Below, piece by piece: positions 1-64,000 of a stretch of DNA of 64,000 bases. The stretch is taken from positions 1,231,001-1,295,000 of the forward strand of contig NZ_CP075190.1 of assembly GCF_020510585.1 (NCBI RefSeq), written 5' to 3'. The position numbers and the translations under genes are program-made. The notes beneath the pieces were generated by a model. It did not search any database. It saw only the letters and a program-made list of their open reading frames with translations, and was not told where the DNA came from. The first letter of the stretch is position 1, and every line of letters starts with the position of its first letter. The DNA comes from Ferribacterium limneticum. GTDB lineage: Bacteria; Pseudomonadota; Gammaproteobacteria; Burkholderiales; Rhodocyclaceae.

Positions 1-1955
1 AGGAGGATGTTGAACAGGCCACCGACGAAGAAGGCGAAGGGGACAATGACGGCGACCATGCCGAGGGCGACCTTGGCGCCTTGTTCCTTGACCATCATCA
101 TGAGGCTGGCGAAGCAGGGGATGAACAGGGTGATGGTGATCATGCCGACCACCGCCTGAATCGGGCTCAGGCTGTGCGCCATGGCGAACAGGCCGGTGGC
201 GCCGAAGTCGCGGCGCAGGAAGCCCATGACGAAGGCGGCCGAGGCTTCCTTGGGCAGGCCGAGCCAGCCCGAGACGAGCGGTTCGCCGGCTTCGATGATG
301 GCCGGCAGAGCGCCACTCTTGTCGAGCGCAAACATGATGAAGGTACCGAGCAAAAAGAGCGGGATGACTTCGATGAGGTACCACTTGAGCCGGCCGCCGG
401 TTTTCTTGAAGACATTGGCAAAAATCGGCAGGCGCATTGGCGGCAGTTCGGTGACCAGCGGGATGCGCCGGCCGGGAATCAACTTGGCGGCGAGGAAGCC
501 GGAGAGCAGGAGGATGCCGACCATGGCTAGCGCCCAGATGACGACGGCGGTAAATGACACGCCACCGAGCATGCCGAGGACGACGCCGAGTTGCGCCGAG
601 CAGGGGATGGCCAGGGCGAGCAGGAAGATGGTGATCAGCCGTTCGCGCCGGCTGTGCAGGATGCGCGTAGTCAGCGTTGCCATCGTTACGCAGCCGAGGC
701 CGAGAACCATCGGCAGCACGGCGCGGCCGTTGAGGCCGATCAGTGAAAACAGCCGGTTGGCGATGACGGTCAGGCGCGGCAGGTAGCCGGAGTCTTCGAG
801 CACGCCGAAGGCGAAAAAGAAGGTGGTGACGATGGGCAGGATCAGCGCCAGCGCGTAGGTCATGCCCATGGTCCACAGGCCGTACTGGCCGACCAGCAAG
901 TCCTGCAGCCAACCGGGACCGACCAACGCGGTGACGAGATGGGTGAAGGCCGGGTTGAGGATGCCTTCGAACAGATCCTTTTCCATCAGGCCGACCAGCA
1001 CGCTGGCACCGAAGACGCCGACGAACTGATAGACGGCGTAGAGCACGCCGAGCAGGATGGGGACGCCCCAGACCGGATGGACGACGTACTGGCCGAGGCG
1101 TTGCGAGAGCAGCGGGCTGCTCTTGACGGCGCGCTGGATGACGCTGGTGGCCAGCGCATCGGCCGCTTCGGTGCGTTCGCGGGCGAGCAGGGCGGGGAGA
1201 TCACCGTCGGCATGGTCGATTGCGTTTTTGCGCAAAATTTCCAGTTGAGCGCGCCCCGAAGGAAGTCCCCCTGGGGGATGGGATTCGCTGGCGCGCTCGA
1301 TCAGCCAGTCGGCAACGACCGAATCGCCGCCGAGGTAAAGAATCGCCAACCCGCGCGCCGCCAGTTGCGGGTGTGGGGCGAGGCGGGTGATGGCGGCGGC
1401 CATGGCGGCAATATCAGCCTCGATTTCTGGGTCGTAGCGCAGCAGCGCTTCGGCGTGCTGGGCGTGGCCGAGGCCATGGGTCAGTTCGCCGATGCCTTCG
1501 CCGCCAGTCGCGACGGTGGCCAGGACGGGGATGCCGAGTTCTTCGGAGAGCGCCGGGATGTCCACCATGACGCCGCGCGCCGCCGCCTCGTCGTGCATGT
1601 TGAGGGCAAGCACCATCGGCACGCCGAGTTCGGCCAGCAGGGCGGTCAGCGTCAGCGTGCGGCGCAGGTTCTTGGCGTCACCGACCTGCACGAGGCAGCG
1701 CGAGGATTCGTTGAGCAGGGCGCGCATGGTCGCCCGTTCGTCATCGCTGCGCGAGGGCAGGGCGAGTACGCCGGGGGTGTCGAGGAGCATCGCTTCGCGG
1801 TCGAAACGGGCACTAGCGCGAGTGACTTCGACGGTGGTGCCGGGGTAGTTCGAAACGTTGACGTAAGCGCCGGTCAGGCGATGAAAGAGGACGGATTTGC
1901 CGACGTTGGGGTGGCCGACGAGCAGGATGGCGTTGGCGGCGGAAGAGGTGGTCAC
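1..1955 (-). CDS. feoB: Ferrous iron transporter FeoB (C-terminus off the window)
   Basis: Inner-membrane Fe(II) permease with an N-terminal GTPase. About 651 codons are present and the frame runs off the left edge. Visible motifs are G1 GHPNVGKS (residues 14-21), the switch NYPGTT (36-41), G3 DTPG (59-62) and G4 NMHD (119-122), followed by long hydrophobic membrane segments. The start is taken as GTG at 1955, because the frame has no nearby upstream ATG and the G1 motif sits at the usual distance; no strong ribosome site is visible. It lies downstream of bfd on the same strand and no feoA is seen between them. A dispersed repeat (1218-1256) is inside the coding frame, in the linker between the GTPase and the membrane part. 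Confidence 0.93.
   Translation of the reverse strand, partial: MTTSSAANAILLVGHPNVGKSVLFHRLTGAYVNVSNYPGTTVEVTRASARFDREAMLLDTPGVLALPSRSDDERATMRALLNESSRCLVQVGDAKNLRRTLTLTALLAELGVPMVLALNMHDEAAARGVMVDIPALSEELGIPVLATVATGGEGIGELTHGLGHAQHAEALLRYDPEIEADIAAMAAAITRLAPHPQLAARGLAILYLGGDSVVADWLIERASESHPPGGLPSGRAQLEILRKNAIDHADGDLPALLARERTEAADALATSVIQRAVKSSPLLSQRLGQYVVHPVWGVPILLGVLYAVYQFVGVFGASVLVGLMEKDLFEGILNPAFTHLVTALVGPGWLQDLLVGQYGLWTMGMTYALALILPIVTTFFFAFGVLEDSGYLPRLTVIANRLFSLIGLNGRAVLPMVLGLGCVTMATLTTRILHSRRERLITIFLLALAIPCSAQLGVVLGMLGGVSFTAVVIWALAMVGILLLSGFLAAKLIPGRRIPLVTELPPMRLPIFANVFKKTGGRLKWYLIEVIPLFLLGTFIMFALDKSGALPAIIEAGEPLVSGWLGLPKEASAAFVMGFLRRDFGATGLFAMAHSLSPIQAVVGMITITLFIPCFASLMMMVKEQGAKVALGMVAVIVPFAFFVGGLFNIL
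1218..1256 (-). repeat. CGGTCAACCGG dispersed repeat, copy 1 of 18 (degenerate, inside feoB)
   Basis: Degenerate copy with core GCTCAACTGG followed by AAATTTTG and GCAAAAAC. It is read in frame by feoB as AQLEILRKN. On its other side it continues into a GCGCCCCGAAGGAAG motif and a CCCCCTGGGGG palindrome, shared with the copy at 15179. Confidence 0.6.
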
Positions 1956-2070
1956 GGTTATTGGATTTCTGGTGTTGCCAAATGCCCGGCGCTTGCCGGG
2001 GAAACCGTCACTCTACGCCGTTTTGAAATGGGTTTTGCTGATCTGGGGCAAGTTTTGGCCGGGTGATCGC

Positions 2071-2107
2071 CACGGTCAACCGGAAATTTCGAGCAAAAAT
2101 CAAATGC
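2071..2107 (+). repeat. CGGTCAACCGG dispersed repeat, copy 2 of 18
   Basis: Exact core CGGTCAACCGG, then AAATTTCGAGCAAAAATC and AAATGC. It lies between the bfd stop and the feoB start. Confidence 0.85.
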
Positions 2108-2111
2108 TGGT

Positions 2112-2315
2112 TCAGGCGGCGAGCGGAAGGTAGGCGTTGGCATGGGCATCGCACTGACGCGCTTCCTTCAAGCACTCGTGGGCGCAGGAGGCGCAACGGC
2201 CGCAGTCCATGGTGACGCCAAGTTGGCGCCGCAGGTCGCCCAAGGTTCGGGCGCCGTCCCGGGCGGCTTCGTGAATCTGACGGTCGGTGACTGCCTTGCA
2301 GACGCAGACGTACAT
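2112..2315 (-). CDS. bfd: Bacterioferritin-associated ferredoxin (Bfd-like [2Fe-2S] protein)
   Basis: A 67-residue protein beginning MYVCVCKAVTD. It has the BFD-like [2Fe-2S] cysteine pattern: CxC at the N-terminus and a later CxxC (CGRCASC). Bfd proteins dock on bacterioferritin and pass electrons to release stored iron. The start at 2315 is chosen because GAGGAGG sits six bases upstream; a longer form would need an upstream TTG lying inside that ribosome site. Two Fur-like boxes precede it, feoB follows, and the bfr pair is just to the right, so iron-controlled storage release is a coherent role. Extra cysteines near the C-terminus (CAHEC, CDAH) are also present. Confidence 0.88.
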   Translation of the reverse strand: MYVCVCKAVTDRQIHEAARDGARTLGDLRRQLGVTMDCGRCASCAHECLKEARQCDAHANAYLPLAA

Positions 2316-2341
2316 GAACTGCCTCCTCAATTACGTTTAAT

Positions 2342-2381
2342 GCGAACAATTCTCATCTTACGGTGTTGAGAATGGTTGTCA
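2342..2381 (-). promoter_or_regulatory. Pair of Fur-like operators before bfd-feoB
   Basis: Two 7-1-7-type sites resembling the Fur consensus TGATAATnATTATCA. TGAGAATGGTTGTCA is at 2367-2381. TGAGAATTGTTCGCA, read on the minus strand, is at 2342-2356. They lie 27-66 bases upstream of the bfd start. Iron repression by Fur is inferred from the sequence match and gene content. Confidence 0.6.
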
Positions 2382-2484
2382 ACAACTATCGTCTATCTGC
2401 ATGGCCAACGGTGTTGCCTTTGCGACAAACGATTGTGCTGATTTCCATACTGAGCAATTCGTGAGCCAGTACGGGCTGAAACGA

Positions 2485-2511
2485 AAAAGCCGCAGGCTGG
2501 CTGCGGCTTTT
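2485..2511 (-). terminator. Rho-independent terminator after the bfr pair
   Basis: Perfect 11-base inverted repeat AAAAGCCGCAG / CTGCGGCTTTT with a 5-base loop. Read leftwards it ends in a run of T, directly after the bfr stop at 2534. Confidence 0.85.
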
Positions 2512-2533
2512 GGCGGTTTTGGCTTCGGGAGGC

Positions 2534-3016
2534 TCAGCCTTCGCCCGGCTCCATGTGTGCCTGCAGGTAGTTCGGCAGGGTCACATCCTTGATCAGCGTC
2601 TGCTGGGTTTCCAGCCAATCGATGGCTTCCTCGCAGTGTTCGAGCAGTTCTTCGAGCAGGTCACGGCTGACGTAATCCTGCAACTCCTCGCACAGGGCGA
2701 TGGACTCGACCAGCAAGGGGCGTTGAATCTCGCGTTCGTACTTGAGATCGCCGGCCAGACATTCGACGACATGCTCGCCGATCAGCAACTTGCCGAGGTT
2801 TTGCAGGTTGGGCAGGCCTTCGAGGAAAAGCACCCGCTCGATCACTTCGTCGGCTTCCTTCATGACGCGGATGGATTGCTTGTACTGGTAGTCGTTGAGC
2901 TTTTCCAGGCCCCAGTTGCGGAACATCCGGGCATGCAGGAAATACTGGTTGATCGAGGTCAGTTCGTTCTTCAGCACCTTGTTGAGGGCTTCGATGACTT
3001 TCTTGTCGCCTTTCAT
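2534..3016 (-). CDS. bfr: Bacterioferritin, heme-ligand (beta-type) subunit
   Basis: A 160-residue bacterioferritin, the normal length for the 24-mer cage that stores iron. Aligned by eye with E. coli Bfr it keeps Met52, the heme ligand (SIRVMKEAD), plus Glu18 and Glu94. The other ferroxidase residues are changed: Glu51 to Val, His54 to Glu, Glu127 to His, His130 to Glu. It should therefore bind heme but not oxidise iron efficiently. It is 12 bases downstream of a second bfr gene with the opposite set of residues, so the two probably co-assemble. A strong terminator follows. Confidence 0.93.
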
Positions 3017-3028
3017 CGTCGTCGCTCC

Positions 3029-3514
3029 TTAAGCCGGGCTGCCAGAGCCCATCTGGCTCTGCAGGTAGTTGGGTAGGCCGACCAGGTCGATCAGTTTGAG
3101 CTGCTTTTCGAGGTAGTAGGCATGATCCATTTCGGTGTCTTCGAGCTGGACGCCAAGGATGTCGCGGCTGACGTAGTCCTGGGCCTTTTCGCAGGCGGCG
3201 ATGGCTTTCTTGAGGTGGCCATCAACCTCGTATTCGACGGCGAGGTCGGATTTCAGCATCTCCGGCACTGTCTTGCCGATCTTCAGCGCGTCACGCTTGC
3301 TGAGGTCGGGCTTGCCTTCGAGGAAGAGAATGCGCTGAATCAGGGCGCGGGCATGCTGGCGCTCGTGATCGGACTCGTGGATGGATTTCTCGGCCAACTC
3401 GTTCAGGCCCATGTCGGCATACATCTCGCCGTGGATCAGGTACTGATCGACAGCAGTCAGTTCGCCTGTCAGCAGGTCATTGAGGATGTCGATGATTTTT
3501 TTGTCGCCCTTCAT
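3029..3514 (-). CDS. bfr: Bacterioferritin, ferroxidase (alpha-type) subunit
   Basis: A 161-residue bacterioferritin. It retains ferroxidase residues equivalent to E. coli Glu18, Glu51, His54, Glu94, Glu127 and His130 (the last two shifted by one position). Arginine replaces the heme-binding Met52 (HERQHAR). It would oxidise and store Fe(II) but not hold heme itself, complementing the downstream subunit. The cage is cytoplasmic. It is the first gene of the two-gene unit. The leader carries the CCAGCCAGC motif found before other iron genes in this window. Confidence 0.93.
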   Translation of the reverse strand: MKGDKKIIDILNDLLTGELTAVDQYLIHGEMYADMGLNELAEKSIHESDHERQHARALIQRILFLEGKPDLSKRDALKIGKTVPEMLKSDLAVEYEVDGHLKKAIAACEKAQDYVSRDILGVQLEDTEMDHAYYLEKQLKLIDLVGLPNYLQSQMGSGSPA

Positions 3515-3562
3515 TGCGTTCTCCAGAGATGGTTGGAAGCTAGAGGTTGGCTGGCAAAAGCG

Positions 3563-3572
3563 GCTGGCTGGC
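3563..3572 (-). promoter_or_regulatory. CCAGCCAGC leader motif before bfr
   Basis: GCCAGCCAGC in gene sense about 49 bases before the bfr ATG, with a second GCCAGC nearer the gene. It is one of six such leaders in this window. Confidence 0.4.
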
Positions 3573-3768
3573 CTGAGCGCTCATTTTAGGCGCTGAGCGC
3601 AAGCTTTTCCACCCAGACATGTGGATGCGACCGCAGGTTCGAAAAGGAGTTCAGCCCTTGCCCAAAATTCTCCGGCGAGCGGCTCATCTGTCAGCAGCGG
3701 AAAAAACAGGTAGCATAAAAGCGACCTTTGAAAGTTGAACAAAAAGGCAAGCTCGGAGGGGATACTGT

Positions 3769-6700
3769 ATGCGAACTTCACTGCCTGACACGCCGAAGGA
3801 GAACCTTCTCTTGGCAGCATTGCCCTTGGTTGACTATCTGCGACTGGAGCCCGAGTTTGAGAAGGTGAGCTTGTTCGTCGGCGAGGTGATCCATGAAGCC
3901 GGCGAGGCGCTGGAATTTCTCTATTTTCCGGTCAGCGGCATCGTTTCCCTAAGGTCGACAACCCTGGATGGCGCCAGTTCGGAACTCGCCATCGTTGGCA
4001 ATGATGGCCTGGTTGGAGTCTCAGCCATTCTTGGCGAGGCAAGGTCGGCCCATCAGGCGGTTGCCCAAAGTGCCGGCCTGGCCTACCGAATCCACAGCGA
4101 ACGGGTGCGCAGCGAACTTGATCAAGGGGGGGCGCTGCTGCGCATTGCCCTTCGCTATGTGCAGGCTCTGCTGATCCAGATTGGACAGAATGCCGCCGCG
4201 TCCAGCAAAACAGCGACTAGTTTCTCGCCCGGCGTGCCATCTGCGCAGGGTCCGTCAAGTACGCGCCTGACGCCGGATAATCTGCGCAAGACCGCCGAGG
4301 ACAGGCACCAATTGACCTTGAGTAGCGCTGCCAACCCGCCGACCGATGCGAACCGCCTCGTTCATGAACTACAGGTCCATCAAATCGAGCTGGAGTTGCA
4401 AAACGAGGCGTTGGCCAAGGCCTATGCTGAAGCTGACGCAGCGTGCGAACGCTATGCCGAGATTTATGACTTTTCTCCCATTGCGTTCATCACCGTGGAT
4501 GCCCGTGGCGCAATTTGTCAGATCAACCTTGCCGGCATCAGCCTTCTCTGCATCGAGCGCGCTGAATTCAAGCGATATCGATTTGGCGCTTCGGTGGCAC
4601 CAGAGTCTGTAGCTGTTTTCAATCAGTTTCTGGAAAAGGTTCTGAGAGAGCGTTGCCGACAAGGATGCGAAATTACCTTATCGGCCACAGCCCAACGCCC
4701 GGTGGCGATTATCACGATTGATGCCGTGCCGGATGAAAACGGCAAGGAATGTCGCATGGTGGTGGTCGACGTGACGCAAAAAACGCAGGATGCGAGGCGA
4801 TTGCGCGAACGTGAGCAATACCAGCGGGCACTGCTTGATACGTTTCCATTCATGGTCTGGCTCAAGGATGAGCAAGGCAACTTTCTTTCCGTCAACGAAC
4901 CCTTTGCACGTACTTTTGGCTGGCCTTCGGCCGATTCACTGATCGGCAAGTCCGACCTCGATATCGCGTCTCTGGAACTGGCCGAATCCTATCGGACCGA
5001 TGATCGGGAAGTCCTGGAAAGTGGCGAACCAAGAATCATCGAGGAGTGGATCGAGACAGGTGACGAACTGCGATGGTTTGAAACCTTCAAGTCGCCTGTC
5101 GCGCTGGATGGCCAAATTATCGGCACCGTCGGCTATGCCCGCGATCTGACCGAATACAAGGTCATGGTTGCTGCTTTGCGCAATAGCGAGGCAGAGTTTC
5201 GCAGCCTCTTCGAATTGTCGGTGGTGGGCAGCGCTCAATCTGATCCCTTGACCGGCCGACTATTGCGGGTCAACCAAAAGTTTTGCGAAATCACCGGCTA
5301 TTCGGCTGAAGAACTCCTGACCCTATCCTTCGCCGATATTACCCACTTCGACGACCGGGAGAGTAACTGGCAAGGTTTTCGTGCTGCCATGGCTGGAGAA
5401 ATTGATCTCTATGTCGTTGATAAACGCTATGTGCGCAGGGATGGCAGCATCGTCTGGGTTAATGTGCAATTGACTGCCGTACGTGACGAACAGAATCATG
5501 TCACGCGTTCGATTGCCGTCATTCAAGACATCACCATTCATAGGCAAGCTGAGGCCGCTTTGCGCGACCAGCTGAAAATCCAGGATTTGTTGTCCAAGAT
5601 TGCCGCAACCGTACCTGGGGTGATCTGCTCGTTCATGTTGCGCCCGGACGGTACGGCGTGCATACCATACGCCAGCGCCGCACTGTATGAGTTCTACGGC
5701 CTGCAGCCTGAAGATGTCAGGGAGGACGCCGCTCCCCTTTTATCGAGGGTTTACGCCGACGACATCGGTCGCTTGAACGAGACGATCACTGCTTCAGCCA
5801 GCACGATGACACCATGGCGTGCCGAGTTCCGGGTCCACCATCCGACCAGAGGGATATTGTGGATCGATGGTCATTCGATGCCGCAGCGGGAACCCGACGG
5901 CAGCGTTCTATGGCACGGGTATTTGATGAATATCACTGCCCGCAAGCGCTCGGAAGAGGCGCTGCGCGAAAGTGAACGAGATCTCCGGCTGGCACAGGCT
6001 GTTGCCCAAACAGGGAGTTGGCGCCTCGATGTCAATAAAGATGAATTACGCTGGTCGGACGAGAACTATCGCATTTTTGGTGTTCCCAAGGGCACGCCAC
6101 TGACTTATGAGACGTTTCTCTCGACAGTGCATCCAGATGACCAGGCCTTCGTCGACCAAGCCTGGCGTAATGCCCTGCTTGGCGCTCCATACGATATCGA
6201 ACATCGAATCGTGGTCGCTGGCGAAATTAAGTGGGTCAACGAGCGGGCCGAACTGGAATTCGACCAGCAGAGGAATTTGCTCGGTGGTTTTGGCAGTACT
6301 CAGGACATATCGGAACGCAAACGTTCCGAAGCAGCCCTTTTTGCCAGTGAGTCACGCTTCCGTCTGGCCATGGAGGCGATTTCCGGCGTCGTTTATGACT
6401 GGGATAGACGTAGCAGTTCAACCTATTGGTCAAGTGGTCTCAGCCGGGTCTTTGGTCTCAGCGGGCTGGATGCTGCGTCCGGACGAAGATGGTGGCGCGA
6501 GAACGTCCATCCGGATGATCTGATCCGTATTCGACCCGAGGTCGTGCCCAACCTGAAGACGCGCTGCGATAGCTTCCAACTGGAATATCGCATGCGGCAC
6601 AGCGCTGGATACTGGATACACATCTCGGACTGTGCCCATATCGTCCGCGATTCCGTTGGCCGGGTCGTGCGCGTCATCGGTAGTCTGACGGACGTCAGTG

Positions 6701-7860
6701 CGCGCAAGCATGCCGAGGAAAAATTGCGCCGCTTTAACGATTCGCTCGAAGAGCTGGTCGCCCAGCGCACCGCCGAATCCGAGGAGCGCTCCCGCGCCTT
6801 GCTCGAATCGGAGCGCTTCGCCCGCGCCACCATCGATGCACTTAGCTCTTCGGTGTGCGTGCTTGATGGCACGGGGCACATCATTGCGGTGAACAGGGCG
6901 TGGCGCGAATTCGCACGGGATAACGGCGCACTATTGGAACAAGTATGTGAAGGCGCCGACTACCTCGCCATCTGTGATGCGGCTTCAGGCGCCTCAGATC
7001 CCGTCGCCGCCCAGGTTGCTGCAGTAATCCGGGAATTTGTTGCCGGCCGGCGTCAGGATTTCTCGACTGAATACGAATGCCATTCGCCGGAAACGCGGCG
7101 TTGGTTTGCCATGAAACTGAGTTGCTTCCCTGGTGCCGATCCGCTTCGGCTGGTGGTCAGGCACGAGGAAATTACCGAGCGCAAACTGGCCGCTGAAGAT
7201 CAACTGGAAAGCGCCAAGCGCTTGCAGCGATTGGCCGCCCACCTGGAGACGGTGCGCGAGGAACAAAGTGCAACGATTGCGCGCGAAATCCATGACGAAC
7301 TCGGCGGCACATTGACCATGGTCAAACTCAGTCTGGCCATCGTTGCCCATGGTGTGGCGGCAACAAAGCCACTGCACGATTCGCTGCGTGGCATTCTTGA
7401 TCAGATCGACATGGCGCTGCGGACCGTCAAGCGAATTTCAGCCGATTTGCGGCCGGCTACACTTGATACCCTTGGGCTGGTAGCAGCGATCAAGTGGCAT
7501 GTCGCCCAGTATTCCAAAATGACGGGCATTGCAACGGTACTGCACTTGCCAGAATATGTCCGGCTTTCGAAAAACCGCAGTACGGCCATATTCCGGATCA
7601 TTCAGGAGGCTTTGACCAACGTTGCCAAGCACGCTGGCGCAAGCACCGCTTGCGTTGCGATAAGCAAATGTGGCGGCGAGCTAATTATTGAAGTTAGTGA
7701 CAACGGAATTGGTATAACGAAGTCCAATCGTTTCAAACCCGACTCTTTTGGCTTGATCGGAATGCATGAGCGGGCTCTATATCTGGGTGGCGCGCTTTCC
7801 ATCACCGGGATGCCCAATGCCGGGACGCGTCTTGACTTGCGTATCCCTCTTGACGACTGA
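3769..7860 (+). CDS. Multi-PAS sensor histidine kinase with N-terminal cNMP-binding-like domain
   Basis: A 1363-residue cytoplasmic sensor with no clear membrane segment. Residues 1-145 match the sensor half of a Crp-type regulator and closely resemble the protein at 9591-10394, but the DNA-binding half is missing. A helical stretch (about 195-225) leads into about seven PAS domains, starting near 235, 358, 480, 615, 741, 863 and 1017. The C-terminus is a NarL-type kinase: REIHDELGG near 1170 holds the phospho-acceptor histidine and an HATPase domain runs to the end. GGAGGGG lies 8 bases before the ATG. A LuxR-type response regulator follows 10 bases downstream, the expected partner. The ligands are unknown. 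Confidence 0.92.
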   Translation: MRTSLPDTPKENLLLAALPLVDYLRLEPEFEKVSLFVGEVIHEAGEALEFLYFPVSGIVSLRSTTLDGASSELAIVGNDGLVGVSAILGEARSAHQAVAQSAGLAYRIHSERVRSELDQGGALLRIALRYVQALLIQIGQNAAASSKTATSFSPGVPSAQGPSSTRLTPDNLRKTAEDRHQLTLSSAANPPTDANRLVHELQVHQIELELQNEALAKAYAEADAACERYAEIYDFSPIAFITVDARGAICQINLAGISLLCIERAEFKRYRFGASVAPESVAVFNQFLEKVLRERCRQGCEITLSATAQRPVAIITIDAVPDENGKECRMVVVDVTQKTQDARRLREREQYQRALLDTFPFMVWLKDEQGNFLSVNEPFARTFGWPSADSLIGKSDLDIASLELAESYRTDDREVLESGEPRIIEEWIETGDELRWFETFKSPVALDGQIIGTVGYARDLTEYKVMVAALRNSEAEFRSLFELSVVGSAQSDPLTGRLLRVNQKFCEITGYSAEELLTLSFADITHFDDRESNWQGFRAAMAGEIDLYVVDKRYVRRDGSIVWVNVQLTAVRDEQNHVTRSIAVIQDITIHRQAEAALRDQLKIQDLLSKIAATVPGVICSFMLRPDGTACIPYASAALYEFYGLQPEDVREDAAPLLSRVYADDIGRLNETITASASTMTPWRAEFRVHHPTRGILWIDGHSMPQREPDGSVLWHGYLMNITARKRSEEALRESERDLRLAQAVAQTGSWRLDVNKDELRWSDENYRIFGVPKGTPLTYETFLSTVHPDDQAFVDQAWRNALLGAPYDIEHRIVVAGEIKWVNERAELEFDQQRNLLGGFGSTQDISERKRSEAALFASESRFRLAMEAISGVVYDWDRRSSSTYWSSGLSRVFGLSGLDAASGRRWWRENVHPDDLIRIRPEVVPNLKTRCDSFQLEYRMRHSAGYWIHISDCAHIVRDSVGRVVRVIGSLTDVSARKHAEEKLRRFNDSLEELVAQRTAESEERSRALLESERFARATIDALSSSVCVLDGTGHIIAVNRAWREFARDNGALLEQVCEGADYLAICDAASGASDPVAAQVAAVIREFVAGRRQDFSTEYECHSPETRRWFAMKLSCFPGADPLRLVVRHEEITERKLAAEDQLESAKRLQRLAAHLETVREEQSATIAREIHDELGGTLTMVKLSLAIVAHGVAATKPLHDSLRGILDQIDMALRTVKRISADLRPATLDTLGLVAAIKWHVAQYSKMTGIATVLHLPEYVRLSKNRSTAIFRIIQEALTNVAKHAGASTACVAISKCGGELIIEVSDNGIGITKSNRFKPDSFGLIGMHERALYLGGALSITGMPNAGTRLDLRIPLDD

Positions 7861-7870
7861 ATGGTAGACC

Positions 7871-8512
7871 GTGACCAAGAGCATCAAACACATACTGATA
7901 GTGGATGACCACGCCGTTGTCCGTGGCGGCCTTCGTCAATTTCTGGCCGATACCGACGATCTCGAAATTGTGGCCGAAGCGGAGACTGGTTCCGATGCGC
8001 TGGCGCTAATTCCTGGTAGCGACTGGGACCTCGTGTTGCTGGATATGTCACTTCCGGATCTCAATGGGTTGGAGGTGCTCAGGCGTATCAAGCGGATGCG
8101 CCCGAACCTGCCTGTGCTGATCTTCAGCATGTTCTCGGAGGCGGAGTTTGCCATTCCGGCACTTGATGCAGGTGCCTCCGGCTATCTCAACAAGGACAGT
8201 CCGCCGTACCAGATACTGACCGCGATTCGCACTGTAGTTGATGGCGCTCGCTACGTTAGCCCGAGCCTGGCCGAGCAACTGCTTTCCGGGGTGACGTCGA
8301 ACAGCCCCAAAGCGCCCCACGAAACGCTGTCGCGGCGTGAAATGGAGGTTCTATTGCTGCTGAGCAAAGGAATCATGTTGACCCGAATCGGCGACAGCAT
8401 CCATGTCAGCGTAAAAACCGTCAGCACCTACAGGGCACGGATCCTGCAGAAACTCGGTGTGCAGTCAAATGCCGAATTGACCCGATATGTTCTCGAGCAC
8501 AAGCTCGGCTGA
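7871..8512 (+). CDS. LuxR/NarL-family response regulator
   Basis: A 213-residue two-component regulator. The receiver domain has the acidic pair (VDDH) and the phospho-acceptor Asp in LLDMSLPDLNG. The C-terminal LuxR-type helix-turn-helix (LSRREMEVLLLLSKG, then VKTVSTYRARIL) binds DNA. It starts with GTG at 7871; the ATG at 7861 runs straight into a stop. It sits immediately after the multi-PAS kinase, so that kinase is the likely phosphate donor. Target genes are not evident; the phasin downstream is a candidate by position only. Confidence 0.92.
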   Translation: MTKSIKHILIVDDHAVVRGGLRQFLADTDDLEIVAEAETGSDALALIPGSDWDLVLLDMSLPDLNGLEVLRRIKRMRPNLPVLIFSMFSEAEFAIPALDAGASGYLNKDSPPYQILTAIRTVVDGARYVSPSLAEQLLSGVTSNSPKAPHETLSRREMEVLLLLSKGIMLTRIGDSIHVSVKTVSTYRARILQKLGVQSNAELTRYVLEHKLG

Positions 8513-8862
8513 TCCAGTTCGGTTTGACGACGTTGGGCCGTATCCTTACGAGTCAAGCCCACCCTCCAAGTCTCTGGCAATCAGGCGAACGGACGCAATA
8601 GCTCGGCCCGCCAGCATCTCAAGTACCAGGGACTGTCCATGATTTGAAAGCGTGCCACGGGCGCCGGATCAGCGGCTTGACTCTCCGTGATATGACTTAT
8701 GACGTAGGTGTATTCCTACGTTGCTCGCCCCGTTCTCCTACAGAACTAGTAAGTGCTTCTGATATCTGCGTGGCATGGCTTCTGGGAGACTCCAATCAAC
8801 GTCTGAGACACAAATTTTTAACAGTGTACGTTCCCCTTCCACAAAATTGAGAGTGAATTCCC
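8513..8862 (+). other. Intergenic stretch without a recognisable gene
   Basis: 350 bases between the response regulator and the phasin. I see no convincing reading frame, tRNA or repeat. There is a short hairpin GTAGGTGTATTCCTAC near 8704-8719. The phasin promoter presumably lies in the AT-richer right part. Confidence 0.5.
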
Positions 8863-9288
8863 ATGAACCAACAACTTGCTCCGCTTTTTCAAAGCATTGA
8901 TCTTTCCAGCAAACTGAGCGCCCTGGCACTTTCCAATTTTGAAGAGTTGATGGCCCTGGATTTTGACCATACCCAAGGGTTGGTCGAGCGAGGCACTCAA
9001 CAATTGAGGGATGCTTGCTCTGATCAAGGCATTTCCCGCGAAGCCTCTGAATTGCCGGAAGCAATACAGAGCGGGATGCATGTTTTCATCGACTTGACGC
9101 GCGACACCATGCTCGCCGTAACGGACTACCAGGTCGCAAAATTTCGCCTGGTGCAAAACCAGGCAAGTGAAGTGCAAAAAGAAATTTCCGCTGCCTTCAA
9201 GCAACAACTTACCCTGATTCAGACATCGGGGACCGCTGGCAATCGAATCAGCAAGTCCCCTGCGCTCTCGCAAAAGCGTGCTGCGTAA
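8863..9288 (+). CDS. Phasin family protein
   Basis: A 141-residue helical protein of phasin type. Phasins coat polyhydroxyalkanoate granules in the cytoplasm and control their size and number. The N-terminus (FQSIDLSSKLSALALSNFEELMALD) and the amphipathic Gln-rich C-terminal helix (VQKEISAAFKQQ) match the family pattern, and the length is usual. GAGAGTGA precedes the ATG. No polymer synthase is in the window, so its granule is encoded elsewhere. It follows the kinase-regulator pair. Confidence 0.75.
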   Translation: MNQQLAPLFQSIDLSSKLSALALSNFEELMALDFDHTQGLVERGTQQLRDACSDQGISREASELPEAIQSGMHVFIDLTRDTMLAVTDYQVAKFRLVQNQASEVQKEISAAFKQQLTLIQTSGTAGNRISKSPALSQKRAA

Positions 9289-9364
9289 TTAACAATTTCC
9301 AAGAGCTCAACCGGCCCCAACCCCATCAGAGAAAAAATAGAGCGACAAACCAAAGGAGCGAGAC

Positions 9365-9610
9365 ATGCCTTCTGAAATGTATGGTGTTTATTCTGACGAG
9401 ACTCACGAGCAGTTTATCCAGCGGGCCAATCGTGTTTTTCCGGCAGATTGCGTTAGAGCCTGGTCGCGCATCGAACGTGCGGTATTCAATCACCTGATGG
9501 CAAAACTGATTCACCGGAACACCTATAGCGCCATTTCCGATGAGATGCTTGAAGAGTGTCGGGATGACATGACCGAGATTGTCAGTCGATGTGGGGAAAA
9601 CTTTGATTGA
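9365..9610 (+). CDS. Small conserved-type hypothetical protein
   Basis: 81 residues, cytoplasmic, with no recognised domain. A good ribosome site (AAAGGAGCGAG) sits before the ATG. The end overlaps the start of the next gene by 20 bases, which suggests translational coupling to the Crp-type regulator. It has two cysteines and no membrane segment. I cannot assign a function. Confidence 0.65.
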   Translation: MPSEMYGVYSDETHEQFIQRANRVFPADCVRAWSRIERAVFNHLMAKLIHRNTYSAISDEMLEECRDDMTEIVSRCGENFD

Positions 9611-10394
9611 TAGCCCGAAAGGGAACCGCATTCTTGCGGCGCTATCGAGCGATGATTATTTTCGCTTGCTGGGTCATCTTGAGTTCACCCAATTGGCATT
9701 TGGCGAGGTTCTCTACTACTCAGGTGATCGGCAGAGATATATCCATTTTCCGACAACCAGTATCGTCTCCCTGGATTTTTCCACCGAGGATGGATTCTCG
9801 GCACAATTGGCGATAGTCGGCAATGACGGGCTGGTCGGCATACCGATGATTCTGGGTGGAGAAACCACCACCCACTCTGCCATCGTCCAGAGCGCTGGCA
9901 ATGCATTCCGACTGCGCGCCGACAGGGTTTGCTGCGAACTCAGCAAGGGCGGCGATTTACAGTCGCTGTCCTTGCGCTATGCGCAGGCGCTGATGACTCA
10001 GATTGCCCAGAGTGTTATCTGCAATCGCCATCACTCAGTCAAACAGCAGTTGTGTCGCTGGCTCTTGCTCAGCCTGGACAGGCTGCCCGGCAATCAACTC
10101 CACGTGACCCAGGAATTGATCGGGCACATGTTGGGTGTACGTCGCGAAACAGTCACCGAGGCCGCCGGAAAGCTTCAGGCAGCAGGTCTGATTGAATACA
10201 GCCGAGGTCGAATTACCGTCATAGATCGGGCGGGCATTGAAGCCCTTGCTTGTGAATGCTATGCCGCCACGAAGGTTGAAATGGATCGTCTGTTCCATTT
10301 GACGCTGGAAGATCACCCCGGAGTCCGGGACCGCCTCAATCTGGCGACGCTGCGCCAACGTGCATTCAAATACCATCATGAACAACAGTGCTGA
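9591..10394 (+). CDS. Crp/Fnr-family transcriptional regulator
   Basis: About 267 residues: an N-terminal cNMP-binding-like sensor (IVSLDFSTEDGFSAQLAIVGNDGLVG) and a C-terminal winged helix-turn-helix (IGHMLGVRRETVTEAAGKLQ). No Fnr-type N-terminal cysteine cluster is seen, so an iron-sulfur sensor is unlikely. The GTG at 9591 is chosen because from there the protein aligns residue for residue with the start of the kinase at 3769 (VGKTLIDSPK against MRTSLPDTPK); a TTG at 9579 would add four residues. The end overlaps the diguanylate cyclase start. Confidence 0.88.
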   Translation: MGKTLIDSPKGNRILAALSSDDYFRLLGHLEFTQLAFGEVLYYSGDRQRYIHFPTTSIVSLDFSTEDGFSAQLAIVGNDGLVGIPMILGGETTTHSAIVQSAGNAFRLRADRVCCELSKGGDLQSLSLRYAQALMTQIAQSVICNRHHSVKQQLCRWLLLSLDRLPGNQLHVTQELIGHMLGVRRETVTEAAGKLQAAGLIEYSRGRITVIDRAGIEALACECYAATKVEMDRLFHLTLEDHPGVRDRLNLATLRQRAFKYHHEQQC

Positions 10395-11874
10395 TACGCA
10401 AAAACAGAAGAAATTGCGTGACCGGGCCGAAGCGAACCTTGCATATCAAAATCAGCCGGACCGGCAACCGGTAGGGAACGATCCACGACAACTGCTGCAC
10501 GATCTGCACGTGCATCAAGCCGAACTTGAGATGCAGAATGAGGAGCTACGCCGGGCTCAGGCTGAACTGGAGGATTCGCGGATGCTATATCGCGATCTTT
10601 ACGATCTGGCGCCGATAGGTTACTGCACCCTCGACGACGAAGGCCTGATAGTGCAAGCCAACCTTACCGCCGCCACCTTGTTGGGTGTGGCTCGCGAGGC
10701 GCTGGTCAAACAGCCAATCCGGCGCTTCATTGCCAAAGAAGAACAAGATACGTTTCACTTCTACAACCAACAGCTCATTTCAACAGAGGGGCTGCATACC
10801 TGCGATCTACGCATGGTGAAGAGTTGTGGATCGACATTTTGGGTACGTCTGAGCTCGGTTTGCGAGGCCAGCCCTGGCAACAAGCCGGTATATCGCCTTA
10901 CCTTTGGCGATATCACCGAGAGCAAGAATCTGGAAGAGGCTTTGCGCGATCAGAAGTCGTTCTTTCATTTGATTGCGGAGAACCTTTCCGACTTCATCGC
11001 GGTGCTCGATACGGAGGGCAGCCGGCTCTATAACAGTCCTTCCTACGAGCAGTTTTTCGGTAATGTCAGCGACTTGCAAGGCACCAATTCATTCGCCGAA
11101 ATTCACCCGGATGACCGGGAGCGCGTCAAACAAGTGTTCATGGAAACCGTCCGGTCCGGCCAGGGGCGCCAGATTTACTATCGCTTCGTATTGGCCGATG
11201 GCAGCATCCGTGACATGGAGTCACGGGGCAGTGTAATCAAGGACAGGGATGGGCAAGTTGTTCGCGTGGTGGTGGTTTCGCACGACATCACCGAGCGCAA
11301 CCGGCTTCTCGAGAAGCTGCATCAAATGGCCTTTCATGATCCCCTGACGCAACTGCCCAATCGCCGGCTGTTCGGTGATCGTCTGAGTCAGGCCATGGCA
11401 GCGAGCACCCGCAGCAGTTGCTATGGTGCCTTGATGTTCCTCGATCTGGACAGCTTCAAGCCGCTCAACGACGCGTACGGACACGATGTTGGCGATTTGC
11501 TGTTGATTCAGGTGGCGGAGCGGCTCAAAGGCTGCGTGCGCGAGATTGATACCGTGGCCCGCTTTGGCGGCGACGAGTTTGTCGTCATGCTGGGGCAGCT
11601 CGACATGGACGAGGCTGAATCGATCTCGCAAGCCGGGAGCATCGCTGAAAAACTGCGGGTTGCCCTGGCCGAGCCCTACATCCTCAACATCGCTCATGCC
11701 GGAGAGGTCGAATCCGTCGTGAGTTATCGATGCACGGCGAGCATTGGTGTCGCTTTGTTCAACCACCAGGAAACAAGCCAGGGCGCCATCCTGAAACGGG
11801 CCGATGCGGCGATGTATCAGGCCAAACATGGCGGCTGCAACCAGGTTCGGTTTTGTCGAGCACAAGCTGCGTGA
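10378..11874 (+). CDS. PAS-domain diguanylate cyclase
   Basis: About 498 residues. A helical segment (DLHVHQAELEMQNEELRRAQ) is followed by two PAS domains (about 60-185 and 190-305) and a GGDEF domain. The active site is intact (RFGGDEFV) and RxxD (REID) sits five residues upstream, the product-inhibition site, so it should make cyclic-di-GMP and be feedback inhibited. It has no EAL domain and is cytoplasmic. The ATG at 10378 overlaps the Crp-type gene by 17 bases; an upstream GTG at 10360 is possible. Its first PAS module resembles that of the kinase at 3769. Confidence 0.92.
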   Translation: MNNSADTQKQKKLRDRAEANLAYQNQPDRQPVGNDPRQLLHDLHVHQAELEMQNEELRRAQAELEDSRMLYRDLYDLAPIGYCTLDDEGLIVQANLTAATLLGVAREALVKQPIRRFIAKEEQDTFHFYNQQLISTEGLHTCDLRMVKSCGSTFWVRLSSVCEASPGNKPVYRLTFGDITESKNLEEALRDQKSFFHLIAENLSDFIAVLDTEGSRLYNSPSYEQFFGNVSDLQGTNSFAEIHPDDRERVKQVFMETVRSGQGRQIYYRFVLADGSIRDMESRGSVIKDRDGQVVRVVVVSHDITERNRLLEKLHQMAFHDPLTQLPNRRLFGDRLSQAMAASTRSSCYGALMFLDLDSFKPLNDAYGHDVGDLLLIQVAERLKGCVREIDTVARFGGDEFVVMLGQLDMDEAESISQAGSIAEKLRVALAEPYILNIAHAGEVESVVSYRCTASIGVALFNHQETSQGAILKRADAAMYQAKHGGCNQVRFCRAQAA

Positions 11875-11929
11875 CGTCTTGTGCCGGCTACTCTTCGCCG
11901 AGTAATGCCGCACCATGATTGGCTGGTTC

Positions 11930-11966
11930 TACGGTCAACCGGAAATAATGGCCAAAAATGAAATGC
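11930..11966 (+). repeat. CGGTCAACCGG dispersed repeat, copy 3 of 18
   Basis: Exact core followed by AAATAATGGCCAAAAATG and AAATGCC. It lies between the convergent diguanylate cyclase and nudC. Confidence 0.85.
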
Positions 11967-11979
11967 CTGTGCGCCGGAT

Positions 11980-12744
11980 TCAGCGCTCGCCCAGCGCCGC
12001 TTCGATGAGCCGGCGTGAAATGCTGATCGGTTCGGGCAGGATGGGCAGGGCGTCGGGCGAAAACCACCCAGCTTCCTCGATCTCGTTCGGGTCCGGCGTG
12101 ATCGTGCCGCCGGCGTAGTCGGCAAAAAAGGCGACCATCAGCGAATTGGGGAAAGGCCAGGGCTGACTGTGGAAATAGCGCAGGTTGGCGATTGCGATGC
12201 CGACCTCCTCGCGCACTTCGCGGGCGGCGCATTCCTCGAGCGTTTCGCCCGGCTCGACAAAACCGGCCAGGGCGCTGAAGACGCCCGGCTTGAAATGCGG
12301 GCTGCGGCCGAGCAGCAACTTGTCGCCATCACGCACCAGCACCATGACGGCCGGCGAAATGCGCGGATAGGCGAGCAGGCCGCAGGCCGGGCAGGCCATG
12401 GCCAGTTCGCCGGTTTTCATCGCCGTCGGCGTGCCGCACTTGCCGCAAAAGCGGTGGTTGGCCTGCCAGTCGAGCAACTGGGTGGCGCGGCCGGCCAGGG
12501 CGAAGGTGTCGGGCCCGGCGATTGAGAAAATGGCGCGCAGCGGGGTGGCTTCGCCGCCGCGAATTTCGGGGTGCTCCGGCACATCCGCCGCGTAGCAGCG
12601 CAGGCCGTTCAGGTCGCCAACGTGCAGGGCGTTTTCGGGCTGGCCGAAATCGGCGGCCAGCCCGGCCGGAAAGATCGAGCCGGCCCCACTGATCGTCAGC
12701 AGGCGATGCTCGCAGCGCAGTATCCAGTAGGCGGGCTGGTTCAT
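11980..12744 (-). CDS. nudC: NAD(+)/NADH diphosphatase NudC
   Basis: A 254-residue Nudix hydrolase that splits NAD(H), and in NudC also removes NAD caps from RNA. Four cysteines of a zinc site (FCGKCG ... CPACG) precede the Nudix box (GFVEPGETLEE then REVREEVG). The NudC signature SQPWPFPNS follows it. The length matches the family. It is the downstream gene of a tight pair with the membrane protein ending at 12748. Confidence 0.95.
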   Translation of the reverse strand: MNQPAYWILRCEHRLLTISGAGSIFPAGLAADFGQPENALHVGDLNGLRCYAADVPEHPEIRGGEATPLRAIFSIAGPDTFALAGRATQLLDWQANHRFCGKCGTPTAMKTGELAMACPACGLLAYPRISPAVMVLVRDGDKLLLGRSPHFKPGVFSALAGFVEPGETLEECAAREVREEVGIAIANLRYFHSQPWPFPNSLMVAFFADYAGGTITPDPNEIEEAGWFSPDALPILPEPISISRRLIEAALGER

Positions 12745-12747
12745 GGC

Positions 12748-13158
12748 TCAGGCGGAAATGGTCTGCGCCGACGGGTTGGGCGGCAGTCGATAGATCGTCG
12801 TTTCGGCATTCGGCGCCAGGCTGCCGAGGGCGAGGCTCATGATCGAAATGAACAGGCTGGCGAAAAAGGCAGTCCAGAAGCCGGAAATGGTGAAGCCTTT
12901 GACCACCTTGGCGACCAGCATGAGCAGCAGCGCGTTGATGACCAGCACGAACAGGCCGAGCGTGAGCAGCGTCAGGGGCAGGGTCAGGAAAACGAGCAGG
13001 GGCCGCAGGACAGCGTTGGCGAAACCGAGCAGCAGGGCCGAGATGATCAGTGTCGAGGTGCTGGAAAAGCGGATGCCCTTGAAGACCAGGCTGGCGCCCC
13101 ACAGGGACAAGGCGGTGATGCCCCAGTGGATGAAGAAGCCCAGCAGATTGTCGAACAT
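12748..13158 (-). CDS. Phage-holin-like family membrane protein
   Basis: 136 residues with about four hydrophobic helices. It resembles the chromosomal 'phage holin family' of four-helix inner-membrane proteins (pattern FKGIRF...LLLGFANAVLRPLLVFLTLPLTLLTLG, shown in parts). Despite the name these are not phage lysis genes, and nothing else here is phage-like. It ends 3 bases before nudC starts, so the two are probably cotranscribed. The role is unknown. Confidence 0.8.
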   Translation of the reverse strand: MFDNLLGFFIHWGITALSLWGASLVFKGIRFSSTSTLIISALLLGFANAVLRPLLVFLTLPLTLLTLGLFVLVINALLLMLVAKVVKGFTISGFWTAFFASLFISIMSLALGSLAPNAETTIYRLPPNPSAQTISA

Positions 13159-13246
13159 GTTTTTGCCTTTGTTGAAATGGGTGCCGCGTTTTTCGGCCTG
13201 AATTGCTTGCCGGGATGCTGAATTTTACGGCTTATGGCAGACGGAT

Positions 13247-14323
13247 TTACTGCTGCTCGGCTGGACGTTTGATCTCGGCGCGCAAGTAAGGGGCGTCGGC
13301 ACTCTGGAAGAACATCAGCGCGATGGCTTGCGGCGGGCCTTCCTTTTCCCAGGCGACGCGCTTGTAGCCGGGCATGATGCAGTCGTTGGCGAAGGTTTCG
13401 CCGGGCTGCAGCGGGTTCAGCGAGTTGAAATAGAGATGATCCGGGCCGACAAAGTAGGCAATCGAGGCGCGTGAACGGGGAATGGGCACCGGCGGGTCGA
13501 TGCCGTCGGGGCGAAAGCTGACCTTGAATTCACGCGGCTCGGCCGGATCGGCGGCGGTGGCCGGCGAGAAATCGGCCTGCACGCGCTGGCCATTCTGGCG
13601 CCAGTAAAGGCGCAGGACCGGCGTTGGCTCGGGGGCCGACCACATCAGGTGGAGGTTCTGGCCATCCCGGCAAAAGATGTCGCGCGTGCTGGTCGCAGTG
13701 TCGGACCAGTTTTCGCCCACCTTGCGGTCGATTCGCTCCACTTCGATGCCGGCTGGTGCGATGAGCGACTGGGTGTAGATCAGGCCGACGGTTGGCAGGT
13801 TGAAACGCTGCACGGGGCCGACGGCATGGGGCAAAGCGGCGGCCGGCGCAGACTGGAAGGCGCTTTGGGTCAGGCCGCGCGAAGCATGGAAAATCGGCCC
13901 CTGGGCCAGCGTGGCAGCACCAAAGGGCAGGAGCAGGATGAACAGGCCGCTGGCCGCCATGAACAGGCTTTCGCCCTTGCTGAAGGCCGGCCGCAGCAGA
14001 CGGCCGCATAGCGTATGGCCGGCAAACCAGACGAGCGGGCCAAGGACAAGCAGGGCGAGATAGAAATAGGCCAGCGCCTCGGGCCCCGAAATCGCCATGC
14101 TCGGGATGACAATGACGCCCGCCGTGACCGGCAGGAGCAGGAAGAGCGAGAGCAGGCGCAGCGATAGCCAGCTGCCGGCCTTGTGGCGCGCGGCGAAATG
14201 GCGGCGCTCGCGGAACAGGATCAGCCCGGCCGCCGCCAGCACGGCGACGCCGACGGTGCCCCAGGCCCACTGGTCGAAGAGGGGCAGCTTGCTGAGGCTC
14301 GTCAGGAAATAGTGGATGTCCAT
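13247..14323 (-). CDS. Membrane protein of unknown function
   Basis: 358 residues. The first 150 carry four or five membrane helices (for example GTVGVAVLAAAGLILF and LLSLFLLLPVTAGVIVI). A soluble domain of about 200 residues follows, probably outside the membrane, with scattered Trp and Cys (RDIFCRDGQNLHLMW, CIMPGY). I do not recognise the family. It stands alone between the holin-like gene and yedK. Confidence 0.7.
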   Translation of the reverse strand: MDIHYFLTSLSKLPLFDQWAWGTVGVAVLAAAGLILFRERRHFAARHKAGSWLSLRLLSLFLLLPVTAGVIVIPSMAISGPEALAYFYLALLVLGPLVWFAGHTLCGRLLRPAFSKGESLFMAASGLFILLLPFGAATLAQGPIFHASRGLTQSAFQSAPAAALPHAVGPVQRFNLPTVGLIYTQSLIAPAGIEVERIDRKVGENWSDTATSTRDIFCRDGQNLHLMWSAPEPTPVLRLYWRQNGQRVQADFSPATAADPAEPREFKVSFRPDGIDPPVPIPRSRASIAYFVGPDHLYFNSLNPLQPGETFANDCIMPGYKRVAWEKEGPPQAIALMFFQSADAPYLRAEIKRPAEQQ

Positions 14324-14439
14324 ATCGTGCTTTTATCGGGAGGTGGGCTGGCGGGACGGATGTCCTTGACCCCAGGCTGGCCACGGCAAATGGTTGCAAA
14401 CAGGTTGTCAGAATACTCAATTATTCCGGCTATGGCTGG

Positions 14440-15084
14440 CTAGGCAAAGGCGAGCGACAACTGTGGCGAGGGTTCTGCCGCGATGATGGCCTCCATCGTC
14501 AGCGCATGCGGCGATGGTGTGTCCAGCATTGCCGCGAAGTCGGCCTCGGGGAAGTCGGCGTGATCGCTCAGCCAGAAGCTGCATTCGTCACGATCAAGGA
14601 TGACCGGCATGCGGGGGTGAATCCCGCCGATGGTGGCATTGGCGGCGGTGGTCAGAATGGCACAGGTGGTTCCAGCCAGCGGATGGTGGTCGAAAATGCC
14701 GGCGAATATGAGCAGCTCGCCATTGGCCTCGCTGATGCGCATTTTCTGTTTTGCACCGGCTAGCGTCTGCCATTCATGAAAAGCCGTGGCGGGAATGAGG
14801 CAGCGATTTCGTTTCAGGATCTTGCTGTAAAACGGCTTGCTGGCCAGTCCTTCGCCGGGCAGGGTGAGCAGCGGGCTGCGCGGTGGCTGGTCGAGAAAAC
14901 TGCCGACCAGCCCCCAGCCGGCAAGGCTGCCGACAAAACCGGGGTTGCCGGCGGTGATCATCAGCACCGGGTCGTTCGGCTGCAATTCGCCGCTGCGGGG
15001 TTGTTCGCCGTGGTCAAGGTGAAGCTGCGGAAAGCGCCTGTTCAGTGCCCTGATCCTGGCCTTGAGTTCGTAGCATCCGCACAT
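14440..15084 (-). CDS. yedK: HMCES/YedK-type abasic-site protein
   Basis: A 214-residue SOS-response-associated protein of the HMCES/YedK family, which forms a covalent thiazolidine link with abasic sites in single-stranded DNA. The catalytic Cys2 follows the initiator Met (MCGCYE; MCGRY is more usual). The conserved Glu is in FHEWQ and the His in GGIHPRMP. Upstream are two tandem copies of a LexA half-site, which fits DNA-damage control though the arrangement is unusual. Confidence 0.93.
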   Translation of the reverse strand: MCGCYELKARIRALNRRFPQLHLDHGEQPRSGELQPNDPVLMITAGNPGFVGSLAGWGLVGSFLDQPPRSPLLTLPGEGLASKPFYSKILKRNRCLIPATAFHEWQTLAGAKQKMRISEANGELLIFAGIFDHHPLAGTTCAILTTAANATIGGIHPRMPVILDRDECSFWLSDHADFPEADFAAMLDTPSPHALTMEAIIAAEPSPQLSLAFA

Positions 15085-15106
15085 GGCGGCGTCTCCGGGA
15101 TTACGA

Positions 15107-15127
15107 TATACAGTAGTTTATACAGTA
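15107..15127 (-). promoter_or_regulatory. Tandem LexA half-sites before yedK
   Basis: TATACAGTA occurs twice with a 3-base gap (15107-15115 and 15119-15127). On the gene strand each reads TACTGTATA, a perfect half of the E. coli LexA box, but the halves are direct rather than inverted. They lie 23-43 bases before the yedK ATG. Confidence 0.45.
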
Positions 15128-15178
15128 TTCTTGAGGTGCACAAGGCTGATCTTTTCGGCCCTCCCGGTTGCCGGCGCG

Positions 15179-15213
15179 CCATTTCATTTTTTGCCGTTTT
15201 TTCCGGTTGACCG
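15179..15213 (-). repeat. CGGTCAACCGG dispersed repeat, copy 4 of 18
   Basis: Exact core, then AAAAAACGGCAAAAAATG and AAATGGC. Its outer flank shares GCGCCCCGAAGGAAG and a CACCCTTGGGGTG palindrome with the copy inside feoB. It lies between yedK and the MFS gene. Confidence 0.85.
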
Positions 15214-15251
15214 CGCCCCGAAGGAAGCACCCTTGGGGTGTGGGAACCAGT

Positions 15252-16463
15252 CTAGGCGTTCCTGCCGTGCATGACGATGCGCGAGACGAACCAGATGGCC
15301 ACCAGATTGGCCGCGACGGCGACGTAGCCGACCAGCGAATAGCCGACGATGCGGCCGCTGGCGTCGAGCGAGGTGAGGAAGCCGGCCAGCGTCGTGGCCA
15401 TGCCCATGGCCAGCGATTGGACGGTGCTGTTGAGGGACATGAAGGTGCCGCGCAGCTTGGGCTGGGCCGACGAGGCGATGATTGCCATGGACGGGATCAT
15501 GCGTCCCGAGATGAGCACGAAAAAGCTGGCCGAGATGATCAGCCAGACCCACAGCGGCAGCACGCCGGCGTGGGTGAGAACCAGGGTCGGGATCATGGCG
15601 AGCAGGGCGACCAGCCGGTAGACCTCGACCTTGCCGTGCTTGTCGGCCCAATGCCCGATCAGCCGGGCGCTGATGAAGGTGGCCGAGCCGCCGACCAGAT
15701 AGACGATGGGGATGTCGGTCTGGGCGATGCCAACGTTATTGACGGCATAGACCGTGATATACGGGATGATCGTGAAGCCGGAAAAGATGATCAGCGCCGA
15801 GAAGAACAGGGCGCGCCGGTGGTTGGGGTCGCCGAGCACGCTGAAGGTGGCCGAGAGCAGGTGGGCGCGCTTTTCCTCGCTGAGGTGGTGGCGCAACTGG
15901 GGCAGAAAGCGCAGGCCGATGCCGAGGAAAACGACGCTCAGCCCGGCGATCAGCACGAAGGGGGCGCGCCAGCCGAAGTGATTGGCCAGCCACAGCGAGA
16001 GCGGCACGCCGGCAATGGTCGAGATCGAGAAGGCGCTCGACACCACGCCGCTCGCCCGCCCGCGGCGCGAAAAGGGGATGGCGTCGGCGATCATGGTCTG
16101 GACCAGCGCCCCCATGATGCCGCCGAACACGCCGGCCATGCCGCGCGCCAGGATCAGCGTCGAATAGCCCGGCGCCAACCCGCAGGCCAGCGTCGCCAGG
16201 CCGAACAGCGTGAATACGATGAGCAGCAGGCGCTTGCGTTCGAAGAGGTCGACAAAGGTCGCCGCCAGAATCCCGGAGACCGCCGCACTGAAACTGTAGG
16301 ACGCCACGAGCAGCCCGAACTCGTGCGTGCCGATGCCGAAGGCCGCCATGAGGATCGGCCCGAGCGGCATCATGATCATGAAATCGAGCACGTGGCTGAA
16401 CTGGATGCCGGCCAGCGTCAGCAGGAAAAAACGTTCGGTGCGGGGTGAAAGGGCGGTGGTCAT
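15252..16463 (-). CDS. MFS transporter (drug/metabolite exporter type)
   Basis: About 403 residues with 12 predicted helices, of the AraJ/sugar-efflux-like MFS class (LDFMIMMPLGPILMAAFGI at the start, then FERKRLLLIVFTLFGLAT). It is an inner-membrane proton-coupled exporter; the substrate cannot be read from sequence. The start at 16463 (MTTALSPRTERFF) fits the family; an in-frame extension to 16532 would overlap the thioesterase gene. It runs in the same direction as the thioesterase, so the two may be cotranscribed. Confidence 0.88.
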   Translation of the reverse strand: MTTALSPRTERFFLLTLAGIQFSHVLDFMIMMPLGPILMAAFGIGTHEFGLLVASYSFSAAVSGILAATFVDLFERKRLLLIVFTLFGLATLACGLAPGYSTLILARGMAGVFGGIMGALVQTMIADAIPFSRRGRASGVVSSAFSISTIAGVPLSLWLANHFGWRAPFVLIAGLSVVFLGIGLRFLPQLRHHLSEEKRAHLLSATFSVLGDPNHRRALFFSALIIFSGFTIIPYITVYAVNNVGIAQTDIPIVYLVGGSATFISARLIGHWADKHGKVEVYRLVALLAMIPTLVLTHAGVLPLWVWLIISASFFVLISGRMIPSMAIIASSAQPKLRGTFMSLNSTVQSLAMGMATTLAGFLTSLDASGRIVGYSLVGYVAVAANLVAIWFVSRIVMHGRNA

Positions 16464-16518
16464 GGAGCGGGAAAATCGGGCGCGGTCGGCAAGGATACGC
16501 TGCCCGGGGCGGCAGCGA

Positions 16519-16983
16519 TCAGCCCGCCACAAAAGTATCCGGCATTTGCAAAGCGATGACTTCGCCGAGCGCCGTGGCGACGCCGTCGGCGTAAACCGTG
16601 GCCTCGACGACGACCTTGCGGCCCTTGATTTCCTTCACCTTGCCGCGGATTTCGAGGACCGGGCCGAGCGGTGTCGGCTTGAGGTAACTGACCTGCAGTG
16701 AGCCGGTGACGAAACGAAAGGCCGGCAGGCTGTCCATGCTCCGGTTCTCGGCCTTGTACATCGCGGCGGCCGCCGTTCCCGTGCCGTGGCAGTCGATCAG
16801 CGAAGCGAGCAAGCCGCCGTAGACAAAACCGGGGATCGCCGTGTGTTCCGGGCGCGGCTGGAAATGCGTGACGGTTTCGTCGCCCTCCCAGAACGTCTTG
16901 ATCTGGTGCCCGTGCTCATTGTTGCGGCCGCAGCCGTAGCAATGAGCGAGGTTCTCCGGGTAGTAATCCTGAAAGGCCTGCAT
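16519..16983 (-). CDS. PaaI-type hotdog-fold thioesterase
   Basis: 154 residues with a hotdog-fold pattern: the central helix GFVYGGLLASLIDCHGTGTA and the strand LQVSYLKPTPLGPVLEIRGKV. Such proteins hydrolyse acyl-CoA thioesters in the cytoplasm. The N-terminus has closely spaced cysteines (HCYGCGRNN), typical of this subgroup. The substrate is unknown. The MFS gene follows 56 bases downstream. Confidence 0.85.
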   Translation of the reverse strand: MQAFQDYYPENLAHCYGCGRNNEHGHQIKTFWEGDETVTHFQPRPEHTAIPGFVYGGLLASLIDCHGTGTAAAAMYKAENRSMDSLPAFRFVTGSLQVSYLKPTPLGPVLEIRGKVKEIKGRKVVVEATVYADGVATALGEVIALQMPDTFVAG

Positions 16984-17087
16984 GTTGTCTCCTTGTTATT
17001 GGCAAAGCAGCATCGTAGGCGAGGCGTTACGCAACGGCCACTGTTGGGGCAGACAGGCGGCGTGCAAATTCAGCCAGCGCGGCGCCA

Positions 17088-17124
17088 ACATTTCATTTTT
17101 GGCCGAAATTTCCGGTTGACCGTG
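17088..17124 (-). repeat. CGGTCAACCGG dispersed repeat, copy 5 of 18
   Basis: Exact core, then AAATTTCGGCCAAAAATG and AAATG. It lies between the cowN stop and the thioesterase. Confidence 0.85.
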
Positions 17125-17141
17125 GAGTTCGCAGAAAACGC

Positions 17142-17438
17142 CTAGCAGCACTCTTCCTCGATCTGCAGCAACAGGCCTAGGGCTTCTCCGTCGTTCCAGT
17201 GTTCAAAAAAATCGCGAAACTGGTTGATGTTGGAGTGGATCAGAAAAAGATCGTCCGGTTTGGTGACCGCGTTGCCGGCTCGTTTTTTGGCGAAGTATTC
17301 CCAGAAGGCATTGCTTCGGCCCGGGATGGCCAGTTGCCGGTCGAGATATTCCATGAGCCGGCGGGCATTGCCGGCGCAATCGATGTCCTGGAAGCTGACG
17401 TAGCGGTCGGTCTTGCGACAGGCGCATTGTTGAGACAT
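17142..17438 (-). CDS. cowN: CowN, protein sustaining nitrogen fixation in the presence of CO
   Basis: 98 residues. It matches the CowN family across its length: DRYVSFQDIDCAGNARRLM, then NAFWEYFAKKRA, DDLFLIHSNINQFRDFFEH and the C-terminal EEECC. CowN protects Mo-nitrogenase from inhibition by carbon monoxide. The ATG at 17438 has AGGGAG 7 bases upstream; a longer open frame reaching 18191 is an artefact overlapping cooA. It lies 80 bases after a CooA-like CO sensor on the same strand. It implies nitrogenase genes elsewhere in the genome. Confidence 0.92.
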   Translation of the reverse strand: MSQQCACRKTDRYVSFQDIDCAGNARRLMEYLDRQLAIPGRSNAFWEYFAKKRAGNAVTKPDDLFLIHSNINQFRDFFEHWNDGEALGLLLQIEEECC

Positions 17439-17518
17439 GGCGTTCTCCCTGAAAGTTGTCGGGAAGAACTTTAGCCGGATGGCCAGCTGGCTGTCCGTCG
17501 GCTGGCCGACGTTTTGGT

Positions 17519-18187
17519 TCAGGGCAGCGGAGAACAGCGCGCCCTGAGGGCGTCGAGCGACGGGACGAGCAGGCTGCGCCGGCTCTGGCGGAGCAGAACG
17601 CCTTCGCGCCCCCACTGGTTGATCAGCGAGGAAATGCTCTGTCGCGTCGTGCCGAGCAGGCTGGCGATGTCCTGCATGCTGAAATCGAGCGGGACGAGCC
17701 AGCCATGCTCCTGGCGCAGGCCGCGCCGTTCGGCCAGTTGGCAGAGAAAGCGGGCGAGCCGGGCCGGCACTCCACGAAAGGCGAGGTCTTCGATGAGGCC
17801 GACCGCGTTGCTCAGCAGACGGCCCATGACGCGCATCATGACCGGTGTCACCGATGGATCGGTGGCCAGCTTGCGGGCGAAGGTCGGTGTGTCGATGAGC
17901 CAGATGCTGGTCGGCACAACGGCTTCGACATAGGTCGGCGTGTGCGTCGTGTAGATGTCGCCGGCCTCGAGAAAGCTCAGGTTGAGCTCGCGGTTGTCGC
18001 CGGCCAGATAAACCCGCAAGCGACCGGACTGCACCATGAGTACCTGATTGTGCGGGCTGTCGGGTGTCGACAGCAGATAGCCTTTGGGCACGTCGCGCAG
18101 CGTGAAGCCGTCGAGCAGCGCCCCCTGCGCAATGGTGGCGAGATCGGGTTTGGCGAGATGGGCGTGAGCATGCATTCGAAACTTCAT
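17519..18187 (-). CDS. CooA-like CO-sensing Crp/Fnr-family regulator
   Basis: 222 residues: a Crp-type sensor, a long dimer helix (about 105-140) and a C-terminal helix-turn-helix (DIASLLGTTRQSISSLINQW). Aligned by eye with Rhodospirillum CooA, RLRVYLAGDNRELNLSFLEAGD matches the heme pocket region. His82 (YTTHTP) falls on the proximal heme ligand His77, while the CooA redox-switch Cys75 is Thr here. The N-terminus, which supplies the other ligand in CooA, is His-rich. A start five residues later (MHAHAH) is possible. Placement next to cowN supports CO sensing. Confidence 0.78.
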   Translation of the reverse strand: MKFRMHAHAHLAKPDLATIAQGALLDGFTLRDVPKGYLLSTPDSPHNQVLMVQSGRLRVYLAGDNRELNLSFLEAGDIYTTHTPTYVEAVVPTSIWLIDTPTFARKLATDPSVTPVMMRVMGRLLSNAVGLIEDLAFRGVPARLARFLCQLAERRGLRQEHGWLVPLDFSMQDIASLLGTTRQSISSLINQWGREGVLLRQSRRSLLVPSLDALRARCSPLP

Positions 18188-18426
18188 GCAAGAGAAATGC
18201 CTAAAACCAGGTCATTGATTAAACGGATTTAAATTTTTACGCCCGGGCCAATTGCCGGTTTTGCGACAGGCCATCCCGGCAAGCCCGACAAAGGGGGCGG
18301 CAACGAATCGGCGAACCAATTTGAGTATCGGCACTCAAACGCCATGTAGCCGCCGCCGTAAAACAGTCACTCAACATGCGACGCCCATCTCCTGGCTACA
18401 TACTTTTCCACGATGAGAGGCTTGCC

Positions 18427-18888
18427 ATGAATATATCCCTGAACCGCCGCCTGGCCCTGCCGGGCATCCTCGCCGTCGCCGCCATTGCCCTGGCCACGTT
18501 TTCCATGCCGGCCTTTGCCGACGACATCAAATTCAAACTCTCCGGCGACATGGAGGTGCCGCCTGTCGCCACCAAGGCCAGCGGTGAAGGAATGATCACC
18601 ATCAAGCCCGACATGAGCGTCAGCGGCAAGGTCATGACCAGTGGGCTGACCGCCACGATGGCGCATATCCACATCGGCAAGGCCGGGGCCAACGGGCCGG
18701 TCGTCATCACCCTGAGCAAGAGCGGGGACAATGGCTGGATGGTCCCCGAGGGCAGCAAGCTGAGTGCTGATCAATATCAGGCCTACAAGGCCGGTGAGCT
18801 GTACGTCAATGTGCATAGCGCCGAATACAAGCCGGGCGAGATTCGCGGCCAGTTGATGCCGCCGATGGCCCCGAAGTCCTCCTACTGA
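18427..18888 (+). CDS. Secreted CHRD-domain protein
   Basis: 153 residues: a signal peptide (RRLALPGILAVAAIALATF then SMPAFA) and one CHRD domain, with the typical AHIHIGKAGANGPVV and GELYVNVHSAEYKPGEIRGQL. CHRD domains are exported immunoglobulin-like folds of uncertain function. The ATG at 18427 follows AGAGG; the frame extends further upstream but lacks a ribosome site there. Glutathione peroxidase follows 21 bases downstream. Confidence 0.88.
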   Translation: MNISLNRRLALPGILAVAAIALATFSMPAFADDIKFKLSGDMEVPPVATKASGEGMITIKPDMSVSGKVMTSGLTATMAHIHIGKAGANGPVVITLSKSGDNGWMVPEGSKLSADQYQAYKAGELYVNVHSAEYKPGEIRGQLMPPMAPKSSY

Positions 18889-18909
18889 AACCGTCGCGAT
18901 CAAACTTCA

Positions 18910-19392
18910 ATGAGCCAGACCCTCTACGACTTCAGCGCCCAGCGCCTGAACGGTGATGAGCAGAGCCTCGACGCCTACCGCGGCAAGGTTCTGCTCATCG
19001 TCAACACTGCCAGCCAGTGCGGCTTCACCCCGCAATACACCGGCCTCGAAGAACTCTACCGGCGGTTCAGGGAGCGGGACTTTGTCGTTCTCGGCTTCCC
19101 CTGCAACCAGTTCGGCGAGCAGGAACCAGGCGACGCCGAAGCCATTGGCCAGTTCTGCCAGACCCGTTTCGATGTCACTTTTCCGCTCTTTGCCAAGATC
19201 GAGGTCAACGGCGACAACGCCCATCCGCTCTACGCCTGGCTCAAGCACGAAGCGGCCGGCATTCTGGGTACCGAGGCGATCAAATGGAATTTCACCAAAT
19301 TCCTCGTCGACCGTGAGGGCAAGGTCGTCCATCGCTACGCCCCGGCTACCCGGCCGGAGGAACTGGTGGAAGCGGTCGAAGCGCTACTTTAA
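18910..19392 (+). CDS. Glutathione peroxidase (Cys type)
   Basis: 160 residues. It reduces peroxides with thiols, glutathione or thioredoxin depending on the member. The catalytic Cys lies in NTASQCGFT, the Gln in GFPCNQFGEQE and the Trp in KWNFTKFLV, so the tetrad looks intact. Cysteine replaces the selenocysteine of animal enzymes. There is no signal peptide, so it is cytoplasmic. It probably shares a transcript with the CHRD gene. Confidence 0.95.
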   Translation: MSQTLYDFSAQRLNGDEQSLDAYRGKVLLIVNTASQCGFTPQYTGLEELYRRFRERDFVVLGFPCNQFGEQEPGDAEAIGQFCQTRFDVTFPLFAKIEVNGDNAHPLYAWLKHEAAGILGTEAIKWNFTKFLVDREGKVVHRYAPATRPEELVEAVEALL

Positions 19393-19465
19393 GCGGTGCC
19401 AGCGACGGAACTGTTGCCGTCAGCATCCGTCGAACCAACACCCCGTCGCCTAAAAGGAGTCTCCC

Positions 19466-19696
19466 ATGCAAGCCCAACTGCACACCATGGCCAACCTGTT
19501 TGCCCAGCTCGGACTACCCACCGACGCGGTTGCGCTTGAGAACTTCATCGATACCCATCGCCCGCTGGATAACGAAATTCCGCTCTACCGCGCACCCTTC
19601 TGGAGCGACGCACAACGCGCCTTCCTCAAGGAAGAAATCATCGAGGATGCAGATTGGTCTGCGGTTATCGACGAATTGAACGGGCGATTGCGCTAG
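19466..19696 (+). CDS. DUF2789 family protein
   Basis: 76 residues matching DUF2789: MANLFAQLGLP near the start, LENFIDTH, LYRAPFWSDAQRAFL and a C-terminal DADWSAVIDELN. It is a soluble helical protein of unknown function. AAAGGAG precedes the ATG. It lies downstream of glutathione peroxidase in the same direction. Confidence 0.88.
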   Translation: MQAQLHTMANLFAQLGLPTDAVALENFIDTHRPLDNEIPLYRAPFWSDAQRAFLKEEIIEDADWSAVIDELNGRLR

Positions 19697-19738
19697 GCCG
19701 TCTCGCGTCGACAGTTTTCGGGCGGTGCTGGTCGCCGC

Positions 19739-20119
19739 TCAATTCCCGCCGGTATCCGGCCCCAGCTTGCCGCCCGAAGCCATTACCCGGTCGCCTAGCG
19801 CCTGCAGCGTTTCCTGGGCGTCGTTGGCGGCTTCCTGCATCTCGTCCTGGGTCAGGGGGCGAAGCAGCGCTTCGAGTTCGATGCGCTGAATGTTCGGGCA
19901 CTTGGCGACAACACCCTGCAGGATGCTGTCGACCTTTCTGGCGCCCAGCCCGAACAGCACCTTTTCCAGCACGAACAGGCGGACAACGATGATGTCCTCC
20001 TCGTTCTGCGCTGTCGCCTGCACCGCCTCGATTTCCCGGCGCAGATAGCCGCGGAACTTGAGCGGCGTTATATCGGCGGGCACCTGCAAAATGGAAGAAC
20101 GGAATTGGCCTTGGATCAT
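19739..20119 (-). CDS. Hypothetical protein
   Basis: 126 residues, soluble, mostly helical, with no domain I recognise (MIQGQFRSSILQVPADITPL start). No strong ribosome site is visible. It lies 48 bases downstream of the hybrid kinase on the same strand, so it may be cotranscribed with it. Confidence 0.55.
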   Translation of the reverse strand: MIQGQFRSSILQVPADITPLKFRGYLRREIEAVQATAQNEEDIIVVRLFVLEKVLFGLGARKVDSILQGVVAKCPNIQRIELEALLRPLTQDEMQEAANDAQETLQALGDRVMASGGKLGPDTGGN

Positions 20120-20167
20120 GGTCGGGCAGAAGACTGGAAAGCAGGGATTTTCGCAGAATGGGCCGCG

Positions 20168-22771
20168 CTATGCGGCCAAACTTGCTTGCTTGTCCGCTTG
20201 TTTCCCGGCCGATAGCCATTTCAGCAAGGTCTGGTACAGGTGATCAGGATGAAATGGCTTGGCAAGATAGTCCTTCATGCCGGCATCGAGGCAATTCACC
20301 CGGTCTTCGGTAAAGACATTGGCGGTCATCGCAATAATCGGCGTCAGCTGGTTCTTCGATTCGGCAAGAATCGCCCGGGTGGCCGAAATGCCGTTCATCA
20401 CGGGCATCTGGATATCCATCAGGATGAGCGCATAGTCCTCCCGGCGGGCCAGTTGAACGGCCTGTTCGCCGTTATTGGCGACATCGACCTTGAGGCCGAC
20501 CTGCTCGAGCAGGTCGCGGGCAACTTCCTGATTCACGGCTTCGTCTTCGACCAGCAGGATGCGTTTTCCCGGATGCAGGTGAAGAATCTGGCTGGCCGGC
20601 AGTTCAATTGCCGCGCTGTTTTCATGGGCGACTGTCGTGGCGGACTTCGGCAGGTTTATCTCGAACCAGAAATTGCTGCCTTGCCCCGGCGTGCTGTCGA
20701 CGTCGATTTTCCCGCCCATGAGACCGACCAGGCGCTTGCTGATCGCCAGCCCGAGACCTGTGCCGCCATATTTCCGGGTCATCGAGCTATCGGCCTGCTC
20801 GAAGGCGGAAAATATTCGGGCCTTGTCTTCCATGCCAAGACCAATGCCCGTATCGATCACTTCGAAGCGGAGCAGGGCGGCGTCCCGGCTTGATTCGCGC
20901 TCGATGACGCGGACGGTGATGCTGCCATGTTCGGTAAATTTGACGGCATTGGCCGCCAGATTGATCAGCACTTGCCCGAGACGCAGGGGGTCGCCGCTGA
21001 ATACCTGGTTGAGCAGGCCTGGCGGAATGCCGGCATGCAGCTCAAGCCCCTTGGTTTGCGCCTTGTCGCCGAGAAGGCTGAGCAGACTGTCGAAGACCGG
21101 GGCGAGCTTGAAGTCGGTTGATTCGAGCACCAGCCGGTCGGCTTCGATCTTCGAAATGTCGAGGATGTCATTGATCACCGAGAGCAGATGATCGGCTGCG
21201 AACTTTGCCTTGTCGAGCTGATCCCGGCCCTTTTCGTCGGTCATCCGCGAGCGGGCCAGCCTGATCATGCCGGTGATGCCATTGAGCGGCGTGCGTAGTT
21301 CGTGGCTCATGTTGGCCAGGAAGGTGCTTTTTGTGCGGCTGGCCGCTTCGGCAGCATCCTTGGCGGAGAGGAGTTCGGCGGTTCGGGCCTCGACCAGTAA
21401 TTCGAGATGGTTGCGGTAGGCGTCCAGCTCGAGCTCGGATTGCTTGCGTGCCGTGATGTCCCGGGTCACCGCCAGATGGGCGACTGCACCGCCAACCTGC
21501 ACCGGGACGGCGTGCGACTCCATGGTGCGACGGGCGCCATTCAGTCCGATGATGGCGAATTCAAGCATGCCGCTTTGGCCATTGATTACGCGTTGATGGA
21601 ATTCGACAAAGGCCTGGCGATCCTCGGGGGCGACAAGGTCAAAAACGGACAGCCCGGCAACCTGGTCGAAAGATGGGGCTTCGATCATCCCGAGGCCGGC
21701 CGGATTCATCTGCACCAGCCGTCCTTCCGTATCCACCAGCTTGACGCACTCCGGTTCGGTTTCGATGATCGTCCGGAGATTTTCTTCGCTGAGTGCCAGG
21801 CGTTTCCGGTCGCGTTCCGAGTTGGCCAGCATCCGGAAGAGGAGCGTGCCCAGCAGGACGGAAAGGAAAAAGATCCCGGCAACCATGGCGGCGGTCTTGT
21901 ACACCTCGGCTTTCCAGCCGCTCAGGTATTGATCGCTCGAGACGCCGACGATGGCAATCATCGGGACATTGTTCAGGCGCCGGAATGAAATGGTACGTTC
22001 GCGTCCATCGGCCGCATTTGAGGTGTGGTAAGTGGCAGATTTGAGGCCCGATTCGACCAAGGCGCGGAGCTCGGGTGAAACGTGGCTATCGCCCACCTGG
22101 CCCAGTGGAAGATCAGGGGCCGCCGGGAAACGCGCCACCATCCCCAGGTCCTCATCGCGCAGGATCACGACGCTATCCGGCGGGAGTTGATATTGCGCCA
22201 GAAGTTCGGCGAAATAGGTGAGGGCAACGGGGGCTGAAACCACGCCGGCAAAACGTCCATCACTATCGTTGAACCGGCGGGAAAAATTGACGATGTATTG
22301 CTTGGCGACGCGGCCAAGCCGGGGCTTGCGAAAACGCATAGTCCGGTCAGCATTGTCGCGGTGGTAGATGAAGTAATCGCGGTCCGCCCATGAAACTGCA
22401 GCCGTCTTGTCAACGCCTGTCCCGAGAAAGACCAGGCCGGATGCGTCGGCAATGCGCAGACCTTCAATCTCGAAATTTCGTTGCTGGTTGCGGGCGATCG
22501 AGGCGCTGATCGAGGCCTCATCAATCTTGCCTTTGGCCAGCTGCTGCTCCAGGTCATCGACAATGGCGTGCAGAGCCAGGTCGATGCTGCGTATGCTGCC
22601 GGAAACCGATTGATCCAGAGAGCTCACGACGTTTTTCGTCAGCGTCTCGGCCTCTTCCTCGTAGAGTGCCTTGCTGTGTTGAAGCGAATACGCCGCCAGG
22701 AAAAAGACCAGCAGATTCGCTCCAACCAGCACGATGACCAATAATATTCGTGCGCGCAGGGTGGAACTCAT
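20168..22771 (-). CDS. Membrane hybrid sensor histidine kinase
   Basis: 867 residues. Two membrane helices (about 7-28 and 291-312) flank a periplasmic Cache-like sensor. A PAS domain (about 325-445), a coiled coil, a HisKA domain with [15 protein letters not shown], an HATPase domain ([18 protein letters not shown]) and a C-terminal receiver ([13 protein letters not shown], phospho-acceptor Asp) follow. As a hybrid kinase it needs a phosphotransfer partner, which is not nearby. The ligand is unknown. The downstream hypothetical gene is close. Confidence 0.92.
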   Translation of the reverse strand: MSSTLRARILLVIVLVGANLLVFFLAAYSLQHSKALYEEEAETLTKNVVSSLDQSVSGSIRSIDLALHAIVDDLEQQLAKGKIDEASISASIARNQQRNFEIEGLRIADASGLVFLGTGVDKTAAVSWADRDYFIYHRDNADRTMRFRKPRLGRVAKQYIVNFSRRFNDSDGRFAGVVSAPVALTYFAELLAQYQLPPDSVVILRDEDLGMVARFPAAPDLPLGQVGDSHVSPELRALVESGLKSATYHTSNAADGRERTISFRRLNNVPMIAIVGVSSDQYLSGWKAEVYKTAAMVAGIFFLSVLLGTLLFRMLANSERDRKRLALSEENLRTIIETEPECVKLVDTEGRLVQMNPAGLGMIEAPSFDQVAGLSVFDLVAPEDRQAFVEFHQRVINGQSGMLEFAIIGLNGARRTMESHAVPVQVGGAVAHLAVTRDITARKQSELELDAYRNHLELLVEARTAELLSAKDAAEAASRTKSTFLANMSHELRTPLNGITGMIRLARSRMTDEKGRDQLDKAKFAADHLLSVINDILDISKIEADRLVLESTDFKLAPVFDSLLSLLGDKAQTKGLELHAGIPPGLLNQVFSGDPLRLGQVLINLAANAVKFTEHGSITVRVIERESSRDAALLRFEVIDTGIGLGMEDKARIFSAFEQADSSMTRKYGGTGLGLAISKRLVGLMGGKIDVDSTPGQGSNFWFEINLPKSATTVAHENSAAIELPASQILHLHPGKRILLVEDEAVNQEVARDLLEQVGLKVDVANNGEQAVQLARREDYALILMDIQMPVMNGISATRAILAESKNQLTPIIAMTANVFTEDRVNCLDAGMKDYLAKPFHPDHLYQTLLKWLSAGKQADKQASLAA

Positions 22772-23239
22772 GATGGCGTAACGTACCGTGTCGGTTGCAA
22801 TGGCCGGGGCCGGGGAAAATGGATTAGCGTATTGCTGGATTTTCCCAGAATTACTCCATAAGTAATAGTTGATGGATCGTGTCTCGGCGTTTGTTTGCGT
22901 CGAATCGTGAGAAATATCCTCAATTTACTTTGCCGATCTTGAATCAGGGGCAGGGCGTGTTCACCGTAACCGGCGGGACTGCGTTGGCCTGGGCGGGGTG
23001 GGCGGGCACGATCCGTTCATGCGGCAGGGCGGGGGCGGAGAAAGCCCGGCCTCCGGCCAGCCGGCGCCGGATCGCCCGGCGCCCGGGAACAAATCGCGAT
23101 CGGCCCGATCCAACGAATGTCCAAATACCACTTGCGTTTCGTACTTGCTTTGAATCGACGAGGAAAATCCCGTGGCGACGATTTTCGATACCGTTGGTGC
23201 AGCACTGTTCGGCAGCCTGTCCGGCGAAGGAGATCGCAC
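22772..23239 (+). other. Intergenic stretch, GC-rich, possible leader ORF
   Basis: 468 bases between the hybrid kinase start and the hypothetical gene at 23240. The left part is AT-richer and should hold the kinase promoter. The middle (about 23020-23090) is GC-rich and self-complementary. At 23172-23246 a GTG-started 24-codon frame preceded by GAGGAAAA overlaps the next ATG; it could be a leader peptide. Confidence 0.35.
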
Positions 23240-23647
23240 ATGCTAGCGGCGCTTCTGGTCAGTGCGGTACGCAAGACCTGGTGGCAATCCTTCAATTCCC
23301 TGCCGCCGCTCGCCAGTTCTTCCAGTGCCCTGCTGCCTTCCAATGCCAGCCATCTGCGCTATTCGCTGTTGCGCTCGCTCAAGATGTTGCGGCGGCAGAT
23401 GACGCTTTTTCAGTTGGGAGAAGCGGAGTTCTCCGGGTGTTACATCCTTGGCCATAGCGTGCTGCAGCCGGCCCTGGCCAGTATCCTGATCAAGAACGGC
23501 TGGGTCGTCCCCGGTGGCCCGCACTGGATCAAGGAGGTCATCAAGTACCAGCTGTCTTCCGCCGGTTTGGCCGTCGAACAGCAACTGGAGGTCTGGTGGG
23601 CCGAGTTGACGCTCGATCAGCGCCTGCGCGCCGCCCTGCTTGAATGA
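23240..23647 (+). CDS. Hypothetical protein
   Basis: 135 residues from an ATG at 23240 with AGGAG seven bases upstream. It has no recognised domain and is rich in Leu, Ser and Trp. A central stretch (HSVLQPALASILIKNGWVVP) is moderately hydrophobic. The open frame extends upstream but without a better start. Function unknown. Confidence 0.5.
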   Translation: MLAALLVSAVRKTWWQSFNSLPPLASSSSALLPSNASHLRYSLLRSLKMLRRQMTLFQLGEAEFSGCYILGHSVLQPALASILIKNGWVVPGGPHWIKEVIKYQLSSAGLAVEQQLEVWWAELTLDQRLRAALLE

Positions 23648-23732
23648 ATGCCACGAACGCCAAAAAAGGGCGAGTTCGCGCTTTCCTTGAATCGTTCAAA
23701 CATAAACCCCAAGGGGCGGGGTCGCTTGCCAA

Positions 23733-23800
23733 ACAAGGAAAACCCGCGTCCAGATCGTCGCCATCAGCCCGACCGACCATCGCATCAGCAACCCTGCTTT
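23733..23800 (-). pseudogene. Fragment resembling the 3' end of ftrD
   Basis: About 68 bases resemble the last codons of ftrD (39907-39975). On the minus strand it reads VGLMATIW then VFLVW, against VGLMATVW and VFFVW in FtrD. It has no start and no neighbouring iron gene. A CCCCAAGGGG palindrome lies beside it. It is one of two ftrD-like scraps in the window. Confidence 0.5.
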
Positions 23801-23831
23801 TGCCCACCCCGCTGCCTGTCCCAGTAAGCCC

Positions 23832-24782
23832 CTAACCCTGCTTGCGCCATGCCGCCGGTGTCGTTTCGAAGGCCCGCTTGAAGGCCCGGTTGAAGGCGGC
23901 GTCCGATTCATAGCCGACCTCGCTGGCGATTTGTGCCGTGGCGGCGGTGCTTTCGCGCAGCCGGGCGGCAGCCAGTTGCAGGCGCCAGTTGGCCAGATAG
24001 CGCATGGGCGGCACGCCGATCAGGCTGGTGAAGCGCTCGGCAAAGGCGGAACGCGATAGGCCGACCTCCTGCGCCAGTTCTTCAGTCGTCCATGGGTGGG
24101 CGATGCGGGCGTGCAGGAGGGCGAGGGCCCGCCCGACCATGCGGTCGCGCAGGCCGGCCAGCCAGCCGGTCTGGCCGGCTGGCAAGGTGGCAAGATAACG
24201 GCGGACGCCCTCGACAAACAGCAGTTCGGCCAGTTTGCCCAGAATCGCGGCCGAGCCGCTGCCGCTGGTTCCGAATTCGCTGGCGGCATGACGGAACGAA
24301 CTTTCCAGCCAGGCACCGCCGCTGCCGTCGCGGACGCCGAGCTTGAGCAGCGGCGGCAGGGCTTTGAGCAGCAGATTGTCGGCGCTGTCGCTGCCGAGGT
24401 AGCCGCAGACGATACGCGTCGGCTCACCGCCGCCACCGTAGCGCAGGATGGCGGGTCCCGGCTCGCTCGGTGCCTGCACCGCACTGTCGATGACTGCCGC
24501 CCGGAGTCCCGGGGCGCTGCCCAGCACGTGCCTGGCGTTGCTCGGCAGGAGAACGATCTCGCCAGCCTGGGCGGCGATGGCCGGGGCATCGTCGATGTGC
24601 ACAAACATCCGCCCTTCGACGACATAGTGATAGGCGATCAGGTGGGCTGGCATCCTGCCCTGGGCGTGAAATTCCTCCGGCCCGACCTGCGACAGGACGC
24701 ACCACGGCGCGGTGAATTCCGCATCGAGAAATACCCCGCCCGAGAAACGCACGGCGGCAAAGACTTCGGAAAGGACATCCAT
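23832..24782 (-). CDS. AraC-family transcriptional regulator
   Basis: 316 residues: an N-terminal cupin-type sensor (about 1-180; GRMFVHIDDAPAIAAQAGEI then VLLPSNARHVLG) and a C-terminal double helix-turn-helix (TTEELAQEVGLSRSAFAERF; IASEVGYESDAAFNRAFKRA). It starts at 24782 with GGAGG six bases upstream, rather than at the longer frame to 24821. It is divergent from the TPR gene, a possible target. Confidence 0.92.
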   Translation of the reverse strand: MDVLSEVFAAVRFSGGVFLDAEFTAPWCVLSQVGPEEFHAQGRMPAHLIAYHYVVEGRMFVHIDDAPAIAAQAGEIVLLPSNARHVLGSAPGLRAAVIDSAVQAPSEPGPAILRYGGGGEPTRIVCGYLGSDSADNLLLKALPPLLKLGVRDGSGGAWLESSFRHAASEFGTSGSGSAAILGKLAELLFVEGVRRYLATLPAGQTGWLAGLRDRMVGRALALLHARIAHPWTTEELAQEVGLSRSAFAERFTSLIGVPPMRYLANWRLQLAAARLRESTAATAQIASEVGYESDAAFNRAFKRAFETTPAAWRKQG

Positions 24783-24951
24783 CTTTCGCCTCCGAGAACA
24801 AGTCTCCGGCGCCTTGGTCAAATCTTCAGGCGCCCCGGATATGGCCGGTCAATTGTCATGAGACTAACTTGGCACTGTGCGCGTTCCGGCTTTCTTGGCC
24901 GGTGACGACGCCAATCGACCGCGAAACTTTCCACCCCAAAGGAGCAAAACA

Positions 24952-26280
24952 ATGATTATTCACGATAATCTGAATCTTTCGTATTCCGGCGCCAGCGCCG
25001 AGAGCCTGGGCCATTTCCGGCGCGCTTTGCACCAGTTCCAGTGCTATATCGAAGACCCGGTGGCCAGCGTCGATGCTGCCATCAAAGCCAGCCCTGAATT
25101 TGTCATGGGCCATATCCTCAAGGCCTATCTCCATTTGCTCGGCACCGAGCCGGCCGCCATCCCCGTGGCCCGCGGCTGCCTCGCCGCGACGGTCGGCATG
25201 CCGGCCAATGCCCGCGAGCGCGGCCATATCGATGCCGTGGCGCAAATGCTCGACGGGCAATGGCGCCGGGCCGGACGGCTGCTCGAAGATGTCAGCATTG
25301 ACCACCCCCGCGACATCCTTGCCTTGCAGGCCGGGCATCTGGCCGATTTCTATGTCGGCAATACCCGGATGCTGCGTGACCGCATAGCCCGCGCGCTGCC
25401 CGCCTGGTCGCCGGACCTGCCGGGCTATCACGCGCTGCTGGGCATGCATGCCTTCGGTCTCGAGGAAAACGCCGACTACGCCCGGGCCGAGGCGCAAGGC
25501 CGGGCGGCCGTCGAGCTTGAACCGCGCGATGGCTGGGCCCAACACGCGGTGGCCCATGTCATGGAAATGCAATGCCGCACGCCCGACGGTATCGCCTGGA
25601 TGCGCGCCAACCCCGCCGCCTGGTCCACCGACAGCTTTTTCAAGGTGCATCTGTGGTGGCACCTCGCCCTGTTCCACCTCGAGCTGGGCGAGATCGACGA
25701 AGTGCTGGCGCTGTTTGATGGCCCCATTCACGGCGAACGGTCGACCATGGTGCTCGACATGATCGACGCCTCGGCCCTGCTGTGGCGCCTGCACCTGCGC
25801 GGCGTCGACCTCGGCCAGCGCTGGTCAACGGTGGCCGATGGCTGGCAGCCGCTGGCCACGGCCGGCAACTACGCCTTCAACGACGTGCATGCGGTGATGG
25901 CCTTTGTCGGCGCCCGGCGCCCCGACGCCATCGCCGAGGTGCTGCAAACGCAGGAAGCCGTATTGCTCGGCAATGACGACAACGAAGCCTTCACCCGCGA
26001 GGTCGGGCATCCGCTGACGCTCGCTCTCAAGGCGTTCGGCCAGGGGGCCTACGGCGACACCGTACGCCTGCTGCGCCCGCTCCGCGAAATCGCCCACCGC
26101 TTCGGTGGCAGCCATGCCCAGCGCGACCTGCTCGACCTGACGCTGATCGAAGCGGCGCTGCGCGCCGGCCAGCACAATCTGGCCACCGCCCTGTGCGCCG
26201 AACGCCTGCCGAGCCGCGGCCACAGCCCGTTGACCCGGCAACTGCTGCGGCGCTGCGAGCCATTGAGCCTCGCCGCCTGA
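24952..26280 (+). CDS. TTC38-like tetratricopeptide-repeat protein
   Basis: 442 residues made of TPR-like helix pairs, resembling the TTC38 family over its length (FRRALHQFQCYIEDP; GHILKAYLHLLGTEP; HAVAHVMEMQC; WWHLALFHLELG). It is cytoplasmic; the family has no established biochemical role. The ATG at 24952 has AAAGGAG upstream. A terminator follows at 26353. It is divergent from the AraC regulator. Confidence 0.85.
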   Translation: MIIHDNLNLSYSGASAESLGHFRRALHQFQCYIEDPVASVDAAIKASPEFVMGHILKAYLHLLGTEPAAIPVARGCLAATVGMPANARERGHIDAVAQMLDGQWRRAGRLLEDVSIDHPRDILALQAGHLADFYVGNTRMLRDRIARALPAWSPDLPGYHALLGMHAFGLEENADYARAEAQGRAAVELEPRDGWAQHAVAHVMEMQCRTPDGIAWMRANPAAWSTDSFFKVHLWWHLALFHLELGEIDEVLALFDGPIHGERSTMVLDMIDASALLWRLHLRGVDLGQRWSTVADGWQPLATAGNYAFNDVHAVMAFVGARRPDAIAEVLQTQEAVLLGNDDNEAFTREVGHPLTLALKAFGQGAYGDTVRLLRPLREIAHRFGGSHAQRDLLDLTLIEAALRAGQHNLATALCAERLPSRGHSPLTRQLLRRCEPLSLAA

Positions 26281-26303
26281 GTCTGCTTGCTGGACGGCCG
26301 TCT

Positions 26304-26342
26304 GGCATTTCATTTTTGGCCGTCTTTTCCGGTTGACCGTGG
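26304..26342 (-). repeat. CGGTCAACCGG dispersed repeat, copy 6 of 18
   Basis: Exact core, then AAAAGACGGCCAAAAATG and AAATGCC. It lies between the TPR gene and its terminator. Confidence 0.85.
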
Positions 26343-26352
26343 GATTGGCGGC

Positions 26353-26375
26353 AAGGGGGCTTCAGGCCCCCTTTT
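26353..26375 (+). terminator. Rho-independent terminator after the TPR gene
   Basis: Stem AAGGGGGC / GCCCCCTT with a TTCAG loop, followed by TT. Confidence 0.75.
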
Positions 26376-26449
26376 GCAATTATTGAAACGTAATTTTCTC
26401 AGGCTGCTAGTCTGAAAGCTGTGTCGAAACGAATACGAGGAAACAAGGG

Positions 26450-28498
26450 ATGACTGTCGTGCGCAAACTCGGGATAGGCGTAGCCGTGCTGGTCGGCTTG
26501 CTGGTCGTGGCGGCCGGTGTGTTGTACGCGCTGTTCGACGAGGCGGCGATCAAGCGGCAACTGGTCGACCAAGTGGCGGCCAAGACGGGCCGGCAGTTGA
26601 CCATCGGGGGCGAGCTTGGCCTCTCGGTCTGGCCGGACGTGGCGGTTCGCGTCGGGCAGCTTGGCCTTTCCGAAGCGGACGGCCGTAGCGAATTCCTCAA
26701 ACTTTCTTCGGCTCGCATTGCGGTTGCCGTCATGCCGCTGCTCAGCAAGCGGCTGGAAGCCAGGCGCATTGAAATCGATGGTTTGACCGTCAATCTCGTC
26801 AAGCACAAGGACGGCTCGCTCAATATTGACGACCTGACCCGCGGCAAACCGGCGCCCGGCGCGGCGCCGGAGGCAGCGGCCGGCAAGCCTGGCGAGCCGC
26901 TGGAAATCGACGTCGCCGGGTTGGAACTGCGCAATGTGCGGGTCAATTGGCGCGACGAGGCAACCGGCAAGACCTCCGAAATTTCCGACCTTGACCTGTC
27001 GACCGGCGCCTTGTCCGGCAATACCGGGAGCAAGCATTTCTCGGTCGAAAAACTCAAGTTGGCGACGCAAGGCAGTTCCGGCGCCGACCATTTTGTACTC
27101 GCCCTTGAAACGCCGGGCGTGGTGTTGACGGCAGGCGAGGCCAAGGGCGAGACGCTGACTTTCACGGCGACGCTGGAAAGTGCCGGCAAAAAGGTGGCGG
27201 CCAAAATTGCGCTGCAGGATCTGGCCGGCTCGCTCGACGCGCTGACCATCCGCAACCTCGCTTTCGGGCTTGACGGCAAAGTCGGCGAAGCCGAATTCAA
27301 GGCCGATCTGAGCTCGCCGGTGAGCCTCAACGGCAAGGACAAAATCCTTACGCTAGCCAAGCTGGCCGGCAGTCTTGAGGTAAGCAGCCCGGCGCTGCCC
27401 ATGAAGCAGGTCAAGCTGCCGATGGACGGTCGGCTGACCGCCGACATTGGCCGCCAGCGGGCTGATCTCGCCCTCAAGACTCGTCTCGACGACGCGCAAA
27501 TGGACCTCAAGCTGCTGGTCGAGCGCTTCTCGCCCCTGGCGCTGGATTTCACCCTCGGCATAGACCAGCTCAATGTCGACCGCTATCTGCCGCCAAAAAA
27601 GGCCGGGTCAGGCGGCAAGGCGACCGCCAAAACCGAAACGGGCGGTGGGGCGGAGGCGAAGATCGATCTGTCGGCGCTGAAAGGCCTCGACCTCAAGGGC
27701 GCCATCAAGATCGGCCGACTGCAGGCCCACAAGCTCAAACTCAGCGGGCTCGACGTGCAGATCGAGGCGGCCGGCGGTCGTCTGCAGGTCGCACCGCTGC
27801 GCGCCAGCCTCTACGGCGGATCGCTCGACGGGGCGCTCGCGGTCAACGCCGCCAACAACCAGTTTTCCCTGCGCCAGAACCTGCGTGGCATCGATATCTC
27901 GCCGCTGCTCAAGGATCTGGCCGACAAGGATTTTCTCGAAGGCCATGGCAATGTGTCGCTCGATGTCATGACACGCGGCGACACGGTTTCTGCCCTCAAG
28001 CGCGGGCTGGCCGGCAAGGCAGCTCTCGACTTGCGTGACGGCGCCATCAAGGGCATCAACGTGGCGAAACTGCTGCGCAGCGCCAAGAACTTGCTAGGTG
28101 GCAAGCAGGCCGTCAGCGGTACCGCCGATACGGCGGAAAAGACTGAATTTTCCGGGATGACCGCCAGCTTCACCATCGACGGCGGTATCGCCCGGAACAA
28201 CGACCTGTCGCTGAAATCACCCGTCGTGCGCCTGGCCGGCGAAGGCGCCATCGACATCGGGCACGACCGGGTCGACTATCTCGCCAAGGTCAGCGTCGAT
28301 GAGTCATTGACCGGCCCCGGCTCGGAACTGGCGCAGCTCAAGGGCATTTCCGTACCGCTGCGCCTGCGCGGCCCGTACAGCCAGATCGCCTACACGCTCG
28401 AACTCGACAAACTGCTCGTCGAAGTCGCCAAGAGCCAGCTCAAGGAAAAGGCCAAGGAAGCGCTGGGCAAGGAGTTGCAGAAACTGTTCGGGAGATAG
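26450..28498 (+). CDS. AsmA family protein
   Basis: 682 residues: one N-terminal membrane anchor (LGIGVAVLVGLLVVAAGVLY) and a long beta-rich periplasmic part typical of AsmA/TamB-like proteins. Members are linked to lipid movement between membranes and outer-membrane assembly. The N-terminal AsmA pattern (VKRQL-like AAIKRQLVDQVAAKTGRQL and LARIAVAVMPLL-like SARIAVAVMPLLSKRLEARR) and the C-terminal AsmA region (GAIKGINVAKLLR) are visible. GAGGAAAC precedes the ATG. It appears monocistronic. Confidence 0.9.
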   Translation: MTVVRKLGIGVAVLVGLLVVAAGVLYALFDEAAIKRQLVDQVAAKTGRQLTIGGELGLSVWPDVAVRVGQLGLSEADGRSEFLKLSSARIAVAVMPLLSKRLEARRIEIDGLTVNLVKHKDGSLNIDDLTRGKPAPGAAPEAAAGKPGEPLEIDVAGLELRNVRVNWRDEATGKTSEISDLDLSTGALSGNTGSKHFSVEKLKLATQGSSGADHFVLALETPGVVLTAGEAKGETLTFTATLESAGKKVAAKIALQDLAGSLDALTIRNLAFGLDGKVGEAEFKADLSSPVSLNGKDKILTLAKLAGSLEVSSPALPMKQVKLPMDGRLTADIGRQRADLALKTRLDDAQMDLKLLVERFSPLALDFTLGIDQLNVDRYLPPKKAGSGGKATAKTETGGGAEAKIDLSALKGLDLKGAIKIGRLQAHKLKLSGLDVQIEAAGGRLQVAPLRASLYGGSLDGALAVNAANNQFSLRQNLRGIDISPLLKDLADKDFLEGHGNVSLDVMTRGDTVSALKRGLAGKAALDLRDGAIKGINVAKLLRSAKNLLGGKQAVSGTADTAEKTEFSGMTASFTIDGGIARNNDLSLKSPVVRLAGEGAIDIGHDRVDYLAKVSVDESLTGPGSELAQLKGISVPLRLRGPYSQIAYTLELDKLLVEVAKSQLKEKAKEALGKELQKLFGR

Positions 28499-28505
28499 GG
28501 CGTAA

Positions 28506-28529
28506 GTCCGAAATTCGATTGCTTCGGAC
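28506..28529 (+). terminator. Possible hairpin after asmA
   Basis: Seven-base stem GTCCGAA / TTCGGAC with a 10-base loop directly after the AsmA stop. No T-run follows, so intrinsic termination is uncertain. Confidence 0.35.
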
Positions 28530-28588
28530 GAATAGGGAGCTTATTTGCCTGAAGCAGAGCACCATCGAGATCGGTTTGCGGAGGCTTC

Positions 28589-28624
28589 CACGGTCAACCG
28601 GAAAAAACGGCCAAAATTGAAATA
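28589..28624 (+). repeat. CGGTCAACCGG dispersed repeat, copy 7 of 18
   Basis: Exact core, then AAAAAACGGCCAAAATTG and AAATAG. An orphan reading-frame fragment begins directly to its right. Confidence 0.85.
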
Positions 28625-28794
28625 GTGGAAAACAGCAGGGGGCTACCTCCCGTCTTTCCGGGAAACGCGTCATCCAAGGCGACACCAAACCCAATTGGTA
28701 TTTCGATTTGTGCTATCCGGAACCTTTGAGTGAAGCGCTCAAAGAATTGACGGATTGTTTGCGCGACGAATTGCCCGATGAGGACAATGGATAA
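28621..28794 (+). pseudogene. Orphan C-terminal coding fragment
   Basis: 57 codons open to a TAA, with no ATG or GTG start. The part reading GDTKPNWYFDLCYPEPLSEA then LKELTDCLRDELPDEDNG has coding-like composition. It begins right at a dispersed repeat, so it may be the tail of a gene cut off there. The family is not recognised. Confidence 0.35.
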
Positions 28795-28819
28795 GAAGTA
28801 AATAGCTTGCCCGTCACTC

Positions 28820-30085
28820 CTACTCGGCTCGGACGGGGCGCAATCTTCTGGCGATGCTGCACCAGTGTTTGGGATCTTCGTAGCCGGTGACACCCCATCT
28901 GGCGCGGTGTGCGTCGCCGCAGACGAGCGGCCGAAGTCGTGACAAATCGAGTTTGTCGTAGGTGACGCCCCACAGGCAACTGGCAGCGTTGTAGGAGGCG
29001 CAGGCCGGGTTGCCGTCCGACATGATTCGGAAAACGGCCAAGCCGCCGTTCGGTGCCGGGAAATCGTGGGATCGCCAGCCGGTCCGTGCCAGCCTTGCTC
29101 TCTCGGCAGCGACTCTGTCAGCTTCGGCCGCCTTTTCGGCGGCAAGCTTATCCGCTTCCCTTCTTTCGCCAGCAATTCTGTCGGCTTCGGCCTGGGCTTG
29201 GGCTTTGGCGCTTTCCAGGCTACGCCGCTCGGCATTGAGCTTCGCCTTCTCCGCAGCCAACTTGTCGGCTTCGGCTTGTTGGTTTGCGCGGTCGCGGGCC
29301 ATCTTGTCCGCTTCCGCCACCCTCGCTTTCTCAGCCGCCATTTTGTCTGCTTCGGCTTTTCGGGCGTATTCCTGCGCCAGTCGGTCCGAATCGGCAGCTA
29401 GTGCTTTCTCGGTTGCAGACCTCTCTTGTTCGGCGGTGTTTTGGTACACCCAGTAACCACCAGCCCCGAGTGCGATGGCCGTCAACGAGAGCGCAATGAG
29501 GGTGAGCGAGTTTTTTCCCGCGGCTGGCGCTGCTCGCGGCGATGTTGCGCCATCTTCTGTCTTTGGCGTGCTCCGGCCTGGCACGGCAGCCTTCTCCGAC
29601 GTTTCGACGCCGCCTTGTTGCAGTGAAGCAACATGCGGGCTCAACGCCTTGATCAGCACTTGAACATCCGAGTCCCAACGCGCGTGCGTCAACTCGACGC
29701 CGTTGCGATAGGCAAGCTCTGTGAGGTCCGTCGGCAACTGGTCAGCGCGCGGCATGCGCGCCCCGTGCACGAGCACTGGCACGACCGGAATGTCGCGCTT
29801 CAACGCCGAGGCGGTTTCAAGGCGGACGAAATCCAAAGGGTCGTCGAGCCGGCGCTGGCCCGCCTCATCCGTGGCGTCGACCCAGCTCTTGCCGATGATC
29901 GCCAGCAACACCCCGCACGAGGCCACGTGCTCATCGATGACGCGGCGAAAATCACGTCCCGGCTCAATGCCGGCCACATCCATGAAGACCGTGTCCTCGC
30001 CGAAATGGCTGATGAGATCGTCGAACAAGCGACCGGCCTGACCTTCGGCATCTTCTCGGCGATAGCTTATGAAAATGGCACGCAT
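28820..30085 (-). CDS. TIR-domain membrane protein with long coiled coil
   Basis: 421 residues. Residues 1-150 are a bacterial TIR domain (FISYRREDAEGQAGRLFDDL, IIGKSWVDA, and DFVRLETA with the conserved Glu at 90). One membrane helix spans about 192-214. Residues 218-350 are a charged Ala/Glu/Lys coiled coil built of repeats such as ADKMAAEKARVAEADKM. The C-terminal 70 residues carry four cysteines. By topology the TIR part is cytoplasmic and the coiled coil and tail periplasmic. TIR domains often cleave NAD in antiviral defence, but such anchored forms may instead signal. Function is inferred only by domain. Confidence 0.88.
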   Translation of the reverse strand: MRAIFISYRREDAEGQAGRLFDDLISHFGEDTVFMDVAGIEPGRDFRRVIDEHVASCGVLLAIIGKSWVDATDEAGQRRLDDPLDFVRLETASALKRDIPVVPVLVHGARMPRADQLPTDLTELAYRNGVELTHARWDSDVQVLIKALSPHVASLQQGGVETSEKAAVPGRSTPKTEDGATSPRAAPAAGKNSLTLIALSLTAIALGAGGYWVYQNTAEQERSATEKALAADSDRLAQEYARKAEADKMAAEKARVAEADKMARDRANQQAEADKLAAEKAKLNAERRSLESAKAQAQAEADRIAGERREADKLAAEKAAEADRVAAERARLARTGWRSHDFPAPNGGLAVFRIMSDGNPACASYNAASCLWGVTYDKLDLSRLRPLVCGDAHRARWGVTGYEDPKHWCSIARRLRPVRAE

Positions 30086-30298
30086 AACGGCCTCCTTGCC
30101 GCGCTATTCAAAGCAACGCGACGTTTAAATATTTCTTTCGTTTATTTCTTGAATCCCGTGCCGTTCAGACTGCGGCCCTCCTGCCAAGTTCCATCCAGCA
30201 TAGTGGTGACAAGGCCGGGTGCAGCGTTGAACGCGACAAGAAAACAATAGGTGTCGGACCGCTACTGTTCGGCCGCTGGGGTAGCGCTGGAGCGGCTT

Positions 30299-30336
30299 CC
30301 ACGGTCAACCGGAAAAAAGCGCGAAATTTGAAAGGG
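30299..30336 (+). repeat. CGGTCAACCGG dispersed repeat, copy 8 of 18
   Basis: Exact core, then AAAAAAGCGCGAAATTTG and AAAGGG. Confidence 0.85.
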
Positions 30337-30427
30337 GAAAAAACTCCGACCGCTATGGTGCTGCGTGGCGTTTACAAAACGACACATATTATTTGTTGCA
30401 ATGCAGCATGATTCTGAGACAATAGCG

Positions 30428-30488
30428 ACTGTCTCCTCCATCTCCTCCAAGAAATGGATTTATGCCCGCCCAAAGCGGGCATTTTTTT
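30428..30488 (+). ncRNA. Candidate small RNA with anti-Shine-Dalgarno loop
   Basis: A promoter-like TTGCAA, 17-base gap, ACAATA lies just upstream. The transcript would contain TGTCTCCTCCATCTCCTCCA, with CTCCTCC displayed in a loop closed by TCCAT / ATGGA. It would end at a strong terminator, ATGCCCGC / GCGGGCAT plus seven T. CU-rich loops of this kind are used by some small RNAs to cover ribosome sites. No family is recognised. Confidence 0.4.
30462..30488 (+). terminator. Rho-independent terminator
   Basis: Stem ATGCCCGC / GCGGGCAT, loop CCAAA, then a run of seven T. Confidence 0.8.
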
Positions 30489-30542
30489 GCCCGGATGAAT
30501 GACTCGCAGGGTGAACAGGTGCGCATTGGCACCATTCGTACA

Positions 30543-30600
30543 GACAAAAAAGAAGCCCGTCTAACGCGGGCTTTCAGGTGGTTTGTCTCCTCCACCCAAA
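30543..30600 (-). ncRNA. Candidate second small RNA, opposite strand
   Basis: Read leftwards, GGTGG / CCACC closes a loop holding AGGAGACAAA. A terminator AAGCCCG / CGGGCTT with a T-rich tail (CTTCTTTTTTG) follows. It shares the 11-base motif TGTCTCCTCCA (as its complement) with the candidate at 30428. The 5' end and promoter are not resolved. Confidence 0.35.
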
Positions 30601-30761
30601 TCAAAAGGGTTCGGTTGGACGCCATGCATCCAAGAGGTGCGGAATTGTCGCTGGTTCAATCGATTTTGTATAGATGAATTTCAATCCCGCGGCAACGACG
30701 TGGGAGGCCAAGCAGATCTTCAGCAAATTCGCCGCGACAGCCGCATGTCCGATGCACTAAA

Positions 30762-30813
30762 AATAGGGATGACCCCTGTTGTTCTGATTAATTCGACCTT
30801 GGCCCCTTTGATT
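30762..30813 (+). repeat. REP-like repeat, GGGGTCAGACCCC / TTAATTCGACC type, copy a
   Basis: TAGGGATGACCCCTGTTG, then TTAATTCGACC and TTGGCCCCTTTGATT. Repeated with variation near 31831, 31968, 36075, 36161 and 37264. Confidence 0.6.
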
Positions 30814-30842
30814 CACATGAGCCAGCTTCCTTCTCGCTGTGC

Positions 30843-31787
30843 CTATGGGGCTGGCTGAAAGGCAGCCAGTTGCTTTTGCAGCTTCCAGGCATCGCATTCC
30901 GGGCAGATCGTGCCGCGCCCCTTGCCGGTCAGCATGACCATGGCGTTTGCGCGGCACTTCTTGCAGCGGATGCCGAGGTGGCTCAGATCGAGATAGGGTT
31001 TCGTCCAGTCAGACGTCACTTCAGGCAGCGTGGCCGCCAGCCAGGCAAATTCACCGACGTCGAAGAAGTTGCCCAGTCCGATCCAGCGCAATGCCTTCAG
31101 CTTGCCGAGCGGGCGCAACGAACCATCGGCAACGTGAACCGCGCCGAGGTGCAGCCAGCGCAGCCGGGTCAGGTCGGCGAGCGGGGCCAGCGTGGCCAGT
31201 GTCTGGCGCTTGCGTTCCGCGCCGGAAAAGCCGAGGCCTTCAAGATCCGTCAGGGTGGCAAGCGGCGAAAGGTCAGTGATTGCCTTGAGATTGTCCAGTT
31301 CCAGCCAGCGCAGCGACGACATTTCGCCGAGCACGTCAATGTTCGTCACGCCGGGCGAACTGCCGAGATGCAGCGCCTGGAGCCTGTCCAGCGCCGGCAG
31401 GGCAGCCAGCGAGGAGATGTTGCTCCATTTGACGTAAAGGCCTTCGAGCGACGGTATGCGGCAGGCAGCGTCGAATAGCGCCTGCGGCGTGCGCGACTGA
31501 AACCACAGATAGCGAACGCCATTCAGGGTCGGCAGGAACTCGCACCAAGCCTGCACTAACGCCTTCTGCGCCTTGGCCGGCAAGTCGGTCTGGGTGCAGG
31601 CGATGGCCAGGTTTTCACCGCCCGCATAGTCCTCCGGCTGGCGCACGCTGCGGGGCGGAAAATCCTCGCCCGGCCGGTGGTACCAGAAGCCGTGCCAGGG
31701 CTGGGGCCCAGCCCGCCTTGCCTGCTCCTGCGCAGCAAGCACGGCATCCTGAAGCTGCTTGCGGAATTCGTCCATCGACAGGTTCAT
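30843..31787 (-). CDS. Leucine-rich-repeat protein with C-terminal zinc-ribbon-like motif
   Basis: 314 residues. The middle (about 105-260) is a run of leucine-rich repeats of about 23-25 residues (LPALDRLQALHLGSSPGVTN; MSSLRWLELDNLKAITDLSP). The C-terminus has CKKC ... CPEC spacing like a zinc ribbon. There is no signal peptide, so it is cytoplasmic. The start at 31787 has GGGAGA upstream. It lies between REP-like repeats in the accessory region. Function unknown. Confidence 0.75.
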   Translation of the reverse strand: MNLSMDEFRKQLQDAVLAAQEQARRAGPQPWHGFWYHRPGEDFPPRSVRQPEDYAGGENLAIACTQTDLPAKAQKALVQAWCEFLPTLNGVRYLWFQSRTPQALFDAACRIPSLEGLYVKWSNISSLAALPALDRLQALHLGSSPGVTNIDVLGEMSSLRWLELDNLKAITDLSPLATLTDLEGLGFSGAERKRQTLATLAPLADLTRLRWLHLGAVHVADGSLRPLGKLKALRWIGLGNFFDVGEFAWLAATLPEVTSDWTKPYLDLSHLGIRCKKCRANAMVMLTGKGRGTICPECDAWKLQKQLAAFQPAP

Positions 31788-31830
31788 GAGATCTCCCGAT
31801 TCATTGCAGGCTGCGGCCGCGTTATCAAGC

Positions 31831-31895
31831 AAAGGGGTCGGAGTTAATTAGATTTTGTTCAAACAAATAATAGGGGTCTGACCCCTATTGTTCTG
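31831..31895 (+). repeat. REP-like repeat, copy b
   Basis: AAAGGGGTCGGAGTTAATTA, followed by TAGGGGTCTGACCCCTATTG, an inverted repeat GGGGTC / GACCCC. Confidence 0.65.
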
Positions 31896-31918
31896 AAAAA
31901 GCCGGGACATGCACGGCC

Positions 31919-31955
31919 GATTTTGTTTTTGGCTGTTTTTTCCGGGTGACCGTGG
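31919..31955 (-). repeat. CGGTCAACCGG dispersed repeat, copy 9 of 18
   Basis: Core with one change (CGGTCACCCGG), then AAAAAACAGCCAAAAAC and AAAATCGG. Confidence 0.7.
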
Positions 31956-31967
31956 GAGTCAGAAAAA

Positions 31968-32050
31968 CTAATTCACTCTGACCCCTTTGGCTTGATTGAC
32001 CCCTATTGTCGGTTTAATTCGACCCTGGCCCCTTTGATTGCTTTGATTGC
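31968..32050 (+). repeat. REP-like repeat, copy c
   Basis: CTAATTCACTCTGACCCCTT, then TTAATTCGACCCTGGCCCC and TTTGATTGCTTTGATTGC. Confidence 0.65.
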
Positions 32051-32056
32051 GATTGC

Positions 32057-32314
32057 TTATGTGTTGCTGATAACAGCGGCGGGAATGCTATGAATAACGA
32101 GGCAATATTTTTTGCTTGTAGGTGTCGCGGCAAGAACTTTGGTTAGCTTTGCAGATGTGGATTTGCTACGACTCCCTTTACCTTGGTTTGACGCTTTGAC
32201 ATGCGCAAGGGCTCTGCTTTCCGCTTGTGCCTTGCTATCAGCAGTAACAATTACTTCGCGGATGCTTTCGTCTTTGTCGGTGTGGAGATAAACCCTATAT
32301 AAACGGTCAGTCAT
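32057..32314 (-). CDS. Hypothetical protein of the low-GC cassette
   Basis: 85 residues starting MTDRLYRVYLHTDKDE, with TGGAG seven bases before the ATG. It has no recognised domain, a Lys/Ser-rich middle and one cysteine. It is AT-rich compared with the rest of the window and is the last of three AT-rich genes in one direction, suggesting acquisition by transfer. Confidence 0.55.
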   Translation of the reverse strand: MTDRLYRVYLHTDKDESIREVIVTADSKAQAESRALAHVKASNQGKGSRSKSTSAKLTKVLAATPTSKKYCLVIHSIPAAVISNT

Positions 32315-32394
32315 TTTTTGCTCCAAAAATGTGGTTAGTATTACCCAAGAGTGTGTGTTGATAGGTTTGGGTGCTGTTGTTTGGTGATTTTAAT

Positions 32395-32997
32395 TCATGG
32401 CTTACTGTTTATAACACTGGCGGCACTCATGAAAATTAGGGAAATTAGCTCGAGAAGAAGGAGTAAGCAATAAATGAAGGCAAAAAAACTTGCTCCGGCA
32501 AGCTGATGTTGGCCATCAAATATTTTTGCGAAAACAGCGATTATTATGGCCAACACCATCATGAGTAGTGGATAACCCATGTCCGCATTTAATAGGTTTG
32601 TTTTTATTTTTTGGTTGTTCATGGCTCCGGGGAGTGAGAATATTAGTGCATAAACGCCAAGTCCAAAGCCCAATAGGTTTGGGAAAATTGAAATCGTTAA
32701 TTCATATCCAATTTCGCTATGCTGAATTGGTATAATAACCTTGTCAGCAACTGAGCTAAACCAAGGTATGTGTCCACAAATCCACTGCGCAAAGGATTGT
32801 CCGTAAAACAAAAACGTTACAAGAGCTGAAAGAGATAGTCGAAATCCAAATCTAGAAACCCATTGTATTGGAGGCGCAATACGGTCCACGAACAATATGT
32901 CGCCTCGCCAAGCATAGGCATTGACGATCAATGCAATGTCTTTTACAACTGGTATTTTGATCAAGATCCAAAGTAGAAAAACGTATATGTATCTCAC
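32395..32997 (-). CDS. Small inner-membrane protein of the low-GC cassette
   Basis: 200 residues with about five hydrophobic segments (YIYVFLLWILIKIPVV; LSLSALVTFLFYG; LLGFGLGVYALIF; YPLLMMVLAIIIAVFAKI; IYCLLLLLELISLIFM). It starts at GTG 32997, with AAGGAAAGG just upstream and overlapping the end of the preceding gene. It is AT-rich. Family not recognised; pairing with the 298-residue protein suggests a two-component membrane system. Confidence 0.65.
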   Translation of the reverse strand: MRYIYVFLLWILIKIPVVKDIALIVNAYAWRGDILFVDRIAPPIQWVSRFGFRLSLSALVTFLFYGQSFAQWICGHIPWFSSVADKVIIPIQHSEIGYELTISIFPNLLGFGLGVYALIFSLPGAMNNQKIKTNLLNADMGYPLLMMVLAIIIAVFAKIFDGQHQLAGASFFAFIYCLLLLLELISLIFMSAASVINSKP

Positions 32998-33011
32998 ACC
33001 TTTCCTTTCGT

Positions 33012-33908
33012 TTAAACCTTCCTTCGCGACTCTGCCTCGGCTACAGGGATTGATGCCAGAACATTCATTATTAGTCTATCCTCGCTATCAGATGTTCCCT
33101 GAACTACATTTTTTTTGAGAGGGTGATTATTCATATGGAAAACCCTCCTCCGGATGCTTTTCCCAATTTTTTCCATGTATGAAATACTGGCATTTCCATA
33201 AACTTTAGCAGTATTCAAAAACATTCTTGAATAATCGCTAAGCCCCATTTTTCCTGGCGAGTCTGTTTTTTCGATGTGCCCGAGAGTGTGAACGTTATTG
33301 CTCTTTAATTGGGAAACAACCGCATCTACAAATTGATCTGAGTTTGCAAAAGTTAGTTCAACCTCGATACGATTGTATCCACAAGCCTTCTTAAAAACAT
33401 CATCTAAGGCGCTTGAGCTAGATAGCTCTATTACTTTTAATTCATAATCAGAAAAACTGGATTCCACAATCGGTTTTAGAAAATCCTTCAGTGCCAGAGT
33501 AAAGACACTGGCTGCAGGCAAGCTACCATTTTTATCGGAATTTTGCACTGCCATAATGTGTCTGGTGTGATCAAAAACAAATCTAAACGAATATTTCTTT
33601 GAGGTGGAGTTGGGGCCGCCTTTGAATTCAACTTCGTTTGTGTAAAGATCTTTTACCTCTCCTGCTGAATCGAATTTAATAAAATTTCCGGATGTGAATT
33701 TTTCGGATGGGGTAATAATTGAAGGCGAAAATAGCATGTCATTTCGCAATCCATACGCATATATCTTAAGCCGTTGTTTTTTGACTGCAGCATTCACATC
33801 CTTGCGTAATAGATCCATCAATTGTTTATAGCCTACTTCGCCAACATCTCCCGATGTTTTTGTGTCACGAGGTAAAAGCTGCACGTTGTAGTATTTAAAT
33901 ACTGGCAT
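33012..33908 (-). CDS. DUF4747-like protein of the low-GC cassette
   Basis: 298 residues, soluble and AT-rich. The start (VFKYYNVQLLPRDTK), GYKQLMDLL, YGLRNDMLFSP and the C-terminal VYGNASISYMEK remind me of DUF4747 proteins, which are about this length; this is recalled, not searched. The ATG has TGGAG upstream. The membrane protein follows 14 bases downstream and uses a ribosome site at this gene's end. Function unknown; the setting beside TIR and helicase genes suggests defence. Confidence 0.55.
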   Translation of the reverse strand: MPVFKYYNVQLLPRDTKTSGDVGEVGYKQLMDLLRKDVNAAVKKQRLKIYAYGLRNDMLFSPSIITPSEKFTSGNFIKFDSAGEVKDLYTNEVEFKGGPNSTSKKYSFRFVFDHTRHIMAVQNSDKNGSLPAASVFTLALKDFLKPIVESSFSDYELKVIELSSSSALDDVFKKACGYNRIEVELTFANSDQFVDAVVSQLKSNNVHTLGHIEKTDSPGKMGLSDYSRMFLNTAKVYGNASISYMEKIGKSIRRRVFHMNNHPLKKNVVQGTSDSEDRLIMNVLASIPVAEAESRRKV

Positions 33909-34036
33909 GAAAACTCCATTTGCTGATTTAGGTAAATATTTTGATTGTTGCGTTTTGGTAATATCTGTTTATTAATAATTAAATTGCTTCATGGTTATGA
34001 GGCTGTTTAGTGTGTTGGCTGATGGCTATTACAAGA

Positions 34037-35857
34037 TTATTGTTCTCCTGATACGACCAACTCCCTAGTCGCCCGAGTCATCGCCACATACAACAACCGC
34101 GCCTCCTCATCCTTCCGCCCTTCATCCACCGCTCGACCAGCCCCCGGTATCGCCACCAGCGGAAACTCCAGCCCCTTGCAGCTATGCATGGTCAGGAATT
34201 TCACGGTGTCTTCCTGTTCCGCGAAGGTGATGTCGTCCTGATAGGTTACCGGGATGCCGGCTTTTCTTAGTGTGGCCAGCACCGGCTTGCCGATGCCGTA
34301 GTCGCGGTAGATGACGGCCATGTCGCTCCATGGGGTGCCGGTTTTGTGGGCTTCCTTGAGGTGCTTGGCGATGTAGTCGGCTTCTTCCTGGATGCTGGGC
34401 AGTTTGATGAGCAGCGGTTTGGGGCCGTGGCGGCCGGCGCTGATCGGGGCGACGAGGGGTACGCCGTCGTCGTCCGAGGCGCTCGGCTTGAGCAGTTCGC
34501 TGGCGATGCCGCTGGCCAGTTCAAGGACTTCCTGGGTGTTGCGGTAGTTGATCTTGAGGATGGTGGTGCGGCCTTGGGCCTGGATGCCGAGGTTCTTGAA
34601 GCTGAATTTGTTGTGCCGTCCATTGCCGTAGATGGATTGGGCGTCGTCGTACAGGACGAGCAGCGAGTTGGTGCTCGGGTTGACCATCTGGGCGACGAGT
34701 TTGAGCCATTCGGGCTGGAAGTCGTGGCCTTCATCGATGAGCACGGCGTCGTATTGGCCGGCGGGGATGATGTTGGCGTCGACGGCTCGGATGATGCGGT
34801 CGACGAGTTCGCCGGCGTAGGCATCGCTGTCCTTGCCGTTTTCCGGCAGGCCGGCGTTGTAGGCGACGAGTTGCGCGCGGCACCACTGGTGGAAGGTGTG
34901 GACATGCACCTTGTCGGCCAGCCCCTTGGCGTCCATCGTGCGGCTCAGGCGCTTGGCCAGGGTGCGGTTGTAGCAGAGGATGAGTATCGGCCGGGCGCAG
35001 ACTTTGGCGAGGTGTTCGGCGCGGTAGCCGAGGATCAGCGTCTTGCCGCTGCCGGCGACGCCGTGGATGACGCGGTGGCCTTCGCCGAGGCTGCGCGCCA
35101 ATTGTTCCTGCTGCAGGTCCATGACGCGGACGATGTCGGGGATTTCCGGTTCCTGATCATCAAACAGGCCGTTTTGCGTCGGCGCGGCGATGCGGATTTC
35201 GGGAAACAGGTGCCAGCGGATGCGGTCGATCTGGGGCAGGGCGAGCGGCACGCTGCGGGCAAAGGGCAGCATGCCCCACAGCCGTTCCTGAAAGGCTTCG
35301 GCGTCGACGCTTTCGGTCATTTCGTCCTGGCAGATGACGCGGTGGGCTTCGATGACTTCGCCGAGGTTGGTGCTGTCGAATTACTTGCGGCTGATGTTGG
35401 CGAGCACGACGCCGTAGCTCCACGGGAAGAGCAGTGTTCCCTGCATTCGCCCGCTGTTGATGGTCAGTTGCGGGTCGCGTTGCAGCAGATTGCTGACTTC
35501 GTGGGCGTATTGCCGAGCTTGTTCGAGCGGGTTGGCGACGCGCTTGAGGCCATTGGGGGTAAGGATGCTGGCGCTCTGGCGGTCGATGTCGCGGATGGTA
35601 TCGAGCTTCCAGTCCTTGACCTCGAGCACCAGCAAGCCGCGGCGCGGGTTGAAGACAACGAAGTCGGGATGCACGTTGCGCGGGCCGAGCGGTACGTCGT
35701 ACCAGAGCAGCCAGTCGTCTTCGAGCTTTTGTTCGAGGCGGTATGCCAGGCGCCGCTCGCCACCTGTCATGTTCGACACGCAGGTGCCGATTGCCGGTAT
35801 CAGCGCAGCCAAGGCCGCCCCCTTATGCTTTTGTAATCGGCCGATTATGCCATTCAA
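34037..35857 (-). pseudogene. NERD-domain UvrD-like helicase, interrupted by one in-frame stop
   Basis: One frame of about 605 codons carries an N-terminal NERD nuclease-related domain (HPDFVVFNPRRGLLVLEVKD) and a superfamily 1 helicase. The helicase part has Walker A GVAGSGKT, DEGHDF (motif II), and the C-terminal LLYVAMTRATREL. A single TAA at 35381-35383 splits it after NISRK; the next codons continue the same frame with FDSTNLGEV. The residue lost is probably Gln. Either the gene is inactivated, the halves are made separately (ATG at 35320), or the base is an error. A fragment of its NERD part recurs at 37290. Confidence 0.85.
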
Positions 35858-35892
35858 AAACTTCAGGGAGTTTTGCTAATTTGCCTCGATCG

Positions 35893-36078
35893 TGAATTAC
35901 CAGACAAAGAAAACCAGCGTCCACACCGTCGCCATGAGGCCGAACGGCCACAGCATCGCGATCCCGGCATTCCATTTTTTGCCGATTTTTCCGGTTGACC
36001 GTAGAACCAGCTGAAAAAGCCAGCCACAGGCTGCCAAGGCAGCCGGCAGTCAGCAGGCCGATGCGAAACCTCTGGGGC
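35893..36078 (-). pseudogene. Duplicated 3' end of ftrD
   Basis: About 185 bases closely match 39907-40087, the end of ftrD, including its stop codon, its internal dispersed repeat and about 75 bases beyond. Small changes break the frame. It shows that a copy of the ftrD tail moved about 4 kb. No other part of the iron locus is present. Confidence 0.75.
35967..36003 (-). repeat. CGGTCAACCGG dispersed repeat, copy 10 of 18
   Basis: Exact core, then AAAAATCGGCAAAAAATG and GAATGCC, within the ftrD-tail duplicate. Confidence 0.8.
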
Positions 36079-36096
36079 AGACCCCTATTATTTAAG
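36075..36096 (+). repeat. REP-like repeat, copy d (short)
   Basis: GGGGCAGACCCCTATTATTT, matching the inverted-repeat half of the other copies. Confidence 0.5.
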
Positions 36097-36115
36097 GATC
36101 GGTTTGCTAGGCTTC

Positions 36116-36152
36116 CACGGTCAACCGGGGAAAACGGCCAAATTTGAAATGC
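36116..36152 (+). repeat. CGGTCAACCGG dispersed repeat, copy 11 of 18
   Basis: Exact core, then GGAAAACGGCCAAATTTG and AAATGC. Confidence 0.85.
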
Positions 36153-36160
36153 AAACAACA

Positions 36161-36250
36161 AACAATAGAGGGTCGAACCGATCTGACCTTCTATTGTTCA
36201 TTGGTAAATTGCATTTAATTCGACCTGGCCCCTTTGATTCTGCCTTTGAT
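36161..36250 (+). repeat. REP-like repeat, copy e
   Basis: AACAATAGAGGGTCGAACCG, an inverted partner TTCTATTGTT, then TTTAATTCGACCTGGCCCC and TTTGATTCTGCCTTTGATT. Confidence 0.6.
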
Positions 36251-36358
36251 TCAAAATCGGCCAGCCACGGCTGTACGCCTTCACGTAGCGGCTGGACGCG
36301 CAGCCCTTCGTCGCGCACAAGCCTCTGGGCGGCTGCTGCCAGCCTGGCAGCAGTATCT

Positions 36359-36925
36359 TCAGACAAAGGCTGCGCCCGTCGCGCGCCGTTTCGCGAAGCC
36401 GGACCACGCTAGTGCGGTGAGGCCCAGCCCTGCTAGCAACAGCGTCGATGGCTCCGGCACTGCCTGCGCCGCGCGGAATTCTGCGGACCCCCCGTAGCCC
36501 GCCCCGAAGGTCTCATTGGGTTGGAACGCATAGGCCGTGCCACTGAACCTGAGTTCGTAGTCTCCCCTGCCCAAGAGCAGGGTGTCGAAGTTGACTGATT
36601 GCGCCGGAAATCCCTCAGGCATGTATGTCGTCTGCGCGTCGCCGGTGTCGAGCAGCACGCCATCGCTAAACAACTGGCCCCGGAATTCCGCGATGGAGTG
36701 ACGATTGCTGAAACCCGTGGTCACGAACGACGAGAACATCAAGGGTTCATCAGCAACGATGGCGAAGGTGAAGCGGTCCAGAAATGGGCCCGCGGGCGAA
36801 TACTGATAGATCTGCCACGACAGCGGCGCCACGATTTCGCCCATATCTACCGTGACGGCCTGCGCTGAGCCGCAGGCGAAGAGGAAACACCCGAGCCACC
36901 GCCGGGCCGCTGAATACGACATCAT
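36359..36925 (-). CDS. PEP-CTERM sorting-domain protein
   Basis: 188 residues: a signal peptide (LGCFLFACGSAQA), an exported beta-rich middle and a C-terminal PEP-CTERM tail (VPEPSTLLLAGLGLTALAW followed by basic residues). Such tails are cut by exosortase and route proteins to the surface or exopolysaccharide. The start at 36925 has AGGAGG seven bases upstream; the longer frame lacks a signal peptide at its front. No exosortase is in the window. Confidence 0.85.
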   Translation of the reverse strand: MMSYSAARRWLGCFLFACGSAQAVTVDMGEIVAPLSWQIYQYSPAGPFLDRFTFAIVADEPLMFSSFVTTGFSNRHSIAEFRGQLFSDGVLLDTGDAQTTYMPEGFPAQSVNFDTLLLGRGDYELRFSGTAYAFQPNETFGAGYGGSAEFRAAQAVPEPSTLLLAGLGLTALAWSGFAKRRATGAAFV

Positions 36926-37212
36926 GGTTTGCCTCCTTCTCTGTACAGCCGTTCGACCGACGACCTTGAAGCAGCCGCTGGCCCCGGCCCGTGCCACCGC
37001 CCGAACTTGGCGCCCTCGACGTGCGGCGCCGCCAGGAGCGCCAGGCCTGGCAGGATCAGCGCGTATGTCGAGGGTTCGGGCACTTCGTTCAACGCGTGCG
37101 TGGCGAACTGCCGGACGTCAACCCTCATCGATAGCGCGGTGCGGCTGTCGATCAGGCTCGCAACCATCCTCGGTTGCCGGGTCGGATCGAAGTGCAGCGT
37201 CGTCATGTTCAT
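36922..37212 (-). pseudogene. Remnant of a second PEP-CTERM protein
   Basis: 96 codons ending in an ATGA overlap with the next PEP-CTERM gene. It has EVPEPSTYALILPGLALLAA but no signal peptide. After the hydrophobic stretch the frame lacks the basic end. The neighbouring frame there reads AARRGRQ, so a frameshift near the C-terminus is likely, on top of loss of the N-terminus. Confidence 0.5.
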
Positions 37213-37263
37213 GGCCTCACAATGTCACGCCGGTCAGTGCGACACTGTTCGGCAACACACACA

Positions 37264-37288
37264 GCAAAAGGGGCCAGGTACGAATTTT
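37264..37288 (-). repeat. REP-like repeat, copy f (partial)
   Basis: AAAAGGGGCCAGGTACGAAT, the complement of the ATTCGACCTGGCCCCTTT half of the other copies. Confidence 0.5.
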
Positions 37289-37289
37289 T

Positions 37290-37402
37290 CTGACGGTCGA
37301 TGTCGTGGATGGTGTCGAGCTTCCAGTCCTTGACCTCCAGCACCAGCAAGCCGCGGCGCGGGTTGAAAACCACAAAGTAGGGATGCACATTGCGCGGCCC
37401 AA
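37290..37402 (-). pseudogene. Fragment of the NERD-helicase gene
   Basis: About 113 bases closely resemble 35577-35693, the part of the NERD-helicase gene encoding HPDFVVFNPRRGLLVLEVKD and DTIRDIDRQ. On the minus strand it still reads PYFVVFNPRRGLLVLEVKDW. Both ends break into unrelated or repeat sequence. Confidence 0.7.
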
Positions 37403-37424
37403 CCTGCCACAGCCTCGCCGGCCC

Positions 37425-37462
37425 GGCATTCTATTTTTGGCTGTTTTTTCCAGTTGACCGTA
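37425..37462 (-). repeat. CGGTCAACCGG dispersed repeat, copy 12 of 18
   Basis: Core with one change (CGGTCAACTGG), then AAAAAACAGCCAAAAATA and GAATGCC. Confidence 0.75.
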
Positions 37463-37566
37463 GAACCTGCTGGAATGCCCTCGATTCCGTGCGCTGCCGA
37501 ACGGAACAAAGCTGGCGCCCGGCGCATGGTGGCGCCGATGCCGAACCTTTCCTGATTGAGATATCA

Positions 37567-37857
37567 ATGTTCATCGGACGCTATGGCCCCGCCCTGGCGA
37601 TCAAGGCGATTCGGCCGGCAATTCCTGTTTGGCTGCTATTCGTCGCGGTCCAACTGGTGGATGTCGGTTGGGCTGTTTTGGTTCTGCTTGGCGTCGAGAA
37701 ACTGCGAATTGTTCCGGGGATAACAGCTTCAAACCCGCTCGGCCTTTACTACATGCCCTGCACCCACAGCCTGGCTGCCGTTGCCCAGTGGCTCGATCGG
37801 CAGCGGAAGCCTGCGATCACCCGGCCATGTTTTTACGTGGGACAACCATCACCATGA
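37567..37857 (+). pseudogene. Truncated membrane protein
   Basis: 96 codons from an ATG at 37567: MFIGRYGPALAIKAIRPAIP then VWLLFVAVQLVDVGWAVLVL, with GLYYMPCTHSLAAV. This looks like the front of a larger multi-helix membrane protein (MFIGHYGPA...YYMPYTHSL type). After about residue 75 the sequence turns polar (QWLDRQRKPAITRP) and stops, so most of the protein is lost. It overlaps the hydrolase start by 4 bases. Confidence 0.5.
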
Positions 37858-38696
37858 CCATCGCAGCAACCGACACCACAACTCACTACCTGTCACGCCC
37901 TGGCGGACGTATCGCCTATTCCCTGGTCGGCGAAGGCCCGCTTGTCATCTGCCTTCCCGGCATGGGTGACGTGCGCTCGGTCTATCGATTTCTCGCGCCG
38001 GCCCTTGCCGGGGCGGGTTACCGGGTGGCTACCATGGACCTGCGCGGCCACGGTGACAGCGACGTGAGTTTCGATGTCTACGACGATGTCGCCGCCGGTG
38101 GCGATCTCATCGCGCTGGCCGAACACCTCGGTGGACAGGCCATCCTCGTCGGCAACTCCATGGGCGCCGGGGCGGCATGTTGGGCGGCGGCCGAAGCGCC
38201 CGGGCTGACGACCGGCCTGGTGTTGATCGGCCCATTCGTGCGTCAGCCGAAAACCAACCCGTTCAGCAAGCTATTGCTTCGCCTGGCCTTGCTCCGCCCT
38301 TGGGGCCCGGCGGTCTGGAAAGCCTATTCCCGGATGCTCTATCCGACACGTAGCGGGGCCGAGTACGAGGCGCACTTCGCCGAGGCCGCCCGGCATTTAC
38401 GGCAGCCCGGCCACTGGGCTGCGTTTCAGAAGATCACGCAGATCTCGCACGATCCCGCCGAGGCGAGCCTCGGCAAGGTGCGTGCGCCGACGTTTGTCGT
38501 CATGGGAGAAAAGGACCGGGATTTCGCCGATCCGTCCGCAGAAGCGCGCTGGATCGCTGACCGTCTGAGCGGCGAGGTGCTGATGGTGCCAGGCGCCGGC
38601 CACTACCCGCAGGCCGAGTTTCCGGAGATTGTTTCGCCGGCGGTGATCGCGTTCGTGAGGCGAATCACGCCGTCAGTCGCAAGAACGCGGGCATGA
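37854..38696 (+). CDS. Alpha/beta-hydrolase family protein
   Basis: 280 residues with the alpha/beta-hydrolase fold. The nucleophile elbow is GNSMGAG (Ser near 104), the acid lies in the GEKDRDF region, and the late His is in GAGHYPQAEFPE. The oxyanion segment LPGMGD and DLRGHGDSD are also present. It is cytoplasmic and the substrate is not evident. The ATG at 37854 is chosen because the family fold begins soon after; an earlier in-frame ATG at 37827 exists. It runs with the DUF1772 gene. Confidence 0.87.
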   Translation: MTIAATDTTTHYLSRPGGRIAYSLVGEGPLVICLPGMGDVRSVYRFLAPALAGAGYRVATMDLRGHGDSDVSFDVYDDVAAGGDLIALAEHLGGQAILVGNSMGAGAACWAAAEAPGLTTGLVLIGPFVRQPKTNPFSKLLLRLALLRPWGPAVWKAYSRMLYPTRSGAEYEAHFAEAARHLRQPGHWAAFQKITQISHDPAEASLGKVRAPTFVVMGEKDRDFADPSAEARWIADRLSGEVLMVPGAGHYPQAEFPEIVSPAVIAFVRRITPSVARTRA

Positions 38697-38812
38697 CCAA
38701 TTGTCCGGGACCAAGCGCGTATTCGCCCGCGGTGTTGGCAACTTGGTGTGGGCCGTTCAATCCCGGAAAGCCCGAATACTTTGCCGCACTGATGCAGGCG
38801 GCAAAGAACTGA
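38693..38812 (+). CDS. Possible 39-residue protein
   Basis: A frame MTNCPGPSAYSPAVLATWCG then PFNPGKPEYFAALMQAAKN starts in an ATGA overlap with the hydrolase stop and ends 13 bases before the next gene. It has no recognised family and could be chance or a remnant. Confidence 0.25.
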   Translation: MTNCPGPSAYSPAVLATWCGPFNPGKPEYFAALMQAAKN

Positions 38813-38825
38813 CAGGAGACATCGC

Positions 38826-39263
38826 ATGCTACAAACAGCTCAGTTTCTAGCCACCTTGTGCGCTACCTTGTTCGCCGGTGCCGCCATCTACATCAATCTC
38901 GTCGAGCATCCCGCGCGCATGGGGCTCGGCACGAAAGCCGCCGCAACCGAGTGGGCGCCGAGCTACAAGCGGGCAACGGTGATGCAGGCCTCCCTGGCGG
39001 TCCTCAGTTTTATTTCGGGCTTCGTGGCGTGGCTGCTCGGCGGTGGCTTCGGATGGCTTGCCGGTGGGATTCTCATTGGCCTGGTGGTGCCATTCACGTT
39101 CGCCGCCATCATGCCTGTCAACGACGCACTGCTTGCCCCGGGCCGCGATCTCGCCTCGCCCGAAACGCGCAAGCTGCTGGAAAGGTGGGCAAGGCTGCAC
39201 GCCGTGCGCAGCGGATTGGGTCTTATGGCATCGGTCGTCTATGTGGCCATGTCGCTTGGCTAA
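38826..39263 (+). CDS. DUF1772 family membrane protein
   Basis: 145 residues, four predicted helices, with the DUF1772 pattern: an N-terminal helix followed by NLVEHPARM, the central KRATVMQASLAVLSF, and IMPVNDALL before a polar loop. It is an inner-membrane protein of unknown role. ACAGGAGA precedes the ATG. It follows the hydrolase in the same direction. Confidence 0.88.
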   Translation: MLQTAQFLATLCATLFAGAAIYINLVEHPARMGLGTKAAATEWAPSYKRATVMQASLAVLSFISGFVAWLLGGGFGWLAGGILIGLVVPFTFAAIMPVNDALLAPGRDLASPETRKLLERWARLHAVRSGLGLMASVVYVAMSLG

Positions 39264-39461
39264 GGCTAACCAGGGTTACGACGCAAAGCGCAAAAAACGA
39301 CCAAAAAAGCAACGCTGGCCATGCTCAATAGTGTGCGGTGCATCCACGGGGCTGCTTTTACTTGTAGCAGCATCTTCAATCACTTGGTGCGTTAGCGCAC
39401 AGTGGCATGTGACCCCGGCTGCTAATTTGGAAGCCCGTTGATGTTCGCAAAGGAGATTGTC

Positions 39462-39767
39462 ATGGAAAAAATGAATCCATCGCGCCGCAATGTTTTCCGC
39501 GCTGCTCTAGCTACTGGCTGCATGCTGTGCGTGCCGGCGGCTTTCGCTGCCGATGACCCGAAGAAAAGCACGAAACCCACGCCTGGAGACGGCTCATCCC
39601 AGGTGAAAAAAGTTACACAGGCGACTGTGCAATATCAGCCAAAACCAAAGGGTGAGCAAAAATGTGCCCTATGCACGAACTTCATTCCTGAGTCGAATAC
39701 CTGCAAACTGGTTGAGGGGAAAATCAGTCCAGACGGCTGGTGTACCTTGTGGGCCAAGAAAGTCTGA
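39462..39767 (+). CDS. High-potential iron-sulfur protein (HiPIP)
   Basis: 101 residues: a twin-arginine signal (SRRNVFRAALATGCML...AAFA) and a C-terminal HiPIP motif with four cysteines (CALCTNF, NTCKLVEG, GWCTLW) that hold a [4Fe-4S] cluster. HiPIPs carry electrons in the periplasm, often to terminal oxidases or reaction centres. The ATG at 39462 has AAGGAG upstream; a longer frame lacks one. It is convergent with ftrD. Confidence 0.9.
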   Translation: MEKMNPSRRNVFRAALATGCMLCVPAAFAADDPKKSTKPTPGDGSSQVKKVTQATVQYQPKPKGEQKCALCTNFIPESNTCKLVEGKISPDGWCTLWAKKV

Positions 39768-39906
39768 ATATCGTCACGCCGGGATGGGCACTCAAGAGCC
39801 CACCGGCCAAGTCGGGGCGGATCGGTAGTAAACAGTGTTGACCAGCCGCTGGCTGGCGGCATGCAGCCCCAATCGGATAAAAGGGGGCTGCTTGGTGGTG
39901 GGTGGT

Positions 39907-41298
39907 TTACCAGACAAAGAAAACCAGCGTCCACACCGTCGCCATCAGCCCGACCGGCCACAGCATCGCCAGCCCGGCAGTCCATTTTTGGCCGATTTTT
40001 CCGGTTGACCGTAGAACCAGCTGCAAAGCCAGCCACAAGCTGCCGAGGCAGCCGGCGGTCAGCAGTCCGATGCGGAAATACGGCAGCCAGCCTAGCCACA
40101 GGTGTTCGGCTTTCAAATGGGTGACGGTGAGCATCGACAGGCCGAGGATGACGCTCGCGGCGGCGAGCGGGGTCAGGGCGAGGGTGAAGCGTTGCCAGTT
40201 CAGGTGTTCGGTTTTGAGCAATCTGGCGGCGAGGGCCGGGCCGATCAGGAGCAGGCTGCCGAGCAGGAAGCCGCCGCCGAGCAGGTAGGCGAGGATCAGC
40301 GCGCCGTCGAGCCAGGTAAACAGGTCGCTGGCTTCCGGGTAGTGGGTGAGCAGCCACCACGGCACGTCGTTGTCGAGCAGGGCGAAGTGGTCGTGGTCGA
40401 CGAGCCAGTCGGCGGCGGCCAGTTTGGCGCTGAGCAACCAGGGGCTGAGCGTCCATTGGAAGGCGGCGGTAGCGACGCCAAGCACGCCGTAGACGAGCGT
40501 TAGCGCATCGGGCGTGCGGGCCGGGTTGTTGAAGTCGAGGATTTCGCTGAACGGCGAGCGGGCCGAGTAGGTGACGGCGTCGCGCTGGCCGGCGCAGCGG
40601 CCGCAGCTGTGGCACTCGGAGGCGCTGGTCATGCGGCGGACGTCGAGCAGCGGGGCGCAATTGACCGGTTCGAAGTCACCTTGATACTTGTCCCAGGCGT
40701 CGCGGTCGACCTTGTAGTGGAGCGGGGCGATCTTGGCCAGCACGGCGAAAACGCCCGAGGCCGGGCACAGGTAGCGGCACCAGATGCGCTTTTCGCGGCC
40801 GTAGAGCAGGCCGATGACGATGGCCGCAATGGTCGAGCCGCCGAGGACCAGCAACGCCGCTTGCGGGTATTCGTAAACGCTGACCAGCTGGCCGTAAACC
40901 GTGGTCATCACGAAGGCGACGAAGGGCCAGCCGGTCCATTTGAGCCAGCGCGGCAGCGCCTTGCCCCGGCCGTACTGGCTGACCCATTCGGAAATGGCGC
41001 CTTCCGGGCAGAACAGGCCGCACCAGACGCGGCCCATGGTCACCGTGGCGATCATGACGCCGGGCCACCAGAGGCCCCAGAAGCAGAATTGAGCGAACAG
41101 CCGGAGGTTGTCCCAGATGTGTTGGTCTTCGGCTGGCAAAGGCAAAAACGCCGGGATGATGACCATCGCGGCGTAGAGGACGACGATGACCCACTGGACG
41201 GCGATGATGGACCGGCGATTGTTCCTGAGAAAAAGGCCGATTTTTGCCACCCGGCTTTGCGGGCGGCTGGCGTGGAACTGGATGACGTGTTCAGCCAC
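39907..41298 (-). CDS. ftrD: Polyferredoxin of the Ftr iron transporter (FtrD-like)
   Basis: 463 residues with several membrane helices and ferredoxin-type cysteines: CGLFCPEGA, CRYLCPASG and CHSCGRC (NapH/CcoG-like). In FtrABCD systems FtrD is thought to take electrons from the iron oxidation step at the permease. It overlaps ftrC by 8 bases, so translation is coupled. A dispersed repeat near the end encodes RSTGKIGQK in frame. Its last 60 or so codons have been copied to 35893 and partly to 23733. Confidence 0.88.
   Translation of the reverse strand: MAEHVIQFHASRPQSRVAKIGLFLRNNRRSIIAVQWVIVVLYAAMVIIPAFLPLPAEDQHIWDNLRLFAQFCFWGLWWPGVMIATVTMGRVWCGLFCPEGAISEWVSQYGRGKALPRWLKWTGWPFVAFVMTTVYGQLVSVYEYPQAALLVLGGSTIAAIVIGLLYGREKRIWCRYLCPASGVFAVLAKIAPLHYKVDRDAWDKYQGDFEPVNCAPLLDVRRMTSASECHSCGRCAGQRDAVTYSARSPFSEILDFNNPARTPDALTLVYGVLGVATAAFQWTLSPWLLSAKLAAADWLVDHDHFALLDNDVPWWLLTHYPEASDLFTWLDGALILAYLLGGGFLLGSLLLIGPALAARLLKTEHLNWQRFTLALTPLAAASVILGLSMLTVTHLKAEHLWLGWLPYFRIGLLTAGCLGSLWLALQLVLRSTGKIGQKWTAGLAMLWPVGLMATVWTLVFFVW
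39977..40013 (-). repeat. CGGTCAACCGG dispersed repeat, copy 13 of 18 (inside ftrD)
   Basis: Exact core, then AAAAATCGGCCAAAAATG and GACTGCC. Read in frame by ftrD as RSTGKIGQKW. Confidence 0.85.
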
Positions 41299-42094
41299 GG
41301 CCGGTCCTCCGCCAGGCGAAGAGCACGACGCCCCAGTAGGCGACCCAGACGAGCAGGCTGCTCAGGGCCGGGCGGGCGCGGTATCCGGAGAAGTCGGCGA
41401 GCAGTTTGCCGCCCTTGGTGGTGTCGTCGATCAACATCGAGGTGTCCCACACCGGATCGAGCAGTGGCGGCAGGTAGCCGGCGCCGATCAGGCGGTCGAT
41501 GGCGGCGATGAGCAGGGCCGAGGCCAGCACCAGCAGCAGGATGGACGACAGGCGCAGGAGCAGGGCGATGTTGAGTCGGGCCAGACTTTTCGCAGCCAGC
41601 CAGGCGGTCGCCCAGGCGCCGGTAAAACCAGCCAGGGCGCCGACCCAGAGCGGTGTCAGGTCACCTTCCTGGGCCATGCCATAAAGGAAGATCACCGTCT
41701 CCGCGCCTTCACGGGCGACGGCGAGCGCGGCCACCACGGCGACGCCGAAGTAGCCCGAGCGTTCGCGGGCGGCGGCCAGGTCGGCATGCAGCCGGGCCTT
41801 CATCGTCCGGCCATGCTTGCGCATCCACAGCACCATCTGGGTGATCAGCCCGGCGGCGACGAAGAGCGTGGCGGTCTGGAAGATTTCCAGCGCCTCGCCA
41901 GTCAGCTCGTCCTGCACCGTGAGCAGCGCCCAGCCGAGCAGCAGGGCTAGCCCGACGCCGGCGCCGAGGCCGATGAACAGGGCGCGCTTGCCCTTGCCGG
42001 TCGTGTCGTTGGCCTGCAACCAGGCGTAGAGAATGCCGGCGATCAGGAAAGCTTCGAGGCTTTCGCGCCAGACGACAAAAAATGCGTTACCCAT
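41291..42094 (-). CDS. ftrC: FTR1-family iron permease (FtrC-like)
   Basis: 267 residues, about seven helices. It carries the two REXXE iron-binding motifs of Ftr1 permeases: RESLE at residues 10-14 and REGAE in the fourth helix region. It moves Fe(III) formed from periplasmic Fe(II) across the inner membrane. It has neighbours of all the other Ftr parts. The leader contains CCAGCCAGC about 37 bases upstream of the ATG. Confidence 0.93.
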   Translation of the reverse strand: MGNAFFVVWRESLEAFLIAGILYAWLQANDTTGKGKRALFIGLGAGVGLALLLGWALLTVQDELTGEALEIFQTATLFVAAGLITQMVLWMRKHGRTMKARLHADLAAARERSGYFGVAVVAALAVAREGAETVIFLYGMAQEGDLTPLWVGALAGFTGAWATAWLAAKSLARLNIALLLRLSSILLLVLASALLIAAIDRLIGAGYLPPLLDPVWDTSMLIDDTTKGGKLLADFSGYRARPALSSLLVWVAYWGVVLFAWRRTGRG

Positions 42095-42130
42095 GCTGTG
42101 CTCCGTGCTTGCTGGCTATTTATAGATTTG

Positions 42131-42140
42131 GCTGGCTGGC
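42131..42140 (-). promoter_or_regulatory. CCAGCCAGC leader motif before ftrC
   Basis: GCCAGCCAGC in gene sense about 37 bases before the ATG, with a second GCCAGC nearer the start. Confidence 0.4.
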
Positions 42141-42145
42141 GGTTA

Positions 42146-42478
42146 TTACTTGGCGACGATTTTTCCCTGCCCGGTTTCCGGATGAAAATCGTCAAAGAAC
42201 TTGTACGTCCCCGGTTTCATCGGGAAAAACACGAGGTTGCGTGTCACGCCGGGGGCGAGGACCAGTTCCTTCTTCAATTCAAGGCTCTCGAATTCCGCCG
42301 CGCCCGGCCCTTCATTCTTCACCTCCAGCCGAAAGCGCGTCATGGCCGGCACTTCCAGCGTTTCCGGGTGGAGACGACCATCCTTCATGAGCAGCTTGAT
42401 GGTCGGCATGTCGTCGGCCGATGCCACGGTCAACTGGAAAAAAAGGCTAAAAATGAAAAGCAGGCGGGCGGTTTTCAT
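42146..42478 (-). CDS. ftrB: Periplasmic cupredoxin-like protein (FtrB-like)
   Basis: 110 residues: a signal peptide and one cupredoxin-like domain (HPETLEVPAMTRFRLEVKNE; GTYKFFDDFHPETGQG). In Ftr systems the cupredoxin is thought to oxidise periplasmic Fe(II) for the permease. AAGGAA lies before the ATG. Oddly, part of the signal peptide (LFFQLTVA) is encoded by a dispersed repeat, so the element has been built into a secretion signal. Confidence 0.85.
   Translation of the reverse strand: MKTARLLFIFSLFFQLTVASADDMPTIKLLMKDGRLHPETLEVPAMTRFRLEVKNEGPGAAEFESLELKKELVLAPGVTRNLVFFPMKPGTYKFFDDFHPETGQGKIVAK
42423..42460 (+). repeat. CGGTCAACCGG dispersed repeat, copy 14 of 18 (in the ftrB signal peptide)
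   Basis: Core with one change (CGGTCAACTGG), then AAAAAAAGGCTAAAAATG and AAAAGC. The opposite strand is read by ftrB as FFQLTVA. Confidence 0.75.
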
Positions 42479-42487
42479 GAGCGTTCC

Positions 42488-43996
42488 TTAATAAGCGATG
42501 TTGGCCCGCAGGGCGAAGACCTTGACCGACTTGGCGTCACCATTGCCGCCGCCGTTGCTGACGAACTGGAAGTCAGGCGACAGCTCGAACTGCGGCGAAA
42601 TGCGGTAGCGGTAATAGACTTCGGCCAGTTTTTCGGCGCCGCGTGGCGTGAAGGTGAAGGCGGTCTGGGTCTGCAATTCGTCCAGGTAGGTGGTGACCGG
42701 AGCACTGCGATAGCCCTTGCCGGCCTGCAGCCAGGCGCCGGCAATGCCCAGGCTGTCCGCCCCGCGGCCCCAGTAGCTGCCGGAAAACTCGGCGCCGAGC
42801 GTGGCCGCCTGGTTGAACGGCAGTTCGCCATCGATCAGCTTGCCGTAGCGGGCGAAGAGCTTGATGCCATCGCCAACGCGCTGGTCGACCGAGACGCCGA
42901 CGCCGGTGTGCTTGGTCAGCGTGCCGTCGAAATCCGTGCCCTGGCTGCGGTTCCAGCCGTAGACCCGGTAATTGCCGGTCAGACCGCCGAACAGCTTGAG
43001 TTGTGTTTCGGCCTGCACCATGAGCAGCGGCGAGGTCAGGCTGCGCTGGTAGTTGGCGCCCTTGTCGCCGGCGCCGAAGAGGCCAACCGACAGACGCCAC
43101 GGCTGCATCTTGTCGACGTAATTCAGATAAGAGGCGACAAAGCCCGGCTGGAAACCATTGGCATCGACGCCGACTTCGCCGGCAGCGTCGAGCAGCGGGT
43201 TATGGACGAAGACGGAATTGAGGAACTGCTTGGCCTCGTCGCCGGCCGCGGCGTTCTGGTCGAAGAAGCCGAAGATGTCCATCTTGCCGAAAGTCAGCTC
43301 CAGTGTTTCGCGGGAATAAGGCTTGAAGCCGAGGAAGGGCAGCGGAATTGCCGCCTGATACCAGGCCTGACCGAGGATGGTCACCGAGTCGTCCGGGCTG
43401 CTGCCCGAGGCGCGGAAGGCCAGCGCATTCGGCGCGCTGGCGAAATGGCCGAGGCGCGAGAAAGCGGCGTTGAGGCCGAGGCCCTGACCCATGCGCAGAT
43501 GGGCGAACAGCTTGTGGTCGATGTCGCCAATCGGCGCCAGCGGCAGTTCGACCGAGACGTCGGCCCGGTAGTTGAGCTGGGCGCTGCCGTTCTCGATATC
43601 TTTCGGCAGCCCGGAGGCAAACTGGCCGACCGTGGCCAGCGAGGCGCCAACCTTGATGCCTTCGAGACCTTCGGCGATCCTGGCGGCCTTCTTCATGCCC
43701 AGCGCGTCCTTCTCGACGGCCTTGAGGCGCACCGTCAATTCCGGCTCGCTTTCGGAAAGACGCGGGCTGTCGAGGCCCTTGGCGATCTCGTCGCTCTCGG
43801 TCTTGAGCGTCTTGACCTGCTTTTCCATCTCGACGTTGCGTGCTTCCAGCTTCTTTTCCAGCTCGGCATTGCGAGCTTCGAGCTTTTCGAGCCGGGCAGT
43901 CAGCTTATTCAGCAACTCGACTTCCTTGGGGCCGGCCAGCGCGGGCATGGCCAGCCCCGCCACGACCAGCGCAGCGGTGATTTTGGCGAGTTTCAT
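42488..43996 (-). CDS. Outer-membrane porin-like protein with N-terminal coiled coil
   Basis: 502 residues: a signal peptide (ITAALVVAGLAMPALA), a coiled coil (about 25-70; KLEARNAELEKKLEARN), then a beta-barrel-like body of alternating residues ending in Tyr (ANIAY). It has the layout of trimeric porins with a periplasmic coiled coil. I cannot name the family. It lies two bases after ftrA and nine before ftrB, so it may let iron complexes cross the outer membrane; that is inference from place. Confidence 0.75.
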   Translation of the reverse strand: MKLAKITAALVVAGLAMPALAGPKEVELLNKLTARLEKLEARNAELEKKLEARNVEMEKQVKTLKTESDEIAKGLDSPRLSESEPELTVRLKAVEKDALGMKKAARIAEGLEGIKVGASLATVGQFASGLPKDIENGSAQLNYRADVSVELPLAPIGDIDHKLFAHLRMGQGLGLNAAFSRLGHFASAPNALAFRASGSSPDDSVTILGQAWYQAAIPLPFLGFKPYSRETLELTFGKMDIFGFFDQNAAAGDEAKQFLNSVFVHNPLLDAAGEVGVDANGFQPGFVASYLNYVDKMQPWRLSVGLFGAGDKGANYQRSLTSPLLMVQAETQLKLFGGLTGNYRVYGWNRSQGTDFDGTLTKHTGVGVSVDQRVGDGIKLFARYGKLIDGELPFNQAATLGAEFSGSYWGRGADSLGIAGAWLQAGKGYRSAPVTTYLDELQTQTAFTFTPRGAEKLAEVYYRYRISPQFELSPDFQFVSNGGGNGDAKSVKVFALRANIAY

Positions 43997-43998
43997 GA

Positions 43999-44544
43999 TC
44001 AGTAACCGCCTTTTTTACCGATGCCGACGTAGGTGAATTCGTACTCGACTTCAAACGGCTTGAACCACGGGCGAACGCCGGTGGCGCGGTCGGTGTGGCG
44101 ACCAAAATGCGAATGCGGATTGGCCGACGGCGGCAGGATGGTGTATTTCACCTTGTACTTGCCCGGGCCGGCCAGCTTGACGTTGTCGCCGTAGTGCGGG
44201 CCGTCGTTGGCAACCATCGGCATGAAATCGCCGGCGATCTTGAAGTCGCCGCCAATCTTGGAAACCTCGAACTTGATGGCCAGGTAAGGCATCCAGGCGC
44301 CTTCCTCGAAACCGTTCGGGTTGTTGGCTAGGGCGTGAATGTCGGCTTCGAGGTGAATGTCGGATTCGGCGGCCTTCTTCATCATGCCTTCCGGTTCCAT
44401 TTCGACCGGCTGCAGATAAACGGCGGCGATTTCCATGCCGTTGCGCTGCTGCGGCACGCCGATGGGGTATTCAAGGGCCAGGGCCGGAGCGGCCAGGGCA
44501 GCGGATAAAGCCAGTGCGGAAACGATTTTCTTGATGCTCAGCAT
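43999..44544 (-). CDS. ftrA: Periplasmic iron-binding protein of the P19/FtrA family
   Basis: 181 residues: a signal peptide (IVSALALSAALAAPALA) and the P19/Tpd-type domain, with LEADIHALANN, PMVANDGPHYGDN and HSHFGRH, which hold the Met/His copper and iron sites. It binds iron in the periplasm and hands it to FtrB-FtrC. GGGAG precedes the ATG. It heads the ftr part of the operon, after exbD. Confidence 0.93.
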   Translation of the reverse strand: MLSIKKIVSALALSAALAAPALALEYPIGVPQQRNGMEIAAVYLQPVEMEPEGMMKKAAESDIHLEADIHALANNPNGFEEGAWMPYLAIKFEVSKIGGDFKIAGDFMPMVANDGPHYGDNVKLAGPGKYKVKYTILPPSANPHSHFGRHTDRATGVRPWFKPFEVEYEFTYVGIGKKGGY

Positions 44545-44565
44545 TTTTATGACTCCCTGGTTTCT

Positions 44566-44577
44566 CTGGCTGGCTGG
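44566..44577 (-). promoter_or_regulatory. CCAGCCAGC leader motif before ftrA
   Basis: CCAGCCAGCC in gene sense about 22 bases before the ATG, with a second GCCAGCC just upstream of it. Confidence 0.4.
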
Positions 44578-44620
44578 GCATACGCGTGGCTGGCTTGAGG
44601 ATGGTTTTAAAGCGAAATTT

Positions 44621-45046
44621 TTACAGCGGCGCAGCCCCCGGCTGGGTCACGAAACCAATCTTGGTCAGCCCGGCCCGACGGGCCGCGCTCATCGTTTCGG
44701 CCACCGTTTCGTAGCGCGTCGCGCGGTCGGCCCGCAGGTGCATTTCGACCTTGGCGTCCTGCGCCACGGCATCGCGGAAACGGCTTTCGAGGCCGCCTTG
44801 GTCAACCGCCTCGGTGGCGACAAAAACATGGTTGTCGGCATCAATGCTGACCTGCAACGTCAGGGGCTTTTCCGGCGATGGCGTGCTCGAGGCGCGCGGC
44901 AGGTCGACCGGCACCTGATGCGTCATGAGCGGTGCCGTGATGATGAAAATGATCAGCAAAACCAGCATCACATCGACCAGCGGCGTCATGTTGATTTCCG
45001 CCGTCGGCATCTGGTGGTTCTGCGCGTTGAAGCTGCCCATGGCCAT
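44621..45046 (-). CDS. exbD: Biopolymer transport protein ExbD
   Basis: 141 residues: one N-terminal membrane helix with the essential Asp (NMTPLVDVMLVLLIIFIITAP) and a periplasmic domain. With ExbB it converts the proton gradient into TonB motion. The ATG at 45046 lies one base after the exbB stop. It is the last of the tonB-exbB-exbD set and is followed by ftrA. Confidence 0.95.
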   Translation of the reverse strand: MAMGSFNAQNHQMPTAEINMTPLVDVMLVLLIIFIITAPLMTHQVPVDLPRASSTPSPEKPLTLQVSIDADNHVFVATEAVDQGGLESRFRDAVAQDAKVEMHLRADRATRYETVAETMSAARRAGLTKIGFVTQPGAAPL

Positions 45047-45047
45047 G

Positions 45048-45782
45048 TTATGCCGCCTCCGTCGCAACGCGGGCGCGCATCGGGTGGATCTGCGCGCTGT
45101 TGGCGACAAACGGTTTGCCGACCGTGAAGAAGGCATGCAGGTCGTGGGCGAAGGCGTCGAGATCGGCCAGAATGACCCGATTGGCGCGGGTGAAGGCGTT
45201 GTAGGCGAAGACGGCGGGCAGCGCGACGGCGAGGCCGGCGGCGGTCATGATCAGCGCCTCGCCGACCGGGCCGGCGACTTTCTCGAGCGCCGCCTGACCG
45301 GACAGGCCGATGGCGAGCAGCGCATGGTAAATACCCCAGACGGTGCCGAGCAGGCCGACGAAAGGCGCCGTGGCGCCGGTCGTGGCAAGCAGGGTCAGGC
45401 CGTTTTCCATGCCGGCCTGGGTGGTCGAAAGCTGCTGACGCAGGGCGCGTTCCATCTGCTCAGCCGGATCGAAGCGCGAGGCGAGGCGGCCGGGGGCGGC
45501 TTCGCAATCGTTATTGCAGCCGTTGGCTTGCGTCGCCAGTTGGGCGTAAGGGCTGTCGGCGCCAGCCTGATTGAGCAGGGCGATGCCATCGCCGACGCTG
45601 CTCGCCGACCAGAAGGCGCCGAGCGCCTTGGCCGCCCGGCGCATGTTCCACCAATCAACAGCCTTGGCCAGGATCAGATACCAGCTGATGATCGACATCA
45701 GGGCGAGAATGACCGCGACGGCGTGCGAAATGCTGTCGCCGCTGGCCCACAGGTGCGCGAAACCGAACGAATTTTCCTGCAT
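45048..45782 (-). CDS. exbB: Biopolymer transport protein ExbB
   Basis: 244 residues, three membrane helices, MotA/TolQ/ExbB type (LLATTGATAPFVGLLGTVWG; GLAVALPAVFAYNAF). It forms the proton channel with ExbD. The start at 45782 is one base after the tonB stop; longer frames overlap tonB. It belongs to the iron operon. Confidence 0.95.
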   Translation of the reverse strand: MQENSFGFAHLWASGDSISHAVAVILALMSIISWYLILAKAVDWWNMRRAAKALGAFWSASSVGDGIALLNQAGADSPYAQLATQANGCNNDCEAAPGRLASRFDPAEQMERALRQQLSTTQAGMENGLTLLATTGATAPFVGLLGTVWGIYHALLAIGLSGQAALEKVAGPVGEALIMTAAGLAVALPAVFAYNAFTRANRVILADLDAFAHDLHAFFTVGKPFVANSAQIHPMRARVATEAA

Positions 45783-45783
45783 G

Positions 45784-46425
45784 TTATTGCTCCAATTTGA
45801 AAATGATGGGGACCAGTACCCAGCTCTGGACGGCGACATCACCGCGCTTGGCCGGTATGAATTTCCAGTTGCGAACTGTTTTTTGTGCCGACTCGTCGAG
45901 GCGCTGGCTGCCTGACGAAGTCCTGATTTCAACGCTGTCAGCGGAGCCCTGCGCATTGACCGAAACGCGCAGCACAACCTTGCCTTCCTCGCCCATGCGG
46001 CGGGAGAGCGGCGGGTAGGCGGGGGCCGGGTTCTTCAGGTAATCGGCATCGAAACGGGCCTGGCTGACCGGCTCGGCCGGCGGCGCCACCTGCGCCGGCT
46101 TGGCTTCGACCGGCGCAGCAACTACGGCAGCCGGTGCCGGAACAGTGCTCTGGGTCGCCTCGACGACCGGCGCGGCGGCCTTCGGGGCAGGCGTCTGCGG
46201 CGTCTTGACCGCTACCGGTTTGGTCATCGGCAAGGGCTTGGCGACCGGTTCTTTCCTGATTTCCTGCGTTTCGAGCAGATCGACGACAAGCGGGATTTCC
46301 ATGATCTGCGGCACCACCGTTTTGGCCGCCAGGATGAGCAGGAAAACACCGACATGCAGGCCAATGACTGCTGTCAGCAGGCCGCTGCGCTGGAAGGGTG
46401 AAGGGCGGGATAGCGTGTAGCTCAT
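45784..46425 (-). CDS. tonB: TonB energy-transducing protein
   Basis: 213 residues: an N-terminal anchor (LTAVIGLHVGVFLLILAAKT), a Pro/Ala/Lys-rich periplasm-spanning linker (about 60-125), and a C-terminal TonB domain (NPAPAYPPLSRRMGEEGKVV; ESAQKTVRNWKFIPA). It couples ExbBD to outer-membrane receptors such as the one encoded divergently at 47020. The leader carries the CCAGCCAGC motif. Confidence 0.95.
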   Translation of the reverse strand: MSYTLSRPSPFQRSGLLTAVIGLHVGVFLLILAAKTVVPQIMEIPLVVDLLETQEIRKEPVAKPLPMTKPVAVKTPQTPAPKAAAPVVEATQSTVPAPAAVVAAPVEAKPAQVAPPAEPVSQARFDADYLKNPAPAYPPLSRRMGEEGKVVLRVSVNAQGSADSVEIRTSSGSQRLDESAQKTVRNWKFIPAKRGDVAVQSWVLVPIIFKLEQ

Positions 46426-46484
46426 GGTCGATTTTTCAGGTTTTGCCGGCTGTCTCGGAAAAAACCCTTGGCTCGCTGGCTTGT

Positions 46485-46494
46485 GCTGGCTGGC
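46485..46494 (-). promoter_or_regulatory. CCAGCCAGC leader motif before tonB
   Basis: GCCAGCCAGC in gene sense about 60 bases before the tonB ATG, with another GCCAGC slightly closer. Confidence 0.4.
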
Positions 46495-46524
46495 TATGGG
46501 AACGAGAGGTGGAACGGAGAGAAA

Positions 46525-46701
46525 CTATTTGGTCAGGATCAGCTTGTTTTCACGCGTTACGCGCAGCAGGTAGCGCTGGCCGGCATGGTCGATCTCGACC
46601 GTCGTGGCGCCGCCGAGAATCTTTTCGCTATCGATCCGCGGGCGGGTTTCGGTTTTTTCGGCGGGCAGGGTGGGCTCGGGAGAGGGGGGCTGCGGGTTCA
46701 T
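46525..46701 (-). CDS. hemP: Hemin uptake protein HemP
   Basis: 58 residues with the HemP/HmuP signature: RIDSEKILGGATTVEIDHAG, then QRYLLRVTRENKLILTK at the end. HemP proteins are small cytoplasmic factors needed for normal heme uptake, possibly as regulators. It is the first gene after the Fur-like palindromes and 100 bases ahead of tonB. No strong ribosome site is seen before the ATG. Confidence 0.9.
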   Translation of the reverse strand: MNPQPPSPEPTLPAEKTETRPRIDSEKILGGATTVEIDHAGQRYLLRVTRENKLILTK

Positions 46702-46747
46702 GGTAGGCGCCTATTGCAAACAAGAATTGGTCGCATCTTCTCGTGGA

Positions 46748-46825
46748 TGAGAATTGCTGTCAATTATTATTGCGAATCATTCGCAATCGTATTGATGTGT
46801 TGTTGCAAATGCGATACATTCGCAT
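46748..46825. promoter_or_regulatory. Fur-like operator cluster between hemP and the TonB receptor
   Basis: Three sites lie in the divergent region. TGAGAATTGCTGTCA is at 46748-46762. A perfect 8-1-8 palindrome, TTGCGAATCATTCGCAA, is at 46770-46786. ATGCGATACATTCGCAT, with 6-base arms, is at 46809-46825. All fit a 7-1-7 Fur layout with GC substitutions. Iron repression of both directions is inferred. Confidence 0.6.
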
Positions 46826-46982
46826 CGACGTTGATCGACTAGCCAGCCGCTTTCCTGCCCGCCATGTCTTGAAGTGCGTTCAAGGGGGCGTCTCCGCGGG
46901 TTTTGTCCGACTGTTTTGTCGGCTATCGGCGCGTGACTGTTTCACCCCTCGAACATCTATTGTTCGGCAAGCCAGCCTCCAT

Positions 46983-46993
46983 GCCAGCCAGCC
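46983..46993 (+). promoter_or_regulatory. CCAGCCAGC leader motif before the TonB receptor
   Basis: GCCAGCCAGCC in gene sense about 28 bases before the GTG start. Further GCCAGCC copies lie upstream at about 46842 and 46970. Confidence 0.4.
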
Positions 46994-47019
46994 ATTTCTG
47001 ACTCGACAGAGGATCGCTT

Positions 47020-49227
47020 GTGAAAAATAACTATCCGAAAATTCAGGTGCGTGGGGTATCGCCTGCACCGTTCCGTGGCGGGCGACATGCCGGCCTGTTG
47101 CCGCTGGGGGCGGCTGTCGTTGCCGGTTTGCTCGGTGTGGCGGATGCGTCAGCAGCCGAGGAACAGACGCTGGCGCCGGTCACCGTCAAGGCGACCGCCG
47201 AGCAGCAGGACGGTTATCGGGCAAGCAAGACGCGCGTCGGCAAGGTGGTGCAGGATCCGCATGATGTGCCGCAGGCGATCACGACCATTACCCGGTCATT
47301 GATGGAAGAGCAGGAGGCCAATTCGCTGCGCGAGGCGTTGCGCAACGTCTCCGGCCTCTCGTTCAACGCCGCCGAGGGCGGCCGTTCCGGCGACAACATG
47401 ATGTTGCGCGGCTTTTACACCTTTGGCGACATGTACCTCGATGGCATCCGCGATACCGCCCAGTACAACCGCGAGGTGTTCAACACCGAGCAGGTCGATG
47501 TCCTGCGCGGCGCGGCGGCCATGCTGTTCGGGCGCGGTCAGGCTGGCGGCGTGATCAATCAGGTGAGCAAGACGCCGATGCTGTATGGCATCAACAAGGC
47601 CAGCATCGGCATCGGCAGCAATGAATATTTTGAAGCGAAGGCTGATTTGAATCAGCGGATTAGCGATAACACGGCGTTTCGCATCAACTTCATGACGCGC
47701 GACGAGGGCAGTTCGCGGAGCAACCCGGTGACCGGAACGACGCCGGAAATCCATCGTCAGGGTTTTGCCCCGAGCATTTCCTTCGGTCTGGGAACGGCCC
47801 ATGAAGTGACCTTGAGTCACTTGTATCTGGCTACTCAGGACCGGGCAGATTACGGCGTGCCGTTCGACAGCGCGACCAAGCGCCCGAATCAAAGTTACGC
47901 CAAGTCAGGCGCCTACTGGGGCGTCGATGGGACCTTCGACGACAGCGAAACCAACATCACGACCCTCAACTACCTGTTCACGCTGTCGCCGGATACCCAG
48001 TGGCGGACGGTGCTTCGTTCGAGCAACTACAAGCGTTCGTACTGGGCCTCGGCGCCGGGCAGTGCAGCGTCGTTTGCCACCGGTGGCAGCGCCAAGACGC
48101 GGCAGACGGATACCGACAATCTGCTCATTCAGAGCGATCTCAATACGCGCTTCAACCTCCTCGGCATGAAGCACGAGCTGGTCACCGGCGTTGAATATCT
48201 GAAGGAAGAGGCCAAGCGCTGGGCTCTGGCGAATGTCGGCAACAGCGGGATCTACTTTAAGGATGTGGTCGGCTTCACCAACAGCGTGACTGGCCAACTG
48301 ATCGACACGCGACCGGCCAATACCTATCAGGGCGAAACCTTCAGCGCCTATGTTCAGGATGCGGTGGAATTCATTCCGGACTGGAAACTGACCGGCGGTA
48401 TTCGTCGCGACGAAATGCGCTCGGACTACGTGACTGTCGCCCGGACTGTCCCAGCGACAATGACGACGACGGCGTATTCCGGCGACTTTGGCGAGAACAG
48501 CTACCGCGTCGGCCTGTCCTGGCAGCCACGGGCCGATTCGCACTACTACCTGGGATGGAGCGACTCGTTCAGCCCGACGGCGGACCTGTACCAGCTTTCC
48601 GGCAGCCAGTATCCGGCTGAGCGCTCGGCAGTGACCGAGCTGGGCGCTAAGTGGCTGCTGCTCGACGGCAACCTGGCTTTCCGCGCGGCGCTCTACCACG
48701 CCGTCAAGGAGTGGGAGCGCAATACCGATCTCGAGTCGACGGCATCCATTTTGACCAGGAAGCGTCAGTCGGACGGCTTGGAACTGGAACTGGCCGGTCG
48801 TATCACCGACGAATGGGAAGTCTTTGGCGGCCTGTCACTGATCGACGCTGAAATTCTCGAAGTGGCGCCGGGCAATGGCAATCCGAACTTCGTCGGCCAG
48901 CAGCCACGCAATACCCCGAAGACGACCGTCAACCTGTGGACCACCTATCGCCTGCCGATGGGCTTCAAGGTCGGCGGCGGTGCGGAGTACAAGAGCAAGC
49001 GCTACGGCGCCGCGCCGACCGGCACAGCTGCGTTCAACCCGAACAACGTGCCGTCCTATATCCGCTGGGATGCGATGGTCGCCTACGAACAGCCGAAATA
49101 CGCCGTCAAGTTCAATGTCCAGAACGTCTTCGACAAGCTTTACTACGATTCGCTCTACGACAACGGTGGCTTCGTCGTGCCCGGCCAGGCACGTCGTTTC
49201 ATCCTGAGCGGCGAGTTCAAGTTCTAA
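47020..49227 (+). CDS. TonB-dependent siderophore receptor
   Basis: 735 residues: a signal peptide, a TonB-box-like segment (LAPVTVKA near 51), a plug domain (QAITTITRSLMEEQEANSLR; MLRGFYTFGDMYLDGIRD) and a 22-strand-type barrel ending in Phe (FILSGEFKF). It imports ferric siderophores, probably catecholate- or hydroxamate-type (Fiu/FcuA-like), powered by TonB. It starts at GTG 47020 with AGAGGA upstream. It is divergent from hemP-tonB-exbBD. The DUF1513 gene follows. Confidence 0.94.
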   Translation: MKNNYPKIQVRGVSPAPFRGGRHAGLLPLGAAVVAGLLGVADASAAEEQTLAPVTVKATAEQQDGYRASKTRVGKVVQDPHDVPQAITTITRSLMEEQEANSLREALRNVSGLSFNAAEGGRSGDNMMLRGFYTFGDMYLDGIRDTAQYNREVFNTEQVDVLRGAAAMLFGRGQAGGVINQVSKTPMLYGINKASIGIGSNEYFEAKADLNQRISDNTAFRINFMTRDEGSSRSNPVTGTTPEIHRQGFAPSISFGLGTAHEVTLSHLYLATQDRADYGVPFDSATKRPNQSYAKSGAYWGVDGTFDDSETNITTLNYLFTLSPDTQWRTVLRSSNYKRSYWASAPGSAASFATGGSAKTRQTDTDNLLIQSDLNTRFNLLGMKHELVTGVEYLKEEAKRWALANVGNSGIYFKDVVGFTNSVTGQLIDTRPANTYQGETFSAYVQDAVEFIPDWKLTGGIRRDEMRSDYVTVARTVPATMTTTAYSGDFGENSYRVGLSWQPRADSHYYLGWSDSFSPTADLYQLSGSQYPAERSAVTELGAKWLLLDGNLAFRAALYHAVKEWERNTDLESTASILTRKRQSDGLELELAGRITDEWEVFGGLSLIDAEILEVAPGNGNPNFVGQQPRNTPKTTVNLWTTYRLPMGFKVGGGAEYKSKRYGAAPTGTAAFNPNNVPSYIRWDAMVAYEQPKYAVKFNVQNVFDKLYYDSLYDNGGFVVPGQARRFILSGEFKF

Positions 49228-49278
49228 GTTGTGGCCAGCCGGCCCTGTCTGCGGATGGGGCCTTTCATTAACCGGTCG

Positions 49279-49314
49279 GGGTTTTAATTTTGGGCAAAAA
49301 ATCCGGTTGACCGT
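49279..49314 (-). repeat. CGGTCAACCGG dispersed repeat, copy 15 of 18
   Basis: Exact core, then ATTTTTTGCCCAAAATTA and AAACCCC. It lies between the receptor and the DUF1513 gene. Confidence 0.75.
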
Positions 49315-49331
49315 AACAAGTTGAATTGATC

Positions 49332-50468
49332 ATGAAAATGCAACGACGTGAGTTTCTGAAGCTGTTCGGCGCCGTGGCCACCTTGCCGCAGGCCGGTTTT
49401 GCCTGGGCGGCGTCAGGGCCGCAAGGCGCCGCGATTGCCGCCGCCTGGCGCGGGCCGAATCCGGGCGATACCTATTACGCCGGCGTGATGACCGCCGACT
49501 GGGAGCGCAAGAAGCTTGAAATCCGCCACGCCGCGGCCTTGCCGACGCGCCCGCACGGCCTGACGCCGGAGGCGGATGGCAGCCTGCTGGTGACCGGTGT
49601 GCGCCCCGGTGCCTGGCTCATGCGCATTGATCGCGATGGCAAGCAAGTCCAGAAGATCGATCTGGCCGACGAAACATCGAGCGCCCGGCTGAACGGCCAC
49701 GTCGTCGTCAGCCCGCGTGGCGACGTGATCTACACCACCGAAACCGACATGAAAACCGGGCGCGGCCTGATCGGCGTGCGTGATCGCCAGAGCCTCAAGA
49801 AGCTGGCCGAATGGCAGACGCATGGCCAGGAGCCGCACCAGTTGCTGGTCGACGACGCCGGTCATCTGATGGTCGCCAACGGCGGCATCCCGCGCACGGC
49901 CGCCGACAAAAAATACGATCTGCACCGTATGGATGCCTCGCTGGTCAGGCTTGACGGCCAGAGCGGCCGCCTGCTCCGCCAATGGACGCTGGATGACCCG
50001 CGCCTGAGCCTGCGCCATCTGGCCTGGAGCCACTGGCCGGCGGCCAGCAAGAAATTCCTCGGCGTCGCCATGCAGGCCGAGCACGACGATCCGGCCGCCC
50101 GTGCCGCGGCGCCGATTCTCGCCGTGCTCGATGGCGACGATCTGACTATTCCGACCCGGGTCAGCGACGGCGCGGGTTACGCCGGCGACATCGCGCCGGC
50201 TTACAACGGCGGATTTGCCCTGTCGAGTAACCAGGTCGGCTTGGCCCAGTTGTGGCATCCGGCCACGCCGGACAAGCTGACGCGCATCGTCGAATTGCAG
50301 GAAGCCTATGCCCTGACCGGCTGGGAAGGCCCCAAGCCGGGCGGTGGCGTGCTGGTCTCGACGGCCCTCGGTCTGGTGCGCTGGCACCCGAGCGCCAAGC
50401 CGGCCTTGTTACCGTGGCCGGAGAAAATGGCGGTGGATAACCACTGGGTGCTGGTTGACGAGTCCTGA
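49332..50468 (+). CDS. Tat-exported DUF1513 protein
   Basis: 378 residues: a twin-arginine signal (MQRREFLKLFGAVATLPQAG) and a beta-propeller-like DUF1513 domain (LPTRPHGLTPEADGSLLVTG; GHVVVSPRGDVIYTTE). In other bacteria DUF1513 genes sit with imelysin-type iron uptake genes; here it follows an iron receptor. It is periplasmic, with unknown activity. The ATG at 49332 is preferred to the TTG at 49326. Confidence 0.87.
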   Translation: MKMQRREFLKLFGAVATLPQAGFAWAASGPQGAAIAAAWRGPNPGDTYYAGVMTADWERKKLEIRHAAALPTRPHGLTPEADGSLLVTGVRPGAWLMRIDRDGKQVQKIDLADETSSARLNGHVVVSPRGDVIYTTETDMKTGRGLIGVRDRQSLKKLAEWQTHGQEPHQLLVDDAGHLMVANGGIPRTAADKKYDLHRMDASLVRLDGQSGRLLRQWTLDDPRLSLRHLAWSHWPAASKKFLGVAMQAEHDDPAARAAAPILAVLDGDDLTIPTRVSDGAGYAGDIAPAYNGGFALSSNQVGLAQLWHPATPDKLTRIVELQEAYALTGWEGPKPGGGVLVSTALGLVRWHPSAKPALLPWPEKMAVDNHWVLVDES

Positions 50469-50586
50469 GCCAAGCCAGGCTCAGACCCCCCTTGTCCGGG
50501 CCTGGTGTTTGATTTGTTCGGTCATGCCAATTTCATGCTAGATTCAGGATGATTTCATTCCTTTCGAATGGAAGCTGGATTGCATC

Positions 50587-52593
50587 ATGGCTGAAAAAAT
50601 CTTTTCCGTTCGTTTGGCTATTCTGGCCGCCGCTGTGTGGACGGTCGTCCTGATTCTTTCGATGGTGTGGAATTTCCACAACGTCAGCAATCAGGCCATG
50701 GAGATGGCCTACGCCGAGGCGCGTGCCAATCTCAACAAGGACATCACGTTCCGCCGCTGGGGCACCCTGCACGGCGGCGTTTACGTGCCGATCACCGAAA
50801 CCCAGCAGCCGGTCGAGTGGTTGTCGCACGTGCCGGGGCGGGAAGCGACGACCGCCGACGGGAAAAAACTGACCCTGCTCAACCCGGCCTCCATGCTGCG
50901 CCAGATGATGGATCTGTATACGACCGATTACGGCATTCGCGGCCGTATCACCGGGCTGCGCTATCTGAATCCGGGTAATGCCCCGGATGTCTGGGAAAAA
51001 CGCCAGCTCGAAGCCTTCGTGCGCGGTGAGAAAAAGGAGGTCTGGGAGGTCGAGGCGGTCAATGGCAAACCGTATCTGCGCTACCTGCGGGCGATGATGA
51101 TGGAGCCGGGCTGCGACAAATGCCATGCCGTTCTGGGTTACAAGACGGGCGACATGCGCGGGGCGACCGGGCTCAATCTGCCCCTGGCGCCCTATTTCGA
51201 ACAGATCGAACGAACGCGTTTCAATCTGGGCATCAGCCACCTGATCATCTGGCTCATCGGCCTGATCGGCATTGCCTGGGGCGGCTGGATTTCGGCGCGC
51301 TGGGGTGCCGAGCGGGAAGCGTCGCGGGCCGAACTGCTGCGCCATCGCGATCATCTCGAGTCCCTGGTTGACGAAAGAACTCAGCAGTTGTCGCACGCCA
51401 AGGAAGCCGCCGAGTCGGCCAACCGGGCGAAAAGCGCCTTCCTGGCCAACATGAGCCACGAAGTGCGCACGCCGATGAACGCGATCATCGGCCTGACGCA
51501 CATGCTGGCCCGGCAGAATGTCGATCCCCGGCAGGTCGAAAACCTGGGCCGCATCAATCAGGCGGCGAATCATCTCCTGGCCTTGCTCGGCGATGTCCTC
51601 GACCTGTCGAAAATCGAGGCCGAGCGGCTGACCCTGGAAGAAATGCCCTTCCTGCCTGGGGCGCTTTTCGCCAATGTCGACAGCCTGCTCGGCGAGCGGG
51701 CGCAGGCCAAGGGCTTGTGGCTCAGGCGTGAGATCGCGCCGCGCCTGCTCGACATACCGCTCGTTGGCGACGCTTTGCGAATCCAGCAGATCCTGCTCAA
51801 TCTGGTCAACAACGCCATCAAATTCACCGAGCAGGGCGGCGTCACGGTGCGCGCGGATATCCGCGAGGAGCATGACAGCGACGTGCTGATCGGCATCGAG
51901 GTGGTCGATACCGGCATCGGCATCCAGCCCGAGGCGCTGCAACGCGTCTTCGAGCCCTTCGAGCAGGCTGATACGTCGACCACCCGCCAGCATGGCGGCA
52001 CCGGGCTGGGCCTGGCCATCTGCCGGCAACTGGTCAAATTGATGGGCGGCGATGTTGCCGTGACCAGTGTGCCGGGGCAGGGCAGCACCTTCGCCCTGAC
52101 GCTGCGCCTGGCCCGGGATTGTGTTCCCGCGGCACCGGCAGGCAAGCGCGATGACGAGGCGGCACAGGCCTTGTCGGCGGCGGAAACGGAGCAGGCTTTG
52201 CGGACCCGCTTTGCCGGCGTTCGCGTCCTGCTCGTCGAGGACGACGAAATCAACCAGATGGTTGCCCTCGAGCTGCTCCATGAAGTGCTCGGCTGGCCGG
52301 TCGATGTTGCCGAGAATGGCGCCGTGGCGGTCGACAAGGCCGGACAGACCGATTACGACCTGATCCTCATGGATATCCAGATGCCGGTCATGGACGGCCT
52401 CAAGGCGACGCGCGCCATCCGCCAGCTGGCTGGGCGCCGGCAGACGCCGATCCTGGCCATGACCGCCAACGCTTTCCAGGAAGACCGCCAGAAGTGCATC
52501 GACGCCGGCATGGACGATTTCGTCGCCAAGCCGGTCGAGCCGGAGGTGCTGTTCGCCGTGCTGCTCACGTGGTTGGAGCGGCGCAGCAGTTAA
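50587..52593 (+). CDS. Hybrid histidine kinase with c-type-heme DUF3365 sensor
   Basis: 668 residues. Two membrane helices (about 7-28 and 219-238) flank a periplasmic DUF3365/Tll0287-like domain carrying one CxxCH heme site (CDKCH at 176-180). HisKA ([19 protein letters not shown]), HATPase ([18 protein letters not shown]) and a receiver ([13 protein letters not shown]) follow. The heme suggests redox or gas sensing. Its stop overlaps that of the convergent DUF2325 gene by two bases. Confidence 0.92.
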
Positions 52594-53906
52594 ACCTTGG
52601 CCGGCAGCGCCGTTTCGCTGCGGTTCTGGTCGATCAGCCGCGAAAGCCCTGAAGCACCGCCATTCTTCATGTACAGGCACGGCTTGCCGGTACGTTTGCA
52701 TTGCTCCTTCACTCGCCAATAGGCGTTGTGGCTGATGCAGCCGGCCTGGCAGATGACGAGGTCGGCGGCGGCGAGAAAGCCGTCGATGCGATGCAGGCTT
52801 TCTTCCAGCCCGCCATCGTGGTGCAGGAAACGGCCGCCACGCTGTTCGACGATCTGGCGATAGCCGTCGATGGAACCGGTACGGCCGCCGACGCAAAGGA
52901 CGCATTTGCCGGAGAGATTGGCGCCGGCATCTTCCGGTGCCGAGTCCGGGCCAGCGGCCGGGTGCTCGCCGTCGGCCAGCAAGTATTGGATGGTTTCGTC
53001 GGCATGTTTGCTCAGGGCCCGCAGGCGGTTGCGTAGGTAGTCGATTTCCCGGCCCTGCTCGCCGGCCTGCGCCGTCAGCGCGCTGGCTCTGGCTTCGGCA
53101 TCGCTGGCCCGGCGGGCCAGGGCCTGGCGTTCCTTGAGCTCGGGCAGGCTCAGGCGCAACAGGTCAAGCTGGCCAGCCAGGTTGGCGGCATAGGCATCCT
53201 TGCAGGCCAGCTCGATGCGCAGTTCGGCGACGCGCTGGCCGAGTTGCTGCGTCTCCCGCGATTTCTCGGCGCGCTGGCTTTCGACTTCATGACGCGCCGC
53301 ATCGAGTTGTCGGCGCAATTGCGCGTTGTCGGCCTGCAGTGCCTTGAGCATCGAGAGCTCGGCCCGCATGCCGGTGCCGAGCTGGTGCTGGATCATGTGG
53401 ATGTCGGCGTAGATGTCCTGTTCGAGCAAGGCATCGCAGGCCGGATGCGTCCAGCTTGCCCACAGCGCGGCGGGGAGCTCGATGCCGGTTTGCACCGCGT
53501 CGCGCCACAACGTGTGCAAGGTTTCGGCATCCTTGGCTTTGGCAAAGGACCGGATGCTCAGCAGAAAGCGTTTTTCCAGCTGCTTGTGCAGCGCTTCGGC
53601 CAGCGCCGTGCGTGTTTCGCAGGCGCCCACCGCCGTCGTGTGCAGCACGAAATCGCTGGTGTCGCGCGGGAACTGGATGTTCTTGGCCATCAGGCCGCGC
53701 AGTTCCTCGACGCCAAAACAGACGCCAATGACCGGGCAGTGAAATTTGTGCGGGATGTCCCACAGCTTGCGCCGGCGCGAGCCTAGGCGCGGCGTGCTAC
53801 CGGCCTCTTCCGGCAGGCTGGGGCGTTGCAGCGTCAGCGTTTCAGGCGGGCTGTGGCGGGTTGGGGCGAAAAATCCGCCGGCGACGTGAAAGGGATGATC
53901 GGACAT
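52590..53906 (-). CDS. DUF2325 protein with coiled-coil middle
   Basis: 438 residues. The middle (about 185-310) is coiled coil. The last 110 residues are a DUF2325 domain ([40 protein letters not shown]). DUF2325 has conserved cysteines and histidines but no settled function. It is the last gene of a four-frame unit preceded by two Fur-like boxes, and its own leader carries CCAGCCAGC. An iron-related role is inferred. Confidence 0.87.
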
Positions 53907-53930
53907 GCTCGGGCTCCTCGGCGATGAATC

Positions 53931-53940
53931 GCTGGCTGGC
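53931..53940 (-). promoter_or_regulatory. CCAGCCAGC leader motif before the DUF2325 gene
   Basis: GCCAGCCAGC in gene sense about 25 bases before the ATG; a second GCCAGCC lies upstream. Confidence 0.4.
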
Positions 53941-53969
53941 CGGGCATCCGGTTGGCTGGCAGAAAAAGT

Positions 53970-54007
53970 GGTATTTCAATTTTGGCGAAAATTTCCGGTT
54001 GACCGTG
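53970..54007 (-). repeat. CGGTCAACCGG dispersed repeat, copy 16 of 18
   Basis: Exact core, then AAATTTTCGCCAAAATTG and AAATACC. It lies between the coiled-coil gene and the DUF2325 gene. Confidence 0.85.
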
Positions 54008-54043
54008 GGATCGGTGATCCCGGTTCGCCAAGGCTGGTAAATC

Positions 54044-54517
54044 CTATAACTGCAGGTTGGCTAGCGGGCAGTGAAAGTGCTGGACCAGCGCATCGCGCTC
54101 GCCGGCCAGGCGCTCGCATTCGGCGTGGGCGGCGCGGATGGTTTTTTCGAGGTGCCAAACGCGCTGTGCCGCGCTGCTCAAATCGTTGTTCGAGGCGCTG
54201 AGTTGCTGAAGCTGATGGCCCAGCTCGATCATCACCTGACCGGATTCAAAATCGGCCAGCCGCTGGCGCTGCGTGGCAACGACTGCTTTGAGTCCGTCGA
54301 TTTCGTTGAGCTGGGCAATGATCTTGCGGGTTGAAATCGTTGCGCTCCGGCGCTGGGTCTGGCGCGACTGGCGCAAGGCAGAACGCAGGGCGGTGATTTC
54401 GGATTCCAGCGCTGCGACGCGTCGGCCGGTTTGGTCGCTCGGCTGCGGGCTGAGGTCGGCCTGCGGATCGCCGTCGTCACGCTCAAGCAGTGCGCGGTTC
54501 TTAAGCGGTGCCAGCAT
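54044..54517 (-). CDS. Coiled-coil protein of the DUF2325 operon
   Basis: 157 residues, almost all helical with heptads (ALESEITALRSALRQSRQTQ; LEKTIRAAHAECERLAGERD). The start at 54517 has GAGGAG eight bases upstream and overlaps the preceding gene by 17 bases. It is soluble with no catalytic motif. It probably acts as a partner or scaffold of the DUF2325 protein, which also has a coiled coil. Confidence 0.7.
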   Translation of the reverse strand: MLAPLKNRALLERDDGDPQADLSPQPSDQTGRRVAALESEITALRSALRQSRQTQRRSATISTRKIIAQLNEIDGLKAVVATQRQRLADFESGQVMIELGHQLQQLSASNNDLSSAAQRVWHLEKTIRAAHAECERLAGERDALVQHFHCPLANLQL

Positions 54518-54710
54518 GATGGTGCTCCTCGCCTGAATTGAGTCGGTTGCTGGCTCGTTCGCACAGATTGCGGGTGTCGGCATCGATGTCGGCGAGCGCG
54601 CCGATGCGGTCGAGCAGACGGGCGGCGTTGAGCGCCGAATGTTGACAGCCGGTTTCGTGATGAATGAGCAGCAGGCTCAAGGCCCCGGCCCACAGTTCGC
54701 TGCTTGGCAT
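54501..54710 (-). CDS. Small protein of the DUF2325 operon
   Basis: 69 residues with an AAGGAGCGACC ribosome site. A helical N-terminal half (WAGALSLLLIHHETG) and several His and Cys residues (HETGCQH, NLCERA, GEEHHHAG) could bind metal, but no family is recognised. It overlaps the coiled-coil gene by 17 bases. Two Fur-like boxes lie upstream. Confidence 0.65.
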   Translation of the reverse strand: MPSSELWAGALSLLLIHHETGCQHSALNAARLLDRIGALADIDADTRNLCERASNRLNSGEEHHHAGTA

Positions 54711-54730
54711 GGTCGCTCCTTGCCGAAAAA

Positions 54731-54805
54731 TCAGGTTGAAATCCCGGCCAGCAGCAGCCAGAGCAGCAGGCCGGCCAGCGAGGTGTTGAAAAGCAGGCTA
54801 CGCAT
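54731..54805 (-). CDS. Possible 24-residue membrane peptide
   Basis: MRSLLFNTSLAGLLLWLLLA followed by GIST. A single hydrophobic helix lies 17 bases after a Fur-like box and 20 bases before the next gene. No ribosome site is clear. Short one-helix proteins are common at the head of regulated operons, so it is listed with low confidence. Confidence 0.35.
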   Translation of the reverse strand: MRSLLFNTSLAGLLLWLLLAGIST

Positions 54806-54822
54806 GATTGATAAGCCGTTGT

Positions 54823-54880
54823 TGAGAATGGTTCTCATCATAAAGCCGGGCTGCTAGCTTGTAAATAGGAATAATTATCA
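54823..54880 (-). promoter_or_regulatory. Pair of Fur-like operators before the DUF2325 operon
   Basis: TGAGAATGGTTCTCA at 54823-54837 has perfect 6-base arms. TAGGAATAATTATCA at 54866-54880 matches most of the TGATAATnATTATCA consensus. They are placed as expected for a repressed promoter of the leftward operon. Confidence 0.65.
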
Positions 54881-54927
54881 AATAGTCGTTTCGCGTATCC
54901 GGCAGCGGGCAAACGCCAGACAAGAAA

Positions 54928-54952
54928 AAGGCCACGGACTTGCCGTGGCCTT
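54928..54952 (-). terminator. Rho-independent terminator after deaD
   Basis: Ten-base stem AAGGCCACGG / CCGTGGCCTT with an ACTTG loop and, read leftwards, a T-rich tail. Confidence 0.85.
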
Positions 54953-54976
54953 GATTGTCTTGCCGCTTAGGCGTGA

Positions 54977-56794
54977 TTAGCGGTCGAAGCTCTTTTTCTT
55001 GAAGCTGCGCTCGCCATCGAACTTGCGTTCGGTGCTGGCGCCGCCATCCGGACGACCTTCGTCCGGACGCAGGTTGATCGGCACGCCGCGGACGCGGGTG
55101 CGTTTCAGGGCGTTGGACGCTTCGCCCGGCATGCCGGCCGGCAGTTCGACCGTGCTCGATTCATCGTAGAGGGCAATGCGGCCGATGAAGCGGCTTTCGA
55201 TGCCGGCTTCGTTGGCGATGGCGCCGACGATGTCCTTGACCTGGACGCCGTGATCCCTGCCCACATCGATGCGGTAACGCACCATGTCGCCGCTCGGGGC
55301 GGAACGGGCCGGACGTTCTTCACGACGCGGACGTTCGCCACGGTTTTCGAAGCTCGGCTTGTCGCCACGCTCGCTGGAACGCGGCTTGCGCTCGTCACGT
55401 TCGCCAAAGCTGCCCGGACGGGGACGGCTGTCACGGCTGTCGAAGGACGGGGCCGGGGCGGGACGCGGGTCTTCACCGGCGATCTGCAGCGGCTTGCCTT
55501 CCTGGGCCATCATGGCCAGGGCGGCTGCGACTTCTTCGGCGCCGACATTTTGCTCTTCGGCAATTTGCGAGACGATGTTGGCGAAGAAATCGAGGCCTTC
55601 GGCATTAAGCACTTCAACGACCTTTTGCTTGAAGTCGGAAACGCGCTTGTTGGTCACGTCGGCACGGCTCGGCAGGGTCAGCGGCGCGATCGGCGAGCGG
55701 GTAGCACGTTCGATCGTGCGCAGCATGCGAATTTCACGCGGTGCGACGAACAGGATGGCGTTGCCGGTGCGGCCGGCGCGGCCGGTACGGCCGATGCGGT
55801 GCACATAGGCTTCGGTATCGTACGGAATGTCGTAGTTGACCACGTGGCTGACGCGCGGCACGTCGATGCCGCGGGCGGCGACGTCGGTGGCGATGACGAT
55901 GTCGAGCGCGCCGGACTTCAACTGCTCGATGACGCGTTCGCGCATCTGCTGGTTGAGGTCGCCGTTCAGGGCGGCGGCAGCGTAACCGCGAGCCGACAGC
56001 TTGTCGGCCAGTTCGACGGTGGCGGTCTTGGTGCGGACGAAGATGATGGCGGCATCGAAGTCTTCTTCAACTTCGAGGATGCGGGTCAGGGCGTCCAGCT
56101 TGTGCATGCCGGAAACCTGCCAGTAAACCTGACGGATGGCGGCAACGGTGGCGGTAGCCGACTTGATCTTGATTTCGCGCGGTTCGACCAGATACTTCTG
56201 GGCGACGCGGCGAATCTGTTCCGGCATGGTGGCCGAGAACAGCGCGGTCTGGTGCTGCGGCGGCGTGCGTTCGAGAATCCATTCGACGTCGTCGATGAAG
56301 CCCATGCGCAGCATTTCGTCGGCTTCGTCGAGAACCATGGTCTTCAGGTTGTCGAGGTTGAGCGTCTTGCGCTCGAGGTGGTCCATGACGCGACCCGGGG
56401 TGCCGACGATGACGTGGGCGCCGCGCGACAATTGCTTGAGCTGGATGGTGTAGCTCTGTCCGCCATAGATCGGCAGGACATGGAAACCGGGCAGGTTCTT
56501 GGCGTAGGTTTGCAGGGCTTCGGCAACCTGGATGGCCAGTTCGCGCGTCGGCGTCAGGATCAGCGCCTGCGGCTTCATCAGCTTGACGTCGATCTGTTCC
56601 ATGAGAGGCAGGGCGAAGGCGGCGGTCTTGCCGGTGCCGGTCTGGGCCATGCCGATGAGGTCATGACCTTCGAGCAGGACCGGGATACATTGGGCCTGGA
56701 TCGGCGATGGTGTTTCGTAGCCGATTTCGATCAGTGTTTTGAGTAGCGTTTCGCTTAAGCCGAGATCGGCGAAGCTGTCGGGAGTAGACGACAT
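54977..56794 (-). CDS. deaD: DEAD-box RNA helicase DeaD/CsdA
   Basis: 605 residues. The helicase core has the Q motif, AQTGTGKT, PTRELA, DEAD, SAT and HRIGRTGRAG. A Lys/Arg/Glu-rich linker (about 450-500) and a DbpA-like RNA-binding domain (RYRIDVGRDHGVQVKDIVGA) follow. It unwinds RNA in ribosome assembly and mRNA decay, especially in the cold. It has a 200-base untranslated leader, in line with cold-shock control, and ends at a strong terminator. Confidence 0.95.
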   Translation of the reverse strand: MSSTPDSFADLGLSETLLKTLIEIGYETPSPIQAQCIPVLLEGHDLIGMAQTGTGKTAAFALPLMEQIDVKLMKPQALILTPTRELAIQVAEALQTYAKNLPGFHVLPIYGGQSYTIQLKQLSRGAHVIVGTPGRVMDHLERKTLNLDNLKTMVLDEADEMLRMGFIDDVEWILERTPPQHQTALFSATMPEQIRRVAQKYLVEPREIKIKSATATVAAIRQVYWQVSGMHKLDALTRILEVEEDFDAAIIFVRTKTATVELADKLSARGYAAAALNGDLNQQMRERVIEQLKSGALDIVIATDVAARGIDVPRVSHVVNYDIPYDTEAYVHRIGRTGRAGRTGNAILFVAPREIRMLRTIERATRSPIAPLTLPSRADVTNKRVSDFKQKVVEVLNAEGLDFFANIVSQIAEEQNVGAEEVAAALAMMAQEGKPLQIAGEDPRPAPAPSFDSRDSRPRPGSFGERDERKPRSSERGDKPSFENRGERPRREERPARSAPSGDMVRYRIDVGRDHGVQVKDIVGAIANEAGIESRFIGRIALYDESSTVELPAGMPGEASNALKRTRVRGVPINLRPDEGRPDGGASTERKFDGERSFKKKSFDR

Positions 56795-56995
56795 AGATGC
56801 TGTTTCCTTTCATCGTCGCCATTCACATTGTTATAACCGGCGACGGATTGGCCCGATGGTCGGGCGGCCTGGGTGACCCCGACGCAGCCATGCCGGGGAA
56901 CGAATCAATGGGGTGAATCCTGCACAAGAACCTACGAAACCGGTGGCTGCTCGGAATGACTGCGGGCGAAACATCAACGCATTGAACTGATTATT

Positions 56996-57787
56996 CTACC
57001 TTTTTTTTGCGAGGACCGCCAGTTCACCAGCGCTGAAGCCAGCTGCGAGGCGCGCCGCTTCGTTCATTTTTCCTTGTGGCCATGGCGCTTGATAGCGGGT
57101 GAGCAGGTCGCGGTAAGTGCTTTCCGGCTCAAGCCCGCGCTCGGCGCACAGGTGGCGATACCAGCGGTCGCCGAGGCCGACGTGGCCGATTTCATCGCGC
57201 AAAATGATGTCGAGGGCGCGGGCGCTTTCGTGGTCGCCAACCTGTTCGAGTTTCATCTGGATGGGCGGCGTGGCGTCGAGGCCACGTGCTTCGAGCAGGC
57301 GGGGCACCAACGCCATGCGGACGAGGGCGTCGTCGACCGTTTTTTCGGCCATGTCCCACAGGCCGGCATGGGCCGGGAAGTCGCCGTAGTCGTAGCCGAG
57401 GGATTGCAGGCGGGTGCGCAGCAGTTCGAAATGTTCGGCTTCTTCGGCCGCAACACCGATCCAGTCGGCGTAATAGGCTTCCGGCAGGCCGCGAAAGCGG
57501 GCGGCGTGGTCGAGGGCGAGGTTGATGGCCGAAAATTCGATGTGCACGATGGCATGGAGCAGGCGGGCGCGACCTTCCGGCGTTCCCGGGTTGCGATTTG
57601 GCACGTCTTTATGGGGCAGCAGCTCGGGTTTGGCCGGCCGGCCGCAAGTCAGCGTCACCGGCGTGCTGTCGCGACTATCCAGCTTGCCGGCCTGCCAGTC
57701 AGTGGCGATTGCTACGGTCAACCGGATTTTTTGGCCAATTTCGGAAACGGCCAGGGCTTCGGCCAGGCGGACGAAAAGCGACTCCAT
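56996..57787 (-). CDS. DUF455 ferritin-like protein
   Basis: 263 residues of the DUF455 family: a ferritin-like helical domain with likely di-iron ligands (HAIVHIEFSAINLALDHAAR; AAEEAEHFELL; ILRDEIGHVGLG). Activity is not established. The start at 57787 overlaps the aldo-keto reductase stop (ATGA). A dispersed repeat (57712-57749) encodes QKIRLTVA near its N-terminus. Confidence 0.88.
   Translation of the reverse strand: MESLFVRLAEALAVSEIGQKIRLTVAIATDWQAGKLDSRDSTPVTLTCGRPAKPELLPHKDVPNRNPGTPEGRARLLHAIVHIEFSAINLALDHAARFRGLPEAYYADWIGVAAEEAEHFELLRTRLQSLGYDYGDFPAHAGLWDMAEKTVDDALVRMALVPRLLEARGLDATPPIQMKLEQVGDHESARALDIILRDEIGHVGLGDRWYRHLCAERGLEPESTYRDLLTRYQAPWPQGKMNEAARLAAGFSAGELAVLAKKR
57712..57749 (+). 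repeat. CGGTCAACCGG dispersed repeat, copy 17 of 18 (inside the DUF455 gene)
   Basis: Exact core, then ATTTTTTGGCCAATTTCG. The opposite strand is read in frame as IGQKIRLTVA. Confidence 0.75.
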
Positions 57788-58833
57788 CAGGGCGCCGGGT
57801 TGGTGTAGCGCAGGTGGATGGTGTCGATTTCGCCGAGTATTTCTGGCGAAAGCGTCGTCTGCATGGCGGGCAGGGTTTCCTTGAGTTGGGCCAGCGAGGA
57901 GGCGCCGATGATCGTGCTGGCCACGAACCAGCGCGAACGCGAGAAGCCGAGCGCCAACTGCGTCGGCGTCAGGCCATGTTTGTGGGCGAGTTCAACGTAG
58001 GCCTGGACGGCGGGGGCGACGTTCGGCTTGCTGTAACGCTGGCCGAAGGCCGGCCATTGGGTGATACGGCCGGCGGCGTTCGGGTTGGCCAGATACTTGC
58101 CGGTCAGATGGCCGAAGCCGAGGGCCGAATAGACCAGCAGCCCGACTTGCTGACGATGACAGACTTCGGCCAGGCCGGTTTCGAAAGTCCGGTTGAGCAG
58201 GCTGTAGGCGTTCTGCGTCGAAACAATGCGCGGCAGCCCGAGTTCATCGGCCAGCCGGGTGAATTCCATGATGCCCCATGGATGCTCGTTGGAGACGCCA
58301 ACGTGGCGAATTTTGCCTTCCTTGACCAGTTCGCCAAGCACTTCGAGCTGTTCGCGGATCGGCGTGCCTTCCCGCTCGTTTTTCGGGTCGAACTGCCATT
58401 GCCCGAACATCGGCTGGTTGCGCTCCGGCCAGTGCAGTTGATAGAGGTCGACGTAGTCCGTCTGCAGGCGCTGCAGCGAGCCGTCGAGGGCGGCGCGGAT
58501 ATTGGCGCGGTCGAGTGCTGGTGGGCCGTTGCGAATCCAGCCCAGGTTGCGGCTCGGGCCGGCGACCTTGGTGGCGATCTGGATCTGGTCGCGCTGCTGG
58601 CGTTTCAGCCAGCGCCCGACGATGCTTTCCGATGCGCCGCAGGTTTCGGCTCGCGGCGGAACGGCGTACATCTCGGCCGTATCGATGAAGCCGATGCCGG
58701 CGGCCAGAGCAAAATCGAGCTGGGCATGGGCGTCAGCCTCGCTGGTTTGTTCGCCGAAAGTCATGGTGCCGAGGCAGACCTCGGGGACGATAAAATTGCT
58801 ACGGCCAAGCTGGCGGGTTTGGAACGGGGTCAT
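57787..58833 (-). CDS. Tas-like aldo/keto reductase
   Basis: 348 residues, NADPH-dependent aldo/keto reductase fold. The catalytic Tyr is in DTAEMYAVPPR, the Lys in IATKVAG and the His in YQLHWPER. It resembles E. coli Tas. The physiological carbonyl substrate is unknown. It overlaps the DUF455 start by one base. Confidence 0.92.
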   Translation of the reverse strand: MTPFQTRQLGRSNFIVPEVCLGTMTFGEQTSEADAHAQLDFALAAGIGFIDTAEMYAVPPRAETCGASESIVGRWLKRQQRDQIQIATKVAGPSRNLGWIRNGPPALDRANIRAALDGSLQRLQTDYVDLYQLHWPERNQPMFGQWQFDPKNEREGTPIREQLEVLGELVKEGKIRHVGVSNEHPWGIMEFTRLADELGLPRIVSTQNAYSLLNRTFETGLAEVCHRQQVGLLVYSALGFGHLTGKYLANPNAAGRITQWPAFGQRYSKPNVAPAVQAYVELAHKHGLTPTQLALGFSRSRWFVASTIIGASSLAQLKETLPAMQTTLSPEILGEIDTIHLRYTNPAP

Positions 58834-58842
58834 GGGCAGACT

Positions 58843-58876
58843 CCAATATTGAGCAAAAATCAGGGTTGACCGCAGA
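58843..58876 (-). repeat. CGGTCAACCGG dispersed repeat, copy 18 of 18 (degenerate)
   Basis: Core varies as CGGTCAACCCT, then GATTTTTGCTCAATATTGG. It supplies the last codons (CGQP) and stop of the gene ending at 58860. Confidence 0.6.
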
Positions 58877-59192
58877 GAACGCCATATATAAGTACGTGGC
58901 GGTTCAATACGTGATCAAAACTGGCCGGCACGATGGCCAGCCGGTGGTCGTCGGGATGTTGGCAGTGTTTTTCCACCCAGGCTTGCGCCGCGGCGTAGGC
59001 GGCGTCGAAGCTATCGAACAGCCCGTCGAGTTGTTCGGAGCGGACAGGCAGGAAAACACCGGTGAGCCGATCGAGCAGCTTGTCGGTGTCGAGCATCTGC
59101 ACCGCGTAGCCGGCCGGTGCCCGGGCCAAAGGCAACTCGTCAAGCGAGAAGCGGTCACCAAATGCGTCGGCGGGAAGGAGAGGGATGTCCAT
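58860..59192 (-). CDS. Hypothetical protein
   Basis: 110 residues, soluble, with no recognised domain (SFDAAYAAAQAWVEKHCQHP; LAIVPASFDHVLNRHVLIYG). The stop codon falls in a dispersed repeat, so the original C-terminus may have been replaced. It lies 26 bases before the aldo/keto reductase and is divergent from the DUF47 gene. Confidence 0.65.
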   Translation of the reverse strand: MDIPLLPADAFGDRFSLDELPLARAPAGYAVQMLDTDKLLDRLTGVFLPVRSEQLDGLFDSFDAAYAAAQAWVEKHCQHPDDHRLAIVPASFDHVLNRHVLIYGVLCGQP

Positions 59193-59299
59193 GCGCTATT
59201 TTAGCGGGAAGAGCTTTGTTCATCGCTAACCGGGCATTTGGAGGCTGGTGCCGGAGTGATAGAATCCTGTCGTTGTAATAAAAACTTAACAGGACTGTC

Positions 59300-59938
59300 A
59301 TGTTCGCTCGTCTGATGCCCAGGGAGGGCAAGTATTTCGATCTTTTCAACGCGCACGCCGAGTTGATTGCGCAGGGTGGAAAGGCTTTGTCCAACATGAT
59401 CGCCGCACTGGTCGATCATCCCGAGCAAGCGCCAGCCTTCGCCGAGGAAATCGATAGGCTCGAGCGAGAGGCCGATGCCATTACCCACGATACGCTGGGA
59501 CAACTGCACACAGCGTTCATCACGCCCTTCGATCGCGATGAAATCCATCAGCTGATCAATAGCATGGACGATATTCTCGACGTCATGCAGGACGTCGCCG
59601 AGTCGATGTCGCTCTATGACATCACCCGCGTTCCGCCGGATGCCAAGGCCATGGCGATCGTCACCGAAAACTGCTGTATCTGCGTGCAGTCGGTCATCAA
59701 GCTGCTGCACAGCATGGACAACGCACCGGCCATTCTCAAGTTTTGTCACGAGATCGATGCGCTGGAATCCGAGGCCGATCGCTCGTTGCGGAGCGCTATG
59801 TCCAAAGTCTTCCGCGAAGAACCGGATGTGCGCGAGGTCGTCAAACTCAAGGAAATCTACGAATTGCTCGAGTCGGTCACCGATCGCTGCAAGGATGTGG
59901 CCGGCACGGTTGAAGCCATCGTTCTCGAAAACTCCTGA
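59300..59938 (+). CDS. DUF47/PhoU-like phosphate transport accessory protein
   Basis: 212 residues, helical, DUF47 family (LEREADAITHDTLGQLHTAF; FDRDEIHQLINSMDDILDVM). These cytoplasmic proteins resemble PhoU and are nearly always encoded with a Pit transporter, as here (14 bases before pit). It probably binds metal and adjusts transport. Confidence 0.93.
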   Translation: MFARLMPREGKYFDLFNAHAELIAQGGKALSNMIAALVDHPEQAPAFAEEIDRLEREADAITHDTLGQLHTAFITPFDRDEIHQLINSMDDILDVMQDVAESMSLYDITRVPPDAKAMAIVTENCCICVQSVIKLLHSMDNAPAILKFCHEIDALESEADRSLRSAMSKVFREEPDVREVVKLKEIYELLESVTDRCKDVAGTVEAIVLENS

Positions 59939-59952
59939 GCGGATAGCTCGGT

Positions 59953-60960
59953 ATGGATACCCTTAATATCAGTCTCGGGGTTGTTGTAACCCTGGTGATT
60001 GTCGCCTTGCTGTTCGACTTCATGAACGGCTTTCACGATGCGGCCAATTCAATCGCCACCATCGTTTCCACGCGCGTTCTCAAGCCGCATCAGGCGGTCA
60101 TCTGGGCGGCGGCGTTCAATTTTCTCGCCTATTTCCTGTTTCAGCTAAAAGTTGCCTCAACCATTGGCAAAGGCACCATCGATCCATCGATCGTCGATCA
60201 TTACGTGGTCTTCGGTGCGCTGATCGGGGCCATTATCTGGAATATCATCACCTGGTATTACGGCATTCCGTCGTCTTCATCGCACGCGCTGGTCGGCGGG
60301 CTGGTCGGTGCCGCCATTGCCAAGGCGGGCGTTGGCAGCCTGATCTCGTCCGGTGTTCTGAAAATCGTCGCCTTCATCTTCGTCGCGCCGTTTCTCGGCT
60401 TCATGATTGGCGGGACCTTGATGGTGATCGTTTCGTGGATTTGTCGAAACATGGCACCACGCAAAGTCGATAAACATTTCCGCCGCTTCCAGCTGATCTC
60501 GGCCGCCGCATATAGCCTGGGGCACGGTGGAAATGATGCGCAAAAGACAGTCGGCATCATCTGGATGCTGCTGATCGCTGCGGGCATCTCGACGACAAGC
60601 GATCCCATTCCCGGTTGGGTTGTTCTCTGCTGCTATACCGCTATGGGCCTCGGAACCATGTTCGGTGGCTGGCGCATCGTCAAGACGATGGGCAATCGCA
60701 TTACCAAGCTCAATCAGGCCCGCGGCTTCTGCGCCAACACCGGCGGCGCTATCACGCTATTTTTGGCCACGGCGTTCGGAATCCCGGTTTCTACCACCCA
60801 CACTATTACTGGTGCCATTGCCGGCGTTGGTTCAACGCGTGGCGCGCGCGCCGTACGCTGGGGGGTGGCTGGCGGGATCGTCTGGGCATGGATTCTTACC
60901 ATCCCCTGCAGTGCGGCTATGGCGGCACTAGCCTGGTATATCGGTTCGCTGATTCTTTGA
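59953..60960 (+). CDS. pit: Low-affinity inorganic phosphate transporter Pit
   Basis: 335 residues with about ten helices. It has the two PiT signature repeats (LFDFMNGFHDAANSIATIVS near 21-40 and SLGHGGNDAQKTVGI near 190). It imports metal-phosphate with protons at the inner membrane. It is coupled to the DUF47 gene and followed directly by a small membrane protein. Confidence 0.94.
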   Translation: MDTLNISLGVVVTLVIVALLFDFMNGFHDAANSIATIVSTRVLKPHQAVIWAAAFNFLAYFLFQLKVASTIGKGTIDPSIVDHYVVFGALIGAIIWNIITWYYGIPSSSSHALVGGLVGAAIAKAGVGSLISSGVLKIVAFIFVAPFLGFMIGGTLMVIVSWICRNMAPRKVDKHFRRFQLISAAAYSLGHGGNDAQKTVGIIWMLLIAAGISTTSDPIPGWVVLCCYTAMGLGTMFGGWRIVKTMGNRITKLNQARGFCANTGGAITLFLATAFGIPVSTTHTITGAIAGVGSTRGARAVRWGVAGGIVWAWILTIPCSAAMAALAWYIGSLIL

Positions 60961-61106
60961 TCGCCAAGATCGCTGTCTTTTCACTCCTGCTGGCTGCGCT
61001 GGCAGGAGTCGTATGGACGGTTCCCGTGTTATGGGAACTGGCGGTGGCCGGAGTTATTGGCGCCGTCTACTGGATATTCTTCCGTATTCCACCGAACAAT
61101 CACTAA
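60957..61106 (+). CDS. Small membrane protein after pit
   Basis: 49 residues with two hydrophobic segments (IAVFSLLLAALAGVVWTVPV; LAVAGVIGAVYWIFFRI). It begins at a TTG overlapping the pit stop and ends by overlapping the stop of the convergent DUF465 gene. The tight fit and composition suggest a real gene, but the start codon is rare and no family is recognised. Confidence 0.45.
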   Translation: MIAKIAVFSLLLAALAGVVWTVPVLWELAVAGVIGAVYWIFFRIPPNNH

Positions 61107-61324
61107 GCCGGGATATCGGGTACCAGCATTTCTTCCAGCTGAATGATCCGGTCTTTTAGTAAAAGCTTTCGCTTTTTCAGTCGGGGAATGAGCAAGTCTT
61201 CCGGTGGCGGATTCTCGATAAGGTGCGTAATGACCTGATCCAGATCGCGGTGCTCTACCTGCAGTTCATGCAGCTGGGCATGAATGTGGCTGATCTCCGC
61301 GTCAGTCAGCGGATGAAGGGACAT
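61103..61324 (-). CDS. DUF465/YdcH-like protein
   Basis: 73 residues, coiled coil, matching DUF465 (HRDLDQVITHLIENPPPEDL; RLKKRKLLLKDRIIQLEE). It is cytoplasmic and of unknown role. It ends against the small membrane gene. Confidence 0.85.
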   Translation of the reverse strand: MSLHPLTDAEISHIHAQLHELQVEHRDLDQVITHLIENPPPEDLLIPRLKKRKLLLKDRIIQLEEMLVPDIPA

Positions 61325-61391
61325 TTTCGGCTCCTGATTGCTTCGGTTGTTTTGCTAGAATACCTTGATCCGATTCGTGGAGGAGAGAGAA

Positions 61392-61700
61392 ATGCAACAT
61401 CATGTAATTGTCTCGTTCGGCAAGGAAAAAGAATTCGAATTCAAATTTCCGGGCGGGGCACCATCTGACGTAGCGCGCCAATGGTTTGACCATGAGTTCA
61501 CCGTTCTGGAGTGCGATGTTGCGACTCCGACCGGCAAGATTCTCGCCGTCGACCGTATTCTTAGTGTCGCCAAATACGCAGGTGAAGCGCGCTTTCGCGA
61601 CCAGCGTACGTGGGCGGAGCAGTTCGCCAAAAACACGGCGGCCCTGCTCGGGCGCGAACTGATCCGTGTCGATGTCGAGCATTACAGTATCGGATACTGA
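61392..61700 (+). CDS. Hypothetical protein upstream of greB
   Basis: 102 residues from MQHHVIVSFGKEKEFEFKFP, with a strong GGAGGAGAG ribosome site. It is soluble and beta-rich at the front, with no recognised family. The stop overlaps the greB start (ATGA), so the two are translated together and may be functionally linked. Confidence 0.7.
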   Translation: MQHHVIVSFGKEKEFEFKFPGGAPSDVARQWFDHEFTVLECDVATPTGKILAVDRILSVAKYAGEARFRDQRTWAEQFAKNTAALLGRELIRVDVEHYSIGY

Positions 61701-62257
61701 TGAACAAGGCGTTTGTGCGGGAGAGTGATAGCGACGATGAAGAGGATCTTTCGCCCTCGTTGAAGCTTCCTCCGGGAACGCGCAACTATATTACGCCGGC
61801 TGGTCATGCCCGATTGAAAGACGAGCTTGAGCATCTGGTCAAACGTGAGCGCCCTCATGTTGTCGAAGTGGTTGCCTGGGCTGCATCGAATGGCGACCGT
61901 TCCGAAAATGGCGACTATATATATGGCAAGCGGCGCCTGCGGGAGATTGATCGCCGCATCCGCTTCCTGACCAAGCGCATCGAAAGCGCAGAAATTGTCG
62001 ATCCGCTGCGCCAGGGCGATAACGATCAGATATTTTTTGGTGCGAGGGTAACAATTGCAGATCCAGATGGCGTCGAGAATACCTATACGATCGTCGGTGT
62101 GGATGAAACCGATGTCTCGCAGGGGCGTATTAGCTGGATTTCTCCTCTGGCGCGTGCCTTGATCAAGTCACGACAAGGCGATTCAATCCGATTTCAGAGC
62201 CCGTTGGGCGTGCGAGAGATTGATATTGTTGAAGTTTTCTACGGTGTAATTGACTGA
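61700..62257 (+). CDS. greB: Transcription elongation factor GreB
   Basis: 185 residues: an N-terminal coiled-coil hairpin with the acidic tip (WAASNGDRSENGDYIYGKRR) and a C-terminal FKBP-like domain (DNDQIFFGARVTIADPDGVE; GDSIRFQSPLGVREIDIVEV). The YIYGKRRLREIDRRI pattern marks GreB rather than GreA. It rescues backtracked RNA polymerase by stimulating transcript cleavage. It lies directly upstream of the rRNA promoter. Confidence 0.93.
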   Translation: MNKAFVRESDSDDEEDLSPSLKLPPGTRNYITPAGHARLKDELEHLVKRERPHVVEVVAWAASNGDRSENGDYIYGKRRLREIDRRIRFLTKRIESAEIVDPLRQGDNDQIFFGARVTIADPDGVENTYTIVGVDETDVSQGRISWISPLARALIKSRQGDSIRFQSPLGVREIDIVEVFYGVID

Positions 62258-62304
62258 TTTGAGGGGTGTTGTTGATGGGGTTTGGAGAAAGTTTCAGTTT
62301 TGTG

Positions 62305-62332
62305 TTGACGGCTTGGATTTAATCGGTAGAAT
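62305..62332 (+). promoter_or_regulatory. rRNA operon promoter P1
   Basis: TTGACG, 16-base spacer, TAGAAT, followed by a GC-rich discriminator (GCGCACC), as in growth-rate-controlled rRNA promoters. Confidence 0.65.
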
Positions 62333-62410
62333 GCGCACCTCTCCTGCGGTGCCGGGCGTTTCCGGCGGTTGTAGGGGGGTCAGGCGAAGCAAGAAATTTT
62401 GCAAAAAAGC

Positions 62411-62439
62411 TTGACGGGGTGAGAGAAGTTCTTCATAAT
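62411..62439 (+). promoter_or_regulatory. rRNA operon promoter P2
   Basis: TTGACG, 17-base spacer, CATAAT, about 210 bases before 16S. Confidence 0.6.
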
Positions 62440-62490
62440 CTTGCCTCTCCGCTGCAGACGAAGCGAAAGCGACGGCGCGGTGAAGTTGGA

Positions 62491-62500
62491 AGCTCTTTAA
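62491..62500 (+). promoter_or_regulatory. boxA antitermination site
   Basis: AGCTCTTTAA, close to the boxA consensus TGCTCTTTAACA, in the rRNA leader. Confidence 0.65.
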
Positions 62501-62651
62501 AAATTTGGACAACCGATAGGTGTGGGTGCCTTGATGCGAAAGCGACGCAAGTCGCAAAAAGTATTAAAGGCAATCACACGGATGGAGAGATCCATCGAGG
62601 TAGAAGTTAAATTCTACCGTCAGTGAATTGTGAGTTGTTTTTTTGTTGGAT

Positions 62652-64000
<1,349 letters not shown>

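Follow-up and report, generated by a model that had tools for sequence, protein, structure and literature searches.

The window, i.e., the whole 64-kb stretch of DNA analysed here, carries a short sequence that recurs many times, and this raises the question of what the element does and how its copies arise. An earlier note on this DNA had read it as a candidate DNA-uptake sequence and had mentioned a small mobile repeat as an alternative. We address the question by considering the motif and its placement, its distribution in the genus, and the way in which its copies differ between relatives.

The motif and its placement in the genome

The window contains 18 matches with at most one mismatch to the 11-base core CGGTCAACCGG (13 exact, 5 with a single mismatch); shuffled versions of it give a mean of 1.59 matches, and 18 was attained in 0 of 100 shuffles. 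A 40-bp profile, built from the window's own genome (coded G000), also finds 18 sites (Table 1), in which 1219–1258 and 58840–58879 replace 11107 and 51416, two core-like matches without A/T tracts that were rejected as copies of the element. The 18 copies announced in the earlier note are thus borne out, with end points that match to a few bases, as are its 13 exact cores. Its chance figure of 0.03 exact cores per 64 kb was too low, because the reversed pattern, counted in 4.42 Mb, corresponds to about 0.4 per 64 kb; the 13 exact cores are still far above this expectation.

Table 1. Copies of the element in the 64-kb window
Position	Strand	Core or score	Context
1219..1258	-	weak, 25 bits; core CGCTCAACTGG	
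2066..2105	+	exact core	between predicted genes
11925..11964	+	exact core	between convergent genes
15181..15220	-	exact core	
17090..17129	-	exact core	
26307..26346	-	exact core	
28584..28623	+	exact core	convergent gap
30295..30334	+	exact core	
31920..31959	-	core CGGTCACCCGG	
35969..36008	-	exact core	flank similar to that of the 39979 copy
36111..36150	+	exact core	pairs with 35969 on opposite strand
37428..37467	-	core CGGTCAACTGG	
39979..40018	-		within ORF 39907-41298 (4Fe-4S domain, PF12801)
42420..42459	+		in start of cupredoxin-like gene (ORF 42146-42478, minus strand)
49281..49320	-	exact core	between predicted genes
53973..54012	-	exact core	between predicted genes
57708..57747	+		within DUF455 gene (ORF 56996-57787, minus strand)
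58840..58879	-	28 bits	just upstream of aldo/keto reductase gene (57787-58833, minus strand)

The consensus of the 40-bp motif, established on 864 kb of G000, is TnCYA-CGGTCRACCGG-AAAWWW-nGGCC-AAAWWTGAAAT. Comparing the 110 exact cores of this sequence, we observed that conservation spans about −7 to +32, counted from the core's first base, with little beyond. As previously described for the window, the core is followed by two A/T tracts, the first at +11 to +16 and the second at +22 to +27 (an offset of 11 bases); GAAAT comes next, at +28 to +32, and late positions in both tracts are A or T, seldom C or G.

The genome-wide count that the earlier note had proposed yields 491 exact cores, compared with 27 matches of the reversed pattern (4.42 Mb), so that the element is not confined to the window. 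The profile, whose seeds were exact cores of the same 864-kb sequence on which it was then run, detects 195 sites of at least 12 bits against 0 in the reversed control, and from this number we extrapolate to perhaps 1,000 copies in the genome. The core is exact in 106 of these sites and has one mismatch in 51, the profile having been seeded with exact cores. The density is about one copy per 4.4 kb over the 864 kb sampled and per 3.6 kb in the window, close to the 3.5 kb first estimated.

Both orientations are confirmed, without strand bias: the exact cores split into 240 and 251 genome-wide. Relative to predicted genes, 93 of the 195 sites are wholly inside, 19 partly inside and 83 wholly outside, yet genes represent 89.6% of the 864-kb sequence; the noncoding sites favor convergent gaps, which hold 33 of the 83 in 11.9 of the 70.2 kb available. 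Among same-strand coding copies, 43 of 55 use one reading frame. The element occurs in both distant genome segments sampled, where its spacing is more even than random (coefficients of variation of 0.81 and 0.84 vs 0.99 for uniform placement, equally even spacing being reached in 2.3% and 3.5% of 1,000 uniform-placement simulations), and only one opposite-strand pair closer than 300 bp exists among the 195 sites. Low GC content was taken as a proxy for recently acquired DNA: the 19 windows below 56% GC contain 12 sites, vs 158 in the 118 windows of at least 60%. The full motif had no exact match in viral contigs, a result that says little since these contigs carry no host assignment.

Distribution in the genus, dialects and competence genes

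In the 76 genomes of the genus, we searched for the shared layout and found 49–753 copies in 41 of them and 0–33 in the other 35, with at most 5 in the control. The cut between motif-rich (at least 49) and motif-poor (at most 33) genomes is ours, and several motif-poor genomes, with 24–33 copies, still exceed their own control of 0–1. Beyond the genus, genomes have at most 4 copies of the layout. Carriers with a name bear the labels Azonexus, Dechloromonas or Rhodocyclaceae.

The motif differs among species in the form of dialects, at times at the identical place in one gene. The profiles of G000, G175, G147 and G153 are distinct (word counts yield AGCGGTCGAC for the G153 dialect), and the dialects have just the layout in common. 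The G175 and G147 profiles began from tract-conditioned sites, but the tracts are also seen when no tract condition is imposed: A/T tracts then follow CGGTCRAC in G000, G175, G147, G153 and G158, and are absent in the motif-poor G202, in which a search of 200 kb found no alternative motif with A/T tracts. For G158, five seeds in 120 kb gave no profile; its core sites, taken without condition, do show tracts.

Competence genes were also looked for, as had been suggested for the window, and comEC, comEA and dprA are present in G000. They do not discriminate motif-rich from motif-poor genomes, because motif-poor species possess all three too. The idea that the motif-poor state results from comEC loss was not borne out, incomplete hits (read by eye) being about as common on one side as on the other, 7/41 motif-rich and 7/35 motif-poor; comEC gave no hit in 5 of the 76 genomes, all of them less than 90% complete. 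In the motif-rich and complete G218, no ComEA-type hit exceeded the curated cut-off. A receptor was sought among the GspH/FimT proteins of 16 genomes, which proved to be heterogeneous paralogues that do not sort by motif; the G156 and G202 rows of this survey look like mis-picked PilV-type proteins.

Origin of the copies and competing explanations

The copies change by base substitution, and general insertion of a unit shows no sign. In G000-dialect relatives and at named loci, coding copies are ungapped in 29 of 29 alignments (13 sites). Nine G000-dialect relatives have the 57708 copy at the identical place without indels, and changed versions of it are present in G175, G153 and G158; the 39979 copy has aligned counterparts in G175 and in four relatives of the G000 dialect. 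Gaps within the 40 bp amount to 0/29 in coding and 24/85 in noncoding alignments for the G000 dialect, 13/24 and 8/9 for the other dialects, and 7/10 and 3/3 for motif-poor genomes. In dtd, gatA and rpoC, conserved genes of our own choosing, the residues coded by the element are free of gaps relative to distant homologues in 7 of the 8 alignments printed; the remaining one (RpoC, 8t00_J) is off by one residue. At the W positions, A-T swaps make up 16 of the 20 differences in synteny-chosen alignments, vs 351 of 4,698 in the flanks; they represent 6 of 9 when counted as distinct changes (6 sites, same alignments), and 3 of 5 at named loci whose site is no exact match to the pattern. The pooled count of 37/43 is biased because the pattern used to fetch named loci fixes W, and it includes 18/18 from such loci.

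These observations bear directly on the mobile-repeat alternative, in which the element (MITE/REP-like) would be inserted as a unit. For the bulk of the copies it does not hold: 179 of 195 have unique 150-bp flanks, 93 lie within predicted genes, and dialects share the layout alone. Sixteen copies do have repeated flanks, in 5 clusters, and 6 of these lie in the middle of a repeated 540-bp imperfect palindrome. Clean insertion, which the earlier note had regarded as the mark of a mobile repeat, was seen in none of the 160 alignments spanning sites in relatives, where at most 14 consecutive bases of the 40 are missing; at one intergenic locus (G000 ~1382029), however, G153 is without 65 bp that include the element, a gap that is not unit-sized and begins about 32 bp before it. 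With the exception of the repeated flanks and of this gap, copies arise by mutation or recombination and not by insertion, and the features of MITE/REP elements (flanks in common, and insertion of the exact unit when compared with empty sites) are not found. As gaps are frequent elsewhere, the case against insertion rests on the G000-dialect coding sites, on the dtd, gatA and rpoC proteins, on the uniqueness of the flanks and on the absence of gaps the size of the unit. We regard the mobile repeat as largely refuted.

That the copies are chromosome-wide binding sites of a protein inside the cell (a nucleoid-associated protein, a chromosome-segregation protein or a global regulator), with which they would have co-evolved to generate the dialects, appears unlikely. 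The sharp 40-bp edges and the A-or-T tracts would suit any DNA-bending protein, and the enrichment in convergent gaps could fit a role in chromosome structure; against this stand the hundreds of strong sites, some within rpoC, gatA and dtd, the balanced strands, the population of both distant segments and the scarcity of copies in low-GC stretches, to which we add, as an argument only, that a dialect shift at so many sites would be hard without a copying drive. The same convergent gaps could point to a transcription terminator or RNA element, and uptake sequences themselves often occur in terminators, according to passages of PMC13020248. Such a function is very improbable for the element: about half of its copies are genic, in both orientations, one 1.2-kb stretch gave no Rfam hit, and although the G form of the core, CGGTCGACCG, is a short palindrome, no long stem is conserved among the 110 exact cores compared.

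The element is probably a DNA-uptake sequence shared across the genus, which would function like the USS of Pasteurellaceae. The first proposal is supported in this respect, published features of uptake sequences being found together with dialects between relatives. Such an element is unreported in the open-licence literature searched, a corpus with few subscription journals and no preprints. It would be a self-recognition tag for which the cell-surface receptor is most likely a type IV (minor) pilin, and would make the competence machinery import DNA of its own species or of close kin. The receptor would read the CGGTCRAC core and need A/T tracts that are bent or easily opened, one helical turn apart; the tag may have multiplied by biased uptake and recombination (molecular drive), and receptor change may have driven the dialects. 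If this is true, it would constitute a third case, and uptake-sequence-based bacterial sex would not be limited to the two known families. A receptor could then be sought in some 41 genomes, among which several dialects occur, and in 35 motif-poor relatives, and one could ask there whether uptake bias by itself is enough for such tags to spread. Moreover, the tag, added to DNA, could help the transformation of genus members.

Comparison with known repeats and uptake sequences

Among the motifs of chromosome maintenance, Chi and KOPS have a length of about 8 bp and a strand bias, and matS occurs in tens of copies, all in the terminus. Like these, the element is a short repeat distributed across the chromosome or a large part of it; unlike them, it has 40 bp, hundreds of copies and no strand bias. 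Its pattern (strong consensus, both strands used alike, fairly regular spacing, enrichment between genes alongside numerous genic copies) agrees with the features given for USS and DUS in parts of PMC1626085 and PMC2397512.

As described in passages of PMC1626085, the USS has, 3' of its core, a pair of A/T-rich segments separated by about one helical turn, occurs on both strands with many copies within genes, originates by mutation and exists in two subclade types, Hin (AAGTGCGGT) and Apl (ACAAGCGGT). The element resembles it in these respects: 3' A/T tracts about a helical turn apart, both strands, many genic copies, origin by mutation and more than one type. The G153 form reads (A)GCGGTC, which corresponds to the last bases of the Apl core with an additional C, and the third Apl segment, AAAATTTTGCAAAT, resembles the AAAWWTGAAAT of the element. 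On the contrary, its hosts are Betaproteobacteria, according to the labels of named relatives, and Pasteurellaceae belong to the gamma class; its core is longer, with CGGTCRAC and three bases before tract 1; and it has a conserved 5' TnCYA. Neither USS core is found, the core of the element being CGGTCRAC with dialect-specific flanks. We therefore judge that the element, predicted to work like the USS, is not to be filed as the Pasteurellaceae USS.

With the DUS of Neisseriaceae, the element shares dialects that vary among relatives round a constant inner core, a genome-wide distribution and a gap preference; unlike the element, the DUS (GCCGTCTGAA) has 10–12 bp and is without flanking A/T motifs (passages of PMC3630211, PMC12616744 and PMC1626085). 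The same passages give ComP as the known DUS receptor, and PMC12616744, in part, presents the USS receptor, ComN/PpdA, as only predicted. At about one copy per 4.4 kb, the element is sparser than USS and DUS, for which the passages indicate about one per kb, and the close opposite-strand pairs that they describe for both, a common but non-essential feature, are rare here. It is conceivable, though we find it doubtful, that this is a third bacterial lineage with sequence-specific uptake, in which the coexistence of dialects and repeated loss in one genus would let tag-receptor co-evolution be tracked species by species. The tag would then share the physical design of the USS (a core of GCGGTC type with two A/T tracts in phase, of which the second closes with TG(C)AAAT) owing to receptors that are homologous or that have converged on one way of reading and kinking DNA.

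Architecture and abundance of the element

A 40-bp profile finds 18 sites in the window, the number of copies claimed by the earlier note, and a pattern search gives 13 exact cores plus five with one mismatch; the two lists differ in two entries, because two of the one-mismatch cores are not followed by A/T tracts. The motif is not confined to this region, since the whole genome (G000, a single contig of 4,419,140 bases, of which the window is 1231001-1295000) contains 240 and 251 exact cores on its two strands versus 13 and 14 for the reversed pattern. The profile is partly circular, since both its seeds and its training data came from the 864 kb of G000 that it was used to scan; in this sample, 195 sites reach ≥12 bits, a number that rises to 216 when the threshold is lowered to 6 bits, and the reversed sequence yields none at either threshold. 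By extrapolation from the 864 kb, the genome would carry about 1,000 copies.

The element contains around 47 bits of information, with little conservation beyond it (see the table). CGGTC and the AC following R are almost invariant, the CGG at +8 to +10 is weaker, and C or G is scarce at +14 to +16 and at +24 to +26, where A and T are mixed. As read from the sequence, the core with R = G (CGGTCGACCG) is a perfect palindrome, so that the direction of the element is given by its one-sided A/T tracts. In three copies, a shared 5′ string, CGGGGCG, replaces the usual TnCYA; it is perhaps another short repeat adjoining the element.

Parts of the element (positions relative to the first core base) and loci mentioned in the text
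Feature	Position	Sequence or content
5′ part	-7; -5; -3; -2; -1	weak A/G; T; C; C/T; A
Core	0 to +10	CGGTC(A/G)AC-CGG
Tract 1	+11 to +16	AAAWWW
Spacer between tracts	+17 to +21	n-GGCC
Tract 2	+22 to +27	AAAWWT
3′ end	+28 to +32	GAAAT
Copies with variant 5′ string	window 1219-1258, 15181-15220; G000 214592	CGGGGCG
Low-GC stretch	window 32001-36000	UvrD-like helicase gene
TIR-domain gene	window 28820-30085	PF13676
540-bp imperfect palindrome	L085:9793-10332 (G000 ~269793-270332)	ends GCTTGGGGTTCCGCC...
Elements with alike flanks	window 35969 and 39979 (inside 4Fe-4S gene)	regions ~35.9-36.1 kb, 39.9-40.1 kb
Same flank cluster	window 36111, 31920	
Intergenic locus with gap in G153	segment B 311029 (G000 ~1382029)	
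Diverged locus in G154	213972	
Copy in DUF455 gene	window 57708-57747	
Split ComEC, G202	C1:2218607-2251879	
Split ComEC, G182	C33:109525-144033	

Placement and origin of the copies

Relative to genes predicted by a purpose-made finder, and not to a curated annotation, 93 of the 195 copies are entirely genic, 83 are entirely intergenic and 19 overlap a gene in part. Predicted genes cover 89.6% of the bases, and copies in gaps are enriched around 7- to 8-fold; convergent gaps hold 33 of the 83 noncoding copies in 11.9 of 70.2 kb. Among 90 coding copies placed, 55 have the orientation of the gene, and 43 of these share one frame, which reads TVNRK or similar; the other 35 run opposite. In both segments of the sample, the copies are spaced more evenly than chance would give (CV 0.81 and 0.84, values as low arising in 2.3% and 3.5% of 1,000 uniform simulations), and only two pairs are less than 300 bp apart, one of them on opposite strands. 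Although the element carries A/T tracts, low-GC DNA is site-poor: 5-kb windows below 56% GC hold 12 copies (19 windows), those at ≥60% hold 158 (118 windows), and those between hold 25 (35 windows). The window itself includes a stretch of 50% GC, perhaps acquired DNA, and a gene for a protein with an N-terminal TIR domain, which matches a Thoeris III model weakly, below the cut-off; it is a possible defence gene.

Clean insertion of the unit, which the earlier note had named as a sign of a mobile repeat, is not the rule: the run missing inside the 40 bp never exceeds 14 bases in the 160 alignments with relatives. Against relatives sharing the G000 dialect, i.e., its version of the motif (nine genomes and 63 named loci, the latter fetched for holding the motif), all 29 alignments of coding sites (13 sites) are ungapped and keep a site of at least 12 bits. 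Small gaps occur in 24 of 85 noncoding alignments of this dialect, in 13/24 coding and 8/9 noncoding alignments with other dialects, and in 7/10 and 3/3, respectively, with motif-poor genomes. In three hand-picked conserved proteins, the element-coded residues line up with distant homologues; the printed alignments are ungapped across the element for D-aminoacyl-tRNA deacylase (3/3), GatA (3/3) and, in one of two cases, RpoC (named from the listed molecule names), where 8t00_J differs by one residue. A partial exception is one intergenic locus, at which the relative G153 is without 65 bp spanning the element and around 32 bp before it. A second such case, in G154, was rejected, as it presents only diverged sequence with no clear edge.

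Core positions differ in 3 of 319 comparisons. At the A-or-T positions of the tracts, A-T swaps account for 16 of 20 differences at synteny-chosen loci (6/9 distinct changes; six sites, nine relatives) and 3 of 5 at unbiased named loci, versus 351 of 4,698 flank differences; this small sample points to a constraint for A-or-T as such.

The 150-bp flanks are unique for 179 of the 195 sites, and the other 16 fall in five clusters, one of which is a duplicated gene; another, of six sites, corresponds to the central part of an imperfect palindrome of 540 bp. This palindrome, located between genes and ended by terminal inverted repeats, has six copies in the 864 kb, each with one strong element around the middle, which looks like a mobile repeat that has picked up the element; an Rfam search of one copy matched no family. 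In the window, two elements have alike flanks, in a cluster that takes in two more, and a piece of the 3′ part of the 4Fe-4S gene seems to be duplicated.

Dialects and competence genes across the genus

Among 76 genomes of the genus, the exact core reaches 158-491 copies in 11 and at most 97 in the others. Genomes poor in it are not all empty, since AGCGGTCGAC occurs 36 times in 200 kb of G153 (3.0 expected) and is followed by the same pair of A/T tracts; we therefore searched all 76 for the layout CGGTCRAC-N5-W4-N6-W4. It occurs 49-753 times in 41 genomes and 0-33 times in 35 (reversed control, at most 5), a rich/poor cut that we set ourselves and below which some genomes (24-33 copies) still exceed the control. 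Beyond the genus, 285 family and 393 order genomes (seven in both sets) hold at most four copies each. When the tract condition is dropped, the sequence downstream of CGGTCRAC is rich in A/T at both tract places in G000, G175, G147, G153 and G158, and shows no such richness in G202. The next three bases (+8 to +10) vary: CGG in G000 (127/380), CGT in G147 (18/62), CGC or GCC in G153 (25 and 15 of 162), and CGC or GGC in G175 (12 each of 82). Iterated profiles for these four genomes agree, and the DUF455 gene carries a G000-like form in nine relatives and altered forms, at the same place, in G175, G153 and G158. The exact full motif is also present in 63 stretches of named records, all titled metagenome-assembled genomes and labelled Rhodocyclaceae, Azonexaceae, Azonexus sp. 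or Dechloromonas sp., some only Betaproteobacteria, Proteobacteria or Gammaproteobacteria.

In a comEC tree of 29 genomes (one gene, some fragments), G000-dialect genomes form a group that includes the motif-poor G169, whose comEC is incomplete. The remaining motif-poor lineages are scattered, which suggests that the motif was lost several times.

Among the competence genes that the earlier note proposed to look for, G000 encodes ComEC, DprA and a protein of the ComEA type. A YifB-family gene of this genome, known as ComM in the competence literature, itself holds a copy of the element. ComEC is found in 71 of the 76 genomes (51/51 of good quality), DprA in 16/16 examined, and a ComEA-type match in the same number; 15 of these matches pass the cut-off, and the one that falls short belongs to the motif-rich G218. 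This machinery permits the uptake hypothesis without singling it out. In G202 and G182, a break near profile positions 26-29 divides the ComEC domain into halves around 32-34 kb apart, which suggests that integrative elements target comEC there, and perhaps also in G157 and G205, where matches start at positions 26 and 27. Five other genomes (G158, G219, G220, G197, G194) match from position 11 or 12 in a shorter ORF (499-571 aa), which could be another break that recurs or else an atypical start.

A candidate uptake sequence and its known counterparts

The motif, its distribution, its change by substitution, its dialects and the competence genes are observations, and we hold it quite probable that the element is a DNA-uptake sequence, slightly less so because of the 65-bp gap in G153 and the weak ComEA match in G218. 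A surface receptor would recognise the element, uptake would be biased toward DNA bearing it, and this bias would drive the spread of the tag. The main rival, a site for an intracellular protein, appears rather unlikely to us: hundreds of strong sites, some of them in conserved proteins, that shift jointly between species are hard to obtain without a tag-copying process, although this is reasoning, not the outcome of a test.

As the earlier note had said for Rhodocyclales, we found no published report of such a tag for this order, Azonexus or Dechloromonas in the open-licence literature, and a passage of a 2025 paper knows them only in Neisseriaceae and Pasteurellaceae (PMC12616744). The uptake-like tag would be new in this lineage, its kind being already known from the uptake sequences of Pasteurellaceae (USS) and Neisseriaceae (DUS). 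Compared with USS and DUS features described in PMC1626085 and PMC2397512, close opposite-strand pairs are rare here and the density is below one per kb; sites are few in low-GC windows, our proxy for probable foreign DNA. Most of the listed features are shared: the consensus is strong, the two strands carry similar numbers of copies, spacing is even, gaps are preferred although many copies are genic, copies arise without insertion, and subclades have their own types. Its core followed by two A/T tracts one turn apart is indeed the USS layout, as first claimed, and the end of the Apl-type USS core plus C coincides with the G153 form GCGGTC.
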